Assembly: GCA_027604185.1 (NCBI GenBank)
Contig: JADGKB010000018.1
Span: 1-64,000 of the forward strand
DNA from: Boothiomyces macroporosus
Taxonomy: Eukaryota; Chytridiomycota; Chytridiomycetes; Rhizophydiales; Terramycetaceae
Length of the DNA stretch: 64,000 nt
Direction: 5' to 3'
Numbering within the stretch: the stretch's first letter is position 1; every line of letters starts with the position of its first letter. Positions 1 to 64,000 of the stretch are shown here, piece by piece. The position numbers and the translations under genes were made by a program. The notes below the pieces were generated by a model. That model saw only the letters and a program-made list of their open reading frames with translations. It had not been told where the DNA came from and did no database searches.

Positions 1-1
1 A

Positions 2-952
2 ACTCAATCTCAACCAGTCCAGTCTTTTGCAAACTCCAAAAATACTTTAACCACTAAGAGCAATTCTATTGATTTGCTAGGAGATGATTTTGATTTTGGA
101 CAGAGTACTCAAAAGGTTGCGGCTACTCCATCTACTCAAAATTTTGCTTCGTTTGCAGATTTTAGCTCTGTATCAGTCAAATCCAGTCAAAATATTTTTG
201 GAAACGTTTCTTCAACACCGATATCCCCATCAAAACCATCACTCGGTATCAGCAATAGTAATACACCAGTGGAGTTTGGCTCTTTTGGTAATAGCTCAGC
301 AACAGATCTGAAACCTGCAAATGTAGAAAAGAAATCAATGGATTTTGCAGATTTTCAATCTACAAACTCAAGCAACGTACAAACTATTGAAACTACCGGC
401 TCGCCAGGGTTTAACCAGTTTGCGTCATTTGAAAAGGATACTTTTGGAAGTTTGAGCACCACTAAAATTGAACCAATGTCTAGCGGATTTCCAGATTTTC
501 AGTCTTCAGAGCCAATTAAAAGTGCAACATTACAGAATAATTCTTTTGCGGGCTTTATGGACAATCATGCAAAGAGTGATTTCAATACATTTTCAAATGG
601 TTTCCAATCCGAGAGCGTTAGTAGTGCTTTTGCAAGCATGAAAGTATCAGAAGATCCAAAAACGGCAGCTCCAGAAGATTTCATGAAACCCATTAAAACA
701 GACTATGGAATATCACCAGAAGAATTCCTGAAACCCACTTCAGCCAAAGAATTCCAGCCGCCTGAAGACTTTATGAAGCCCATAGACTCTTTTTCATTCA
801 ACGATTCGTTCAAACCAGCCGTAGCAGATGACTTTATGAAACCACAGTTTGACAGCTATTCATTCACTGAAAATACTGAATATAAACCAAAGCCAGTAGC
901 CGCATTTGATTTACCATTTGAAGATACATCTGCTGTTTGGGGCAGTCAATAA
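2..952 (+). CDS. C-terminal part of an FxDF/DFMKP-repeat protein, possibly a trafficking adaptor (5' partial)
   Basis: The frame is open from the window edge to the stop, so the start lies upstream. The visible 316 or so residues are low complexity and rich in Ser, Phe and Asp. They carry repeated Phe-Asp motifs (DFDFG, FASFADF, FGSF, FADFQS, FPDFQS) and, near the end, four related units EDFMKP, EEFLKP, EDFMKP, DDFMKP; the chain ends VWGSQ. Short FxDF-like peptides are typical of the disordered tails of clathrin and adaptor accessory proteins such as epsins, ArfGAPs and SCYL proteins. No folded domain is visible, so membrane traffic is an inference from motif style only. A nuclear-pore FG-type protein is less likely because the Phe units are acidic. 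Confidence 0.5.
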   Translation, partial: TQSQPVQSFANSKNTLTTKSNSIDLLGDDFDFGQSTQKVAATPSTQNFASFADFSSVSVKSSQNIFGNVSSTPISPSKPSLGISNSNTPVEFGSFGNSSATDLKPANVEKKSMDFADFQSTNSSNVQTIETTGSPGFNQFASFEKDTFGSLSTTKIEPMSSGFPDFQSSEPIKSATLQNNSFAGFMDNHAKSDFNTFSNGFQSESVSSAFASMKVSEDPKTAAPEDFMKPIKTDYGISPEEFLKPTSAKEFQPPEDFMKPIDSFSFNDSFKPAVADDFMKPQFDSYSFTENTEYKPKPVAAFDLPFEDTSAVWGSQ

Positions 953-1078
953 AATTGTATTCGTTAGAATTTATGGATTTCTTTTGTATTCATTCAATGG
1001 TAAGCTCACTGATGATGGACTGATTCAATATTTAACTTGATAAATCAAAATCGGAAATGAATTTTCGTGATATTTTTC

Positions 1079-2371
1079 ATGAGTATTCGTTCAAGAAAAG
1101 AGTAAATCGAATCTAACCCAGTTTCACTGAACCATTCACTTCATCAAATGACGATGTGCATTTGGAAATATCAAGCGAGCTATTGGACCGACCATCAAAG
1201 CCATCTTCCAAAATCCCACAAACTTCAATCGACTATAAAAAAGTTGCTGGATTTCTGGAAAATCTCAAACCAGTACAGGACCATTCGCATCTTCAAATTA
1301 CTTTTTATTCGCATATTACGGGTATCAGACGATTTACAAGTCTCAATAATGTGGATGTAAAAACTAGTGACATGTCAACTTTGGATGTAATATCTTCACA
1401 GCCGTTCTGGATTGATGTGTATAATCCTAGTTACCAAGATATTCAGCTTTTCGCTAATGTACGCATAGCTAAAATAGGCGTTTGATATACATCAATTGAC
1501 TGTTGGGGATATAATCGCGCCAGATACCAGACAAAAAGTAGATTCGCACCCCAAATACAACTACATTCTTGTTAAAAGTATGGCCGACACCGATTACAAT
1601 TTAGATATAAGATCAGTCCCAATCTCAATCATCCTGTTCCATGAATGTATAATCACAGTATCTTTTATTAATTGCTAGTTCCACCAACAGCCCAACAGAC
1701 ACACTAACCACGTGGTAAATAATTTGGCTCAAGAAACGAATATTTTAGAGTACCATTTACCAGATTACATTTGCTACCTGTTTATCGACGATATTACAAA
1801 CAAGTTCTTGCCATATATCCGACAACTAGAAAACGAAACTGATTCAATTGATGATTTGGTATTGATACTAAAAGCTAACGATCAATCCGATATGCTGAGT
1901 AGGATTAGTAAAGCGAGGAAAAGAGTGATGAAACTGCAACGACTAATTAATACGAAACCAGAGTTGATTAAGTTGATTGCACATAGATTGAAAGATTCTA
2001 CCACTAGTAACATCATGCTGTATTTTGAAGATGTGTATGACCACGCTTATACAATGAAACAGGATATAGCGCAATTCGAAGTTAGTTTATCAAGGAGCCA
2101 TTCGCATTATTTAGCGCAGATTAATATTGAGATCACACAGGCTAGTAATAGAGGTAACGAAATTTCCACCAATTTGACCACTCTTGCAAGTGTTCTTGTA
2201 CCGTAAAGTTATTACTGATTCAGATTGAACATTATCACTGGCTTATGGGGAATGAATGTCAAAGTGCCTGGACAAGAAAACGATAGTTTGCTATGGTTTT
2301 CAGGGATAGTTTTAATCATGGTTGCTATATCTCTTATATCTGGAGCTGCGTTGAGACGATGGCTGCTGTAA
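1079..2371 (+). CDS. CorA/Alr1/Mnr2-type magnesium transporter, five exons
   Basis: CorA-family Mg2+ channel or transporter in a membrane. Exons 1079-1101, 1122-1458, 1478-1657, 1679-2202 and 2224-2371 give 403 aa; introns are 20, 19, 21 and 21 nt. The N-terminal soluble part contains FDIHQLTVGDII and the helical LPDYICYLFIDDI segment. The last exon restores LNIITGLWGMNV, the diagnostic GMN loop after the first transmembrane helix, and then a second helix (LLWFSGIVLIMVAISLISG) and a short basic tail. The GMN motif and the two C-terminal helices are direct sequence evidence. Start choice: this ATG opens a 23-nt exon that joins in frame. Whether it is plasma-membrane (Alr) or vacuolar (Mnr2) cannot be told. 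Confidence 0.93.
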
Positions 2372-2588
2372 CCCACAGTAATATATTTTTTGGCTTTCTT
2401 TTATTATTATATGGTAGTTCGCCTGTAAAGACATCCACGAAGGCAATTCTGGATCAACTAATGTAATTGCAATTACAGAGATGGAATGTTCTTGAACCAT
2501 TATTGCTCAAGAAAATCCTTGCAACATAACCAGCAATTAACGTTCATTAGTAGAATTAACCACATGTATCACATCTTAACTTAAATCT

Positions 2589-3296
2589 TTATTTAGCGAC
2601 AAAGTCGGAAAGGTTCTTTAACCATCTTTCATATTCGTTTTGTTCTTTAAGGACAACATAGTCTGCGATAAAGTTGGATAGTTCAGAATCGAAGCCTCTT
2701 TCTTCAATGTACTTGTGGAAAGTTTCAATCAACTTTTCATCCATTTCAGAAAAGTTTGGTCCACCAAAGTCACCTCTTCTAACCCAATCGCCTTCTGCAG
2801 TGTTATCGTGTGCAACTGCTTTGGATTTCAAGTATGCAATGTTTTCAATAAAGAAGGTTTCGTCTTGCGCAACAGCAGTAATTTCCATTGCACCTTCGTG
2901 GTTGTCCTTTTCGACGAGAATGGAAACAGTAACTGGTGTAATTGGCTCTTCTTCGCTTTCGAATTCTTCTACAGCATCAGAAATGGCATCAGTTGAAAAA
3001 ATAACAGAAATGTTTTCGTTTTCGAATTTTCTCTTTAAAGAGACTTCACGTTGTCCTTCTGTGTCTTGAATCTACTATTAGCAACTTTTTACAGTCCAAA
3101 TTCCCTTAGATTTGAATTCGGTGAGAAAGTCTGGGGTTTCCTTGTTTTCCAATTCGTACTTGTGTTCTTCAGCAAGAGATTTTTGCAATTCCACGGCGAC
3201 TACTCTTAGCAACTACTTACACTTGGAGGCGAATCTCATTTGAGAGAAGGATGGTTTGAATGCAGCAGTGCGAGCAACAGCGAGTGATCGAAACAT
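2589..3296 (-). CDS. MAM33: MAM33/p32 (C1QBP) family mitochondrial matrix acidic protein, three exons
   Basis: Homologue of the trimeric, doughnut-shaped matrix protein p32, involved in mitochondrial translation and respiratory assembly. Translation gives 221 aa with a basic, Ser-rich start (MFRSLAVARTAAFKPSF) fitting a mitochondrial presequence. An acidic middle (EEFESEEEPITPV) is followed by the family C-terminus with MDEKLIETFHKYIEERG, FIADYVVLKEQNEYERWL and a final LSDF. Two 21-nt introns, both ending GCTAA then TAG, were placed by frame. The gene is convergent with the CorA gene, about 220 bp apart. Confidence 0.92.
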
Positions 3297-3869
3297 TTTT
3301 GATTAGAAAAAAAACAAAAAAAAAGTCTAAATATAAGGGGTTTAACAGTTCATAAGTTTATTTTTATGCACTGCTACAGGCACCACCTTACCAATAGTAA
3401 TGAAATTAATAACTGATTGCAGTAGAACGCTCCCCAAGTAGTTTGGTAGTTTCCTCATACATGACAGCCAGCACATTATTGATGCCGCATGTAAAGAGTA
3501 AATTCAACAGTGGTAATTTGGATATCCCATCTCGCAGGAAAGAAATGGCAAGAATTTATTTTCCCAAATCTGTACACATTTGCACTTTATATTTTGGTCC
3601 CCTTTTCTGATAAGATTGACTCTATCAAATCACACTGTATGTATAAAAATCAGTGGTACCAAATCGTACTTGACTATCAACCTGTATTCCAACCGATTCT
3701 AAAATAATAAAAGAAACTATCCCTCCAGCTCGGTACTAGACATTCAGGATCCAAGTAGCTATTCTACAAACTGTATCTTGTTCAATCACTTCTCATTGAT
3801 TCCAACTAAACAACACTGCGCCAAATGCTTGTGTTGTGGCTGTGACCAATAATTTTGTTTCCACAAACA
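3297..3869. other. Intergenic, no gene supported
   Basis: About 570 bp between divergent MAM33 and the first PLAC8 gene. An open frame of about 65 codons at 3510-3707 has no ATG start and resembles nothing. Probably promoter for both flanks. Confidence 0.5.
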
Positions 3870-4214
3870 ATGAAAGAACAACCACAAATGAGCACAGAAC
3901 CACGATTTCCTGTACCGCTTTTAGGAGCGCCTATTAAAGACTGTGCAACATGTTGCGTAGCTTGTTGCTGTTCATGTATAGTATATGGTCAAAATCAACA
4001 AAAACTGGAAGGAAAAGACGATTGTTACATTGATGGGTTCATGCATTGTCTGGCAGGATTTATAGGATGCGGCCCATGTTTAGGAGCTCATGGAAGGACA
4101 AAACTGCGGGAAGATAGAGGTATACCTGGAAATTATCTCAAAGATTGTTTCACGCATTGCTGTTGTGGATCTTGCGCTCTGACCCAAGAGAAACTTCTTT
4201 TGGATAGTCTGTAA
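3870..4214 (+). CDS. PLAC8-family cysteine-rich protein, copy 1
   Basis: 114 aa, single exon. PLAC8 (cornifelin / plant PCR, fungal DUF614-like) proteins are small Cys-rich membrane-associated proteins linked to metal handling or cell size in other organisms. Visible are the hallmark CCVACCCSCIVYGQNQQ block, then CLGAHGRTKLRE and the C-terminal CFTHCCCGSCALTQE block. The true ATG at 3870 is in frame below an unlikely TTG. It is the most divergent of three tandem copies: it lacks the MSQ.Y.QQAQM.IPKSP leader of copies 2 and 3 and the KKAGKQF tail. Confidence 0.9.
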   Translation: MKEQPQMSTEPRFPVPLLGAPIKDCATCCVACCCSCIVYGQNQQKLEGKDDCYIDGFMHCLAGFIGCGPCLGAHGRTKLREDRGIPGNYLKDCFTHCCCGSCALTQEKLLLDSL

Positions 4215-4523
4215 TTTTAATATATATTTTCGGCGAATTTTATGGTACAAAATAATTTCTTTGGTTCAAGCAGTTCAATGGGTGTTTGGGCTGAGCCCTA
4301 TGATTCAGAAGACTACAGAGTGCAACAAAAACGTTCCGAGTATTTCAATCCATACGCTGTTCTAACGCTATATCGGAATACATTGGAAAGCTGTACCATT
4401 CCTTGGTAAAGGACAGTTACTTTTTAGCAGGGCTTTGTTCTGTTAGTCTAAATGTGTAAAGGTTGAAACACCGAAGGCGTTGACATCAAAGAGTGGGCGA
4501 ACGCCAAGGTGGCATAAACCGAA

Positions 4524-4530
4524 TATAAAT
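4524..4530 (+). promoter_or_regulatory. TATA box of PLAC8 copy 2
   Basis: TATAAAT lies 27 bp before the ATG at 4557. The same spacing class is seen for the HMG genes and the lectin gene. Confidence 0.6.
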
Positions 4531-4556
4531 AGCATCCATTTTTTGTGAATGCCAAA

Positions 4557-4940
4557 ATGTCTCAACAAGTTTATGGCCAACAAGCACAAATGGGTATTCC
4601 AAAATCCCCTAATGGTGAATTCGCTGTCAGCGCTCTTGGTGCTCCAATGGAAGAAATGGGTACCTGTCTCTTATCTTGTTTCTGTCCTTGTGTAGTCTAT
4701 GGACAAAATCAACAAGCCTTGAACAACAAAGATTCATGGTTTGTAGATTGTTTCATCTATTACTGTGCTGCACAATTTGGATTCCACTCTTGCTTGGGAT
4801 GCTTTGGCAGAAGCAACATTAGAACTCAACGCCAAATCGAAGGAAGCGCTGTCAATGACTGCTGTATCCATCTTTGCTGCACTCCTTGTGCTCTCACACA
4901 AGAACGTATTGAATTGCAAAAAGCAGGAAAACAATTCTAA
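4557..4940 (+). CDS. PLAC8-family cysteine-rich protein, copy 2
   Basis: 127 aa, no intron. Leader MSQQVYGQQAQMGIPKSP, then the PLAC8 core: CLLSCFCPCVVYGQNQQ, FGFHSCLGCFGRSNIR and CCIHLCCTPCALTQERIEL. Clearly a recent duplicate of copy 3, sharing the QALNNKDS and LxKAGKQF segments. It has fewer Cys than copy 3 in the first block (GTCLLSCFCPC against GTCCTACCCPC), so the copies may differ in metal or lipid contacts; that is inference. Confidence 0.91.
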   Translation: MSQQVYGQQAQMGIPKSPNGEFAVSALGAPMEEMGTCLLSCFCPCVVYGQNQQALNNKDSWFVDCFIYYCAAQFGFHSCLGCFGRSNIRTQRQIEGSAVNDCCIHLCCTPCALTQERIELQKAGKQF

Positions 4941-5403
4941 TTTCTTAATATAATTATTCTTTCTGTTTGGAATTCTCGTTTACACCATAGTCATTGTCTC
5001 AAAAAATTTCTGATTAACAGTCAATTTCTACCAAAATGAAATTAGTTCATTTAAGAATTGTCTATAATTTCACGCGTTTAGAATGGTAAACATATCTCAA
5101 ACGGCAATCTTCACCCCGTTAAGGTCATCGAATGGATTTTATCTGTACTTGTGGAATAACCTAAATGCTTGAGGTGTTGTAAAACTGGTGTTAATATCTA
5201 ACTTGTTCTTAATGTTGATTGTTTATCTGTTGATAGGCTCGTAGAATTCTTGATTGGTTTATCTACTACGGTACGTCATCTTAAATTGGAAAGCGTGAAA
5301 GTTAACTTTTTGTTGAAAAGCTATTCTTTATAGGTCTGTTAGAACAGTTTCTCATTAATACCCATATATTCAACAATCGCAAAAGAAACTTGAATCTGCA
5401 AAA
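4941..5403. other. Intergenic between PLAC8 copies 2 and 3
   Basis: About 460 bp with no supported gene or repeat. An AT-rich stretch just before 5404 probably holds the promoter of copy 3. Confidence 0.5.
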
Positions 5404-5784
5404 ATGTCACAACCTTACGATCAACAAGCTCAAATGTCAATTCCAAAGTCCCCTGATGGCAAATTCGCCGTTAGTGCCCTTGGTGCAGCAACTGAAGATT
5501 GCGGAACCTGCTGCACTGCCTGCTGCTGTCCATGTGTAGTCTATGGTAAAAACCAACAGGCTTTAAACAACAAGGACTCTAGCTTTGGTGATTGCTGTCT
5601 CTATTACTTGGCTGCCCAATTTGGTTTCCACTCTTGTATTGGATGCAGCGGCAGAAGCAGTATTAGAAGCTGGCGCCAAATTGAAGGAAACGGCTGTAAT
5701 GACTGCTGTATCCACTGTTGCTGCACCCCATGCGCGCTTACTCAAGAAAGAATTGAGTTGAAGAAAGCAGGAAAGCAATTCTAA
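5404..5784 (+). CDS. PLAC8-family cysteine-rich protein, copy 3
   Basis: 126 aa, single exon. It has the full Cys-rich PLAC8 pattern: GTCCTACCCPCVVYGKNQQ, then GFHSCIGCSGRSSIR, then CNDCCIHCCCTPCALTQER. It is nearly collinear with copy 2, which marks them as the youngest pair of the tandem trio. The stop is only 25 bp from the stop of the opposite-strand methyltransferase gene, so the two 3' ends probably share a terminator region. Confidence 0.92.
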   Translation: MSQPYDQQAQMSIPKSPDGKFAVSALGAATEDCGTCCTACCCPCVVYGKNQQALNNKDSSFGDCCLYYLAAQFGFHSCIGCSGRSSIRSWRQIEGNGCNDCCIHCCCTPCALTQERIELKKAGKQF

Positions 5785-5809
5785 ACTAATAAATGAAAGA
5801 GTTTATTAT

Positions 5810-6628
5810 CTAATTTTGCAGATCTAATCTGAGTAGTACAATATCCCTTTCTGGCAAGTAAAACCATTCACTTTTGAAATCAATGATTTCAAATTGGATA
5901 TTCTCGCTTTTCACGAGGCTAAAAAACACGTCAAATGTTTCTTGGTTTCGTTTTGTGGAGCTGATATAGCACACATTCGAAAACCTTTTAATAGTTTCAA
6001 ACAACGGGCGGATTAAACAGGGATTAAATATTACATCTGCACAAAGCGTAATATCAGGTTTAGAATTGATACTGTCTGGATTTTCCCAATCCAAGTAATT
6101 TGCTTTCGCAATAGAGTTGTTCATGGCTATATTTTCATTTAATCGTTCAATCACCAATGGAGATACATCAGTCAAAAGCACATTGTTTTTCCGTGCTAAA
6201 GCTATCCCCAATAACCCAGCGCCAGACCCTAATTCCAGGATATCCTTTCCACTTACATCGATCGTAAGGAGGTATTCTAGCAAGTACAGCGATGCACTCC
6301 ATGTACATAGTCCTGTGGTGCCCTGTGATATAAATGCAGAGTTTTCTTTAAGGTATATCTTGTCGCCATCAGGCAAGTAAAAAGTCTTGACATGTGTTTC
6401 ATAACCTGTACTTAAATATTCCGTTAGCAATTCGTAAAACTTATCCAGCAATTCGTATTCAGACAGCCGTTTAATAATCTTGACATTATACGTATTATTC
6501 TGATGCTCTTGCATTATTTCAAGCAGCTCTTCCTGTTGCTTATCGGAAAGCGGTTCAAACTGTATCTTGCCGATGGGCACGCATTGGCCGATTTGTCTTT
6601 TGAATATTTCCCACTGGTCGTCAGTCAT
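5810..6628 (-). CDS. EFM3: Protein-lysine methyltransferase, EFM3/EEF2KMT (FAM86) type
   Basis: 272 aa, single exon. Class I SAM-dependent methyltransferase of family 16. Residues 103-110 read GTTGLCTW, the FAM86/Efm3 signature. Residues 129-145 carry the SAM-binding motif LELGSGAGLLGIALA, followed by LLTDVSP, an acidic motif II equivalent, and CADVIFNP. In yeast Efm3 trimethylates a lysine of elongation factor 2 in the cytosol; that substrate is transferred by homology. The start codon is 15 bp from the start codon of the divergent ankyrin-like gene. Confidence 0.85.
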   Translation of the reverse strand: MTDDQWEIFKRQIGQCVPIGKIQFEPLSDKQQEELLEIMQEHQNNTYNVKIIKRLSEYELLDKFYELLTEYLSTGYETHVKTFYLPDGDKIYLKENSAFISQGTTGLCTWSASLYLLEYLLTIDVSGKDILELGSGAGLLGIALARKNNVLLTDVSPLVIERLNENIAMNNSIAKANYLDWENPDSINSKPDITLCADVIFNPCLIRPLFETIKRFSNVCYISSTKRNQETFDVFFSLVKSENIQFEIIDFKSEWFYLPERDIVLLRLDLQN

Positions 6629-6643
6629 GTTTTTTTGAAAAAA

Positions 6644-7711
6644 ATGTTGAACGAAATTCCAGACGAACTTTCACTGGTTACGCCGTATTTGACCATAAAG
6701 GAATATCACCAGTTGCTTTGGACCATGCGCTCCAACCTACCAATTATACCGGTGATTAATCCCATATATTATTTCCAAAATCTAAAATTAAACTCTACTA
6801 CGGATTACTCTAAAATAATGAAAGTCGCTGCTCGTCATATAACTGACTGGGACTCGTTTGCAACAGAAACCCTCCACTATGGCCTGCTGGAAGAGTTTAA
6901 GCGGATAAATATGAATTTCGTGTCTCTCCAAACAAAGCTGGAGCTATTTCAAATTACCGCAAAGGACGAAAGCACAAGATATATCCGAGATGAATTTTAC
7001 TGCCAAGTGTTGCGCAATATCATCAAGGAAAAGTTTGACCGTAAACTATTGTCGGCAGTATTCAGCCAAATGTGCAAAAACAAATACGTCAAATCAGTAG
7101 AATTCCTACTGGCGTACATTGATCCTAGGAACTACGAATTAAACATGGCAGCGAGTAACTCTAATGTAGAAATTGTAAAGATCCTTTTGAATGACCCAAG
7201 AGTCAACCCTGGGGACTTTAACAATTTGGCTATCAGGACTGCTAGTGAACTTGGGGATGCTGAAATAGTGCAGCTTTTGCTTCAAAATCGAAATGTAGAT
7301 CCGTCAGTGTTGGATAATGCGGCGCTTAGACTTGCCTGTTATTTCGGCAATGTCAAAGTTGCTTCACTTTTACTGCAAGACCCCAGGGTAGATCCTAGCA
7401 GTTGCGATAACGAAGCAATCCGTAAAACTACAAACAGTAGCATATGTCTAATGCTGATGAATGACAAAAGAGTCGATCCCACTGCAAGAAACAACGAAGC
7501 GCTATCTCAAGCTGTAAAGTTAGGAAAGTCGGATATAGTAGAGATTTTGCTGCAGGATCACAGAGTAGACCCAACCTTCAACAACTACGATTTTCTAACT
7601 ACTGCTTTACAATCTAATGATACTGCCACGTTAGAAATATTACTCAGAGATCCTAGAGTGGATCTGGATGTATATGCAAGGTTAAAGGGGGAACACTGCA
7701 AAAACACCTAG
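6644..7711 (+). CDS. Ankyrin-like repeat protein with F-box-like N-terminus
   Basis: 355 aa, single exon, starting at the first in-frame ATG outside the divergent gene. The N-terminus (MLNEIPDELSLVTPYLTIKEY) looks like a degenerate F-box. From about residue 170 on there are at least six degenerate ankyrin-type units of about 33 residues. Each carries a variant of ILLNDPRVNP or LLLQDPRVDP followed by N.AI..A. This repeat flavour is common in amoebae, early fungi and giant viruses. A substrate-recognition role in an SCF ligase is an inference from the possible F-box. Confidence 0.75.
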   Translation: MLNEIPDELSLVTPYLTIKEYHQLLWTMRSNLPIIPVINPIYYFQNLKLNSTTDYSKIMKVAARHITDWDSFATETLHYGLLEEFKRINMNFVSLQTKLELFQITAKDESTRYIRDEFYCQVLRNIIKEKFDRKLLSAVFSQMCKNKYVKSVEFLLAYIDPRNYELNMAASNSNVEIVKILLNDPRVNPGDFNNLAIRTASELGDAEIVQLLLQNRNVDPSVLDNAALRLACYFGNVKVASLLLQDPRVDPSSCDNEAIRKTTNSSICLMLMNDKRVDPTARNNEALSQAVKLGKSDIVEILLQDHRVDPTFNNYDFLTTALQSNDTATLEILLRDPRVDLDVYARLKGEHCKNT

Positions 7712-8020
7712 AATTCCTTTATCATATGAAAATGGCGTAATCCAGATGAACTCTGATTTGGTCAATATAATTTATTTTCTAGATTTTTGTTTGTTGAACG
7801 TTTAGAATTTCAAAACATGTGTGCATTTCTAGAACAGCTCATCAAGTTAATGCGAGAGCTGCTTTAATTGGATTACGCGTAGCTCTATTCCTCATTTGGA
7901 GATAATATCATCTGAGCAGATCATGAACAGTCGGAGATATACCAAGCCACCTTCGGTTGGAATGTAATTTTACGCGCGTTTGTTGTTAACTTTAGATAAG
8001 CAAGAATATCTGGCCACATA
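7712..8020. other. Intergenic, likely forkhead promoter
   Basis: 309 bp without a supported gene. No repeat or RNA gene seen. Confidence 0.5.
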
Positions 8021-8959
8021 ATGGAAATGCAACAAAATAAACAATCTAGCTCTCGCAAGCGGTCTGCTCCTGCCTCTCCTACTCCACCTACTTTCTTTGA
8101 CCAAGTCTTAAAAATTGCTTCAGCATCAAAACCACAAAAACCACGAAAGACCAAGGTCTCAAAGAAAGGTGAACAAGTATACCTTTTTAAAAACAAATTG
8201 CATGCTCATCCACGTCCAGATTTATCCTACAACGAATTAATTATAGAAGCAATCAAGAAGTCTGAAAATCAAATGGCCTCACTCCAAGAGATATACGATT
8301 ACATTCAAGATACATATGAATTTTTCAAAGAGTCTACAGTCGTAATGACTTGATTAACATAGGCTTGGCAAAACTCCATAAGACATAACTTGTCTGTTCA
8401 AAAAATGTTTGTTCGCGTTCCAAGGCCTCCAAACAACCCTGGAAAGGGTGGTTTGTGGAAGCTATCTGACTGGGCAATAGAAAACGCGGCAGTGCAAAAG
8501 AAACGAAAGCCTGAAGACTCTACTGCTGTAAACTCACCATCAGTAAATAACGCGAATGTCGACAAGATCGACAAGGGAAAATACGAAAACTTGGATTCAC
8601 AGCTTCTCGATTCTATTATCGGATACAGTAACCCAGATTACGGATATAAAGAGATGGCACCAGTCAAACTTGACCATGCACCTTTTGCTCCAGCAGCAGA
8701 ATACCACTACATGCAACAATTTCAACAAACGCAATCTTCAACGGGACTAATGGACACCCTAGCAACTATCGCCTTGAATAACAACGGGCACGATTTCAAC
8801 CACTGGCAGTATCAAGAAATGTATCATCAACCAGCCGGTTTCTCTTATGAGCAGACACAAGAAAGAAAAGTAGATAATAGTAACTTTGGAGTTATGTTGA
8901 ATCCGCTCGTTGGAGATAAGACCCTCTTGCAAGCTACCTTTAGCGATAGTATGGAATAG
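8021..8959 (+). CDS. Forkhead (winged-helix) transcription factor, two exons
   Basis: 305 aa. The forkhead domain covers about residues 55-155: [38 protein letters not shown], then the recognition helix [20 protein letters not shown] and [14 protein letters not shown] 21-nt intron at 8342-8362 splits the domain; removing it joins STV to [11 protein letters not shown] exactly. The N-terminus is basic (KKRSAP-like, KTKVSKKGE) and the C-terminus Gln-rich, as in activation regions. The usual KPPYSY start is altered to RPDLSY. Nuclear DNA binding is well supported; targets are unknown. Confidence 0.93.
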
Positions 8960-9227
8960 AAGACCATTTGATTATTGAATGTATAGACGAATAAATTAAA
9001 TCGTTTGGGAAATTTGCAGTTTTTAAAACGCTCCTCTCGCAAGATGCTCTATGGATACCAAAGCAACTACCCTCTAGCTCATGCTATCTGTAAGTAGTAC
9101 CGTCATGGCCGTCTATATGATCCTTTGCGATTGAGACCACACTTACCCCACCTCACTGAAATTTTCCATTTACGTATCAGGTGAATTTCCTTTTCCGTGC
9201 TTCCTTTTGTTTTTTCTGGCAATCGTA

Positions 9228-10675
9228 ATGTTGGCTAAAGGTTCCCTTCACTGACCATAGAATTCCTAAAGTTTGTTGATGCATCTCCTTCGCCATTTCA
9301 TGCAGTAAAAGAATGTTCAACCCGCTTGTTGGCAAACGGATTCAGCGAAATCAGAGAATCAGATGTTTGGAGTTTGAAGCCAAACGGAAAATACTTTTAC
9401 ACCAGAAACAAGAGCGCAATCGTTGCCTTTGCTGTTGGTGGAAAATACAAGCCTGGAAATGGTTTCTCGATTGTTGGTGCACATACTGACTCTCCTTGCT
9501 TCAAGATAAAGCCAGTAAGCAAAATTGTGGAATCTGGATATTTGCAAGTTGGTGTTGAACTATATGGAGGCGGTATTTGGCACACTTGGTTTGATCGCGA
9601 TTTGTCGATTGCTGGAAAAGTTATTGTCGAAAAGAACAACAAATTTGAGCAAGTCCTGGTAAAAATTGACGAATCGCTTTTAAGAATTCCTACACTTGCA
9701 ATCCACTTGGATCGCACCGCTAACGAGTCTTTCACCTTTAACAACGAAGAACAACTGGTTCCAATTTTAGGTCAAGTAAAGAAGGCGTAAGGATAAATTT
9801 AATAGTAGAATTGAAAATGACAAGCCTCATCATGCAGAACTGTTGAACTTGATCTCTATGAAAATTGGGGTCTCTGCTGATCAGATTAAAGATTTTGAAC
9901 TGTGTTTGTACGATACTCAACCTGCAGCTATCGGAGGACTCAACGGTGAATTTATTCACTCTGCCAGGCTAGATAATTTAATGATGTCTTTCTGTGGGAT
10001 CAACGGGTTGATTAATGCAGGAGATTTGGAAAATGATGAAAACATTCGAGTTTGCGCATTATTTGATAATGAAGAAGTTGGAAGTGTTACTGCCCACGGC
10101 GCAGATAGCAATTTGATGGAAGTTACATTACAGCGTTTGGCAAAAATTGGAAATCCGACCGAGGTAGGACAAACAGCTATTATAATGCTTATTTTTGGAA
10201 CAGATTAACTTTAGGAAGGAGTATTCGAAAGAGCTATGACTAAATCTTTGCTTGTCTCTGCCGATATGGCCCACGGTCTTCATCCAAACTACAAGAACAA
10301 GCATGAAAAGAACCATCAGCCTACTCTAAACGGTGGAGTGGTAATCAAGCACAACGCCAACCAAAAATATGCCACTACATCAATTACATGTCTCATTCTT
10401 AAAGAAAGTGCCAAAGTTGCAAATGTCAATCTTCAAGAATTTGTTGTTAGAAACGACTCGCCTTGTGGAAGTACTATTGGCCCAATGTTGAGTGCCAAAC
10501 TAGGCTTACAAACCATCGATGTCGGTAATCCACAGTGGTCCATGCACTCTGTTCGTGAAACTGCAGGAACAAAGGATGTAGGAGATGCGGTGCTTTTATT
10601 CAAGGTATCCTTTAATTAACTTAGGCATTCTATGAAAATTTCGCATCTATTCAAAGAAAGTTGTCTGATCAATAA
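9228..10675 (+). CDS. Aspartyl aminopeptidase (M18, Ape4/DNPEP type), five exons
   Basis: About 445 aa zinc aminopeptidase that removes N-terminal Asp or Glu. A 15-nt-scale first exon (MLAK) joins across a 20-nt intron to [19 protein letters not shown], the family N-terminus. Metal-site motifs are visible: GAHTDSPC (His ligand), FDNEEVGS (Glu/Asp) and SADMAHG (C-terminal His). Introns: 9241-9260 (20 nt), 9787-9805 (19 nt, or 22 nt with the next TAG, both in frame), 10164-10214 (51 nt, the only long one in the window) and 10605-10624 (20 nt). The last exon adds the C-terminal helix [16 protein letters not shown]. Confidence 0.93.
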
Positions 10676-10742
10676 AATAATTGTTGTCCTCTTACTTTTT
10701 TTATTTGGGCGAATGTTTATCCAAACAAAAATCTACATCTAA

Positions 10743-10934
10743 ATGCTAGAGTCTAAATATTCAGTGATAATATTCGCATCTTTTGTAGGATTAACGTTTC
10801 TATTTGTAGCACTCTTTTGTTGTTTCTTGGGGAAACTGGAGGTGGACGTGTCTTTCTTGCACTCAGCACCCGTAGATCACAGCAAGGAGATCAAAGACAC
10901 AAAAGAGTTGGAATCAGGCGAAACGATGGTTTAA
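10743..10934 (+). CDS. Possible small single-pass membrane protein
   Basis: 63 codons from an ATG. One hydrophobic segment (IIFASFVGLTFLFVALFCCF) near the N-terminus is followed by a charged tail. I do not recognise it. It sits in a short gap between two genes and could be a first exon of something longer, since another hydrophobic reading frame follows at about 10960-11030. Coding status uncertain. Confidence 0.35.
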   Translation: MLESKYSVIIFASFVGLTFLFVALFCCFLGKLEVDVSFLHSAPVDHSKEIKDTKELESGETMV

Positions 10935-11019
10935 TAAACTATATTACATACATAGTGTTTTGCTGCAATCATCTGTGCGTTCGTAATTGCCAAGTTTGAA
11001 AAAATCTCAATAACTCTGG

Positions 11020-11565
11020 ATGCCACCTTCAAGATTTGACTTTGAACCGCCAGTATACTACAAGAGGCCGAACCAGATCAATCTCTTTCACAAGATCTCA
11101 TCTAATACCACAGTCTTTCTTAATGAAGACAATGTTACCCACTTGTGCAGTGCAGATTATACTCCATTGCCAGATGGAGGAATGAACATTCAATTTTACT
11201 GGGGAACTCCTGAAATACGACGCAAATTAAGTGAAATCTCTCAGGCATCAAGCAGATCTTCTCTTAGATATTCAGATTTCACTGATCCATTCATGACTTC
11301 CATTACAAAGCGCAGATCGAAAAAAGTGGAGCATATGTTTATTGGTCCTAATGGCAAATTGTATATATGGGTAGGATGTGCGCTGGTCGACTACCAAACT
11401 CGTAAAACCGTTGCCTGTTTCAAAAAAGCACAGGGCCAACTACCAGACACTGAACTCAATATGATATATGAAGGATCGCTTACAATTGCCGATTCTGTAT
11501 CCAAAATGCTAAACTTGATAGTAGCAACCTTTTTAGCAACCAACCAAATCGAACCTCATGCGTGA
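11020..11565 (+). CDS. Uncharacterised protein, resembles fungal tubby-like DUF6593 proteins
   Basis: 181 aa, single exon. The C-terminal half has a beta-rich pattern (GPNGKLYIWVGCALVDYQ, RKTVACFKKAQG, LNMIYEG) ending in a helix SVSKMLNLIVATFLAT. This order, with a YxW strand, a vA.f strand and a terminal helix, is what I know of DUF6593-type tubby-like folds in fungi. The match is by eye and weak. No signal peptide. The stop lies 23 bp from the stop of the convergent P450 gene. Confidence 0.6.
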   Translation: MPPSRFDFEPPVYYKRPNQINLFHKISSNTTVFLNEDNVTHLCSADYTPLPDGGMNIQFYWGTPEIRRKLSEISQASSRSSLRYSDFTDPFMTSITKRRSKKVEHMFIGPNGKLYIWVGCALVDYQTRKTVACFKKAQGQLPDTELNMIYEGSLTIADSVSKMLNLIVATFLATNQIEPHA

Positions 11566-11588
11566 AATAAAACTGGAATATAAGTGAT

Positions 11589-13268
11589 TTATTCATTTCG
11601 TTTAGTTGCGTTGACTAGTAACCCATGCTTCAAGCTATATGTAATCTGCTGTATATTTTCAATTGGATGTTCTGGTACAAGTGAAAATTTGAACTTTTGG
11701 ATTAGGCGGATTGCAATTATCTTGCCCTCAATAATCGCCAACTTTTGGCCAATACACCTTAAAATTAGTCACGTCTTACATATGCGGTCCGTCAGAGAAT
11801 GGAATAAAGCTTCCGGGTACAATTGGATTATTAAATCTATCTGGGTTGAAAATAAATGGGTGTTTGTGATATTCTGGATCTCTGTGTATTCCATGAGCGA
11901 ATATCATAAATTTTTGGCCTGCTTTAAACGAATATCCTCCAACAGTGGTATCTACTGCTGCAATTCTTGATACAGCAGGGACAACAGTGTGTAATCGTTG
12001 GGCTTCTTTAAAAACATTTTCTAAATAACTATCTTAGGATAACTTACTGTAAATTCTGGAATGTTTCAGTGAATTTTTCGCTTTCAAAATCCACTTGCTT
12101 TACTTCCTGATACAGCTTCTCTGCAATAGAGGGATTTTTGCAAAGCTCATAAACCAAGTAAGTGAGTGTATTGGCTGTAGTTCTAATATTAGCCGTTCCT
12201 ACTCATGGCCGGCAAAGAAGAACCCTACAAGCTCTCCATAAACCTCCTCTTCCGTCAAGAGCTATTTTAATTTAAAATTTACCCCTTTTTCTTGCGATAT
12301 TAGTAACCTATGGAGGACATCCATATCCCAACTCTCTTGGCCATCCTCGTTACTCCTAATTTTTTCTAGTCTTTCATCCGCCAACTCCTTCAAGAAGGAA
12401 TACACGTTACTCTTTGCCTTTGCAACCTTTGGAGAAGTTACATCAGCTCCAAGTGCTTTGTGCAAGAAAATTGGCATGGCAAAACGCTTATATAAATAAT
12501 TAACTACCAACATGAATACATCGTTTGTCATTGATTCCAAATCGTGCCATTCACCGCTGCTATTCTCGTCAAATGATTCTACAGCTTTCATATTCTTTCC
12601 AAAAGCAACTTTTCCACTGTGTTAGCAAATTGTACATAATGTCTAGTGTCATGCATTTCAAAGCAGCATGCATATTTACTTTGCAGCTGCCAGTGCTTGA
12701 AGAATCTATTTTACTATTCAAGACATTTTCAAATTCCATGACTGATGATCGCGACGCTTCCGCTGCGTTTCTCAAATGAGTCGGTCCAAATGCAGGCTGC
12801 AACAACTTTCTGTGTCAGCTTTCTAGTACCGATGTTTTTTCCACAAGTCTCCGGTTGGAAGAACAAATAGTGCGTAATCCAACAGCCCTATCATCTTTTG
12901 TCTTACTCCGTCACCTTTGACAAATGTATCCGTATCAGTGAATAAACGCTTTGCTTCTTTTGCGTCCGCTACTACAACACTATCCCCCATCAATCCCAAA
13001 AACCTAAAGATTCGTCCATACTTTAGAATGTTTTTGCCCATATAGTTGTACATTTTAAACTTGAATACATATCTTGATTAGTTTATAACAACTTGTATTG
13101 GTCTGGATCCCCAATAATAGGATAGTTTTTTGGTCCTGGAACAGCCGACTTTGGCTTCCTTGCCAGTAGATAGTATGCAATAATCGATATTACCATCGAA
13201 TTTGCGACCAATACTGCATTTGGCTTACTCGCAATAGTATTTGATATCGTGATAATGATTGATGACAT
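11589..13268 (-). CDS. Cytochrome P450, copy 1 (eight exons)
   Basis: 512 aa membrane-anchored monooxygenase. It has an N-terminal anchor (VLVANSMVISIIAYYLLA), then the proline hinge VPGPKNYPIIGD. The helix-C region is LWKKHRKLLQPAFGPTHLR. The I-helix oxygen motif reads FFFAGHETT across an intron, the ExxR motif is EAQR (in FKEAQRLH), and the heme loop is PFSDGPHMCIG with the Cys ligand present. The Arg of FxxGxRxCxG is His here, a known allowed variant. Seven introns of 20, 20, 19, 21, 20, 19 and 22 nt were placed by alignment to its two neighbours. Substrate unknown. Confidence 0.92.
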
Positions 13269-13325
13269 TTGTCAAAGTACACACGTCATTTGTTTGAACT
13301 GAACACGATATCAAATCATTTATAT

Positions 13326-14992
13326 TTAGATTCTTTCCTTCACATTCACCAATAAGCCATGTTTGAGACCATAGGTAATTGAAAGCACGGCGTCTAGCGG
13401 ATGGTCTGGTACAATATCAAAGTAAAACTTTTGGACCAGTCGGACAATTATAATCTTTGCTTCAATAACAGCCAACTTTTGACCTATACACCTGCAATTA
13501 ATTAGTGTTACATATGTGGTCCATCTCCAAATGGTAGAAACACTTTTGACTCTGCCTGTTGATTCCAACGGTCAGGGTTATACTCTCTTGCATTGTGATA
13601 GTTTTTTTCACTTAGATGAATACCTCTAAAGTTTAAAATAATCTGCTGTCCTTTCTTGATGGGATAGCCTCCAACAGTTGTATCTACTGCTGCTGTTCGT
13701 AACACATTTGGCACTGCCGAATGAAGTCGCATCGCTTCCTTTAAACAATTGTCGAGATATCTTGTTAAAACAAAAAGTACTTTATCTTTGAAATCGATTC
13801 TGATAAATTCTCACTTTCAAAATCGACATCCTTCACTTCTTGGTAAAGCTTTTCCCGGATTTCTGGGTTTTTTGATAGCTCCATAAACAGGAATGTCAAT
13901 GAATTTGCAGTAGTTCTAAGTTAGCTTTTTTGTACTCGTGGCCAGCAAAAAAGAAACCAATGAGTTCACCGTATACTTCATCTTTGGATAATATCTACTT
14001 CAGAAAGAGAATACCCCTTTATCTAAAGAGATCAAGAGCCTATGCAAGACATCCATATCCCATTTTTCCTGAGACACTTCTTTGGTTCGGATTTTTTCCA
14101 GTCTTTCGTCAGCCAGCTCATCCAAGAATTTGTAAATTTCTTGCTTTGCCTTTGCTACTTTTGGAGAAGTCAAATGAACCCCCAATAATTTGTAAAGCCA
14201 TGGATGAGTACCGAATCGGAAGGCAAAGACATCAGAAGTAATTGCATCCAAGTCATCCCAACTGCCATTACTCTTTCCATTGAGAGATTGCACTGATTGC
14301 ATTCTAGGTTAAGCTAAACTGTACGATTTTCCAAACGCAACTTTCCCACTAGGTTAATTCCATTTACATTATATCCAGGGTGATGCATTTTAAAGCGGTG
14401 TGTAGATCAATCTGAACATTCTGAACCTTGGCCAATCGATCGGTCAACAACTGCTCAAATTCCAAAACAGATTCTCTGGATGCCTCGCCTGCATGACGCA
14501 AATGATTTGGTCCAAACGCAGGCTGCAATAATTTTCAATCGTTATAAAAGAAATACCTATGTTTCTTCCACAAATCTCCTGAAGGAAGCAGGAACAACGC
14601 ATTGTCAAGCAAGCCAATCATCTTGGAGCGCAACTCGTCACCTTTAATGAATGTATCAGTGTCCGTCAATATTCGCTTTGCTTCTTGGGCATCCGCTACC
14701 ATAACCATGTTTCCAGCCAACCCATCTGTTTGAAAGATTGGACCATACTTGTTGATGTTTTTCTCGTGATATTCGAATGCTTTAAATTTGAATAAATAGC
14801 TGGATTAGTATTTTCTGACCTGTAGAAATCTGTGTCTCCAACTATTGGCCACCCGCTCGGACCAGGAATCGTATTCGTTTTCTTTCCAGTGTGAGTGTAG
14901 TAATACACAATAGAAGATATAGCGGCAATATTAACTGCAATCAGTAGTGCCTTTGGCTTATTATCAAAGAGAGTTTGCAAGATGGTTGACAT
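13326..14992 (-). CDS. Cytochrome P450, copy 2 (nine exons)
   Basis: 501 aa paralogue of copy 1, lying 57 bp upstream of it on the same strand. It has an N-terminal membrane anchor, IPGPSGWPIVGD hinge, LWKKHRKLLQPAFG, GFFFAGHETT, the ExxR motif EAMR and heme loop LPFGDGPHMCIG, with His replacing the usual Arg. Eight introns of 19-21 nt. The third junction, at 14536-14556, only restores the HRKLLQPAFG frame if the intron ends in TG rather than AG. Total coding length after removal is divisible by three. Its start codon is 50 bp from the CCT4 stop. Confidence 0.92.
14536..14556 (-). other. Non-canonical 21-nt intron (GT..TG) in P450 copy 2
   Basis: Paralogues splice exactly between HR and KLLQPAFG at this point. 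Here the intron begins GTATTT, has a branch-like TAAC and ends ATTG. The nearest AG (13 nt further) would break the frame. Confidence 0.7.
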
Positions 14993-15042
14993 GGGTGACG
15001 TGAGACAAAAAATATTAAATCAAAATATAGATTTATTAAGGT

Positions 15043-16759
15043 TTAACGAACAGCAACACTACAGTTAATATAAATACTTACATATCATCGATTTTCATAA
15101 CCATCTTGACAGTTTCAGCAGCAAGAGTAATTGCACTGGTGGATACCAAAAGTGGTTGGATTACATTCTCTTCCAAGATATTGCTGATTGTTCCTTTACG
15201 CACATTAATACCAGCAGTAATTTCACCATTAGCGTGTCTGTTACGCAATTCAGTAACAATTCTAATTGGATTAAGACCTGCATTCTCGGCCAAAGTGTAT
15301 GGAATAACCTCAAGGGCATTTGCAAATTCTTGGAAACAATAAGCTTCCATACCTTTCAAAGATTTTGCCAAGTGGTGAAGTTTTTGGGAAATGTATACTT
15401 CAGGGGCACCGCCGCCAGCAATCAAGGCTCTCTTCTTTACGAGACAGCGGATAACACACAAAGCATCATGGAGAGATCGTTCAGCTTCTTCTAAAACAAG
15501 GTGGTTGGCACCTCTAATCAAGACACTGACGGATTTCCCTGCATTCTTTACACCAGTGATTTGAACGTATCTAGCACCCATGCTGGATACCTCTTCAACC
15601 ATATTGGCATATCCCAACTTGTCTTCAGTGAAAGATTCAATATCAGCGATAGGTTTGCATCCAGTAGACTAAATTAGCTTTTCAATACCTTGCAGATAAA
15701 TTCAACTTCATCACGCTCAATTTCCTTGACAGTCAAAATCTTCAACTTTGCCAAAAAGTGAAGTGACAAGTCATTTACAGCATCGCGCAATATAGACTTT
15801 TGAATCAACAATACATTGCATCCGCTCTTTTTGATTTTTTTACATAAATTCAATAAATATTGACGCTCTTCCTTCAAAATTTTATCCATTTGACGATAAT
15901 CATTAACAATGACTTGGTTGTCAATCTACAGTCAAAGATCAGTTACATCTGGTTTTGGTGGAGATAGTTGGAATTGAATCAATGCAATCTTGGCCTTTTC
16001 CATTCTGCTTGGACCTCCTGCACTAGTGATGACATTTTGAGTCAACACCAAACCGTCTACCATGACAGTATCATCGATGGTTCCTCCCAATTTCGTGACT
16101 AAACGAATATCTCTTAAATCTACATTGGTTGAAACTGCTGGATCTATAACTTGAAGCACTGAATCGACAGCAATTGGTGATAAAAGGGTAGAGTATTGAG
16201 AAACAATCTTTGAGTTCAATGAAGTTGAAGCTGCTCGCAACAACGATTCTCTATCAGTAAGATCAAGCTTGGTAGAGATCTCTTCCAAGTATTTGGAACA
16301 GATATCAGCAGCCCGGGTGAAAGACTCTGCAATAATTGTTGGATGAATTCCTTGGTGAAGCAAACTTTCGGCAGCAGTCAAGAGACTTCCAGCTAATACT
16401 ACAACTGATGTGGTACCGTCTCCAGCTTCGACATCTTGAGCGGCAGACAAATCAACCAACTAAATTAAAATCTAAAAACCATTTTAGCAGCAGGGTGCAT
16501 GACAGACATGTGCTTCAGAATAGTCGCACCATCGTTAGTAATCACAACTTCTCCTTTTCCAAATTGAATCTAGCATTACTAACAGTGTACCATCTTGTCC
16601 ATTCCTTTTGGTCCCAAACTAGTTCTGATCGCGTCGGCGACAGCTATTATAAATTATGCAAATACCTTTGGCTGCGATAATATTGCTTGATCGTACTTCC
16701 TTTGGCTTTTCCTTGTCTCTAAATTGAGTTTGTTTTGGGGCAGATGCAGCTACAGCCAT
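15043..16759 (-). CDS. CCT4: Chaperonin CCT/TRiC delta subunit, seven exons
   Basis: 529 aa group II chaperonin subunit of the cytosolic TRiC ring that folds actin and tubulin. Visible: [19 protein letters not shown], the ATP-site loop [19 protein letters not shown], and the delta-typical run [15 protein letters not shown] region with [18 protein letters not shown] and [15 protein letters not shown]. The C-terminus is KIDDIVAVR after a 23-nt intron. Six introns (22, 21, 20, 21, 20 and 23 nt). Delta identity rests on [10 protein letters not shown] and the KIDD(I/V)V..R end. Flanked by P450 copies on both sides. Confidence 0.95.
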
Positions 16760-16928
16760 TTTAGATCAACAGAAAAAGAGAAGAGAAAATCCAAAAAGCC
16801 ACTCTGAACATCCAAAATGATCTGCACAAATATGACGATTTAAAGCCGGATGTCATGAAGTTTTGGAATATTTGAAGATAGGAATATGCCGCGGTTCATT
16901 TTTGCATCTTTAATTCAAATATCGGGCC

Positions 16929-16948
16929 GTCGGCCGACTTCGGGTCGG
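16929..16948. promoter_or_regulatory. GC-rich palindrome and hairpin in a divergent promoter
   Basis: GTCGGCCGAC (16929-16938) is a perfect palindrome. CCGAC TTCGG GTCGG (16934-16948) is also a 5-bp stem with a 5-nt loop. It lies between CCT4 and P450 copy 3, in otherwise AT-rich DNA. Could be a Zn2Cys6-type (CGG-paired) regulator site; that is inference. Confidence 0.4.
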
Positions 16949-17015
16949 TAAGAGTCCGTTGAAAGCCCCTTTAGTTTCCAGTATTTAAGGGCTTGTGGAG
17001 TTGTCAAACCACCTC

Positions 17016-18611
17016 ATGCAAAACCTACGGGAATTAGTTGTGACCAAACCAAAGATTGCGGCAGTGTCTGCAATCATCGCATACTTTTGCTACAAATTCT
17101 TTAGGCAGTTCCTGTCGCCTATGCGAACTATTCCTGGCCCTATATACTCTCCCCTGTTTCCAAGCTTCCAAGCGGTTGCTTACCTTCGCAAACGCAAGTT
17201 TTTTGAATATCTCGACAAACTATTAAACAAATATGGAAAGATCTTTAGGTTTATTGGAGTTGCGGGAGAAAGTGTAGTAGTCACGGATGCCAGGGAAGCT
17301 AAAAGGATTTTAACTGATACCACTGAGTTTACAAAAATGGGATTAGCAACCTTTAGACCACTGCAATTGTTGGATTATGCGCTATTTGTCCTTCCTTCGG
17401 ACGACTTGTGGAAGCGGCATCGGAAATTGCTACAGCCAGCTTTTGGACCAACTCATCTTCGCCATACTGCAGAAGTATCCAGGGATACAGTTCTTGAACT
17501 GGAGGCCAAAATCAGCTCTAAACTAAGTAAAGAAAAACAAGTACGGCTCAACATGCATTCTGTACTATCCTGCACCACGTTGGATATAATGTAGATAATT
17601 TTTAATTTAGTGGCAAAGTTGCCTTTGGGCATTCGATGCGAGCTGTTGAAACACTTGACGATCGAAGCACAGGAAGCTGGGAGGATTTGGATACAATTAC
17701 AACAAAGCTTTTACCATTCAGAATGTCTGCTCCTACAATACTTTGGAAATTACTGGGAATTGATAACTCTAATCCAGAGTTTTCCAAAGCGAAACAAAAT
17801 GTTGATAAATTACTGGAGGATCTGTCAAGTGAAAGATTGGAAAAGATTAGAAACAAGGAATTGATTCAAGAAAAGTGGGATATGGATGTACTTCATCGGC
17901 TATTGATTTCGCAAAATAATGGGGTAATTAACGACTAATTTAGATGATGACCAAAGAAGAAGTGTTTGGTGAATTGGTGGGATTCTTTTTTGCTGGCCAT
18001 GAGTACAGAAGAGTTAACATAGAACTACTGCGAATACGCTTACTTTTGTAGTACTCGAGTTGTGCAAGAATCCTGGAATTGAAAAGAGACTATTTGAGGA
18101 AGTGAAATCAATCGATTTTGCAAAAGACAACTTGCTGGAAATTCTTCCGTCCTTAAAGTAATGAGAAACTGATTTAGATTTTTGGACAACATTTTCAAAG
18201 AAGCTCAAAGATTACACCCAGTTGTCCCAAGTTTGCTGCGAATTACCACACAAGACACAACCATAATGGGGCACTTTGTACCTAGAAACACTCGTGTTGT
18301 AGTAAATATTCGAGGTATACACCAAAGCAGCGAATACTATTCAAATCCAATGGAATACAACCCAGACAGATGGGATACACCACCAGTTGTAGGTTCATTT
18401 CTTCCATTTGGCGATGGACAAAGGAACTGCATTGGCCAGAAAATGGCAGTTATTGAAGCCAAGGTAATTTCTCCTAATTTAGATTATTCTGATTGGATTG
18501 ATTCAAAAATTTACTTTCCAATTGGATCCAAATCATCCTCTCGATCCAACCTTGTCCATTACCTATGGACTGAAATCAGGAATGATGGCATACATTAGCC
18601 AAAGAAAATAA
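17016..18611 (+). CDS. Cytochrome P450, copy 3 (six exons)
   Basis: 498 aa paralogue of copies 1 and 2, on the opposite strand and separated from them by CCT4. It has an N-terminal anchor (IAAVSAIIAYFCYKF), IPGPIYSPLF hinge, LWKRHRKLLQPAFGPTHLR, FFFAGHETTANT, the ExxR motif EAQR and heme loop LPFGDGQRNCIG with the canonical Arg. Introns at 17591-17610, 17924-17943 and three more, 19-20 nt each. TATTTAAGG about 35 bp upstream may be the TATA element. The ATG at 17016 is the first in frame. Substrate unknown. Confidence 0.93.
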
Positions 18612-18837
18612 AGCTTTTTGGTTGCAGTTCTGTGTCTTTATAGGATTGAAAATACAGGCTTATCTAAGTTAGAACTTGGGTTCGTAGTGCCTACCAAGAT
18701 GGTATGTTCATTCCCAATATCTGCTTTTCTGTACAAATATCAATCATTTAATTGGATAAACATTCTAACTATAGGACTAAAATTAATATAACGTCTCAAC
18801 AATCAATAAGAATTAATACGTCATAAAATTTTTGTTA

Positions 18838-19836
18838 ATGAACACGAATACTATTCGACCCTTCACCACAATCACCATCCTTTTAAGCGCAATTGGAATC
18901 CCGTTTGCTGCTCTTCCGTGTATTCTTTCATTCAGGAAAAAAACTGTTCCAAACATGCTATACCCAATTTTTCTCAGCAGTGTGAATACTCTAGGCTGTA
19001 TTTTTGTATTACTATATCACATATGGATAAACAAGGAAAATGGCTTTCCCATAGGGATTGCGTGTATAACATTTCAGGTTCTAGCTTATATTTTATGTAT
19101 GTTGAATATCTTTGCGTTTACTATGATTGCAATTGACAGGTACCTAGCTGTAGTTTGGAAAAGGTTTCTATCAAGAGATAATGTAAGGAGTGTGCTGGCA
19201 GGTCTATTTGCTGCCTCCATTCTTCTTTCATTTATACCAGTAATGATTGATGGCAGTGCAATAGTACCAGAAGCATCACAGTTACAATGCACACCTGCTT
19301 TTTGGTGGACTGGAAATGTGCAAATTACAGTCAGCTTTGTGATGGATATGCTCATCATCGTTCTTACTATGAGTGTTCAAATATTTTGCTATGCTCTAAT
19401 TTGGAAAACGTTTAGGGGAGCTGTAAAACTTGCGCCAAAAGCGCTGGTTAATCAACAAAGAGAGAAAAGCCTAATGTACAGCTCCATCATAACATGTGCT
19501 ACGTTTGTTACGTTGTGGACGCCATTTCTGTTGAAGGTAAAACTAAATTAACGAGATACTGTATGAATTTATAGTCGGAGTAGATATACCTGGATGGTTT
19601 GATTTTATTAGCATTACATGTATAGTATCGAGTCTACCATGTACTTCCCTGTGCACAGTCTATTTGGATTATAGGTTTTACAATTTCTATCGTGAATTCT
19701 TCAAGTTGGGAAGCATTGTGGAAGGTGGTCAATCATCGGCATCTCAAAGATCTTCTGTTGGTCCAGGATATACTCATAGGTAAGTGCAACTAAAAGTAGT
19801 GTTGCATCTTCAAGAAAGGAATCTGTTCATGAATAA
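18838..19836 (+). CDS. Class A (rhodopsin-like) 7TM G-protein-coupled receptor, three exons
   Basis: 319 aa. Seven hydrophobic segments are visible, with a DRYLAV motif after TM3 (IAIDRYLAVVWKRF), a Trp/Pro-bearing TM6 (FVTLWTPFLLK) and a TM7 that keeps only a faint NPxxY-like region (TSLCTVYLDYRFY). Exon 1 ends at 19536; introns 19537-19555 (19 nt) and 19780-19799 (20 nt). The second restores a Ser-rich tail (SASQRSS.., SVASSRKES) that could be phosphorylated. No Lys is seen in TM7, so it is not an opsin. Family-A-like receptors are known in some early-diverging fungi; ligand unknown. Confidence 0.85.
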
Positions 19837-20799
19837 AGCAACTGACACAACGAGTCTACTTATTTTGAAGAGTACGAAAACAAGTTTCCAAGTGAGGTGC
19901 ACATTACCAACTTATTAGAGCAATACCATGTGATAAAAAAAGCACGATGCTAAAACCAGGCACATGATAACCAAGATCAAAAACTGATTAGAGTGCAGTA
20001 TTCGCCCATTGAGCCATAAGATTACCTGCCTCAACCCCGAGCTCAACTTTGAAATTGAATTTTTCTAAATAGGTCCATTTCAGTGGACAAATGACTGAGT
20101 AATGAAATAAATTCGGCCTTCAGGGCTAACACATGATGCCAAACGGTTACCCCGCAAGTACAAATGTAGTACAAATTTGGAAACTCGTTGATCTTATGAC
20201 AGTAAATGATTGAGATTGCTTGCTAATCTGGCCAAATTTGCCCTACGAAATAATTTCTACATCAATTACCTTTTGGTGCATAGGTGATCCAAGTTGTCCA
20301 GCTGCTGGCCCATTTCTATTTTCACATTGGAATAGTTCCCAATTTTTTGGCGTCAGACGGAAATCACCTGATGTCTAGTGAAGGCACATGATCTCAAGAA
20401 ATTTTAGGGCATTGACAGATTCAAGATATAGTCTCGGTGCGAGATAAACTGACTGGAACCAATCTTAGGTACTATAAGCCATTTAGAGGAAAGTCCTGAA
20501 TCTACTCTGCCCTAAAATCTCCCCCATTTTCAAATGAAAAAAGAGAGTACCTAGAATTTTCAGCCACATTAATCACAGGGTTAGAGATGTTTTAAAACAT
20601 AAAATACGAGAGGGACCATTAAAACCAAAGCTTTTGCACCGCCATAATGCCATTGAATCTTTGGGGAAAGTTGAGATTCCAAATCTTATTCCCTTTGCTT
20701 GTATCTTTAAAAAATTTCAATTGGTGTCATATTGTCACACAGAGGACAGGGATCCACTCCTTATATTCTTGAAAAACAACTTTACCATACTCGCCTACA
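19837..20799. other. Long intergenic region before a Zn2Cys6 gene
   Basis: About 960 bp. No gene, RNA gene or clear repeat is supported. One 66-codon open frame at 20634-20834 lacks resemblance to known proteins and overlaps the true start of the next gene. Confidence 0.5.
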
Positions 20800-22940
20800 A
20801 TGAAGCAGAAGAGACCATGGTTAGTATAAACTAAATATAGCGATTCTTGCAGGATACGAAAGAGGAAATGCGATCAGAAACAACCCTGCACAACTTGCGT
20901 TGAATGGTAATTTCAATTAATCAAAGGTGGAAGAAAACTGGAGAGGTTGGACAGTGTACATTTGATCAGAAACCGATTCCAAGGTATTTCAGTTGCTAAG
21001 GGTAAGAAAAGACGAAAAGACGACAGCGTTGTTGCAGAAATTGGAGTCAATAGAACAAGCGCTGATGGCAGTAAAGCAAGACGGGGTCATTATGCAAAAG
21101 AGCGGAGCGATTATTCAAAACCTATCAGAAGCATTTGAGGAATCGTCATTTATGATTAAAAATGACCCTCGGTATCAAAAACAGCTGGAGCATATAGAAG
21201 TAAAGAAAGCAGCGTCTAATGCATCATTTTCGCCAAACTCAGATTCTACGAAAAATCTACCGCATCTTGATTTTCCGTTTAGTAAGTGGTTTTTAATGAT
21301 AGTATCCAATTCTGAGATTTTCGATATCCCAGCCTTTTCATCTCCGCCTCCCACACTGAACAAGGAAATACCTTATAATCTATACCAGCGACCTTATGAA
21401 GAAGAATTATTAATAGAATCTCATCTGTTGGAGTTGAGCTATGTACTGTTTTCAGGAGCGGCTTCAAATTATAAGGGCTACAACAATATCGTCATATCAA
21501 GGTAATTTAAACTGACATAGAAATTGGGAGCTCTCTGAGAATCTGAGAAAGACCATGATGTTTCATGCAGTTTTCTACTCCAAACATCCAAATTTGATCC
21601 CTGGAAATCCAGTCCCAAATTTTTACGAAAAGTTGGCTTATGCAAGGAAATATCAGTACAACTACGAAATTGGAGCACTAATACCGAACAAGCCACACTC
21701 TAGTAAACAGATCATAGCAGATATATTAGCACTGGTAGTTGAAGCGTATAATATGTTTACGATACTCGATCGACCAGCAGGTATCCGTGCGTTGAGTAAA
21801 TAATTTGCTAATTTAGAAACCGCCTATTCGCTTATCACAACCCACTCTATTCTAGACCCTGTGATATTCCAAAATAGGTTTGAAAAGAGACATTTAACTA
21901 TCGATGATATATCATCTCTTCCTACGCAAGAGGATTTATTATCCCCTAATTCCTTCATGAATGACTCTGATAAAGCTCAAAGGCTGTCTGTCCTTGTCTC
22001 ATTACTCCACGTTGACACAATGAACTCTATATCTACAAAAGATGCGTTTATTTTAGACGAAACACTATTTCCAGATAATCCTACATGGAATACAAATACT
22101 ATAGCCAATCCACCCATTCCAATTCAAAAGAATTTCAAAGACTATGCAGCCTTTTCAATATGGGAGAATGGTCAGTTTGATCACATGTTTAGCGAAATGA
22201 AATACAAATCACTTTCAGAAATGGATGATCCCAATGAAACATTTTCCCGGTCGTTTTTCCAGGTTCGATATGTAAAGCTTTTACGAAAGATTATTCGATT
22301 CAACAGATCCATCAATTTCGGAAATGTCAGGGAAAATTCAGAAAAGGCACTAAATCTTCATCAAGAGGTGCTCATTTTTATAGAGAATCATATGCCTAGA
22401 AGTTCGTTTGTATTTCCACCTGGAACTGGACCAACTTTACCACCTAATGTTCACATGACTGGATGTCTAGACTTATTTTCTCTGCTGCATTTATCAGCAG
22501 CGCAAATCAATCCATCGCTGTTGTTTTCTTTGGAAGCCAACCAACCTTGTGTGTACACTTCAAGAGATATATTATATGCGTGTTTGAAAAGACTAAAGGA
22601 CATGGTAGATCAAGCCCATTCATATATTATTGATGGACAAGCATTTTCAATTCGAATGGATTCTGGAATTCCGTCTCCACTATTTTGTTCAACTACACTA
22701 TCAAATCTCACATTTGCCCTTTCTACGATATGCATAAATGTATTTCAAATACCCCCAGTTGACATAATACTATTAAAATCAGTATTAAAGATAGTAAAGG
22801 ATGTCATGTGTCCAATGTTTATGCAAATGGGAGCTGTTTGGCCAGTTTCAAATCGATATTCCATGTACTTGAAAGATCTGCTTCAACTGATGGAAAACAA
22901 TAGCCAGTATCCACCGCAAGTAAATCAATATCCAATGTAA
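20800..22940 (+). CDS. Zn2Cys6 transcription factor with fungal-specific domain, copy A (seven exons)
   Basis: 671 aa nuclear regulator. Exons 1-3 assemble the zinc cluster: PCDSCRIRKRKCDQKQPC, then CTTC and, after a 20-nt intron, GEVGQCTFDQKPIPR. A coiled-coil-like stretch follows (LLQKLESIEQALMAVKQD), then the helical middle-homology region (ELSYVLFSG, FHAVFYSKHPNLIPGNP, VKLLRKIIRFNRS, LFSLLHLSAAQINPSLLF). Introns 21, 20, 23 (or 17), 21, 19 and 21 nt. The 21-nt intron at 21282-21302 has no in-frame stop. Paralogue of the gene at 23685, with the same domain order and intron positions in the zinc cluster. Confidence 0.88.
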
Positions 22941-22959
22941 TAAATATAATATTTTAGTA

Positions 22960-23474
22960 TCGCCGCATTGCATATAATTCGGTTTTCCAGACCTACTAGG
23001 TGCAAAGAAAGGGTTACAGCTACATGAAAGAATCCAAGTTTTAGGTTGGATAATTCATGACGCCTGATGCACGATAGAAGTTGTACCTGGGGCAGAAATC
23101 TGTTCTATTTAGTGATGTATGCATTGTTACATTTCTCGATTAGTCAATTCAACACATCACTGTTATATTCCACTCAATTAGGATATCACAGACAGCATTC
23201 TTCAAAAGACATTGTATTTGCATGTTTGATGGCACACAAGTATGGGATTGATTTAGCACATCTTCAAGGTAGCGAATTAGAGCTTCCTTCTCTGTTGGTT
23301 TGTTCGTTTACCCAACCCAACATAACATCAAGCCTTGTAATGCCTGTATTTCAAAAGGGCCCTGCGGATCTCCATAGACTCGTGCTGGTTGTGGGGTTAA
23401 TCAAGGACTCGCTGTTCCCTGCTTTAAAAAGAATAGCAGTCATATGGCCAACTGCACGAGAGCTTTCAATCTAG
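22960..23474 (+). pseudogene. Decayed C-terminal fragment of a third Zn2Cys6 paralogue
   Basis: Between the two intact copies lies sequence matching their last third only. IIRFSRPTRC and LQLHERI occur in different frames, followed by LHFSISQFNTSLLYSTQLGY, SSKDIVFACL and ALKRIAVIWPTA with a stop at 23474. These match gene B segments LHFSIAQFNPLLLFSTQLGQ, TSKDIIFACL and AMKRIGMIWPMA. No zinc cluster, frameshifts and early stops near 23010-23067: a partial duplicate that has lost function. A minimal C-terminal protein from 23067 cannot be excluded. Confidence 0.75.
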
Positions 23475-23684
23475 TTGGCAAGCACTCTGCACGTAGTTGA
23501 GTCTGGGATTCGGGCAAGGTGCACCAACCTACCGCAATTATAATTGTGAAAATAAAACACTTTGCCTGTTATCATTGTACAAAGTTTTGGTTAGATCAAA
23601 CAACGCTTTCACTGAACCTGATAAGGTAATCGTGGCGCATCGCTCAATTTTTCCCCACAGAAAAGTTTACATTTGATTTGAATA

Positions 23685-25815
23685 ATGAGACCAAAGAGAC
23701 CGTGCGATCACTGTCGACTAAAGAAAAGGAAATGCGACGGGCTACAACCTTGCTCAAGTACCAATATAACTGACATTCAGCTTGCGTTAATATTTGGAAA
23801 AGGACATACGATAATAATCCCGCATGCACTTACGCAGCACCTCCGCTAAGCAGGTCAGAATTCATTAATTGCAGAAAAGACGATAAAGTAGATACGCTAT
23901 TGGAGAAGCTGGACATGATTGAAGCAGCATTGATATCAGCTAAAAACGATGATAAAGTAATGGAAAAGAATGGAAAGGATATAGATGCATTGTGCGACGC
24001 TTTTCAAGAGGCGGCTAAAATAATCAGTAGCAGTAGAAAGAACCAAGTGGTTGTTGCACGACAGACTACACCCGAAGAATTGCTTGCGAAATACAATGCT
24101 GAAATCTTCAATCCGACATTCAACCAATTTCAAAAAAGGAAACCCGAACAGTTAATGGACAGTAACTGAGAATTAACGATAGCCCCGTCACCCAGTGATA
24201 CTTCGCAAACCGAAACAGATATTATAAACTTTCAGAATGCGTTCAGGACTTCTATGGATACTTTCTTTACCAAGATACCTCAGATTACTGTTGGAAAAGA
24301 GATTGCTACTCATTTGCTGGAACTCAGCTATGTCTTGTTTGCGGGCGGAAATGCCAACGCCAATGCTTACAATGACATTGTGGTGTGCAGGTACTTTAAG
24401 GCTTACAAAGATCGATGGATTTATCCGAAAACTTGAAAAAGATACTGATGTTTCAGGCGGTATTCTATTCCAAGCACCCAAATTTAATTCCTGGCATTCC
24501 AAATCCTACCTTTGAAGATCGGAAAATGTTGGCCAGGCAGTTTGACTACGATTTTGAGTCAAGAGGTAGCAAGAATGAAATTATGACGACTATGCAAGTT
24601 ATCGATGATATCCGTGCAATTTTACTCCACGCTGTCAATATGTTTTCTATTCAAGAAAAGAATGAAGGAATGAAAGCGATGAGTAAGATTCAAATTAACT
24701 TAGCCATTGCCTTCTCTCTTTTAAAGTCAAACAAAATTCTTGATGCATCTATTTTTCAAAATCAATTCCAATCCAATATCATGACGATTGATAATATTAC
24801 CTCATATCGGGCGCCCCCATCTGTGCTGGTGATGTCTGAAAATGAGCGTATTCAAAGAGTATCGCTTCTTGCCCTATTTTTAAATTTGGACACATTCAGC
24901 TCAATAGCAACCGGGCAAGGATTTCTACTTGACGAATCGCTTTTCCCAGAAACACCTATTTATAATGGCAAATTCACACCATACAACAAATTTCGGAAAA
25001 ACAAATCTGATTTTGCCATGAATTCAATATGGGAAAACACTGTATACGACAATGTCTTTAATCAAATGAAGATTGATGCAATCACAAAGTTGGAAATCGC
25101 TCAGGAAAGTTTCTTTACTTCAATCACTCAAATCCGGTTTATAAAGTTGATGCGAGATATAATTAGGTTCTCGCGTTCAACAAAGTTCAACAGCGTGCAG
25201 GAAAACTCTGAAAAAGGTGTTCAACTGCACGAATGCATTTTACGACACTTGCTCACTATAACACCTCCTGTAGAACTGGATAGTTACATGTACTTTGGCT
25301 CTTACCCTCAAAGATATTACCCCAACCCTCATTTCAGTCCATGCTTAGCATTATTTACATTACTTCATTTCTCAATTGCACAATTCAACCCATTGCTATT
25401 ATTTTCTACACAATTAGGACAGCCTTGTGTATACACATCGAAAGATATCATTTTTGCGTGTTTAAATGGCCAGAAGCATGTTATTGACATGGCTCACTTC
25501 CCAAATATTTTACCAACGCCAGCAGCTGTTGGGTTTGAGCTCAATAATGAAATACCTTCACCATTATTTTGCTCTTCAACAGTATGCAACTTGACTTTTA
25601 CGATATCCTCAATTGCACTGTCTGTATTTCAAATGGATCCCGGGGATATACAGCGTCTAACACAGGTAGTTAGTGTGATTAATTCTTCCATTTACCCTGC
25701 AATGAAGAGGATTGGAATGATTTGGCCAATGGCTAGCGACTTGTCCCAAAAACTAGAGGGCCTCATTCATATCGCCGAATCCAGCATATCTGCAAATGCT
25801 TTTGGCTTCCGTTAA
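23685..25815 (+). CDS. Zn2Cys6 transcription factor with fungal-specific domain, copy B (five exons)
   Basis: 681 aa paralogue of the gene at 20800. The zinc cluster is RPCDHCRLKKRKCDGLQPC, then STCV after a 23-nt intron, then the linker WKRTYDNNPACTY. A 21-nt intron leads to the predicted coiled coil KVDTLLEKLDMIEAALISAK. The long last exon carries the fungal-specific domain (LMFQAVFYSKHPNLIPGIP, IKLMRDIIRFSRSTKF, LALFTLLHFSIAQFNPLLLF, MKRIGMIWPMA). Introns 23, 21, 21 and 20 nt. Target genes unknown; the neighbouring receptor or peptidase are possible but unproven. Confidence 0.88.
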
Positions 25816-25876
25816 ATATATATATTGTAATTGCCTTTTTTGAACTGGTCATGCTCCCTTTTTTTTCATTCCGAAA

Positions 25877-27357
25877 ATGTGGGTTGCTCAGTTGCTTACA
25901 TTTGTCCAGTGTATGCCCAATCAACTGCTAGACATTGATACTCAAAATACAGTTTCTAGCATAAGTGAATTCTCTGTATTCAAGAACCCTTTGTTTCCAG
26001 AATACTCTCTTCGCGTAAAGTATCCAAAGTTATGTGACCCCACAGTCAAACAGATTTCAGGATACGTTGATATTTCGGATGATAGACATGTAATTAATCG
26101 TTCACATAGTACTATTTCTGGTTCTTTGCTAGTCGCAATAAACCAGAAACCGACCCTGTTGTACTGTGGTTGAATGGAGGTCCTGGATGCAGCTCATTTA
26201 CAGGATTATTAATGGAATTGGGGCCTTGTAGAGTTAAGAAGGGCGGAAAGGATACCTTTATGCATCCGCAATCGTGGAACTCTAACGCAAACCTAATTTT
26301 CTTGGACCAAGTAACGAGCGTTTAACGATAGCCTGTCGGGGTTGGATTTAGTTACTCTGATACACATGTTGACAATACCACTGAAGAAATCGCGCTGGAC
26401 GTCTTGGCGTTCTTGCAAACTTTCTTTTATGCTTTCAAGGAATACAGCACTCTTGATTTCCATATTACTGGCGAGTCATATGCTGGCCACTACATTCCTG
26501 CTATTGCCAAAGCCATTTACGACTCCAACAAGAAAATAACCAACGCTAAGGGAAGCATAAACGATGGCTACATCAACTTGAAATCTTTAGCGATCGGAAA
26601 CGGAATAACAGACCCAATTGTTCAATATGGAAAGTATGCAGACTTTGGAGAGGATAAAAAGTATGGCCCAATATTCTCCAAAAAGATTATAAAGAAAATG
26701 CGAAAGGCATTCCCATTCTGCAGGCAACTGATTGATGCCTGCTACCACTTTCAATCCAACTATACTTGTGTTCCTGCTACAGATTATTGCAACAAGCACA
26801 TCACCAGTTATTTTGAAAAGACTGGCTTGAACGATTATGATATCAGGCTACCACCAGGCGACACTACTTTTGATGATATGGGACACGATTTAAATGTGTG
26901 GTTAAACACTCCATCTATTCAGTCAGAGCTTGGGGTAAATATCAAAAATCGAATTGGCTGCTCAGATAAAGTCGGACACATGTTTGATTTACAGGGCGAT
27001 GAAATGCATAACCTTGCCAAAGATATTCCAACTCTCCTTGAAGACGGAATCAGGGTGTTGATTTATGCGGGTGATGCAGATTGGATTTGTAATTGGATTG
27101 GAAACAAAGCATGGACGCTTGAGCTTGAATGGCAAGGCAAACAAGAGTTCAATGATGCTAAAGATATATCCTGGGTATCTGATATCACTGGTAAAAAAGC
27201 TGGAGAGTACAGGAGGTATGGAAACTTTGCCTTCTTGCGAGTATACAAAAGCAGCCATTTTGTTCCATTGGATCAAGTAACTATGTACTAACATTAGCCT
27301 GACCATTCATTGGAATTCATAAACAAATGGCTTTCAAACAGTGATATTGCAAAATAA
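25877..27357 (+). CDS. Serine carboxypeptidase (S10, carboxypeptidase Y type), four exons
   Basis: 472 aa vacuolar or secreted peptidase. Substrate-binding [13 protein letters not shown] and [17 protein letters not shown] are restored across 20- and 21-nt introns. The catalytic Ser lies in [14 protein letters not shown], the Asp in [18 protein letters not shown], and the His in [17 protein letters not shown], which spans the last 21-nt intron. All three triad residues are present. The N-terminus ([16 protein letters not shown]) is a short hydrophobic start, weak as a signal peptide. The stop is only 18 bp from the stop of the convergent KMO gene. Confidence 0.94.
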
Positions 27358-27375
27358 AACAAAATGCGAATAGTT

Positions 27376-28846
<1,471 letters not shown>

Positions 28847-29216
28847 TTTGCGATTTGAAAGAAAAGGCCCCAACAAATCACCTGGTTTTGTGGGGGTGAT
28901 TAAAAAAGGGAACCATTACTAAAGGTTACGCAAGTGCGAATAGAGACAGATGGCCTAAAAGACGGATTAGCCCGCAGCTTCTGAGACCACCATATCCAGC
29001 CAGCGACAGTGTAACAATCTACTTTATTCAAAATAAATGAACTAGCTGTTCCTCTAGCTGATTACAGCAACTATGATGCAAGTTGAAAATCCTCAAGTCA
29101 ATCTGAATTCCAACACCGATGGATATATTAGCTTCAAGATATAATTTCAATAACTTCAAAAGTGTTTCTAAAAGTTCCACCACTAGGTAATAAATAAGAG
29201 TTCTATATAACGTATT
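28847..29216. other. Intergenic, KMO promoter side
   Basis: About 370 bp with no supported gene. It holds the KMO upstream region and the 3' end of the Pho80-like gene. Confidence 0.5.
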
Positions 29217-29915
29217 CTAGTCTTCGCTCGAAACTACACTTTGATTTACCCCTTTCGATTCGCTTGTAATTTCGCTCACCATTGGCGCTTCTATTGGGCG
29301 TTCAATTATATAATCGAAAAGAGTATGGCTGTGCGAATATGCTAATAGTTTTTCCCCACAAGTAGTCAGGTCATCTGGTCCAATATATAGTGAGAAATCG
29401 AGCAACTTTAGCAGCTCCAGCTCTAGTCCATTCAATTCAACCACGGGTAATCCGCCAACACCTAGAATTAGATACAGTCTACGTGAAATATGCAAGTTGG
29501 TGTAGAATACATCCGAAAGGAATTTGATGGATATCAGCGAGGCAGATATGATTAGGCGGTGAATATTATAAGAATCCAAGATGATTGTCTTGTTCCCTTT
29601 GAGAGTAGTGCTTTCCAGCTGTTTTGAAATAGTCGCCACCTGATCTTCCGTATCCTTGAAGATCAACATGTTATTTGGAGATATCCTTTCAAAATAAATT
29701 AGTATAGCGAGAAAGCACTCTGTTCCACATGGCGCATATTTCAATATCCTGGTCAAATAACCCAATACATCAATTTGGGGAATCGTCTTGGCATGAAAGC
29801 GAGTAACCCTTCTTGCTGTTGGTGGGCGCTGGTCGTTTATGCTGGTTATATTTGTCAAATAATTTGCCAACAGTTTAATAGTTTCTGAAGGTGGGAATTT
29901 CAAGTCAAATGGCAT
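29217..29915 (-). CDS. Pho80/PCL-type cyclin
   Basis: 232 aa, single exon, from the first in-frame ATG. The cyclin fold has the PHO80 sub-family pattern: IPQIDVLGYLTRILKYAPCG, CFLAILIYFERI, NIHRLIISASLISIKFLSD, FYTNLHISRRLYLILGVGG and LLKLLDFSLYIGPDDL. Such cyclins activate a Pho85-type CDK in phosphate signalling, glycogen or polarity control; which one is not clear. The C-terminal 30 residues are polar and unstructured. Confidence 0.88.
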   Translation of the reverse strand: MPFDLKFPPSETIKLLANYLTNITSINDQRPPTARRVTRFHAKTIPQIDVLGYLTRILKYAPCGTECFLAILIYFERISPNNMLIFKDTEDQVATISKQLESTTLKGNKTIILDSYNIHRLIISASLISIKFLSDVFYTNLHISRRLYLILGVGGLPVVELNGLELELLKLLDFSLYIGPDDLTTCGEKLLAYSHSHTLFDYIIERPIEAPMVSEITSESKGVNQSVVSSED

Positions 29916-30173
29916 TTGAGAAAAAGAAAAAATGCAAGGGAAATTTGTGGCCAATCTGAAAGCTTACGTAACTTTGGTAAATTCAAGAGCAGAACTAAAC
30001 GCATGGACAGGGAAAGCAAATCTGTAACAACCCGGTAGAGATGCAGGCGAGTAATCGCGTATTCCTCACAAAAAGAACAAATAGCTCATTGCAACTTTGG
30101 GCATTACCAATGAGTCTGCTTTAAATTAGGAGGGGAATCGACCGCATCCTTGTCTTTCAAACATTTTTATTAC

Positions 30174-32460
<2,287 letters not shown>

Positions 32461-32554
32461 TTGTTGTCCAAGATGTGTGAACTTGAAAAAAAAAGCTTAC
32501 ACCAATTGACATCAAGGCAATTTTCAAGCACAATTCAAATATATTTAAAACAGT

Positions 32555-35431
32555 TTAGTATCTCCTTTTGAAATTAATAACCATATTTGCACGACGATCT
32601 CTTTCCCAGTCTTCCCATTTGCGAAGAGGGATCTGTTCCTGAGTAACTAGGACAGAGTCACCGTCACCATGACCGCCTTTCTTTTCGCCCTCTACTTTAC
32701 GAGTATCACCCCATGAAAAGTCATCAAAGTGCCAGAAAGCATATGATGGCAAGACAAAGTTCCAGATTGGTAGTGCCAACAGATACACAAATAGCCAGTA
32801 TATATAAATAACTCTCTTGGTTGTGAACATGATAAGAACAGCAGGAAGACCTAGAATGGCACCTAAAAGCAACAATGGAAGGATTTGAGGATTGCCGAGG
32901 AATGCTTCAATAACCAGATAACTAAAATTAGATACAATTTACATTGTGAAACAAATAGCAGCAGGTAAAGTCACTGTCCCGACCAATTCCAAGAAAATAA
33001 CGAATTGCATAGAGAAACAAAAGATACCACACAACTCGTTAACTAATATAAGCTCCAATAAATTATGAATTGTAGAATTGATCCATCTTCTACGTTGAGA
33101 GACAAGGACCCAAAAAGTATCCGGAACAGTGGTTTTGCAATAAGCACGAGGGACAAAAATAAGTTTTCTTCTAGGGAACGCTCTAAGCATCAAAGTAGTA
33201 AGGAAACGATCTTCACCAAGAAGCAAAAGATTCTTCTTATGAAGAGTGTCCACAACAGTCTGAGAGTAGGTACTGATAATTTCGGGGGCGCAGATAATAG
33301 GAATCCAAGTGTCGTCTTTCTTTACTTTGATTCTATACATACAGAAGCAGCCAGGTAAACAAGAAACACCACCAAACAATGATTCAAACGCCTTGGTCAA
33401 ATGATGAGAGAGGTAGTACTCGAACACTTGAATTCTAGTAACCCAGGAATCAGTCTTGTTACCAATACGAGTTTCACCGCAGAGACCCATGACTGTAGGA
33501 TCTCTAACCATCGAAGCAACCATACGAGCCAAGGAGTCAGGAGCGACCTTGGTATCTGCATCAACCATTAAAACGATTTCAAAGGCATCAGGAGTTACAC
33601 CCATCAGATAGTGCATCTTTTGGAACATATCGTATTCAAGCGGACACATTCTTTCGTTGAAAGTAATGTTTTGCAAGAATCGCATCAAAATCATTTGAGA
33701 GTCTCTTTTACCTCTATTTCCAGGCTTTACAATTTCATCTGGCCCGCCAACCTTGACAATTAGAATTGTAGGAACACTTCTGTCTTCGTAGTTGTACCAA
33801 GCAACATAGACCTTTGCCATATTCAATTGTTTTGACCCATCGGCAACGGCTCTGTAGGACAATTCAACAGGATCCCTCCAGTTAGGATCGATTTCTAGGA
33901 GAGACAAAATGATATCAGGAGTAGATCGATCATTACCAGCACCTTTGATGATACCATCAGCAATAATCAAGAGAAGTTTTTTGTCTTCGTTGTAATCTGT
34001 TGCAGCGAGTGAGTCAAAAGTCGTTTTAAGGGCGGTTTCGTCTTCAGAGTAACAAGTTACAAGCATTAGTGTGTGCACTTCCGAGCTTGAACCATAGGTG
34101 GACCTTGATTTTCTTTGGGAGCTTCTACGAGCCAACGAACCTTGTCCAGTAATTGTGCCTTGAGGGACCAACAGAGTTTCTTTGACAAACAAATTACCGT
34201 CAACATCGTTCATGGTGATTGGGAAGTTTCCGCTGATTAATTCTGACTTTCTATTTGGAGCATTGCGCCTCTTTAGGCCTTTCTCGTTGGTGGCTAGCTT
34301 TCCTAACTGGTGAGAGATAAACCATTGGAAATAAACCGCAAAGAAGAACTTGATGAGCACCAGTCCCAATACAATAATAAGAGATATCAATAAAATACCT
34401 TGGGATGCCCAACAACCAGCTGAATTTTGTTCTAAACGTCCAACAACAAATACTTGTGCCAAGCAATCACCAATGGCTGGTCCATCAACCGACTGCAGAG
34501 CAAAGTATTTAGTTGCATCCTTTCCAAGGTAGGTTTTGATCACCTTGTCATAATCTGGTCCAAACATAGCAACTCCATTCTTTAGGTACGTAGTCATATC
34601 CAAAACTGCGTTATTGTACACCAGCAAATTCGGATATGATGCAATTTCATCCCAAGTGTAAAACACTGGCCCAATATAAATAGTATTCAGAATACTGGAC
34701 ACAGTGTTCCAATCGTGGCAATGAACCATTGATGTAAAGTTGGCGGTGGTGCAGCTCAAGGAGTAGTTGTTTTGAAGGTATTTTTGGCAAGTATCAGAGA
34801 TACTGCGTGGGAAGAAGGGTGAAACATCATTCTTTACTGCTGCAGCGATCTGGCTTTCTTTGCTTGGGTTTGCTTTGAAATAAGGAAGCGAAGCGTGAGC
34901 ATCTAAAATCCCTGAAAAATCATAAACGACACCATGGATGATATTGTAGTGATCCGAGTTCAAAAAAATTGCTGGTCGCTTGGCAAACTGTTGAATGTTG
35001 GAATATGAGAATGAAAACTTGTCTGGAGTACAAATGGCGTTGTTCAAACCAAAGGTGAAAAAACCCAGTGCAACCATAAGTACAGCACAAATGAAGCATA
35101 GAGCAACTTTTTCTCTCCAAGCTTGCTGTACTGCGGGAGAGTGCATCTTCCAGCAAAACGACAGACATGCACCAGGGAAACAGCATGTAACAATCCAAGA
35201 AAAAATTACCCATGGATTAGCTTTACTGTCCTGTTCTGCTGCAAGCATATTTCTTTGTCTAGGGGTAGTCAGTCCAGCTGAGCGCTCTGGTCTATTGAGT
35301 GAACGTGAAGCTGTAAGAGAGACGGGTTCTTGGGGGATCGACAGAGTTGGTCTGTCCCGCCTTAGTACAATAGGATCTTGCGCTATCCAATCGTTTCCTC
35401 CGATTGTGTCCTGACTGGGGTTCTGCTGCAT
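32555..35431 (-). CDS. Chitin synthase, class IV (division 2) type, two exons
   Basis: 951 aa polytopic plasma-membrane enzyme polymerising UDP-GlcNAc into cell-wall chitin. Two N-terminal membrane spans, a cytochrome-b5-like luminal segment (HGVVYDFSGILDAH), then the GT2 core with TLMLVTCYSEDE, LMVDADTK (UDP/metal site), the LLGEDRFLTTLML acceptor site and the product motif QRRRWINST. C-terminal membrane spans end in a tail with FSWGDTRKVEGEKKG, typical of the Chs3-like group. One 21-nt intron near 32935 joins the last two membrane segments. The start at 35431 (MQQNPSQDT) is preferred over an upstream non-ATG extension. Confidence 0.95.
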
Positions 35432-36122
35432 TTTTGAAAGTTTAGTGTGATGTAAAAAAAAGTGGGTGGTGGTTTGTGGGAGTAAATATTTACGAATAAA
35501 CAAAAAAGGAAATCCATCACCACCATAATTACGAAAGGCAGATTACCATGGTGATTGAATGTAGACTGATATCCGGCGATATGCATTTATTAAATTTCAG
35601 CTTTCACAAAGCGCGGATCTGTCGAAAAACCCAGGATGACTATCGGTACGAGTTCATTCCACCGCATATATACCAGCACGAAGCCTTATCTCAGCAGTTT
35701 CATTCAAATATTTAGAATCTATCAGTAATCCTTATTTCCATCTAAAGTGGTATTCTATCACGTGACTATTCCTTATTTTTTTCGTCAAGCCTAGATTTTG
35801 GTGTGGAGGTTGAAGTTGGAAGCGCATATAGCATATCTCCACCACCATCTCTGATTATTTGTTTATTCCCTCGATTTACTTCCATATACGAAATCCGCGG
35901 CAGAGACTGGGCAGAGCAATTTATGCAAGTTTTTCTCACGTGCGATCACACTCTGGACTCTCTTTTATGGAATTTGTCTGGAATTCAAGCGGGAAAATTG
36001 CACGGATGGCTGCAACAACGGACTAGTTCATGAATTCATATCAAAGATTGATGATTAGACCATTAGAAACATAAATATTGTATTATGTCATCTAGTGTTT
36101 GTTTACAGATTGAATGGCATGG
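35432..36122. other. Divergent promoter of chitin synthase and lectin
   Basis: About 690 bp, no supported gene. Two CACGTG E-box sites are present, at 35759-35764 and 35937-35942, a bHLH-type site. An open frame at 35803-36033 has no ATG and resembles nothing. Confidence 0.5.
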
Positions 36123-36123
36123 C

Positions 36124-36130
36124 TATAAAA
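36124..36130 (+). promoter_or_regulatory. TATA box of the lectin gene
   Basis: TATAAAA lies 28 bp before the ATG at 36158. It shows that the longer open frame extending upstream is not translated and fixes the start at the signal peptide. Confidence 0.7.
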
Positions 36131-36157
36131 GGAGGCTTGATCTGCACTCTCAGTAAT

Positions 36158-36574
36158 ATGAACTTTGTGGCGTTAATCTCCTTGCTAGCCTCTGTAAATG
36201 CGGATTCCTTGAATGAAATCGCCACGAACCACTATCTCCAAAACGGTTGGGAAGTTTATGATTCTTCAAAAACCCATCAATTGATTATGCAAAACGACTG
36301 CAACCTGGTCTTGTATTCCAATAACAAACCAATCTGGTCTTCAAATACCTATATTGGCGCTCACGATGGAGAACATAAATGCGACAGTTCGTACGCATTT
36401 ATGCAAACCGACGGGAACTTTGTAGTTTATGACGGGAATAACCATGCATTATGGGCAACGGGAACTCAGGGATCAAACTATTATGCAATTATCCAAGATG
36501 ATGGTAATTTCGTAATCTATGATCCAGCAAATGAAAATGCTGTTTGGGCTTCCAATACCAATGGACAGCTTTAA
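36158..36574 (+). CDS. Secreted bulb-type (GNA-like) mannose-binding lectin
   Basis: 138 aa, single exon. A signal peptide (MNFVALISLLASVNA) is followed by one B_lectin beta-prism domain. Three QxDxNxVxY-type sugar sites are seen: IMQNDCNLVLY, FMQTDGNFVVY and IIQDDGNFVIY, each followed by an xWxSNT/ATGT strand. The first site has Cys for Gly but keeps the contact residues. Two Cys (in NDCN and HKCD) could form the usual disulphide. In fungi such proteins act outside the cell, in adhesion or in defence against grazers; which applies here is unknown. Confidence 0.92.
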   Translation: MNFVALISLLASVNADSLNEIATNHYLQNGWEVYDSSKTHQLIMQNDCNLVLYSNNKPIWSSNTYIGAHDGEHKCDSSYAFMQTDGNFVVYDGNNHALWATGTQGSNYYAIIQDDGNFVIYDPANENAVWASNTNGQL

Positions 36575-36605
36575 TAAATTATTTTGATCCTCTGGTAACA
36601 AAACT

Positions 36606-39262
36606 TTATTTGCGAATTGCTTTTAGTACATTTTCGATATTCGCTTTGAGCTGCTTGTTGCCAGAAGACGCTTGAGAGAACCATGAAGTATCAAAGTTAC
36701 GCAGTCTGTGTTAAATAATATTACTTGTCCAGCAATAATGCAGCTTCATCTACATCTAATCTAGAATATTTCTTTGCTTTTATGTTAGCGTTCAAAATAT
36801 CTTCGTATCGCTCCGATTTACCATAAGCAATCAACTAACATTAGATCCTATTACCTGCTTCAGCTCAGTGAATGCATCTTGCACTACATTGTCCTGGAGT
36901 TTCTTGCATGCGCTATCCAAAAATAAAACATCAAAATTAGGTATTGTTTACCATATTCCACAGTTTCCAGAGCTGCAAGTGTAAGATGGTGCAATCCAGG
37001 GTTTAGGATCATCTCCTAATATTAAGCTGGTTTACCTTTATAGCTATCGAAAGATAATCAAAAGTTTCCAAATAAATAACACCTTTAGGCTTTGGAGGTA
37101 GATCGGCCAATGTAGATGTCATCACAGTGTTGAGATATCCAATCAAATCATTCAAAAATGGCGAAGCTTGCCGTCTAGGAGTATTTGACTGCCATTCATA
37201 TTCAATCAAGTCCAAAAAGCTCGCACATTTGCTTTGAATGATTGCTAAAATTCGCTTTTCAGCAACAGTTTTTGTTTCAGCAAACGACCGAGCTGCAGAT
37301 AATGTTACTTTGATATTTCTGGAAGAATACCTACATTAGAGGTGGTTACTTTCGTTCTTGCAAGATATCTTCAAATTGGGAACACGCAGAAACAAAAAAT
37401 TGAACGTTGATCATCAATTGATAAACCACAGATATTCCAGAAGACTCGATTTTTTCATGGTAGGCAGAATTTAGATTAAGCAGCAAGTTTTCCAACGTTT
37501 TCTTCATTAAATCGTCAATTTCATGACTCTGCTGTGAAAATCCATCCGCAAACTTATAAAACCCAAAAATTAGCTCGCGGATATAGCGACAAGTTTGAGG
37601 AAATCCTTTAGAAAAGGGAAGAATTTTGGGAAAGCTAGGATTAGAATCGGGTACATGTCTTTTCTATAGGAAGTGGCAGGGTTTAGAATATCATCAGAAA
37701 TTTGAAAGGCAGACATGATTTCATCTAGTTCATCTGCGTCTTTGATTACCATAGGGCTGTAGTCGTCTTCCTCATTGATGATCTGCATTATCAATTCCGT
37801 GCATTTGGACTTCATCAAATCTGCATACTGGTCCAGAAGAGAAACCATCAAATCCGATAAACTAGTAACATTATACCCATATACTTCCATTGTTTGAATG
37901 AATGAGTTTACGAGCATCTTGATGGACAGGTATAACTCTGGGTTTGTACATTCCATAAATGCTTGGTACAGATTTGCATTCATTTTGTTTGCTGCATTCT
38001 GCCACAAAGTCTCTACACTATTCTTGGATCTGAAATCTACCGTTGTTGCAATTACAGTCGCTTCGATTACGAAAAAGCCTGTTATTTCCTGAATATATCG
38101 CTCTAAGCCAGCCAGATTTCCTGATTTTAAAGAAGCGATAGGTGATGTAAGAATTACTTCAGATTGTAACTATGTTAGACTAGTTTTACTTTTCTGCTTT
38201 CATCAAACTCCAACTTTAGTTGAACTCGTTTGCCCAATACATCGTGTATATGGATACATTGCAATAACGGGGTGAAATCCAACTGAGAAGACTCAGTATC
38301 AATATTGGACACTATGTTATCAATGTTATACTATCATATTCTTCATTCATAGCCATATCAATTGACGCACCCATATTTGCACTTTTTGCCGAGAGTAATG
38401 ATCCTTTTGAATTCAGGATTTCATTTGCCTTGTCCTGTCGCATATTTGTTAAATCCAACGCTAGTTTTCCAATCTTGATTGCTCCGTCTTTTACCCTGAA
38501 CTTAGTAAATGTTACATTGTAAACCAGTCCTTTAAATCATACAGAACTGCTTCTCTGATGGCGTCTTGTACTTGGGGGAGCCATGAAACTAAATAAGAAT
38601 CGTGTTACCGATAAGCTTTGAAAAGGAATAATTGCGAACTAGATTCAAGTGTAATGCTTGCAGCTCTTGGATCATCTAATTAGAGAATTCATACCCTAAT
38701 AGCCGAAAAGTACTTTTTGTTTACAATTTGAATTGCGATTCTGTTGGTAATGTCAAGGACAAATAAACAAGATTGCACTGCTTCCAATGTCAATTCTACA
38801 TTCACTAGCTTCTGTCTGTTTTCAATGAGCTCCCATTTCTGTATTAATCCAATTAAACCTTTTCCAATTGTTTTTTCCCAAACTCTTGGATATCTGCATT
38901 CATTGCTGTTGTTAGGTTAGCATTACCTATGTTAGTAATATCTTGCCGACAATCTTGTCCTTGATTGTGTTGGTTCCTTGCCTAACCTTTAAAAGTTGGT
39001 CAACGCTCTGAACAAATTCTTGATAGTGAAGTCCACACATCTTTTCAATTTCAACTTCCTTCTTTTGAATAAACGATGTCAAGTATTCAGAGAACGCATC
39101 CTGTCTGTTTGACTGAAGCACTTGTTTTACAATGTACGGAATCTGGTCAAATCCATCAAAGGGGGAGGAAGACGTAGTCGCATCTCCTTGGACTAAATCT
39201 CGAACTAATTGATTCAGGTGCGCTTGCTCCTCTCTTGTAATTGGCGGTGGTTGCGTATCCAT
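36606..39262 (-). CDS. SEC15: Exocyst complex subunit Sec15 (14 exons)
   Basis: 799 aa tethering-complex subunit acting at sites of polarised secretion and binding Rab GTPases (Sec4/Rab11 type). N-terminus: FIQKKEVEIEKMCGLHYQEF, VDQLLKVRQGTNTIKDK. Middle: LWQNAANKMNANLYQAF. C-terminus: ILPFSKGFPQTCRYIREL, VLFLDSACKKLQD and FTELKQ. Thirteen introns of 19-20 nt were all placed by frame, and the sum gives an exact codon count close to the usual 800 aa. The first intron needs a GC donor (38927-38946) and one near the C-terminus a TG acceptor (36932-36951). The stop is 31 bp from the lectin stop. Confidence 0.92.
36932..36951 (-). other. Non-canonical 20-nt intron (GT..TG) in SEC15
   Basis: Begins GTAAAC, has CTAAT and ends TTTTG. 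Removal joins ETVEYD to VLFLDSACKKLQD. Using the next AG (19 nt further) would delete the conserved VLFLDS and shift frame. Confidence 0.72.
38927..38946 (-). other. GC-AG 20-nt intron in SEC15
   Basis: Begins GCAAGATATTACTAAC and ends ATAG. Joins IKDKIVG to NANLTTAMNADIQEFGKK. The nearby GT would give a wrong phase. Confidence 0.65.
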
Positions 39263-39460
39263 GTAAAACGCGTTAATTCAGTTGAAATATGTAAAACAAA
39301 TAAAAACAGTCGGAAAGGGTTGGTTTGCGACTCACATATAGATTGCTACGGGATTCCTGAAACAGATGGAGCAATATTGGAACTGTAGTGTTATCGGAAT
39401 CTTGATCGCCATTATTAGAAATCGGCACCGCTCATCTTTGAATCCATCCAGCATTTCACC

Positions 39461-39886
39461 ATGAACATTCTCAGACAACTTGGTTTCAAAAAAATGGAAA
39501 TTCAATCAGAAATTGCAGACAGAAAATTCCAACTTGAACTTTTAAAGAACGAAATCAAAACCAGGATAAAGCAAGATTACAAAAAGAATGTCAAAGAGCA
39601 GTTTCCGCCAGAAGTGCTTGCACTGTCGATCAAGGATTTTATCGAGAATTATGGTGGCTCTGTGGAGAAATACCACAAGAAGCACACTCGCCAGAGCCGA
39701 AGGATTACTATTCAGCAAGACCAGGGAGTGGATTTGGCTATCATGCTACCAAAAGACGTAGATCGGGAATCTGAAGAGGAGCATGAACTGGAATCGCTGT
39801 CGAAAGAAGATTTGTTAAAGTTGCAGGAATCACTCCGTGCCGCTGAAGAAAAGACTAGGCGGCTACTGGCAAATTTTGGAATGTAA
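39461..39886 (+). CDS. Coiled-coil protein, possibly Borealin/Nbl1-like
   Basis: 141 aa, single exon, first ATG. The N-terminal half is a charged helix (IQSEIADRKFQLELLKNEIK, RIKQDYKKNVKEQF) followed by PPEVLALSIKDFIENYGG. This layout, a helix of E..xR...L then a short proline-led segment, is reminiscent of the Borealin/Nbl1 N-terminal domain of the chromosomal passenger complex, but the match is weak. The C-terminal half is basic and then acidic (ESEEEHELESLSKED). No membrane segment. Function unproven. Confidence 0.6.
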   Translation: MNILRQLGFKKMEIQSEIADRKFQLELLKNEIKTRIKQDYKKNVKEQFPPEVLALSIKDFIENYGGSVEKYHKKHTRQSRRITIQQDQGVDLAIMLPKDVDRESEEEHELESLSKEDLLKLQESLRAAEEKTRRLLANFGM

Positions 39887-39913
39887 ACCCTTACTTTAAA
39901 TAATTACTTTATT

Positions 39914-40206
39914 TCAGTCTTTTTTCAATTCATCAAATCGAGAGTATGGTACACTTTCAGGATACTTCCTAGGAGGCTCTTTCCCTTCCTCCGCCATCAT
40001 GCACTTGAACAGTACAGGAATTGGAGTAAAGTCAAACTTGTATTGGATTCCGTACACTACGTCGTCCAAGTATTTTGCGCACCTGTGAGGTTTAATTCTC
40101 TTCATTTGTTTATCGAATGATCCTGGTCCAAATCTGAGTCAGAGTTCCATTACCTTGCGTCTATTTTCTCTCTTTGTTTTTGTATTTCTTTTTCCAGCTC
40201 AGACAT
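39914..40206 (-). CDS. Small conserved-looking protein of unknown function, two exons
   Basis: 90 aa. Exon 1 codes MSELEKEIQKQREKIDAR and a 20-nt intron joins it to FGPGSFDKQMKRIKPHRCAK, then YLDDVVYGIQYKFDFTPIPV and a polar tail ending DELKKD. The clean splice and high charge speak for a real gene. I do not recognise the family. It has no signal peptide or membrane span and two Cys only. Convergent with the coiled-coil gene, stops 27 bp apart. Confidence 0.7.
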
Positions 40207-40739
40207 GGCAAAAATTTTTGTTCAATTCCAATACTTTTGGGGTGTTATTGACTCCAATGCAATGTGAGATTGGAATCAAAAGCCAATGGCGGTATTATAT
40301 GTTGATCTAATTTCATATATCCGCTACGGGGATACAGTTTAGGGGGTTCTAATGGTGTGTAATGTGCCATTCCTCTTATGCAAGTTCACTTGACGTGAAA
40401 TCACAATCGAATATGAAAGATGAATTCCATCATGAAAGAGAGGTGTATACTCTAATTGCCAAAAATTCTATAGTGTGTATCACAAACTGTTCGGACTTCA
40501 CCATAGAAATGTACCGAGCTACGAGATTTTCTATCGTTATATTAGAGTGAACCATAATTATCAACTATAGACTGTTTTCTATAGTTGAATTAACGCTATC
40601 TTCCTAGTTATAGCCACCTGGTAAAAGCACTACCACTTCTTACAGCCATATAGCCTAGGTGATCCCTGACAATTGCCAGCCATTTCCGGGAATAGGAATA
40701 TGCTTGAAAAAAGCGCTACAGCCTGCTCCCGACACTTGA
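40207..40739. other. Intergenic before the HMG cluster
   Basis: About 530 bp with no supported gene. It ends with the HMG1 promoter; TTGAAAAAAGCGCTACAGCC at 40704-40723 resembles a motif before HMG6. Confidence 0.5.
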
Positions 40740-40773
40740 TATAAATGCCATCCACGCAACTAACGACTTCAAA

Positions 40774-41430
40774 ATGACCAATCAGCCAAAGAAACCTTAC
40801 AATAGCTTTTTCCAATATAGAAAAGTAAAGAAACATGAAATAAGGGAAAAGTACAACATCAACAAGAGTCATGAACTAAATAGAAAGATTGGAGAGCTTT
40901 GGGCAAAGGAACCACCTCATGTCAAGGAATACTATCAACAACTATCTCTGCAAGAACATGAGAAATTCAAAAAAATGTATCCAGACTACGACTGGCAGCC
41001 ATGGAAATCCAAACAAACAATACCAATAGTCAAATCTGCTCGTCTATCACAGAAAAAGAATGAACAGAACCCAGTAAAGTCCAGGAAAGCATCCCTTGCG
41101 AGATTGGATTTACCATCTATTTTGGAATCAACGACACCTGTTAATGAAGAAAGCCCAAAGTCAATGTCTCAATCCAGCCCGATACCAATTGAACCTAGAA
41201 TTAGGACACCTATACTCTTTCCAAAGATTTCTGAAGATGTCTATGAAGCTACCAAATTAGATAATGCGTTTGATTTTGGCCAAATGGTTGGCTTTTTTCA
41301 ACCATCCAGTATTTCCGGTGTGGAAAGCCATCCAAACAAAATGAATGATGAAATTGGTGAATTCAACCATTCGACTTTCCTTCAATATTCAGCTACGATT
41401 TCTCCATTGTCAAACGAGCACGGCTTTTGA
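40774..41430 (+). CDS. HMG-box protein 1 of the cluster
   Basis: 218 aa, intronless. The box (about residues 5-75) reads KKPYNSFFQYRKVKKHEIRE, NKSHELNRKIGELWAKEP and ends YPDYDWQPWK; it is MATA_HMG/Sox-like. A Ser/Pro-rich linker leads to the shared tail motif ISEDVYEATKLD at about residue 150 and an acidic/aromatic end. TATAAAT at 40740-40746, 28 bp before the ATG. HMG boxes bend DNA; a regulatory role in the nucleus is inferred. NSFF and WQPW positions are intact. Confidence 0.92.
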   Translation: MTNQPKKPYNSFFQYRKVKKHEIREKYNINKSHELNRKIGELWAKEPPHVKEYYQQLSLQEHEKFKKMYPDYDWQPWKSKQTIPIVKSARLSQKKNEQNPVKSRKASLARLDLPSILESTTPVNEESPKSMSQSSPIPIEPRIRTPILFPKISEDVYEATKLDNAFDFGQMVGFFQPSSISGVESHPNKMNDEIGEFNHSTFLQYSATISPLSNEHGF

Positions 41431-41914
41431 TCTCTGTCATATAGGGTTGCTTAAATCTAAATGTAAATAATAAACGATTTTCAATAATCACAAACTTTAA
41501 AGGTGGAAGGGCAATCCATCACTGCAATTATTAGAGCTATTCAACTGAATGCTATGTTGTGCAACTTCACTGTATTTGCACCCCTTCTCTCTATTTGAAC
41601 AAATCCCTTAAAGGTGTGTCAGAATAAAGAAAGAATATCCACCTGACATAGTTTGCCTACCCATTTCAACAACCTCCCTGTTAAAACAAAATGATACGGA
41701 TCGGTGTTTACTTTTGTGTTCACAAGATGAAACTCCAAAAAGCAAATTTTCCCTGGTCCCCGGAGATCAGGGTTTGTTTAAAATGGAAACGTAAAGAAGA
41801 TGGCGGTGTTGTGCTTATTCGGAAATATAAAAACAACGCCTGCAGGGACCAAATTTAAGCGGCAGGGCACAAAGTATACCGCAAAGTATAAAAAACTAGG
41901 CTAAAATACGTTCA

Positions 41915-42385
41915 ATGTCCAATCAACCCATTCAGAAACCACTAAACAGCTTTTTTCTATATCGCAGGTCAAAGAAGGAAGAAATTTGCCGCAAGTACAA
42001 GATCAGAAAGAGCCATGAAGTTAGTAGTAAGGCTGCTGAAATGTGGGCAAAGGAAAGTCAAGAAGTGAAAGATTATTTTCAGCACATTTCTCTTCAATCT
42101 CACGATGAATTCAAAGTCCTTCATCCAGACTATGATTGGCAGCCGTGGATAGACAAGAGTCGAAAGAGCAAATACAAAGCTGCTAAAGGTTTGCCCTTAT
42201 CACCTGTACACACACCAATCGCTGGATCGATTCCTCCTGGAGTATCGCTGGATGTATATGAAGCCACTTTACTCGAAAATGACAGTTCATTTTTGTCAAA
42301 CAAAACTATATCTCAAGGCCCTAGCTCTGAAGACGGATTTGACTCACTGCTGTCTCCAGCGCTGTCCAGCTGCGATATTTTATAA
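41915..42385 (+). CDS. HMG-box protein 2 of the cluster
   Basis: 156 aa, intronless. Box: QKPLNSFFLYRRSKKEEICR, RKSHEVSSKAAEMWAKES, VKDYFQHISLQSHDEF and HPDYDWQPW. Tail motif VSLDVYEATLLEND, then a Ser-rich end with LLSPALSSCDIL. TATAAAAA at 41887-41894, 21 bp before the ATG. The shortest full-length member; the linker between box and tail motif is only about 30 residues. Confidence 0.92.
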   Translation: MSNQPIQKPLNSFFLYRRSKKEEICRKYKIRKSHEVSSKAAEMWAKESQEVKDYFQHISLQSHDEFKVLHPDYDWQPWIDKSRKSKYKAAKGLPLSPVHTPIAGSIPPGVSLDVYEATLLENDSSFLSNKTISQGPSSEDGFDSLLSPALSSCDIL

Positions 42386-43190
42386 ATAAATTATGGTCAC
42401 AAAGATCAATTCTTTGAATAACAAGCCTTTCAATTGGCATATCTTTGCAAATTATTCCGCTATTTCACAGATACCACCACTGCGCACTTTTTTCTTCAAC
42501 GTGGTGCAGTGCAGACGACTGGTGGCTTAGGCCCCACTTTACGAATTTTGCCCGACGATCTGGGACTGACCGTTTTGAAAAAAATTGTATTAAAAGAGTA
42601 ATATTTGAATAGTCTTTGAAAATTATAATTCAAAGGATTTCGACTGTGTTTTTTGGAGGCAGTTGAACGTAATCCACCGATTACATTTATGACTCACCGT
42701 TATTGAGTGAAACTAAAAACACAAAAACTGTGGGCTCAAAATAATTAATCACAAGGATGTTTGAGTATCCTAATTTGGAAACTGATTACTCTATCAATTT
42801 CCAATCTTTTTCACCATATATTATTTGCCAAGGGGTCGAATTTAGCCGTCTTGAAGTCTTTTGAAAAAATTAATATACCGACTAGTTATCGCTACAAGAA
42901 TTACGAATTGATACCACAGTGCCTTGCTCTTATTTTACCATATTTAAAAATCAGTGTACTTTTTTTTGGGCTCATTAACGTACATTTTTAAGACTTGAAT
43001 GCTACATCTATTTAATAACCCTTAATTGGTAACCGTAAAAATAGCAGTAGCCATTGTTTCCATTGATTGGTGGATATTCCGTAGCTTCACCACAAAATGT
43101 GTGTGACGTGAATCAATGGTGGGGGTGAAAGATTGTAATTAATAAAGCATTGAAAGAGATCCCGAGAAATAATACTTTACTGTCTTTTGC
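42386..43190. other. Intergenic within the HMG cluster
   Basis: About 800 bp, AT-rich. Short frames near 42757 and 42761-42991 resemble nothing. No relic box detected by eye. Confidence 0.5.
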
Positions 43191-43228
43191 TATATAAACC
43201 AACGCATATCGAGCAGCTTAAATACCAA

Positions 43229-43747
43229 ATGGCTATGACACAGCTACCACTTAAATACTATTCACAATGCTTTTCGTTTAATTCCAAGGATAACCTTGAG
43301 GAAAGAGCCCGTCTAGATAGCATTCAAAAACCACTCAACAGTTTCTTCCTTTATATTCGAGCGAAAAGAGATGACATTGCAAAGGACTACAAGATACACA
43401 AAAGTCATGAAATAACAAAAAAGGCGGCGGAATTATGGAGCAAAGAGAGCAAGGATGTCAAGCAACGTTTTAGAAAAATGTCGATTGATACTCACACAAA
43501 GTTTAAAGAGATGCTATCCTCAAGAGTGAAATCAGGAGCTACTAAAGGTTCTATCCAAAAGAAAACAAGGATTCTGCTACCCGCTACATTGTGCAAGGAA
43601 AAGTCTTACCATAGACTGTACTACCTAAGTCGACATATCGGATTCGTTTCTGCTGATGTTTATGAGGCTACAAGATTGGATAGTGATATCCAGGAAGACG
43701 AGTGTTTAGGCTCTCCAACACCAACGAATATTTCAGTAGGATGCTGA
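43229..43747 (+). CDS. HMG-box protein 3, box lacks the third-helix end
   Basis: 172 aa, intronless; starts below TATATAAA (43191-43198). N-terminal YYSQCFSFNS is shared with HMG4. Box: QKPLNSFFLYIRAKRDDIAK, HKSHEITKKAAELWSKES, VKQRFRKMSIDTHTKFKEM, after which the PDYDWQPW segment is missing and replaced by a basic Ser/Lys stretch. Tail motif VSADVYEATRLDSD is perfect, ending GSPTPTNISVGC. Loss of the WQPW end could alter DNA binding. Two possible start ATGs, 43229 and 43235. Confidence 0.88.
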   Translation: MAMTQLPLKYYSQCFSFNSKDNLEERARLDSIQKPLNSFFLYIRAKRDDIAKDYKIHKSHEITKKAAELWSKESKDVKQRFRKMSIDTHTKFKEMLSSRVKSGATKGSIQKKTRILLPATLCKEKSYHRLYYLSRHIGFVSADVYEATRLDSDIQEDECLGSPTPTNISVGC

Positions 43748-44572
43748 ACCCACTTTCTATTTAAATTATAATAAAACTCTAGTGCTATCATTTGTTACAA
43801 GATTGTCTCCTTGAGTGTTAAAAACTAAGTTTAATAGCGGTGTTTGAAAGCAGTTTGGAATTCTAAAGACTCGATTGATCATTCAATTTACTTGCAAGTG
43901 ATGCTTAGTGAATCAAAGAGACCTCGAGTCTAATGCATGGTGCGGAAATTTGTTGGATTTAGTGATCACAAAAAGTCTGTGCTACATCCTTTGTCTAATG
44001 AGCCCAGATATGAATGTGATTCAATCAGTTTACCCCGACCTCAAATCACTACTGCATTCCCGGATTGCAATCGGACGCCAAGATCTAATGTTCATGGCAT
44101 GAGCTTCCAAATTTTTTTGAGGAAAAAGCTGAAACCCCGCAGGAACCTGATTTGAGTTCCCACACCTTATCACAAATCAATAATTAAGGATTTGCTGTGG
44201 GAAAAGTGTGTAGTCCTTATATCTTGGCTGATATTGGTGTTTTTTATCAACATCACTCGATTCCTTCTGCGAGCCAACTCTGACAAGAATGTCGTGGATG
44301 ATTATTCCTTGGAGTCAGAAGGCTGTTCAAAGACCTCTTTCATTACTTTGTGACATTGAAAACGTGATACTTTACCAGCCGTTCCCAATTATAATATACA
44401 CACCTTAGGAAAATTAAGTGTTAATCGCAGGCCGATAGATACATGAACCTAATCAAAAATCATATTTCGTACACGAGGCCCTTCAGTTCACAAGACTGTG
44501 GTTTCAATAGTAGGAAAAAGACTAGGAAGCGTGGCTAACGGACCCGAGAAAAAAACTCGACATTCCGAAGCA
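43748..44572. other. Intergenic within the HMG cluster, one unsupported ORF
   Basis: About 820 bp. An ATG-led frame of 72 codons (43937-44155) has basic, Pro-rich content but no resemblance to HMG proteins. I do not call it a gene. Confidence 0.45.
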
Positions 44573-44611
44573 TATAAACCCGCAAATAATTTGTCCACCG
44601 ATATCAGTACC

Positions 44612-45133
44612 ATGCCAGATCATTCTCTGCACTTTTACTCGCAATGTTTTTCATTCAGTAGCGCTAGCGGGTCTGGAAAACAGTCTGAAATGCATAAACC
44701 TTTAAATAGCTTTTTCTTATATAGAAAGGACAAGAAACAACAGATAATCAAGGAATATGGGATTAAAAAGAGTCATGAAATTAGCAAGAAGGCAGCTGAG
44801 CTGTGGGCTAAAGAATCACAGCAAGTAAAGGAACGCTACAAAAAAACGTCCCATGAAGAGCACTTTAAATTTAAACAGCAGTTCCCGGAATATGACTGGC
44901 AACCATGGCTAGCACGTAAAGGACAACTGAAACGCAGGAATGGAGCAAAACCTCCAACATGGCCATCCAATATACCTTTTGACGAGTGGTACTTGTACGC
45001 ACCAGCAGCAAAAGTATCTCCAGATGTCTATGAAGCTACCCGCTTGGATTTTGAATATGATATTGAAGATGGAGGCAGCTTAACTTCACCAACGCTTTCG
45101 TTCAAGTCGATTGGCTCACCAGTTTATTGTTGA
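44612..45133 (+). CDS. HMG-box protein 4 of the cluster
   Basis: 173 aa, intronless. TATAAA at 44573-44578 sets the start at MPDHSLHF rather than the longer upstream frame. N-terminal FYSQCFSFSS is shared with HMG3. Box: HKPLNSFFLYRKDKKQQIIK, KKSHEISKKAAELWAKES, VKERYKKTSHEEHFKFK, FPEYDWQPW. Tail motif VSPDVYEATRLDFE, then an acidic stretch and SPTLSFKSIGSPVYC. Tail-to-tail with HMG5. Confidence 0.92.
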   Translation: MPDHSLHFYSQCFSFSSASGSGKQSEMHKPLNSFFLYRKDKKQQIIKEYGIKKSHEISKKAAELWAKESQQVKERYKKTSHEEHFKFKQQFPEYDWQPWLARKGQLKRRNGAKPPTWPSNIPFDEWYLYAPAAKVSPDVYEATRLDFEYDIEDGGSLTSPTLSFKSIGSPVYC

Positions 45134-45306
45134 CTAATCAACTTTTCACCAAACTAACTTATTTCAATAAACAATAACTTTTTTCTTTGCTACTCGTTTC
45201 AATTGAACGAGTCATTAGTAATCAATCGCAAAACGTTTGTGTGCCCAAGTCTGGGACACCATTTGTGAGTAATTACATTCATTTATTTTACATAATCAAC
45301 AGTTCC

Positions 45307-45912
45307 CTAATAATCTTGCTCGAAATCAAGGGCAGAAAAGTCAAATGAGGTTGTAGATACTGGAGAGCCATTACATCCTACAAACAACCCGCTGGCATTA
45401 ACTGGGGAATCAAATATGTTTGGGTCAGTGAACTCTGCGAAATCAATGTCAGAGTCTAATTTGGCTGCTTCGTATACATCAGGAGAAACTCTATAGGCAC
45501 CGGAATTCATTATGCCATCTAAATGAAAGGCATATAAAGATTCTGAAGATTTGGATATCCGAAGGTGAGTTTGAGTTGGCGCTGTAGCAACCAAAGGTGC
45601 AGATCTACGCTTGCTATTAGGAGATTTAGGAATCATATGAGGTAATTTGGGAGATTTGCTTTTGGAATCCCTTTTCCAAGGTTGCCAATCATAGTCTGGA
45701 TATAACTCTTTAAATTTGTTGTGTTCATCCATGGAAACTTGTTGAAAATAATCCCTGACTTGTTTACTCTCGCTTGCCCATAGCTCTGCTGCCTTTCTAC
45801 TGATTTCGTGACTCTTTGTAATGTTGTATTTCTCTACAATCTCTTGTTTCTTTGCCTTTCGATAGTGAAAGAAGCTATTTAGAGGTTTTTTTGGTTCTGA
45901 AGAGGTGTTCAT
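45307..45912 (-). CDS. HMG-box protein 5 of the cluster
   Basis: 201 aa, intronless. Box: KKPLNSFFHYRKAKKQEIVE, TKSHEISRKAAELWASES, VRDYFQQVSMDEHNKFKE, YPDYDWQPWK. A Ser/Pro/Lys linker follows, then VSPDVYEAAKLDSD and an acidic end with NGSPVSTTSFDFS. Closest to HMG6 by box (FFHYRKAKKQEIV) and by the GSPVST.SFD tail. TATA element (TATAAA on the minus strand) at 45946-45951. Confidence 0.93.
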   Translation of the reverse strand: MNTSSEPKKPLNSFFHYRKAKKQEIVEKYNITKSHEISRKAAELWASESKQVRDYFQQVSMDEHNKFKELYPDYDWQPWKRDSKSKSPKLPHMIPKSPNSKRRSAPLVATAPTQTHLRISKSSESLYAFHLDGIMNSGAYRVSPDVYEAAKLDSDIDFAEFTDPNIFDSPVNASGLFVGCNGSPVSTTSFDFSALDFEQDY

Positions 45913-45951
45913 GGGTATGACATTTCCGTATCTTGCTGTTGTGCATTTATA

Positions 45952-47488
45952 CCAGGTAGCACATGGGGGTTGCTCTTTTGCTGGCTATGTGCTCCTTTGG
46001 AATATCAGCATTTTCGGGGATCTCTCCCCGCCTGCGGCTCTTCACTCAATTTCACTAAAGAGAAGGGGGATGCATTCGGAAATAGTTTCGCTTCCTATTT
46101 AGGGGTACAAGTATAAATGGACCAAAGAATTGGATCACTAAAATGTAAAATAAATACTTTCGAGTCATCCAACTATGTTGGTTCAACGCAGATTTGACAA
46201 GTGGCAGTATCTTACGATGGCTCTAAATAGAGTGAAATACTGATAGGACGACTGTTCAAAGTACGAGATTCAAGATGTTTTATGATTCAACAAGCGGTAG
46301 TCGTAATCCTTTAATACAAATAAATCAATTCAAAATAAAGTCTATCTCTTGTAGGATATCCCAATGCAGATTTTAGACCACTGCCCAGTCAGTTCAGTCG
46401 TTTCAAGTACCAAAAGCATTCTCCTTGACCGTTTCTGTTATATATGCTACACAGCCAGTATTAGTTCCATGTATTTTTTCAAAGAGTTACAGCCACAACG
46501 CGTGCAAAATACTCCAACAATGCCTATCAAAGGGGATAGCAATACCTTTCTGGCTGTGTGCTAAATATAAAAGCACAAAAGTTCCGCCCATGTCCCTTTT
46601 GTCAGTTTGCAGGATTATTGGTTGACAAGAATAATGGAAAAGGTAGCGCAATCCAACGCTGGATGGTATTGATTGTAAATTGGAGATTATACTATTACTG
46701 GATATTAATTCAAGTAGGACGGTTATAGTGATCACTGGATCCAGAGTCAAAATCTATTATGTGGATTACAGATTTAATGATTCTTGTATGCCAAGTAAAT
46801 GGGTGTGACCAATGTGCAACAAGCGCTGGTTTATATCAAAAGTTTACTGTTAAAACTAATTGAACGTTTTTTCATACCTAATACTCTTGAATCACAGCAG
46901 CCTTTATAACCAACTAGATAATCAGGATTATGCTGAAATGATCTGTTGGATTGTCATACTTGAAAGTATTCGTTTTCAATTCCGCTTCATTACCAACAAT
47001 ATAAATCCCTTGAAAAAGAATTTTCACCATGAAGGAATTTACAGGAGATATGATAGACATTCAAGTTTCATACTAATTGAATTCAATTTTTCATTTTGAT
47101 TCCTGCAAAGGAATGTCCGAATATTTAAACACTGAGACGAATGAGTGAAAGCTTCTGCTGGCCAGAATGACACTCTTTTATATTTCCATTCTGTGTAACA
47201 AAGTCTTATCTGTAACAAAGTCTTATCAAAGTCTTCCAAGCATACCTTTCAACGATTGAACGTGCATCCTTTCTGATTGAAAACAAGAAATAAAATCCTT
47301 TACGAGTAACTTCCGAATACGCACCCCTGGTATTAATTTCGTGTTTGAAAGGATAAAAGCATTCTCTTCACAGCCATTGAGGGCCACCAACTCCCCTGGC
47401 CCCGGAAATTTCGAAGCGCCGAAATCAATATGGACTATTTTTTCAAAGACACTACAGCCAACTTAGCATATCCACAATGCGGTTCGAC
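45952..47488. other. 1.5-kb gap in the HMG cluster with a possible orphan promoter
   Basis: No intact gene. At 46473-46494 is a near copy of the HMG6 upstream motif (TTTTTTCAAAG..., TACAGCC). A TATAAAAG element follows at about 46566 and then an ATG with only an 11-codon frame. This could be the remnant promoter of a lost family member; no box relic is seen. Confidence 0.4.
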
Positions 47489-47540
47489 TATAAAATGTTC
47501 ATCCACGGTTTCATGACCCACAAATCGAGTGTAAAGTAAT

Positions 47541-48149
47541 ATGACCAGACAAGAGCCAAAGAAACCACTCAACAGCTTCTTCCACTACAGAAAAGCCAAG
47601 AAGCAGGAGATTGTTCGCAATTATCACATCACTAAAAGCCATGAAATCAGTAAAAAGGCTGCTGAACTTTGGGCAAAGGAATCCAAGCAAGTCCGGAATC
47701 ATTTTCATCAAATATCTTTGGACGAACACAACAAGTTTAAAGAGCAATACCCGGATTACGATTGGCAACCGTGGAAAAGGAATCCAAAATGCCCAAGGTC
47801 ACCTTCAAGATCACCAGTGTTATCGACTGAATCTAAAAGATTATCAGAGCCTTTACTGACTTCTCCAAAAAGCTCACCTGTACGACTATCAAAATCTGCA
47901 AATTTTCTGAATGCATTTCAATACACTCCAATCATGACTCCAAAGCTATTTTACAAAGTTTCGTCTGATGTCCTTGAAGCAACCAAGCTAGATGAAGGGA
48001 TTAACTTTAATGAATTCATGGATTCAAGTGTATTTAGCTCTCCTACTATAACTGTTGATACCATTGCCAGCTGTGGAGGCTCCCCAGTCTCTACGTGTTC
48101 CTTTGATCCTTCTTTTGATTTTGGATTTGAATTGTTTGGTGATATATAA
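47541..48149 (+). CDS. HMG-box protein 6 of the cluster
   Basis: 202 aa, intronless; TATAAAA at 47489-47495. Box: KKPLNSFFHYRKAKKQEIVR, TKSHEISKKAAELWAKES, VRNHFHQISLDEHNKFKE, YPDYDWQPWK. Ser/Pro linker with repeated SPxxSP, SKSANFLNAFQY (also in HMG5 and HMG11 as SKS.E/N.L), tail motif VSSDVLEATKLDEG, then an acidic, Phe-rich end (FDFGFELFGDI) that could be an activation region. Tail-to-tail with HMG7. Confidence 0.93.
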   Translation: MTRQEPKKPLNSFFHYRKAKKQEIVRNYHITKSHEISKKAAELWAKESKQVRNHFHQISLDEHNKFKEQYPDYDWQPWKRNPKCPRSPSRSPVLSTESKRLSEPLLTSPKSSPVRLSKSANFLNAFQYTPIMTPKLFYKVSSDVLEATKLDEGINFNEFMDSSVFSSPTITVDTIASCGGSPVSTCSFDPSFDFGFELFGDI

Positions 48150-48358
48150 CAACTATCGTTTATAATACTTGTACGTAATAGAATATATATCAATAAAAGA
48201 GTTTTCTGACATTTTCGGTGGTACAATTTATGTTTGAATTCAAGCATGACGTGTGAGTGAGCTCAAGCTTGGTTTATTCTTTGGATGACTGAAACAAAGC
48301 AAACCAGAATATCAATTTAAAGTTGAAGCAAAATAGAGTATAAGTTTATTAAAGAGGG

Positions 48359-48847
48359 TCAAAGTTGAGTGTACAATGAAAAGATTGGTTGATAGTAATC
48401 AAGTCTGGTTGCCTCAAATACATCGTAAGAGATTCCATTCAAAGAATAGCCAGGATCCATTTGAGGAGATAAACATATTTCACTTGAATCACCATCACTG
48501 GATTGACTGTCATGTAAAAGAAATGCAGCAGCCAACTTTGAAGTAGACTGCCTTTGTTTACTTTCCGAGACTGGCTTGGATTTTGTTCTTTTTCTGTTCC
48601 ATGGCTGCCATTCATAATCTGGATAGAGCTCTTTAAACTTGGTATGCTCTTGCAAAGATAATTGTTTATAATAGTTTCGCACAGCGATACTTTCTTTGGC
48701 CCACATGTCTGCAGCGATCTTGCTGATTTCGTTACTTTTGGTCAAACCAAACTTGTCAACAATCTCTTGTCTTTTTGTCTTTCGATAGTGGAAGAAGCTG
48801 TTTAGCGGTTTAAGGCTTCGGTATTTTTTAGAGTAGTTGGTAGTCAT
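48359..48847 (-). CDS. HMG-box protein 7 of the cluster
   Basis: 162 aa, intronless; TATATAAA on the minus strand at 48872-48879. Box: LKPLNSFFHYRKTKRQEIVD, TKSNEISKIAADMWAKES, VRNYYKQLSLQEHTKFKE, YPDYEWQPW. KSHE is KSNE here. Tail motif ISYDVFEATRLDYY sits near the C-terminus with only about 11 residues after it, so this copy lacks the acidic end. Confidence 0.91.
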   Translation of the reverse strand: MTTNYSKKYRSLKPLNSFFHYRKTKRQEIVDKFGLTKSNEISKIAADMWAKESIAVRNYYKQLSLQEHTKFKELYPDYEWQPWNRKRTKSKPVSESKQRQSTSKLAAAFLLHDSQSSDGDSSEICLSPQMDPGYSLNGISYDVFEATRLDYYQPIFSLYTQL

Positions 48848-48879
48848 TCACTAGTTGTACCAAGGAAGGGCTTTATATA

Positions 48880-49780
48880 CACGATTGCTTTTGCGCTTTT
48901 AATGCGGTCCTTTTTGTGGCATTGCTCACCTAGACCCGAATCATATTTTTGAACCCCAGAGCAAACATTGGGCTGACATTACACAACAACCTTGTAAACG
49001 CAAAAGTCGGGTTTTCCAAACAGGCAAAATATAATATATTGTGCCAAATCACAAATGTAAAATCCACATGATGAATACTTGGAATGTTATTCAATCTTTT
49101 CAGGTTAATTGACTAAATTATTGCGTGTGCTCACAAAAGTTTTCCCGTCTTTGATGTCACACTGCTTTTATGTGACATATAGACAGCTTTTCTTCTTGGT
49201 CAGAGAATAATTCGAGAACTTGGTCTATTGACCGCTAAAAGCATTCATCTGCTGGTTTTAAACAACAAATTCGGGGACGTGCTACTGAAGCGTTAATCAG
49301 CCGAATAGCATCAAAGGTACTAGGAAATGTTTTAAAACCTGAACCGAATACTCAGCCCAACGACATGCCAAAATTTTCACGCTATTTTCTAAAACAAATT
49401 CACTGCCACTGAGCCTATGGTACAAACACACGATTGATTGTGTCTATGCTCACTCAAAGGGCTTATTCAATTAAAGAATTAGTTATCTGGTGACCAACAC
49501 TAAAGATTCAACTGCTCTATGTAAGGATTACATTCATTAATCCATAATATGGATAACACATTCGAAATGAAGCAACTTGAACTTATATTTGAAGTAGATT
49601 TATCGAGTGCTCATTATATAATTTAGGATATTCTCGTCCTAGAATTACAGGATAGAAAAGCGGATATGAAGCTGCTAGTCGAAAGTTTTCTTGACGGTTT
49701 CCTAGATTGGGATTACTCAAGTCGAGGGAAACTCTTGGTGATAGATCAAAACTTGGTTTATAACGGAACAAATCATTTAT
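48880..49780. other. Intergenic within the HMG cluster
   Basis: About 900 bp. A minus-strand frame at 49583-49771 lies just past the HMG8 stop and could be a lost 3' part of it (contains SPRVSLDLS), but it has no start and no match to the shared tail. No other gene is seen. Confidence 0.4.
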
Positions 49781-50239
49781 TCATATAAACTTGAGATTAT
49801 AATGATTATAGTGAGTATTCGTGGTTTGAATTGTGGTATATGTTGATATCAGTGTTGCCTCGTATACATCAGGAGAGATACAGTGATTTGATTCAATTAT
49901 GTTATATCCTTCACCAATATTTCCTGGTTGAAACATCGTATACATATCCTCAGCTCCTCTATCCGTTACAATTTTGGGAATGCTGGATTTGAAACGATAT
50001 CTGCCGCTTTTGGGTTTTCGCCTTGTTCTTTTGGATCCAGAAATATCCGATAGATATCCCACCCGTGTATTAATTGGGAGTTGTGGAAAATAGTTTCGAA
50101 CGTCTTGACTTTCATTTGCTCGAGAACAATTGACTAATCGACTATCATCAGCCTCTGGTATATCTTGCTCCTTTAATTCGTTATACAAAAGGAATTCATT
50201 GCATGGTTTGAAATAACTGCTGTTTGTCTTGTATCGCAT
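49781..50239 (-). CDS. Degenerate HMG-box paralogue 8 with intact tail motif
   Basis: 152 aa from the ATG below a TATA element (50268-50274, minus strand). The box start is recognisable only as FKPCNEFLLYNELKEQDI, then about 20 residues covering the KSHEI..AAELW helix are missing. SQDVRNYFPQLPINTRVGYL remains of helix 3, and the DYDWQPW end is gone. The C-terminal motif ISPDVYEATLIS is nearly perfect. Either a gene in decay with an open frame, or a protein retaining only the tail function. Confidence 0.7.
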   Translation of the reverse strand: MRYKTNSSYFKPCNEFLLYNELKEQDIPEADDSRLVNCSRANESQDVRNYFPQLPINTRVGYLSDISGSKRTRRKPKSGRYRFKSSIPKIVTDRGAEDMYTMFQPGNIGEGYNIIESNHCISPDVYEATLISTYTTIQTTNTHYNHYNLKFI

Positions 50240-50274
50240 GAAAAGTTCCTTTTCTTTCGCAAGGGCATTTATAT

Positions 50275-50762
50275 GGAATATTTGTGGGACGTACCAAATC
50301 AGGGAACTCAAAGAGAACTCAATGAATTTTGCCTGATTCGCCAATAGGTCAGTAATAACGAATATTAGTTGAATACCTTTACCACGGGCTTTTTAATGAA
50401 TCAACTATTCAACCCTTTCAGCTATACCTGTCTCTTCGAGAGCAGTTCAATGTCACAGAATAATCCGTTCACTGTGACTCAAACTTACCTGATGTTTTTT
50501 TTCTGGGACATTAGGATGAGCATATCTCTAGTGCTCTTTGCCGAATACTGAATTATATTTCTAGAATCTACGCATTCCCATTTAATATCTAGCAGATCTT
50601 TGTGAGCAAGGCCATTAAATTATTTCACTGGTTACAAGAATGTGGCAACAGATCCGGCGTAGCCTGATCTAATAACGCTGAAAAGCCATTATGTCCATTA
50701 AACGTTTCATATCTGAGGTTTGAAAAGGGTTTTATTTATAGTTATTATACACTTCAAGATAT
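50275..50762. other. Intergenic within the HMG cluster
   Basis: About 490 bp with no supported gene. Confidence 0.5.
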
Positions 50763-51257
50763 TTATAGATCATTCGGTTTAGAGGCAAGGTTAAAGTGAC
50801 CTTGATCATACCAAATGATCGTTCCTTTGATATCTGAATCTAGCAATGTGGCATCATATACATCCTGAGATACAAACCCTGAATGAATAAAATTGGGTGA
50901 ACTTTGGAGTAATGTTGGATGTAAAAAATGGGACACGACGTATTCACTTTCTGAAGTAGATTGAGGAGAAAGAAGATAGCTGTCAATCCTGCTCTTTTTC
51001 GACCTTGTCTTCCACGGCTGCCAGTCATAATTAGGGTGTCGCTGCTTGAAAGCAGAGTGTTCATTCATAGAGATTTCCTTAAAGTATTCCTTTACGCTAG
51101 CACTTTCACTTTTCCATAATTCAGCAGCTTTTCTGCTGATTTCGTGACTTTTTGTAATATTGAACTTTGAAATAATCTCTAGTTTCTTTGCCTTTCGGTA
51201 GTGGAAGAAACTGTTCATTGGCTTCTGTAGTTTTGAAGGTTGTTTTATGTATTTCAT
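50763..51257 (-). CDS. HMG-box protein 9 of the cluster
   Basis: 164 aa, intronless. The ATG at 51257 is below a TATAAA (minus strand, 51285-51290). Box: QKPMNSFFHYRKAKKLEIIS, TKSHEISRKAAELWKSES, VKEYFKEISMNEHSAFKQ, HPNYDWQPW. Tail motif VSQDVYDATLLDSD, then a short polar end. Box most like HMG5 and HMG6. Confidence 0.92.
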   Translation of the reverse strand: MKYIKQPSKLQKPMNSFFHYRKAKKLEIISKFNITKSHEISRKAAELWKSESASVKEYFKEISMNEHSAFKQRHPNYDWQPWKTRSKKSRIDSYLLSPQSTSESEYVVSHFLHPTLLQSSPNFIHSGFVSQDVYDATLLDSDIKGTIIWYDQGHFNLASKPNDL

Positions 51258-51650
51258 CTTGTGAGAACTAACATTGCTGTTCAATTTATACTTTACGAGG
51301 GGAGCTGAGGAGTCTATATGGCTGGTTCTCTTTCAAGCTCAAACCCGGATATGGGGTGATGGCTAAAGTAGGCTGAAGACCGAGTTGGTCTTGGGAATCA
51401 TGATCCACAAAAGGACACGAGTAAAGTGTCGTACCAATATAATAAACGGTTACAAGGAAAGTGTACTTTATCACCAAGCAATCACTCATTAAAAGTACAA
51501 TATTTGTAGGATTACGTCCAAATTTGGTCTTTGGTGAAAGCAGAACTCATCAAAGGAAAAATATAAACCAGCCCTTACAATATAATAACTCATCCGTAGT
51601 CCTATAACACCAAATTGCCAATTGAAACCAAGACAGCGCATCCCCAACAA

Positions 51651-52869
51651 TTACTTTGAGTTTATTACATTATACAAGTCGTCAAAAGCCGTTTCGTCAA
51701 ATACCACTCGTTCATGAGCAACTTCTTGAATCTTGACTGGAACTTGCAAATACTTTTGAATGAAGCCGTAAATTAGAGAATCCTGGATCTTATGCGCTTC
51801 AACAGGGTTAGAACCACATTGCTTGGCCATTGACATAATCTTTGGGTACAGCAACCCAAAATCTGAAGCATCATTGTGCTTTGTGTCTTTGATGTAAGCT
51901 ACTTTGGTTTCGGCCTTTTTGCTCCTCTCAACGAGTCGTTGTACTGCATCAAGATTGGACTTCCAATGAAACACCTAGGATTAAAATTAAACTTACGTGA
52001 CTTTGAAGATTCATGTGAGGTATGTGGATTTCTGCTTCTGGATTGACGGCATGCATCCACGGATCAAGAATAACAGCACATTTGAAATTAATTTCATTCG
52101 CTTCCAAAACATGGATACTCGTGGCTCCCTAATATAAAACCAAAATTACCCCAAAGGAATGGCCAACAAGTGCCTTGTTGTCAAAATCAAATCTATTCTG
52201 GAACTGGTTGAGTAAAGTATTCTTTTTAGATTCATCTTTTGAATAAATGAAACTGTCATCTCCGGAATCAATTCTCTTTAACAATTCTAGCACTGTATAA
52301 ACTTCGTTTTTGCGATGTGTCAGTTGCGACCTTCTGAAACGCAAGGCATACTCTGTTTCGGTTTCACCATCCAACACTTCTTCCTTTGCAGGATGATGAT
52401 AAGGGATTTCCAAATCATTAGCATGTCTGACAGTGGCACAAGCTGATCCGTCACCGTGCTCAATAGCAGCAACTATAAATCCTCTTGAAGCTAAATTTCC
52501 ACATAGATTGGAATACGTAGTACGCATACCGGCTAATCCATGAGAAAATATAACCACAGGTAACTTTGTTGGAAGAGAAGCAGTTTCGAGCGGTGTTTCC
52601 TTGAACGCAGCTAATTTTGTGTATACCAGGAATGGATAAATAAACGTCGAGATTAAATAAGTCGGAATATTAAGGAAATTTCCGTATCCTTTGGAGTAGA
52701 ACCATCCTTCAGGTAGCCAATTCTGTTTTGGTGCAGAGGTTGTCGAAGTGGGGTAATATAATCGGAAGAGAACACCCTTCCTTAGCGGTGAGTTGCCATC
52801 TGGGTTTGATTCGATATCTACAAATCCTACTTTATGTGGTCCTTGATAATTTGGCAGGTTGGCAAACAT
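51651..52869 (-). CDS. Platelet-activating-factor acetylhydrolase-like lipase, three exons
   Basis: 391 aa alpha/beta hydrolase of the PAF-AH II/plasma type, acting on short or oxidised acyl chains of phospholipids. Seen: the N-terminal LFRLYYPTST strand, oxyanion region PVVIFSHGLAGMRTTYS, nucleophile elbow ALVGHSFGGATS (Ser, restored across a 21-nt intron), catalytic Asp in VILDPWMHAV and His in DTKHNDASDFG. Introns 21 and 22 nt. Starts at the ATG 18 nt below a GTG. Physiological substrate unknown. Confidence 0.9.
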
Positions 52870-52962
52870 GAGGGTGAGTTTTTCCACTTGGTCTACAATT
52901 TATATTTTGCCAGGCTTAGGCCGAAACAAGGAGAAAAGGCGCCGCAATCGGACGACTTGATC

Positions 52963-54144
52963 TCAGTATTTATTAGCAATTTCTTGAATGTCTTTAGATT
53001 GCAAATAGGAAATCAACGTTGCGTTCTCTTCTGGAGTGCCAACAGTAATTCTCAAGCATCCGAGACAACCGAGTTCGTTTCCTCTGAATCTAACTACAAC
53101 CCCACTGATTTCAGCTAAATGCTTGTAGATATCCATTGCTACTCCATTGTCGGGAATGCCTTGCTTGTTTACAAACTGTGCGAGTACAAAGTTAGCGTCA
53201 TGAGTCCCTAAAAATCCACCAATAAATGGTAGTTTTGACATTTGGATCATCAGTAGTTTACGCTGCTCTTTGATTGACGCAACATAGCTTGCCATTACTG
53301 GCAATCCATCTCCTAGGGCCTGATTTGCAATATTGGATGTCAAAGTAGAGATATTGTATGGTGCCTTTGTATTGTTGAATATTTGGGCAATCTCTGGTGA
53401 TGATATAGTATATCCTAATCTACATTAACTCCAACTACCTGATTCCTGCCAATCCGAATGCTTTTGAGAGAGTCTGGCTGACAATCAAATTTGGATATTT
53501 TTCTACTAAAGACGAGCAAGAGGCATCAGCACAAAAGTCAATATATGCTTCATCGACAAACACAATTCCTTTAAATCCAGATTCCAATATTTGGACAATG
53601 TCAGTCTGTGCAAGCAAAGTCCCAGTAGGGTTTCCAGGCGAACACAAAAACACAAGTTTGATTGTTGGGTCTTGTTGGATTTCCTTTAATATCTGAAATT
53701 AAAAATAATTACACTTGGAACATCCAATTGAAACTTTCCGCCCTCAACAATCAAAGGTACTTTGGCAATTCCAGCATCGTTGATGTTTGCGGATACAGAA
53801 TACATTCCGTAAGTTGGAGGAGTGATCAATATCTTTTCTTTTCCAGGTTGAACAAATACTCTGATCGCCATATCAATACATTCATCGCTTCCAACCCCCA
53901 AAAAGAATCGGTTTGTGGATTGAATATTACGGAGCTTGCACAGCTTTTCCTTTATTTCCAGCTGATAAGGATCTGGATATCTTTCCAAGTTCCCATTTAC
54001 AAAGCTGGAATTTTGTGGTAGCGATGACCCGTGAGAGTTTTCGTTTGCATCCAAGAGAATTCCAGAAGAGTAATCGTCTCTGGCGCATCTGTAAGGCTTT
54101 AATGCGTAGATGTTTGGTCTCACAATTGATTTTAAATCAAACAT
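52963..54144 (-). CDS. HIS5: Histidinol-phosphate aminotransferase, three exons
   Basis: 380 aa PLP enzyme of histidine synthesis, turning imidazole-acetol phosphate into histidinol phosphate. Motifs: LLDANENSHG, ERYPDPYQLEIKEKL, FLGVGSDECIDMAIRVF, TPPTYGMYSV, LCSPGNPTG, FVDEAYIDF and the PLP-lysine segment SQTLSKAFGLAGIRLGY, restored across a 19-nt intron. Other intron 20 nt. The C-terminal RFRGNELGCLGCLRITVGTP binds phosphate. Stop is 93 bp from the PAF-AH start on the same strand. Confidence 0.95.
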
Positions 54145-54375
54145 TTTAGTAAACTTTTTTCGTCCGCTATTTTTCCAAAATTGGAAGAGATGAGATGGGA
54201 GAAGTATGACACATCAAATTGATAGTAATAAACCAACAAATCGTGTTTGGACATATGATTACGTAAGCAATTATGGATCTTCAAATGAACTGCTGTTTCG
54301 CATCAAGTTTAATTGACTAATAATCACATGACTATGCTGCACAACTAAATTCCAACTTGTGCAACTTTTTACCAA

Positions 54376-55341
54376 ATGCCCACTCCGCCTCCACCTCCAC
54401 TACCACCGGTGCAAACGATTAATTCCAATGAGCCAAGGATATTTACAGAGCAGGAATTGCAGAAACAGCACCAAGACAAAATACTGATCGAGTTGAGGGT
54501 AGAGTCGTACCTACAGCCTCTAAAATCAATATTGCACAGAAGCGAGTCATTTCAATTTACCGGCCAGCAAATGAAAGACATTGTACATTTACATCGCAGG
54601 CTGTCTGATAATTATCAACTGTGGAAGCAAGGAGAAGGCGAATTTGAACAGATAGTCGACACTACAAATGCGCTAAAGGCTAAATTAGATATCGATTCAA
54701 ACGATGTGAGAGAACTGGATCAAGACGCATTCAAGACCAAATTCAAGATTGGACCGAAATACATGAAGATTCTACGATATATAAAAAACACAAATTTCAT
54801 GAAGGATATTATTGACTGCTACTTTAAATACCACCCCAAAACCAACGTATCGGTAGTTCAGCTAGTCGATTGGATCATTAAAGTTGAAGCAAACCCTTCT
54901 GAATATGCTGGTATAACTGTACAGTCGGTAAAGAGTATGATTGGTTCAATGGGCGATGAAATGTTCAAGGAAAACTTTATCTCTCATTTCAAAAACATTT
55001 ACAGGACAGATCAGATACCACAAGAGTTGATTCAGGACTCACAAGCATTGATTTCAGCAGAGGAACGAATACAAACCTTTTTCGGATCTTATCAAGCAAT
55101 GTGGAACTTTACGCTTAAACTCCAAGCATGTCCCTACGACCAACTATATGAAGACGCGATTGCATTTGTGTATGTGCTGTCTAGTTTTACTGCTGACCAA
55201 TGGCAAGATATTTCAACATATGATTGGTGCCCGTCAGATATAAAATACCGATTTGATACCGCCAAAACCAATTGTGAAAAAGTAATCCGCCATTATTATC
55301 TCTACGAGCTGAATCCCAAATATCATGCTGCGATATTTTAA
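54376..55341 (+). CDS. Uncharacterised protein with a polyproline N-terminus
   Basis: 321 aa, single exon. The first 12 residues are Pro-rich (MPTPPPPPLPPV), suiting binding to SH3, WW or profilin. The rest is all-helical looking with charged coiled-coil-like stretches (FTEQELQKQHQDKILIEL, FEQIVDTTNALKAKLD) and a Trp/Tyr-rich C-terminus (DQWQDISTYDWCPSDIKYRF). I do not recognise a family. No signal peptide or membrane span. Confidence 0.72.
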   Translation: MPTPPPPPLPPVQTINSNEPRIFTEQELQKQHQDKILIELRVESYLQPLKSILHRSESFQFTGQQMKDIVHLHRRLSDNYQLWKQGEGEFEQIVDTTNALKAKLDIDSNDVRELDQDAFKTKFKIGPKYMKILRYIKNTNFMKDIIDCYFKYHPKTNVSVVQLVDWIIKVEANPSEYAGITVQSVKSMIGSMGDEMFKENFISHFKNIYRTDQIPQELIQDSQALISAEERIQTFFGSYQAMWNFTLKLQACPYDQLYEDAIAFVYVLSSFTADQWQDISTYDWCPSDIKYRFDTAKTNCEKVIRHYYLYELNPKYHAAIF

Positions 55342-55601
55342 CGAAGCAAGGTATTTTCAAAAACAATCGCCAGTAGCTATCTATTAATAAACAACTCTTG
55401 TAGAATCGCGGGAATCTAGTGTAATTGGACTGCTCTTGAAATTATAATCACGTCTATTGGATGCACAGTAAACACACCAGTTAATCACGTCTGTTGGATG
55501 CACCATAAACACACCAGTTCGGAACCAACCTGCGATAATTATCATGCAAGAGCACTCAAACTGACTTGAGTCAATGTTTGATTTTTTTCTGAAATCAGAA
55601 A

Positions 55602-56012
55602 ATGTCGGCAGTACTGACAATCAGATTGATAAAGTCATTTGAATACAGGACAACAAAGAATTTGATATTAAACCATATTGATTTGGATATGACTGTTGGC
55701 GAACTAAAAGAACTAATTATATCCAGTAATTTTTACCTAACTATTTGAAATCAAAACAACCCCGGGATACAAGCCATATTTGAACGTTGAGTTTGATACG
55801 CTTAAATTGTACTTTACCGCTCATGGAACCAAATCCCAAAATTTGATTATCAATTTGAATGACGATGGATTCTTGACTGACAATTCAAAGAAGCTATCGC
55901 AAGTTGGAATAGGTACTCTATAACTGATGTAGAAAATGAAACCGAAATTTCATTCTTCAAGCTTGCCGACTATAATGTGTTTAAAGCCAACCCGGAAATT
56001 AAATGGGAATGA
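55602..56012 (+). CDS. UPF0538 (C2orf76-like) protein, three exons
   Basis: 122 aa. Beta-grasp-like conserved protein: MSAVLTIRLIKSFEYRTTKN, NHIDLDMTVGELKELI, TTPGYKPYLNVEFDTLKLYF, LIINLNDDGFL and the end ETEISFFKLADYNVFKANPE. This matches vertebrate C2orf76 in order and length. Introns: 55726-55747 (22 nt, ends TG) and a canonical 20-nt one ending ATGTAG. Biochemical role unknown. The only member of the cluster interval with such a broad eukaryotic distribution besides HIS5. Confidence 0.85.
55726..55747 (+). other. Non-canonical 22-nt intron (GT..TG) in the UPF0538 gene
   Basis: Begins GTAATTTTTACCTAAC and ends ATTTG, followed by AAATCAAAA. No AG before the conserved KTTPGYKPYLN exon gives the right frame. 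Confidence 0.72.
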
Positions 56013-56199
56013 GAACCCATTCCAAGTAATAAAATTAAAATTATTGATTGATGGCGGTGTAGTTTTAATTTGGTATTGGCTATGAAGGGCTTTGAATCAA
56101 TCACAAACACCACGTCTCCTCTTTTGCCTCGTAGGCGGAGTAGGGGATCACAGCCAAAATGCCGAATGGGAATAAAAAGACAGACAATTGACACTTGAC

Positions 56200-56667
56200 A
56201 TGCCTAAAGTAACTCTCAAAAAACCATTAAACAGCTTCTTTTTATATCGCAAATCAAAGAAGCAAGAAATAATCCGCAATTACCATATTACAAAAAGCCA
56301 TGAAATCAGCAAGAAAGCAGCAGAGTTGTGGCAGTTGGAAAGTAGAGAAGTCAAGGACTATTATGCAAAGCTGTCACTTGAGGAGCATAATAAATTCAAG
56401 GAAATGAATCCGGATTTCGATTGGCAGCCATGGAAAAAGAAAAGAAATGATACCAAGAAGGATGAAATCAAATCTAGTCTACCGCCATTAATTGATCCTG
56501 TAAATCTCAACAGTTATTATCCATCACCAGTAGAATCAGCGATTTACTTTCCGTTGGTAAAAGAGCTTGATATTACTGAATTATTTACACAAGAGTTTAA
56601 CCATTCGCAGGCGAATCAAGTTGAACCATTTAACTTTGAAGAGTTTCTTGATTTCAGTATATGTTGA
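56200..56667 (+). CDS. HMG-box protein 10, lacks the shared tail motif
   Basis: 155 aa, intronless; ATG at 56200, AATAAAAA about 25 bp upstream. Box: KKPLNSFFLYRKSKKQEIIR, TKSHEISKKAAELWQLES, VKDYYAKLSLEEHNKFKE, NPDFDWQPWK. After a short linker (YYPSPVESAIYFP) the VSPDVYEAT motif is absent; the chain ends in an acidic, Phe-rich FNFEEFLDFSIC. It may thus lack whatever the tail motif recruits. Confidence 0.92.
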   Translation: MPKVTLKKPLNSFFLYRKSKKQEIIRNYHITKSHEISKKAAELWQLESREVKDYYAKLSLEEHNKFKEMNPDFDWQPWKKKRNDTKKDEIKSSLPPLIDPVNLNSYYPSPVESAIYFPLVKELDITELFTQEFNHSQANQVEPFNFEEFLDFSIC

Positions 56668-57402
56668 CTTGGCCCGTCAACCTCTCCATATCAATTCTTT
56701 TGTAATAAATATTCCTGAACCTTACTATGAATACGAGTGGGATCAATGTAGTATTTCTTGGAAATAAACTGTAATATTTTGGACTGACTTTACCGTCTGA
56801 AAGATAATTGTAGTGATTTCATCAGTCGTACATAAATATTTCTACCGATCGTTTATAATTTTGCTGCACAAAGAAAGAACAGGTGATTGATAACCATTTG
56901 AGCCTTCTGGTGACAGCAGTTGCAAAAATAGTTGTATGACTCGATGAATCACCAAACTCACAAGCAATGGAAAAATGTTCAGCCCAAACTGTGGAAAATG
57001 TTCAATTTACAGTTATGTCGACTTGGCTGGCACATAGATTTCAATAAAACACTGTCCCAAAAGCTTTATGGCACTATAGGCCTTATAGGCGGTATTGCTT
57101 TTTTAAAACTTAACTGCGTACACGATTCGCTAAATCCCCTTACTCTTTAGTACGTGAAGCACAAATCACGTGATTATAAAGAAGACTTGCCGAGATGACA
57201 AATATACGAGTAGTGGAGAAAAGTGTGTTGTTTTTTCCACATCTGTAAGGTTCTAGGAGTAATTGGCTATCCAATAAGACTAATTTTGGTGGGATTGGGT
57301 AAATAGCTGTCCGAATAAACGCACTCCGAAGATATTTTTTTCGGTTTCCGAAATTTCAATTCCCTTACTCCTTGCTCAGCGGCCGCTTGTTAATGAATCC
57401 CC
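56668..57402. other. Intergenic within the HMG cluster
   Basis: About 735 bp, AT-rich. A 72-codon frame at 56932 starts at TTG and resembles nothing. The HMG11 promoter is at its end. Confidence 0.5.
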
Positions 57403-57437
57403 TATAAATAAGACAGAAAAGGCGTGCCTGATCAATA

Positions 57438-58019
57438 ATGTCAAAAGGTGTCGACCTAAAGAAGCCATTAAATTCATTCTTTCTATACAGAAAACATATC
57501 AAAGAAGAAGTCAAATTAAAGTATGGAATAATCAAAAACCAGGATGTAAATAAAAAGATAGCAGAGTTATGGGCTAAAGAGAGCAAGGAAACAAAGGATA
57601 GATACCAGGAGCTATCTCTACAAGAGCATCTTCGATTTAAAGAACAAAATCCAGATTTCGATTGGCAGCCATGGAAAAAGAACAAACCTAAAGCAGAAAA
57701 GAGACGTCTACGGAAAACCTCTGCCTCACCGACTATCTCTAAGGAAGAAGCATGTTGCCCATCTCCAGAATCCAGTCACTCACTCCCAAACATCCAATCA
57801 CCAAAATTTTCTTCAGTGAGACTAACCAAATCTTACAATTCACTTGAAATATATCCTCAGCCGCCAATAATGTCGCCAAGTCTCTTTTATAAAGTATCTC
57901 CAGACGTCTTTCAAGCAACTTTGTTGGAAACTGACACACCTGAAATGGAACTGAACATGGATGATTTTATAAGCGAAGCATCTATAGGTTCGCCACTATC
58001 AGTCAACTTTGACTTTTAA
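57438..58019 (+). CDS. HMG-box protein 11 of the cluster
   Basis: 193 aa, intronless; TATAAATA at 57403-57410. Box: KKPLNSFFLYRKHIKEEVKL, KNQDVNKKIAELWAKES, TKDRYQELSLQEHLRFKE, NPDFDWQPWK; the KSHEIS helix is changed to KNQDVN. Linker SPTISKEEACCPSPESSHS and SKSYNSLEIY-like segment, tail motif VSPDVFQATLLETD, acidic end. The KLFYKVS/LFYKVS lead to the motif is shared with HMG6. Confidence 0.92.
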   Translation: MSKGVDLKKPLNSFFLYRKHIKEEVKLKYGIIKNQDVNKKIAELWAKESKETKDRYQELSLQEHLRFKEQNPDFDWQPWKKNKPKAEKRRLRKTSASPTISKEEACCPSPESSHSLPNIQSPKFSSVRLTKSYNSLEIYPQPPIMSPSLFYKVSPDVFQATLLETDTPEMELNMDDFISEASIGSPLSVNFDF

Positions 58020-59046
58020 ACAGCACATATTAGTAATACACATCTTTTAATTTCCAATTTGTTCATCTCTCAAAGGCATTTACAAAGTCAATGATGATTT
58101 ACAGCTCAAAAATTAAAAGGTTACTTTATCACTCTGCGTTGATTTTTCGCAACATTTTCAAATTTGTGGGTCGTCAAGATTGATTGTACAACCTGCTGAA
58201 TGGGGCTCCTTAAGTTTAACTGTCTGATGCCAATGCTGACACAAACAGAAGGCTCAGCAGTGACAATTGTGAGTTGAGGCACTCCAGAGCCCACTTTAGT
58301 AGTGTTGACTATTCGAATGAATTGTGGCTCTAATGAGATCACTGATCCCATTTGCATTCCTTAATGCTTTCTATTTCACAAACGGATCAAGCTCACTGAC
58401 CGTGCGGTGAAAATGCTTTTTCGAAATGCTTTTCGACCACTCTTTTTGGAATCAATCGACTTTTCCTGGTTCGTTATTCCTCCTACAAGCAAAGGCCTCT
58501 TACCGGAACATGACTCTGACTGTTCAATTTTGTTTTCCATAGTGAATATTAAATCAAATCAGCCCATGGTTTCAAGAAATTTTGCAGTTGGATCTGAAAC
58601 AAATTCACAGTCCAAATTAGGAAACTAAAGAGAATCTTGTGAAATTAGTGAAAAAAATTAAATAACTGCTCATAGATACACAGTGGAAGTGAATTTCTTT
58701 CCTGCAGCAAATGTATATAATGTCGCCGTAGCAAATTTATTTTTTTTGTACTTTTGTTTATCCATATCAACACCTCGGTAACTCTTCACTGTGCGGCCAG
58801 GCTGTGCGCGAAAAACACCCGAGCTATCAACTCGTTTTTGTGATCATGCTTTGAGAAAAAAAAGCACAGACAATATTAGCGATTATTCTCCTACTACTAT
58901 GGCTACCGAGCTCATTCGAGATAGAGACTGTACATATTATCGGCAGAAACAGGGCTGATGGGTATGGAGGCTGCAACCATTTGTTTCAATCATATGTGGT
59001 GGCGAGCCATCCGCTCTGACGGGCCCCATGAAAGTACGAATTGCAT
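58020..59046. other. Intergenic, two doubtful divergent ORFs
   Basis: About 1 kb. A minus-strand ATG frame of 78 codons (58121-58357) reads like protein (RIVNTTKVGSGVPQLTIVTA) but matches nothing I know. A plus-strand frame from 58407 is equally unsupported. Either could be a young or decayed gene. Confidence 0.4.
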
Positions 59047-59083
59047 TATAAATAATTGGGAGATTTGCATGAGTGATTAGGAA

Positions 59084-59611
59084 ATGTCCATCAAAGTCAA
59101 GAAGCCTCTAAACTCTTTCTTTCTGTACAGAAAACAGAAAAAGAATGAAATTGTTCGCAAATTCAAAATCTCAAAGAGCCATGAAATCAGTAGGAAGGCT
59201 GCAGAGCTGTGGAAGGGCGAACCTGCCGATGTAAAAGAATACTATAACAAGCTATCATTCAAACAGCACGAACAATTCAAGCTGGAGCATCCAGACTTTG
59301 ACTGGCAGCCTTGGGTACAAAAGAAAAACAAACTACCGCCTTCCCCTGAAAACACTTTTTGCAATATCGCATCTCCAGCTACAATCATACCCCTATCACC
59401 AGAATCCATCGTGTCTGATGTAATCAAGCTAGAGCCCTCATCTACTGAGCAGCTCCAGCATTTCTGTAATAATATCCAGCCACCATTCAGAATAATAACT
59501 CCCAAATTGAAAAGACAGATAGTTGCCGAAGCCGCTCAGGTGTCTCCAGATGTGCTGGAAGCTACACTGCTGGAAAACTACTTTAAATTTGACGAATACC
59601 TTTGCGCTTGA
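59084..59611 (+). CDS. HMG-box protein 12 of the cluster
   Basis: 175 aa, intronless; TATAAAT at 59047-59053. Box: KKPLNSFFLYRKQKKNEIVR, SKSHEISRKAAELWKGEP, VKEYYNKLSFKQHEQFKL, HPDFDWQPW. Pro/Ser linker, then VSPDVLEATLLENY very near the C-terminus, ending FKFDEYLCA. It is the last cluster member, 89 bp from the TRM6 start. Confidence 0.93.
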   Translation: MSIKVKKPLNSFFLYRKQKKNEIVRKFKISKSHEISRKAAELWKGEPADVKEYYNKLSFKQHEQFKLEHPDFDWQPWVQKKNKLPPSPENTFCNIASPATIIPLSPESIVSDVIKLEPSSTEQLQHFCNNIQPPFRIITPKLKRQIVAEAAQVSPDVLEATLLENYFKFDEYLCA

Positions 59612-59700
59612 TTGCTCCTATTTATATTACACTAGTACTAATAATAAAAAATTCTAGTAATTCCAACTTTTTGAATTTTTATTTTTTTTTTCAAATCAAA

Positions 59701-61005
59701 ATGACTCGCAATTGGGACATTATCCAACAGGGAGACTGGATAGTTATTAAAATGCCATCTGGAAACCAAAAATTAATCCAGCTACAACCAAATGTACAAA
59801 TTGAACTTGGAAAGTTTGGAAAGTTTCAATCGTCAGAACTGATTGGAAAATATTACTCTGTTCCATTGGAAATATACGATAGAGATAAACTGAAACGAGT
59901 CGAGAATACGGATTACTTATTAGACTTTGAAATAGATCCTAGAGTTGAAACTGATGCTACCAACCAAGAGATTTTCGATGATGCAAATTCCCAAAAACTA
60001 ACTCAAAAAGATATTGAAGAAATGAAGCTAAAGAGCTTGGATGGCAGCGTTCATCACCAAACCATAATCAAAGAAATTGTGTCCAATAATGAAAAGTTTA
60101 ACGAGAAAACCGAGTTTGCCAAAGCGAAATATATCAAGCGCAAAGTCAAAAAGTAATATTTGCTAATTCAGGTATTCCAAAATCTTTATCCCACTGTTTC
60201 CTAACGCACGCAATTTGATCGAGTATCACAACTTGAAAAATCCTGAAAAGATTCACGAATTACGAATTGATTCTTTATCTCAAATACTGACATATGCCAA
60301 TGTGCGTGCTGGTAGCCGGATGTTGGTTTGCGATGACACTGGCGGTCTGTTGGCGACTGCGATTTTGGAAAGAACTCATGGACTTGGAACTTGTTACTTT
60401 TTCCATGATGGTCAGAATGCTAGTTTGGAAATAATGAAATGCTCCAACTTTTCAAATGAAGTATTATCCTCTTTCAAAACCTTTGCATATCAAAACATTG
60501 GAAAACAGCCTGAACTACGAGGTGTGTAGTGTTAATAATAGAAATTGAAGAGGGCGCTGATGTAAAGCCAGAGTTAATTGAGAAAATCAACGCCAGAAAT
60601 GCCAATATCAAAGAAACTTTTTCTACTCTAGAGCAAGGAGGGTTTGATTCGTAAATTTCGACTAAATCTAGTTTAATAATATCAACTAAATTTGATACAA
60701 CTGAAGTAATTAAAAAGCTGGAGCAGTTTTTAGCACCATCTGCTATAGTGGTTGCATACTCTGCCAGAAAAGAGTTGATTTTGGAAGCTTATGAATATTG
60801 TCGCAAGTCTCCTTCATATGCAAACACTTTCTTGACAGAAAGTTGGTTGCGTGAATATCAAGTTCCCGTATTCACTTCAGGAACGCATCCAAATATGATG
60901 ATGTCTGGTTCTGGTGGATTTATATTCAGTGCAACAACAGTGACTACTCCCGAAGGCTTGGTTATTGACAAAACTACAAAGCGAAGAAAGACTAGTAAAA
61001 ACTAA
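59701..61005 (+). CDS. TRM6: tRNA m1A58 methyltransferase non-catalytic subunit, four exons
   Basis: 414 aa Gcd10/Trm6 homologue; with Trm61 it methylates A58 of tRNAs in the nucleus. Seen: IIQQGDWIVIKMPSGNQKLI, the ELIGKYYSVPLEIYD segment, SQKLTQKDIEEMK, LFPNARNLIEYHNLKNPEKI, ANVRAGSRMLVCDDTGGLL (degenerate SAM fold) and near the end MMMSGSGGFIFSATTV. Introns 19, 20 and 21 nt, all with CTAA- or TTAA-type branch sites. The basic tail (TKRRKTSKN) may be a nuclear signal. Confidence 0.93.
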
Positions 61006-61126
61006 TTATTCTCAATATTTTAATTTCTTTTGATACTGTAACTTTTGAACCATTGGTGAGAATCAAATAAAGGAATGAAATCAAATCAAAGTATCACGAA
61101 TTTAACTACTGGTTGATAATAATTTC

Positions 61127-61324
61127 ATGGACAGTTACATTATATCAGTTTCGATATCCCCATTGTTTCTTTCATTTTGTGTTTATCAAATGGTTCTTGG
61201 ACTGTTTCCAGACGTTCAGCATGCAATAGTATTCAGCATAGCCACCCTAGTATCTTTTAGCATCATAACATTTACCAATGGTGCATTCAGCTCAAGCGCG
61301 ATGGTAAAGTTCATTCACCTTTGA
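61127..61324 (+). CDS. Possible small two-span membrane protein
   Basis: 65 codons from an ATG in a 380-bp gap. Two hydrophobic stretches (IISVSISPLFLSFCVYQMVL and HAIVFSIATLVSFSIITF). Not recognised, no promoter evidence; may be chance. Confidence 0.3.
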   Translation: MDSYIISVSISPLFLSFCVYQMVLGLFPDVQHAIVFSIATLVSFSIITFTNGAFSSSAMVKFIHL

Positions 61325-61383
61325 TGAGCCCAGTTCGATTAACCATTGAGGCCCTCAAAAACTATGGAAAATAATTTCAATAA

Positions 61384-62769
61384 ATGATTTGCCTAACAAC
61401 CCTTCCATTCGATTTATTGGAATGTCGCATATTCGTATATTTGGACGGCGAGAGTATTCACAACCTCTCACTCACAAACCAAGAAATGAAAAACAGAATA
61501 GTAGTTCCAGCAATTCTCTGGCGATATTTAAAAATACAACCAAAGCATACATGGCCAACATTACAATTGGTTGATCAGGATATCAGAGAAAACGATTTCC
61601 ATATGATTTCAAAAATACATTGGGTGTTCCCTTCAATTAGAATATCCGCTAAACATTCACGCTTCTTTCAATATCTGCCAGCCGCTCATGTGGTAGAAGT
61701 AGTTGTTTGTCAATCTGTAGATATTGAAGTGCTTGTATGCAATTTACGAAAATTGATATCCAATTACCGATTAACAAGCGCAAATCCTAATTTATTATCA
61801 TATTTGGATATCATACTTGAGGATGGAAATCTTTGTCAATCAATACGTTTGTCTGACTTGTCGCTGGGGAATTCTCTCAACCTTTTGGCAGGAATTCAGT
61901 GTAAAAACCTCGTGGAATTACGGTTAATAGACTGCGGACTAAGGGGAGAGGATTTGCAGTGCCTGGGGAAGACTATCACTAATTTAACACTACTGGATTT
62001 GCATGCAAACAGAATTATGGACACAGGATCACTTTACTTGTCAAAACTACTACCAAACTCTAAACTGACTTACTTGAATGTTGAAATGAATGGAATTGGT
62101 CGTACTGGGTTACGTAATCTGTGTAAAGCGCTGCCAAGTTCCAAGATTACTGACTTGAAGGTCAATTTTAACGATTTCGACTCTTCTGCTTATCAATATC
62201 TCCTACAAGTTTTACCACAAACAAGGTTAGAGATCTTGGATATTTATCGAATATTAAGCAAGGATTTGCAAATGATGTTTATCAATAACTGCGCGAAATC
62301 AAATCTATCCAAGGCGACTGTGTATATCAAAGGAAGTCTACTCGAGCAGTTTGCTATATTATCCAACACAAGAAAGCTTGATGAATTTTGTTTCTTTTTA
62401 GCAAACGACTATGACTGCAATTGTTTTGGAGATGAAGTCTTCAAATTCAAATCGATTAAGCTAAATTTTGGAAAGTATGTCACAATACCCGGAATAAAGA
62501 GAGCACTTTCCAACAGTCACTTGTTTGGAATCACGCACTCGATAGGTTTAGCTAATATTAAGCTGGGATCTGCCGGATTAGAAGGAATTGTAGATTTCAT
62601 TGGAAATATTGAACCTTTACAAATTGATTTATCTAATTGTGAATTGGATTGCGCTGCTATAGGAATACTGAAAACCCACTTATCCGACAAAACAAAGGAA
62701 ATCCTGCTGCACGGGAACTATATTGGAGCAAAAAGCGCGGACATGGGAGCAATATTTTATTGCGATTGA
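61384..62769 (+). CDS. F-box and leucine-rich-repeat (RNI-like) protein
   Basis: 461 aa, single exon. The N-terminal F-box-like segment (LTTLPFDLLECRIFVYLDGE, SLTNQEMKNRIVVPAILWRY) would bind Skp1. From about residue 175 there are ribonuclease-inhibitor-type LRRs (LVELRLIDCGLRGEDLQCLG, LTLLDLHANRIMDTGSLYL, LTYLNVEMNGIGRTGLRNL, ITDLKVNFNDFDSSAYQYL) and more degenerate ones to the C-terminus. A ubiquitin-ligase substrate adaptor is the family role; the target is unknown. Confidence 0.82.
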   Translation: MICLTTLPFDLLECRIFVYLDGESIHNLSLTNQEMKNRIVVPAILWRYLKIQPKHTWPTLQLVDQDIRENDFHMISKIHWVFPSIRISAKHSRFFQYLPAAHVVEVVVCQSVDIEVLVCNLRKLISNYRLTSANPNLLSYLDIILEDGNLCQSIRLSDLSLGNSLNLLAGIQCKNLVELRLIDCGLRGEDLQCLGKTITNLTLLDLHANRIMDTGSLYLSKLLPNSKLTYLNVEMNGIGRTGLRNLCKALPSSKITDLKVNFNDFDSSAYQYLLQVLPQTRLEILDIYRILSKDLQMMFINNCAKSNLSKATVYIKGSLLEQFAILSNTRKLDEFCFFLANDYDCNCFGDEVFKFKSIKLNFGKYVTIPGIKRALSNSHLFGITHSIGLANIKLGSAGLEGIVDFIGNIEPLQIDLSNCELDCAAIGILKTHLSDKTKEILLHGNYIGAKSADMGAIFYCD

Positions 62770-63025
62770 ATAAAGCAAAGCAAATATTTACTCATTTCCA
62801 CCAAATCTATATGCTTGCCGTTTGAATATATTTGTACCATGTAATCCGCTTTTGGCTATTGTCCTTTGGTTTCAAACTAGTATAAACAAATTGACCAATC
62901 ACAAATTATATTATCAATCCACGATATATCCATGAGGAAAGTAATTTTAAATCCACCTTTTATTAATTACATCTCCATGATAGAGAACCTCTATAAATAC
63001 ACGTAAAATAATAACATGTCATACC

Positions 63026-64000
63026 ATGCATCTATCTGCCAAACTAGTCACTTTACTAGCTGTTCCTACTGCTTTTGCAGGATTATTCAACCTGATTCCG
63101 CCTGTGCAAGACTACTTGTGTCTTCCAAAGAATAGCCCAAACATTACTGCTCGTAACCAACAATTAGCCATCCAACAACAAAACTTTATTGACGGCCCAG
63201 GATTTTTTACTATTGCTAACCAACCAGGATACTTTCCAATGCCAAATGGTCCACAATTCACTCCAACCTGGTACCAATTGATGCTTTCTGAAATTGGTGA
63301 AATTGCTTATAGATCAAATGCATCTGCTTTCCAAGCTGAACAACTTATTCCGTATGACTTGGTGGCTGCTGGTATTCCAATCAATTCTCTAACTGATTTG
63401 ACAAACATGGTAGACTTTGAACTGACAATAGTACTACAACTTTACTTCAGCTATCCGTTTTCCTTATTCAATCATCAACTGGGAAGCCGATTCGTCATTT
63501 GGCCAAGACAGGTTATCATGGGGTGGATACTCTTTGAAAGCTGAAACTGCCAATGTGTTGAATGTCCCAGACACTATCACCGTACAACTCACTGGCTTAA
63601 CTTTTGCCCAGTTATTGTCCCAAAATAGAATCTACAAGGTTGATTATTCCAACATTGGTAGCCATATCTAACTTTAGGCAGCTATTCCAAATCAAACGTT
63701 GGTCAAGCAAATCCACTGGGACAATCCATTCCAGGTACTTATTTGAATTTGTACATTGATGCATCCGGAAATCCTTACCCTCTTGCTATTAAAGTAGTTG
63801 ACACTGGTTTGGTTTACACTCCTTTGGATGCTCCTGAAGATTGGATGTTTGCCAAGCTGGCTTTCTCCACTAGTGAAGGATTCTTTTTACCAATGGAACA
63901 CTTCCTGATTAACCACATGAGCCTTATCGCTGCCAGAGTAGAACTGATGCGCCATGTCTCTGTACAACATCCAGTATACGCTTTGCTTAGCCACCACTTT
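63026..64000 (+). CDS. Secreted lipoxygenase, N-terminal part (3' partial)
   Basis: Non-heme iron dioxygenase of polyunsaturated fatty acids; runs off the window. Signal peptide MHLSAKLVTLLAVPTAFA. A 22-nt intron after residue 134 (from GTAGAC) and a 20-nt intron near 63650 restore the lipoxygenase frame: DRLSWGGYSLKAE, DTITVQLTGLTFAQLL, YLNLYIDASGNPYPLAIKVV, DAPEDWMFAKLAFS. Two iron-ligand histidines with the family spacing are in EHFLINHMSLIAARVELMRH, followed by VQHPVYALLSHHF. The remaining ligands and C-terminal Ile would be beyond 64000. Manganese or iron type cannot be decided. Confidence 0.88.

Follow-up and report, generated by a model that had tools for sequence, protein, structure and literature searches.

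The window analysed here is a 64,000-nucleotide stretch of contig C18 from Boothiomyces macroporosus, a chytrid of the order Rhizophydiales (Chytridiomycota) with a genome of 15.2 Mb and a member of a free-living genus. It carries genes for a CorA-like transporter, a MAM33-like protein, a forkhead protein, an M18 aspartyl aminopeptidase, three cytochromes P450, CCT4, a KMO-like protein, Sec15, TRM6, chitin synthase and kinesin, whose frames are interrupted by segments of about 20 nt (Table 1). After splicing, the CorA-like protein covers positions 3-292 of 292 of Pfam CorA, and residues 3-441 of the M18 protein, whose frames were read, align to a solved aspartyl aminopeptidase. CCT4 yielded the same six introns against both its Gorgonomyces and Batrachochytrium counterparts, and a B. 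macroporosus protein at NCBI matches it with 100% identity across 99% of the query; P450 C shares 98% identity with a full-length protein deposited at NCBI from Boothiomyces sp. JEL0838. The model spanning chitin synthase and kinesin, in which ten of the eleven introns measure 20-22 nt and one measures 100 nt, is probably a fusion, made by the gene finder, of two separate genes. A 27-nt call in P450 B (14882-14908) was not trusted, as the N-terminus is badly aligned there. A tRNA scan of the window with bacterial settings returned no tRNA.

Table 1 Genes of the window and the introns placed in them (lengths in nt in brackets)
Feature	Strand	Positions	Basis
CorA-like transporter, CDS 1079-2371	+	1102-1121 (20), 1459-1477 (19), 1658-1678 (21), 2203-2223 (21)	gene models
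MAM33-like gene	-	3200-3220 (21), 3072-3092 (21)	gene models; MAM33 1-212/212
Forkhead gene	+	8342-8362 (21), inside forkhead domain	Forkhead 2-81/88 across junction
M18 aspartyl aminopeptidase	+	9241-9260 (20), 9787-9808 (22), 10164-10214 (51), 10605-10624 (20)	gene models; M18 1-432/432
P450 A	-	13073-13092 (20), 12810-12829 (20), 12617-12635 (19), 12487-12507 (21), 12262-12282 (21), 12183-12202 (20), 12029-12047 (19), 11758-11779 (22)	spliced alignment to Globomyces P450
P450 B	-	14800-14819 (20), 14349-14367 (19), 14304-14324 (21), 13995-14014 (20), 13916-13935 (20), 13761-13780 (20), 13492-13511 (20)	homology-guided alignment
P450 B, GT-TG intron	-	14536-14556 (21)	homology requires TG end
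CCT4	-	16644-16665 (22), 16570-16590 (21), 16460-16479 (20), 15926-15946 (21), 15669-15688 (20), 15059-15081 (23)	spliced alignment
P450 C	+	17591-17610 (20), 17924-17943 (20), 18003-18022 (20), 18158-18177 (20), 18464-18482 (19)	spliced alignment
KMO-like gene, first intron	-	28705-28722 (18)	frame read by eye; FAD_binding_3 match
Chitin synthase + kinesin model	-	30174-35431	Kinesin 1-326/327, Chitin_synth_2 21-527/527
Sec15	-	38839-38858 (20), 38676-38694 (19), 38589-38608 (20), 38496-38515 (20), 38312-38331 (20), 38170-38189 (20), 37635-37654 (20), 37331-37349 (19), 37016-37035 (20), 36835-36854 (20), 36706-36724 (19)	alignment to Globomyces and Batrachochytrium Sec15
Sec15, composite	-	38906-38946 (41)	20-nt GC-AG unit + 21-nt GT-AG unit, head to tail
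Sec15, GT-TG intron	-	36932-36951 (20)	homology requires TG end
TRM6 (Gcd10p family)	+	59701-61005; introns of 19, 20 and 21 nt	Gcd10p 1-280/295

A trained gene finder applied to 264 kb from eleven contigs (the window and ten 20-kb stretches elsewhere) placed 317 of 366 introns at 17-24 nt, with a median of 20, and the narrow class was present in every contig sampled. In the ten outside stretches this range held 234 of 268 introns, and in the window 83 introns, in line with the roughly 85 short junctions counted in the initial annotation. Training also teaches the finder which lengths to expect, so its figure of 317 of 366 in part reinforces itself; this does not apply to the flat-prior, homology and pattern tests. 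When all lengths from 10 to 200 nt were given the same prior, 34 of 55 GT-AG introns were 17-24 nt long, against just 1-4 of 40-48 introns when the same finder was run with each of ten control dinucleotide pairs. Homology-guided spliced alignment of CCT4, Sec15 and the three P450s, in which the intron penalty is independent of length and anything from 12 to 250 nt comes at equal cost, gave introns of 19-23 nt in 39 of 41 cases. Conserved proteins are restored exactly when the segments are removed. A donor-branch-acceptor pattern run over the whole genome with 15-45 nt allowed matched at 19-22 nt in 35 of 37 instances; since the backwards control gave 57 matches against 37 for the pattern, the concentration of lengths is evidence and the match count is not. 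These proportions (317/366, 39/41 and 35/37) describe one narrow class below about 25 nt that takes in most introns, the mark of an ultra-short-intron genome of the nucleomorph, heterotrich or mikrocytid kind.

The same data bear on the possibility that the short introns are real but form one mode only, many ordinary introns of 50-200 nt having been missed. Forty-nine of the 366 trained-model introns exceed 24 nt, including a credible one of 51 nt, and the flat prior put 21 of 55 at other lengths; yet these 21 non-short calls are fewer than those of every control pair (37-46), as expected of false calls, and homology left only two of its 41 introns outside the short class. Fifteen longer calls stood in the window models, and the four that were checked were contradicted by homology and hid short introns. 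A 45-nt call in the KMO-like gene became an 18-nt intron when the frame was read by eye; spliced alignment replaced a 177-nt call in P450 B with a 21-nt GT-TG intron, a 110-nt call in Sec15 with the 41-nt two-unit site, and a 142-nt call in Sec15 with a pair of 20-nt introns, of which one is GT-TG. We regard a missed second mode as improbable. The M18 intron of 51 nt is the long exception that stood, on homology and frames, and among the ten remaining longer calls some probably join neighbouring genes. The initial annotation had held that all introns but one are 18-23 nt: the M18 intron fits that one, but the ten longer calls and the composite sites remain. Its phrase "almost without exception" likewise needs qualifying for the 51-nt intron, the ten calls in the window, a few composites and rare GC-AG or GT-TG ends. 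The idea that long introns are always multiples of 20 nt was rejected, as few of the 15 model introns of 34-75 nt split cleanly.

Among the 317 short introns the third base is A in 91%. GTAAT, one of the two donors named in the initial annotation, is the commonest, followed by GTAAA, GTAAG and GTAAC at roughly equal rates. A free scan found a good YTRAY motif in 226 introns and none in the other 91, and 5 or 6 nt follow the motif's A in 196 of the 226, in agreement with the branch site described earlier. TAG or CAG ends 284 of the introns. A few GC-AG or GT-TG ends and composite introns, absent from the initial annotation, also occur. Searches of the genome for the major snRNAs recovered U1 (68.8 bits, just under the curated cut-off of 69.5), U2 twice, and U6, with the U1 5' end AUACUUACCUG, the U2 region GUGUAGUAUC and the U6 ACAGAGA region intact. 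With a GTA donor beside this U1 end, and a YTRAY motif mostly at one distance beside an intact U2 region, the short introns are U2-type (major) spliceosomal in the signals tested, the branch site being assigned by motif only.

Retention of the introns would cause a frame break or a stop in 295 of the 317. Of the 94 whose length is divisible by three, 72 contain an in-frame stop, where randomisation that redistributed the phases and shuffled the middle bases gave 62.3 ± 4.1 and reached 72 in 20 of 2000 runs. In Paramecium, too, introns with lengths divisible by three carry stops.

Intact proteins would also result from interrupted frames if the segments stayed in the RNA and were skipped in translation, by ribosome bypassing or frameshift read-through. 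We found no evidence for this, and it is very unlikely, as the segments start with GT and end with AG, carry a branch-like site whose distance hardly varies, have a length peak that control dinucleotide pairs do not reproduce, and lie in a genome with U1, U2 and U6 RNAs, SF1 and U2AF65. Equally remote is the suggestion that assembly or sequencing errors, or gene decay, produced frame breaks patched by fake introns: two sites (in P450 B and Sec15) do need a TG end, as a decayed gene might, but the breaks are alike in length class and motif set across sample and genome and sit in housekeeping genes (CCT4, Sec15, MCM7, U2AF65) with otherwise intact frames. Taken together, the sequence data strongly suggest, with a probability of about 0.94, that B. 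macroporosus carries many genuine U2-type spliceosomal introns of narrow length near 20 nt (mostly 19-22). At the DNA level, the CCT4 match, the U2-type signals, the eleven contigs and the genome-wide pattern bear out the earlier proposal of fungal introns of this size.

Some of the introns abut. The Sec15 composite was read as one GC-AG intron with both homologous proteins and as two units in other runs, and each of its units has its own branch-like site. Other head-to-tail composites comprise three 19-nt units in a METTL-like gene and units of 21 and 22 nt in MCM7. Strong zero-gap unit pairs numbered two in 264 kb, both within the METTL-like triple, whereas none of the ten shuffles contained any; the pairs in Sec15 and MCM7 score below the threshold of this search. 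In stwintrons, as described, one intron interrupts the splice signal of another. The composites share with them adjacent introns with no exon between, but here the units lie head to tail and each, in Sec15, MCM7 and the METTL-like gene, has its own ends and signals. Zero-nucleotide recursive splice sites are adjacent introns without an intervening exon, and in this the tandem units resemble them.

GT-TG ends are claimed for the P450 B and Sec15 sites only, where homology requires them. The P450 B alignment score rose from 807 to 878 once GC-AG and GT-TG were allowed, with 14536-14556 the sole such intron used, and that of Sec15 from 2322 to 2402 with GT-TG and GC sites together. GT-TG as an intron class was rejected: when the gene finder was free to use any other acceptor, TG did not stand out (short introns, with those having good signals in brackets: TG 8 (2), TT 11 (2), AA 7 (3)), and a stricter run gave two each for TG and TT. 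Of the alternatives, GC-AG raised the score most (by 35) and had good signals in four of six sites; CA donors showed good signals in five of six sites and a gain of 26. GC-AG introns are likely genuine, but this is not proven. A bolder and doubtful proposal is that the spliceosome, in other respects that of an ordinary fungus, measures RNA in blocks of about 20 nt and so performs recursive splicing in miniature, with quantised lengths: 20 nt would be the default block, some longer interruptions, such as those in the METTL-like gene, Sec15 and MCM7, would be exonless stacks, and the 3' end would be set by branch distance, so that TG could replace AG.

Both SF1 and U2AF65 are present, the latter with three RNA-binding regions, and their own models contain introns of 19-24 nt; unspliced, U2AF65 matched at 230.7 bits, under the cut-off of 310.3. 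For Cwc25 and Yju2 the alignment to the solved CWC25 and YJU2 chains starts at the first residue. In a comparison of Isy1 with eight solved ISY1 chains, residues 1-31 matched none of them, and in seven the match begins at residue 37 or later; but the gene model there uses a 1-nt exon. Searches for U5 snRNA and for RED (RED_N) gave no match, and being run without a positive control they are not informative. In sequence, U1, U2, U6, SF1, U2AF65, Yju2 and Cwc25 look ordinary.

From these elements we infer efficient splicing of introns that contain no more than a donor of GTA type, a short spacer, a YTRAY branch whose A is followed by the end after 5-6 nt, and a YAG acceptor. U1 and U2 would recognise the sites across the intron (intron definition), the lariat ring would measure about 14-16 nt, and the 3' splice site would be chosen by its distance from the branch. 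So narrow a range suggests a minimum that the geometry of the spliceosome imposes and that the introns reached by shortening. If the introns are spliced, both the lower limit of intron size and the fit of U1, U2 and the branch helix on 20 nt become testable in a fungus.

There is also a practical side, judged from three public proteins compared by eye. Proteins of the B. macroporosus genome use some short introns and mis-splice others: the NCBI CCT4 protein P0001 agrees at five of six introns and misses one, ending inside the sixth, and an NCBI P450 is cut to 326 aa. In Terramyces the NCBI CCT4 is fused to a P450, so that some public proteins of the Boothiomyces/Terramyces family are damaged. 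A CCT4 search of viral_contigs, seeking DNA of relatives that might reveal whether the introns had shrunk in place, gave no match.

The lengths appear close to those of the shortest known introns in any organism. Introns of about 20 nt are described in ciliates, nucleomorphs and reduced parasites (PMC10245619, PMC12862383, PMC9505925), and among the literature matches listed there was no ultra-short-intron fungus. Among 644 fungal genomes studied together, Cryptococcus, with a mean of 63 bp, is named as having relatively short introns (PMC8476143); those of Boothiomyces are likewise U2-type, with intron definition expected, but shorter. Chlorarachniophyte nucleomorph introns are alike in size class (18-21 nt, narrow; PMC10245619), but reside in the remnant nucleus of an endosymbiont rather than in a fungal genome of this size. 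Mikrocytid introns (16-17 nt) are also uniform and very short, but belong to reduced parasites, with 224 predicted in the whole Mikrocytos genome and a highly reduced spliceosome (PMC10245619), whereas here 264 kb alone holds 317 models. Paramecium introns, with a median of 24-25 nt (PMC12862383), are similarly short and numerous, though about 4-5 nt longer than those of this fungus. The introns of the heterotrich ciliate Stentor coeruleus measure 15-16 nt and, like those of Boothiomyces, are narrow in length, AU-rich and GT-AG, with 5 nt between the branch A and the end and with ordinary snRNAs (PMC9505925). Boothiomyces introns are 4-6 nt longer, however, with a ring of about 14-16 rather than 10-11 nt. 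In Stentor the Cwc25 plug and the Isy1 N-terminus are not conserved and have been proposed as changed branching factors (PMC9505925), whereas Boothiomyces Cwc25 retains the GGG N-terminal plug. If introns of about 20 nt are spliced in a fungus with ordinary SF1, U2AF65 and Yju2 and the Cwc25 plug in place, such short introns require no genome reduction on the scale of parasites, and no loss of the plug like that proposed for Stentor.

We aligned five genes of the window (CCT4, Sec15 and three P450 genes, P450A, P450B and P450C) codon by codon with proteins of other chytrids (Gorgonomyces, Batrachochytrium and Globomyces), a procedure that involves no coding statistic and in which the cost of an intron was flat over 12–250 nt (14 for GT-AG, 20 for GC-AG and GT-TG). 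With one reference protein for each gene, 39 of the 41 introns placed were 19–23 nt long (six in CCT4, eight in P450A, nine in P450B, five in P450C and 13 in Sec15). The other two are a 27-nt call in the poorly aligned N-terminus of P450B and a 41-nt Sec15 site. A second protein left the CCT4 introns unchanged, and for Sec15 a second, more distant one recovered all 13 introns and placed one more, a doubtful 38-nt call, at the start. When any dinucleotide was permitted, some of the boundaries moved by a few nucleotides and a small number of extra, doubtful calls appeared; permitting GT-AG only produced introns of 17 and 68 nt at the two sites in Sec15 where other ends are required.

A purpose-written gene finder (4th-order frame-specific coding model, intron jumps of 10–200 nt) was applied to 264 kb of the B. 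macroporosus genome, which totals 15,203,306 bases in 216 contigs: the window (contig C18, bases 1–64000) and ten 20-kb stretches of contigs C1–C10. NCBI taxonomy places the genus in the Terramycetaceae (Chytridiomycota, Rhizophydiales). With a length prior that was flat and GT and AG as its only splice signals, the finder placed 34 of 55 GT-AG introns at 17–24 nt, whereas identical code run with ten control dinucleotide pairs returned 40–48 "introns" each, only 1–4 of them in this range. Together with the alignments, this result confirms, at the DNA level, the class of ~20-nt introns claimed for the window in the initial annotation. After lengths, donor and acceptor had been learned from the finder's own output until convergence, 317 of 366 introns were short (17–24 nt; median 20), a figure that is partly self-reinforcing; 67 were of 19 nt, 132 of 20 nt, 90 of 21 nt and 20 of 22 nt. 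The trained finder counted 83 short and 15 long introns in the window, and 234 and 34, respectively, in the ten other stretches. Short introns occur at 1.75 per kb of coding sequence, and 84 of 110 gene models bear introns; scaling up the sample would give ~18,000 short introns in the whole 15.2 Mb.

The whole genome was also searched with the pattern GTAAGT-N(0-30)-CTAAC-NN-AG, for which lengths of 15–45 nt were permitted. Thirty-five of the 37 matches measured 19–22 nt (P ~4e-29, assuming 31 equally likely lengths), or 33 of 35 when three identical tandem-repeat copies are counted once. One of the two exceptions, of 36 nt, holds a complete 19-nt unit at its end, after an AG. The number of matches is itself no evidence, because the pattern written backwards, a control whose lengths are not shown, had 57. 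The three identical matches lie on contig C143, spaced 2,021 bases apart. Elsewhere, C49:3542-3652 and C100:5137-5247 had equal scores, and their loci (L036, L037) an identical reading, as in a duplicate or second haplotype.

In the 317 short introns the defining GT is followed by A (91%), A (57%) and then T-rich sequence, and the acceptors are TAG (213), CAG (71), AAG (31) and GAG (2). Their mean GC content is 29%, against 38% for the window. In a free scan, 226 of the 317 had a good match to YTRAY, mostly with five (115) or six (81) nt after the A of the motif. When the best A was limited by design to four positions with 4–7 nt after it, 296 of 317 had 5 or 6 nt, and the same restricted count predicts a lariat ring of 14 nt in 124, 15 nt in 143 and 16 nt in 39. 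Introns of this size leave no space for a distinct polypyrimidine tract.

Retention would break the frame or introduce a stop in 295 of the 317. Among the 94 divisible by three, 72 contain an in-frame stop (phase 0, 34/38; phase 2, 26/28; phase 1, 12/28). The expectation, with phases re-dealt and middle bases shuffled, was 62.3 ± 4.1, and 72 or more were reached in 20 of 2000 deals; this mild excess is compatible with surveillance of unspliced mRNA.

Some sites are composites of ~20-nt units, each with its own splice signals, which may be excised either whole or in successive units, and two introns need TG as their 3' end by homology.

Composite introns and introns with unusual ends
Feature	Location	Strand	Detail
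Sec15 composite	window 38906-38946	minus	20 + 21 nt units, zero-length exon between
METTL-like gene composite	C6 stretch, loci L015 + L016	minus	three 19-nt units head to tail
MCM7 composite	C8 stretch, locus L019 near bases 90-131	plus	21 + 22 nt units, zero-length exon between
P450B intron, TG as 3' end	window 14536-14556	minus	alignment score 807 to 878
Sec15 intron, TG as 3' end	window 36932-36951	minus	score 2322 to 2402, jointly with GC site

For MCM7, the matches to five solved chains of this protein begin at residue 9–11 of the query, ahead of the junction at residue 16–17; solved relatives of the METTL-like protein align only from residue 50, beyond the composite junction. Strong zero-gap unit pairs numbered two in 264 kb, both within the METTL-like triple, and none in each of ten shuffles. 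Both TG ends lie 5–6 nt past a branch-like A, the distance where AG would be expected; the gene finder did not single out TG as an acceptor across the whole 264-kb sample.

Rfam models detected U2 twice (142.2 and 135.4 bits; branch-pairing region intact), U6 (62.2 bits; ACAGAGA intact) and U1 (68.8 bits, slightly below the 69.5 cut-off; 5' end intact), and no match to U5 in the genome, in a search without a positive control. SF1 is present (114.6 bits; spliced model with introns of 24, 22 and 21 nt), as is U2AF65 (230.7 bits on unspliced frames, below the 310.3 cut-off), whose spliced model has introns of 21, 19, 20, 19 and 19 nt and can be aligned with the solved domains of this protein. The alignment of Yju2 with its solved counterpart starts at residue 1. 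At the N-terminus of the Isy1 model (L034, bases 1225-1330), two 20-nt introns have to be separated by an exon of a single nucleotide; residues 1–31 of this model are matched by none of the eight solved ISY1 chains compared, and for seven of these the alignment begins at residue 37 or beyond.

Seven single-exon models at window 40774-59611 share an HMG-box-like start (KPxNSFFxYRK ... WQPW), and the one scanned matched HMG_box; the cluster is a local expansion of intronless genes. Part of it separates Sec15 (36606-39262) from an aminotransferase gene (51651-54144), unlike in Homolaphlyctis and Batrachochytrium salamandrivorans, where the two genes are probably adjacent, because both are predicted as a single protein (one and three proteins, respectively). 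Three consecutive cysteine-rich open frames at 3846-5784 are presumably PLAC8-like.

The short introns are already implicit in the public protein annotation. The B. macroporosus protein P0001 covers 99% of the length of our CCT4 model at 100% identity; compared by eye, it has five of this gene's six introns removed and ends within the sixth. A second protein of the species, P0196, matches parts of the P450A model; by eye, at least one intron is used there, the stretch that lies between two others is missing, and one intron of 21 nt is translated as seven residues. Terramyces P0003, again by eye, lacks the N-terminal part and continues from CCT4 into a P450. The B. macroporosus genome was reportedly published in PNAS in 2022; that paper may mention such introns. 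Among the open-access literature matches listed, none dealt with ultra-short introns of fungi, and, judged by title, none of the 21 open-access papers mentioning Boothiomyces is about its introns.

Ultra-short introns are recorded, in an excerpt of PMC10245619, for chlorarachniophyte nucleomorphs (18–21 nt), heterotrichs (15–16 nt) and mikrocytids (16–17 nt); an excerpt of a study of 644 fungal genomes gives Cryptococcus, with a mean of 63 bp, as a short-intron example (PMC8476143). For Stentor, with introns of 15–16 nt, the authors suggest that changes in the Cwc25 plug and in the N-terminus of Isy1 may keep these proteins from colliding with the lariat, which is sharply looped (PMC9505925). 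In contrast to this changed plug, B. macroporosus Cwc25, with the N-terminus MGGGDLNLKKSWHP, aligns from residue 1 to its solved homolog, and its plug would therefore be compatible with a ring of 14–16 nt, if the introns are spliced.
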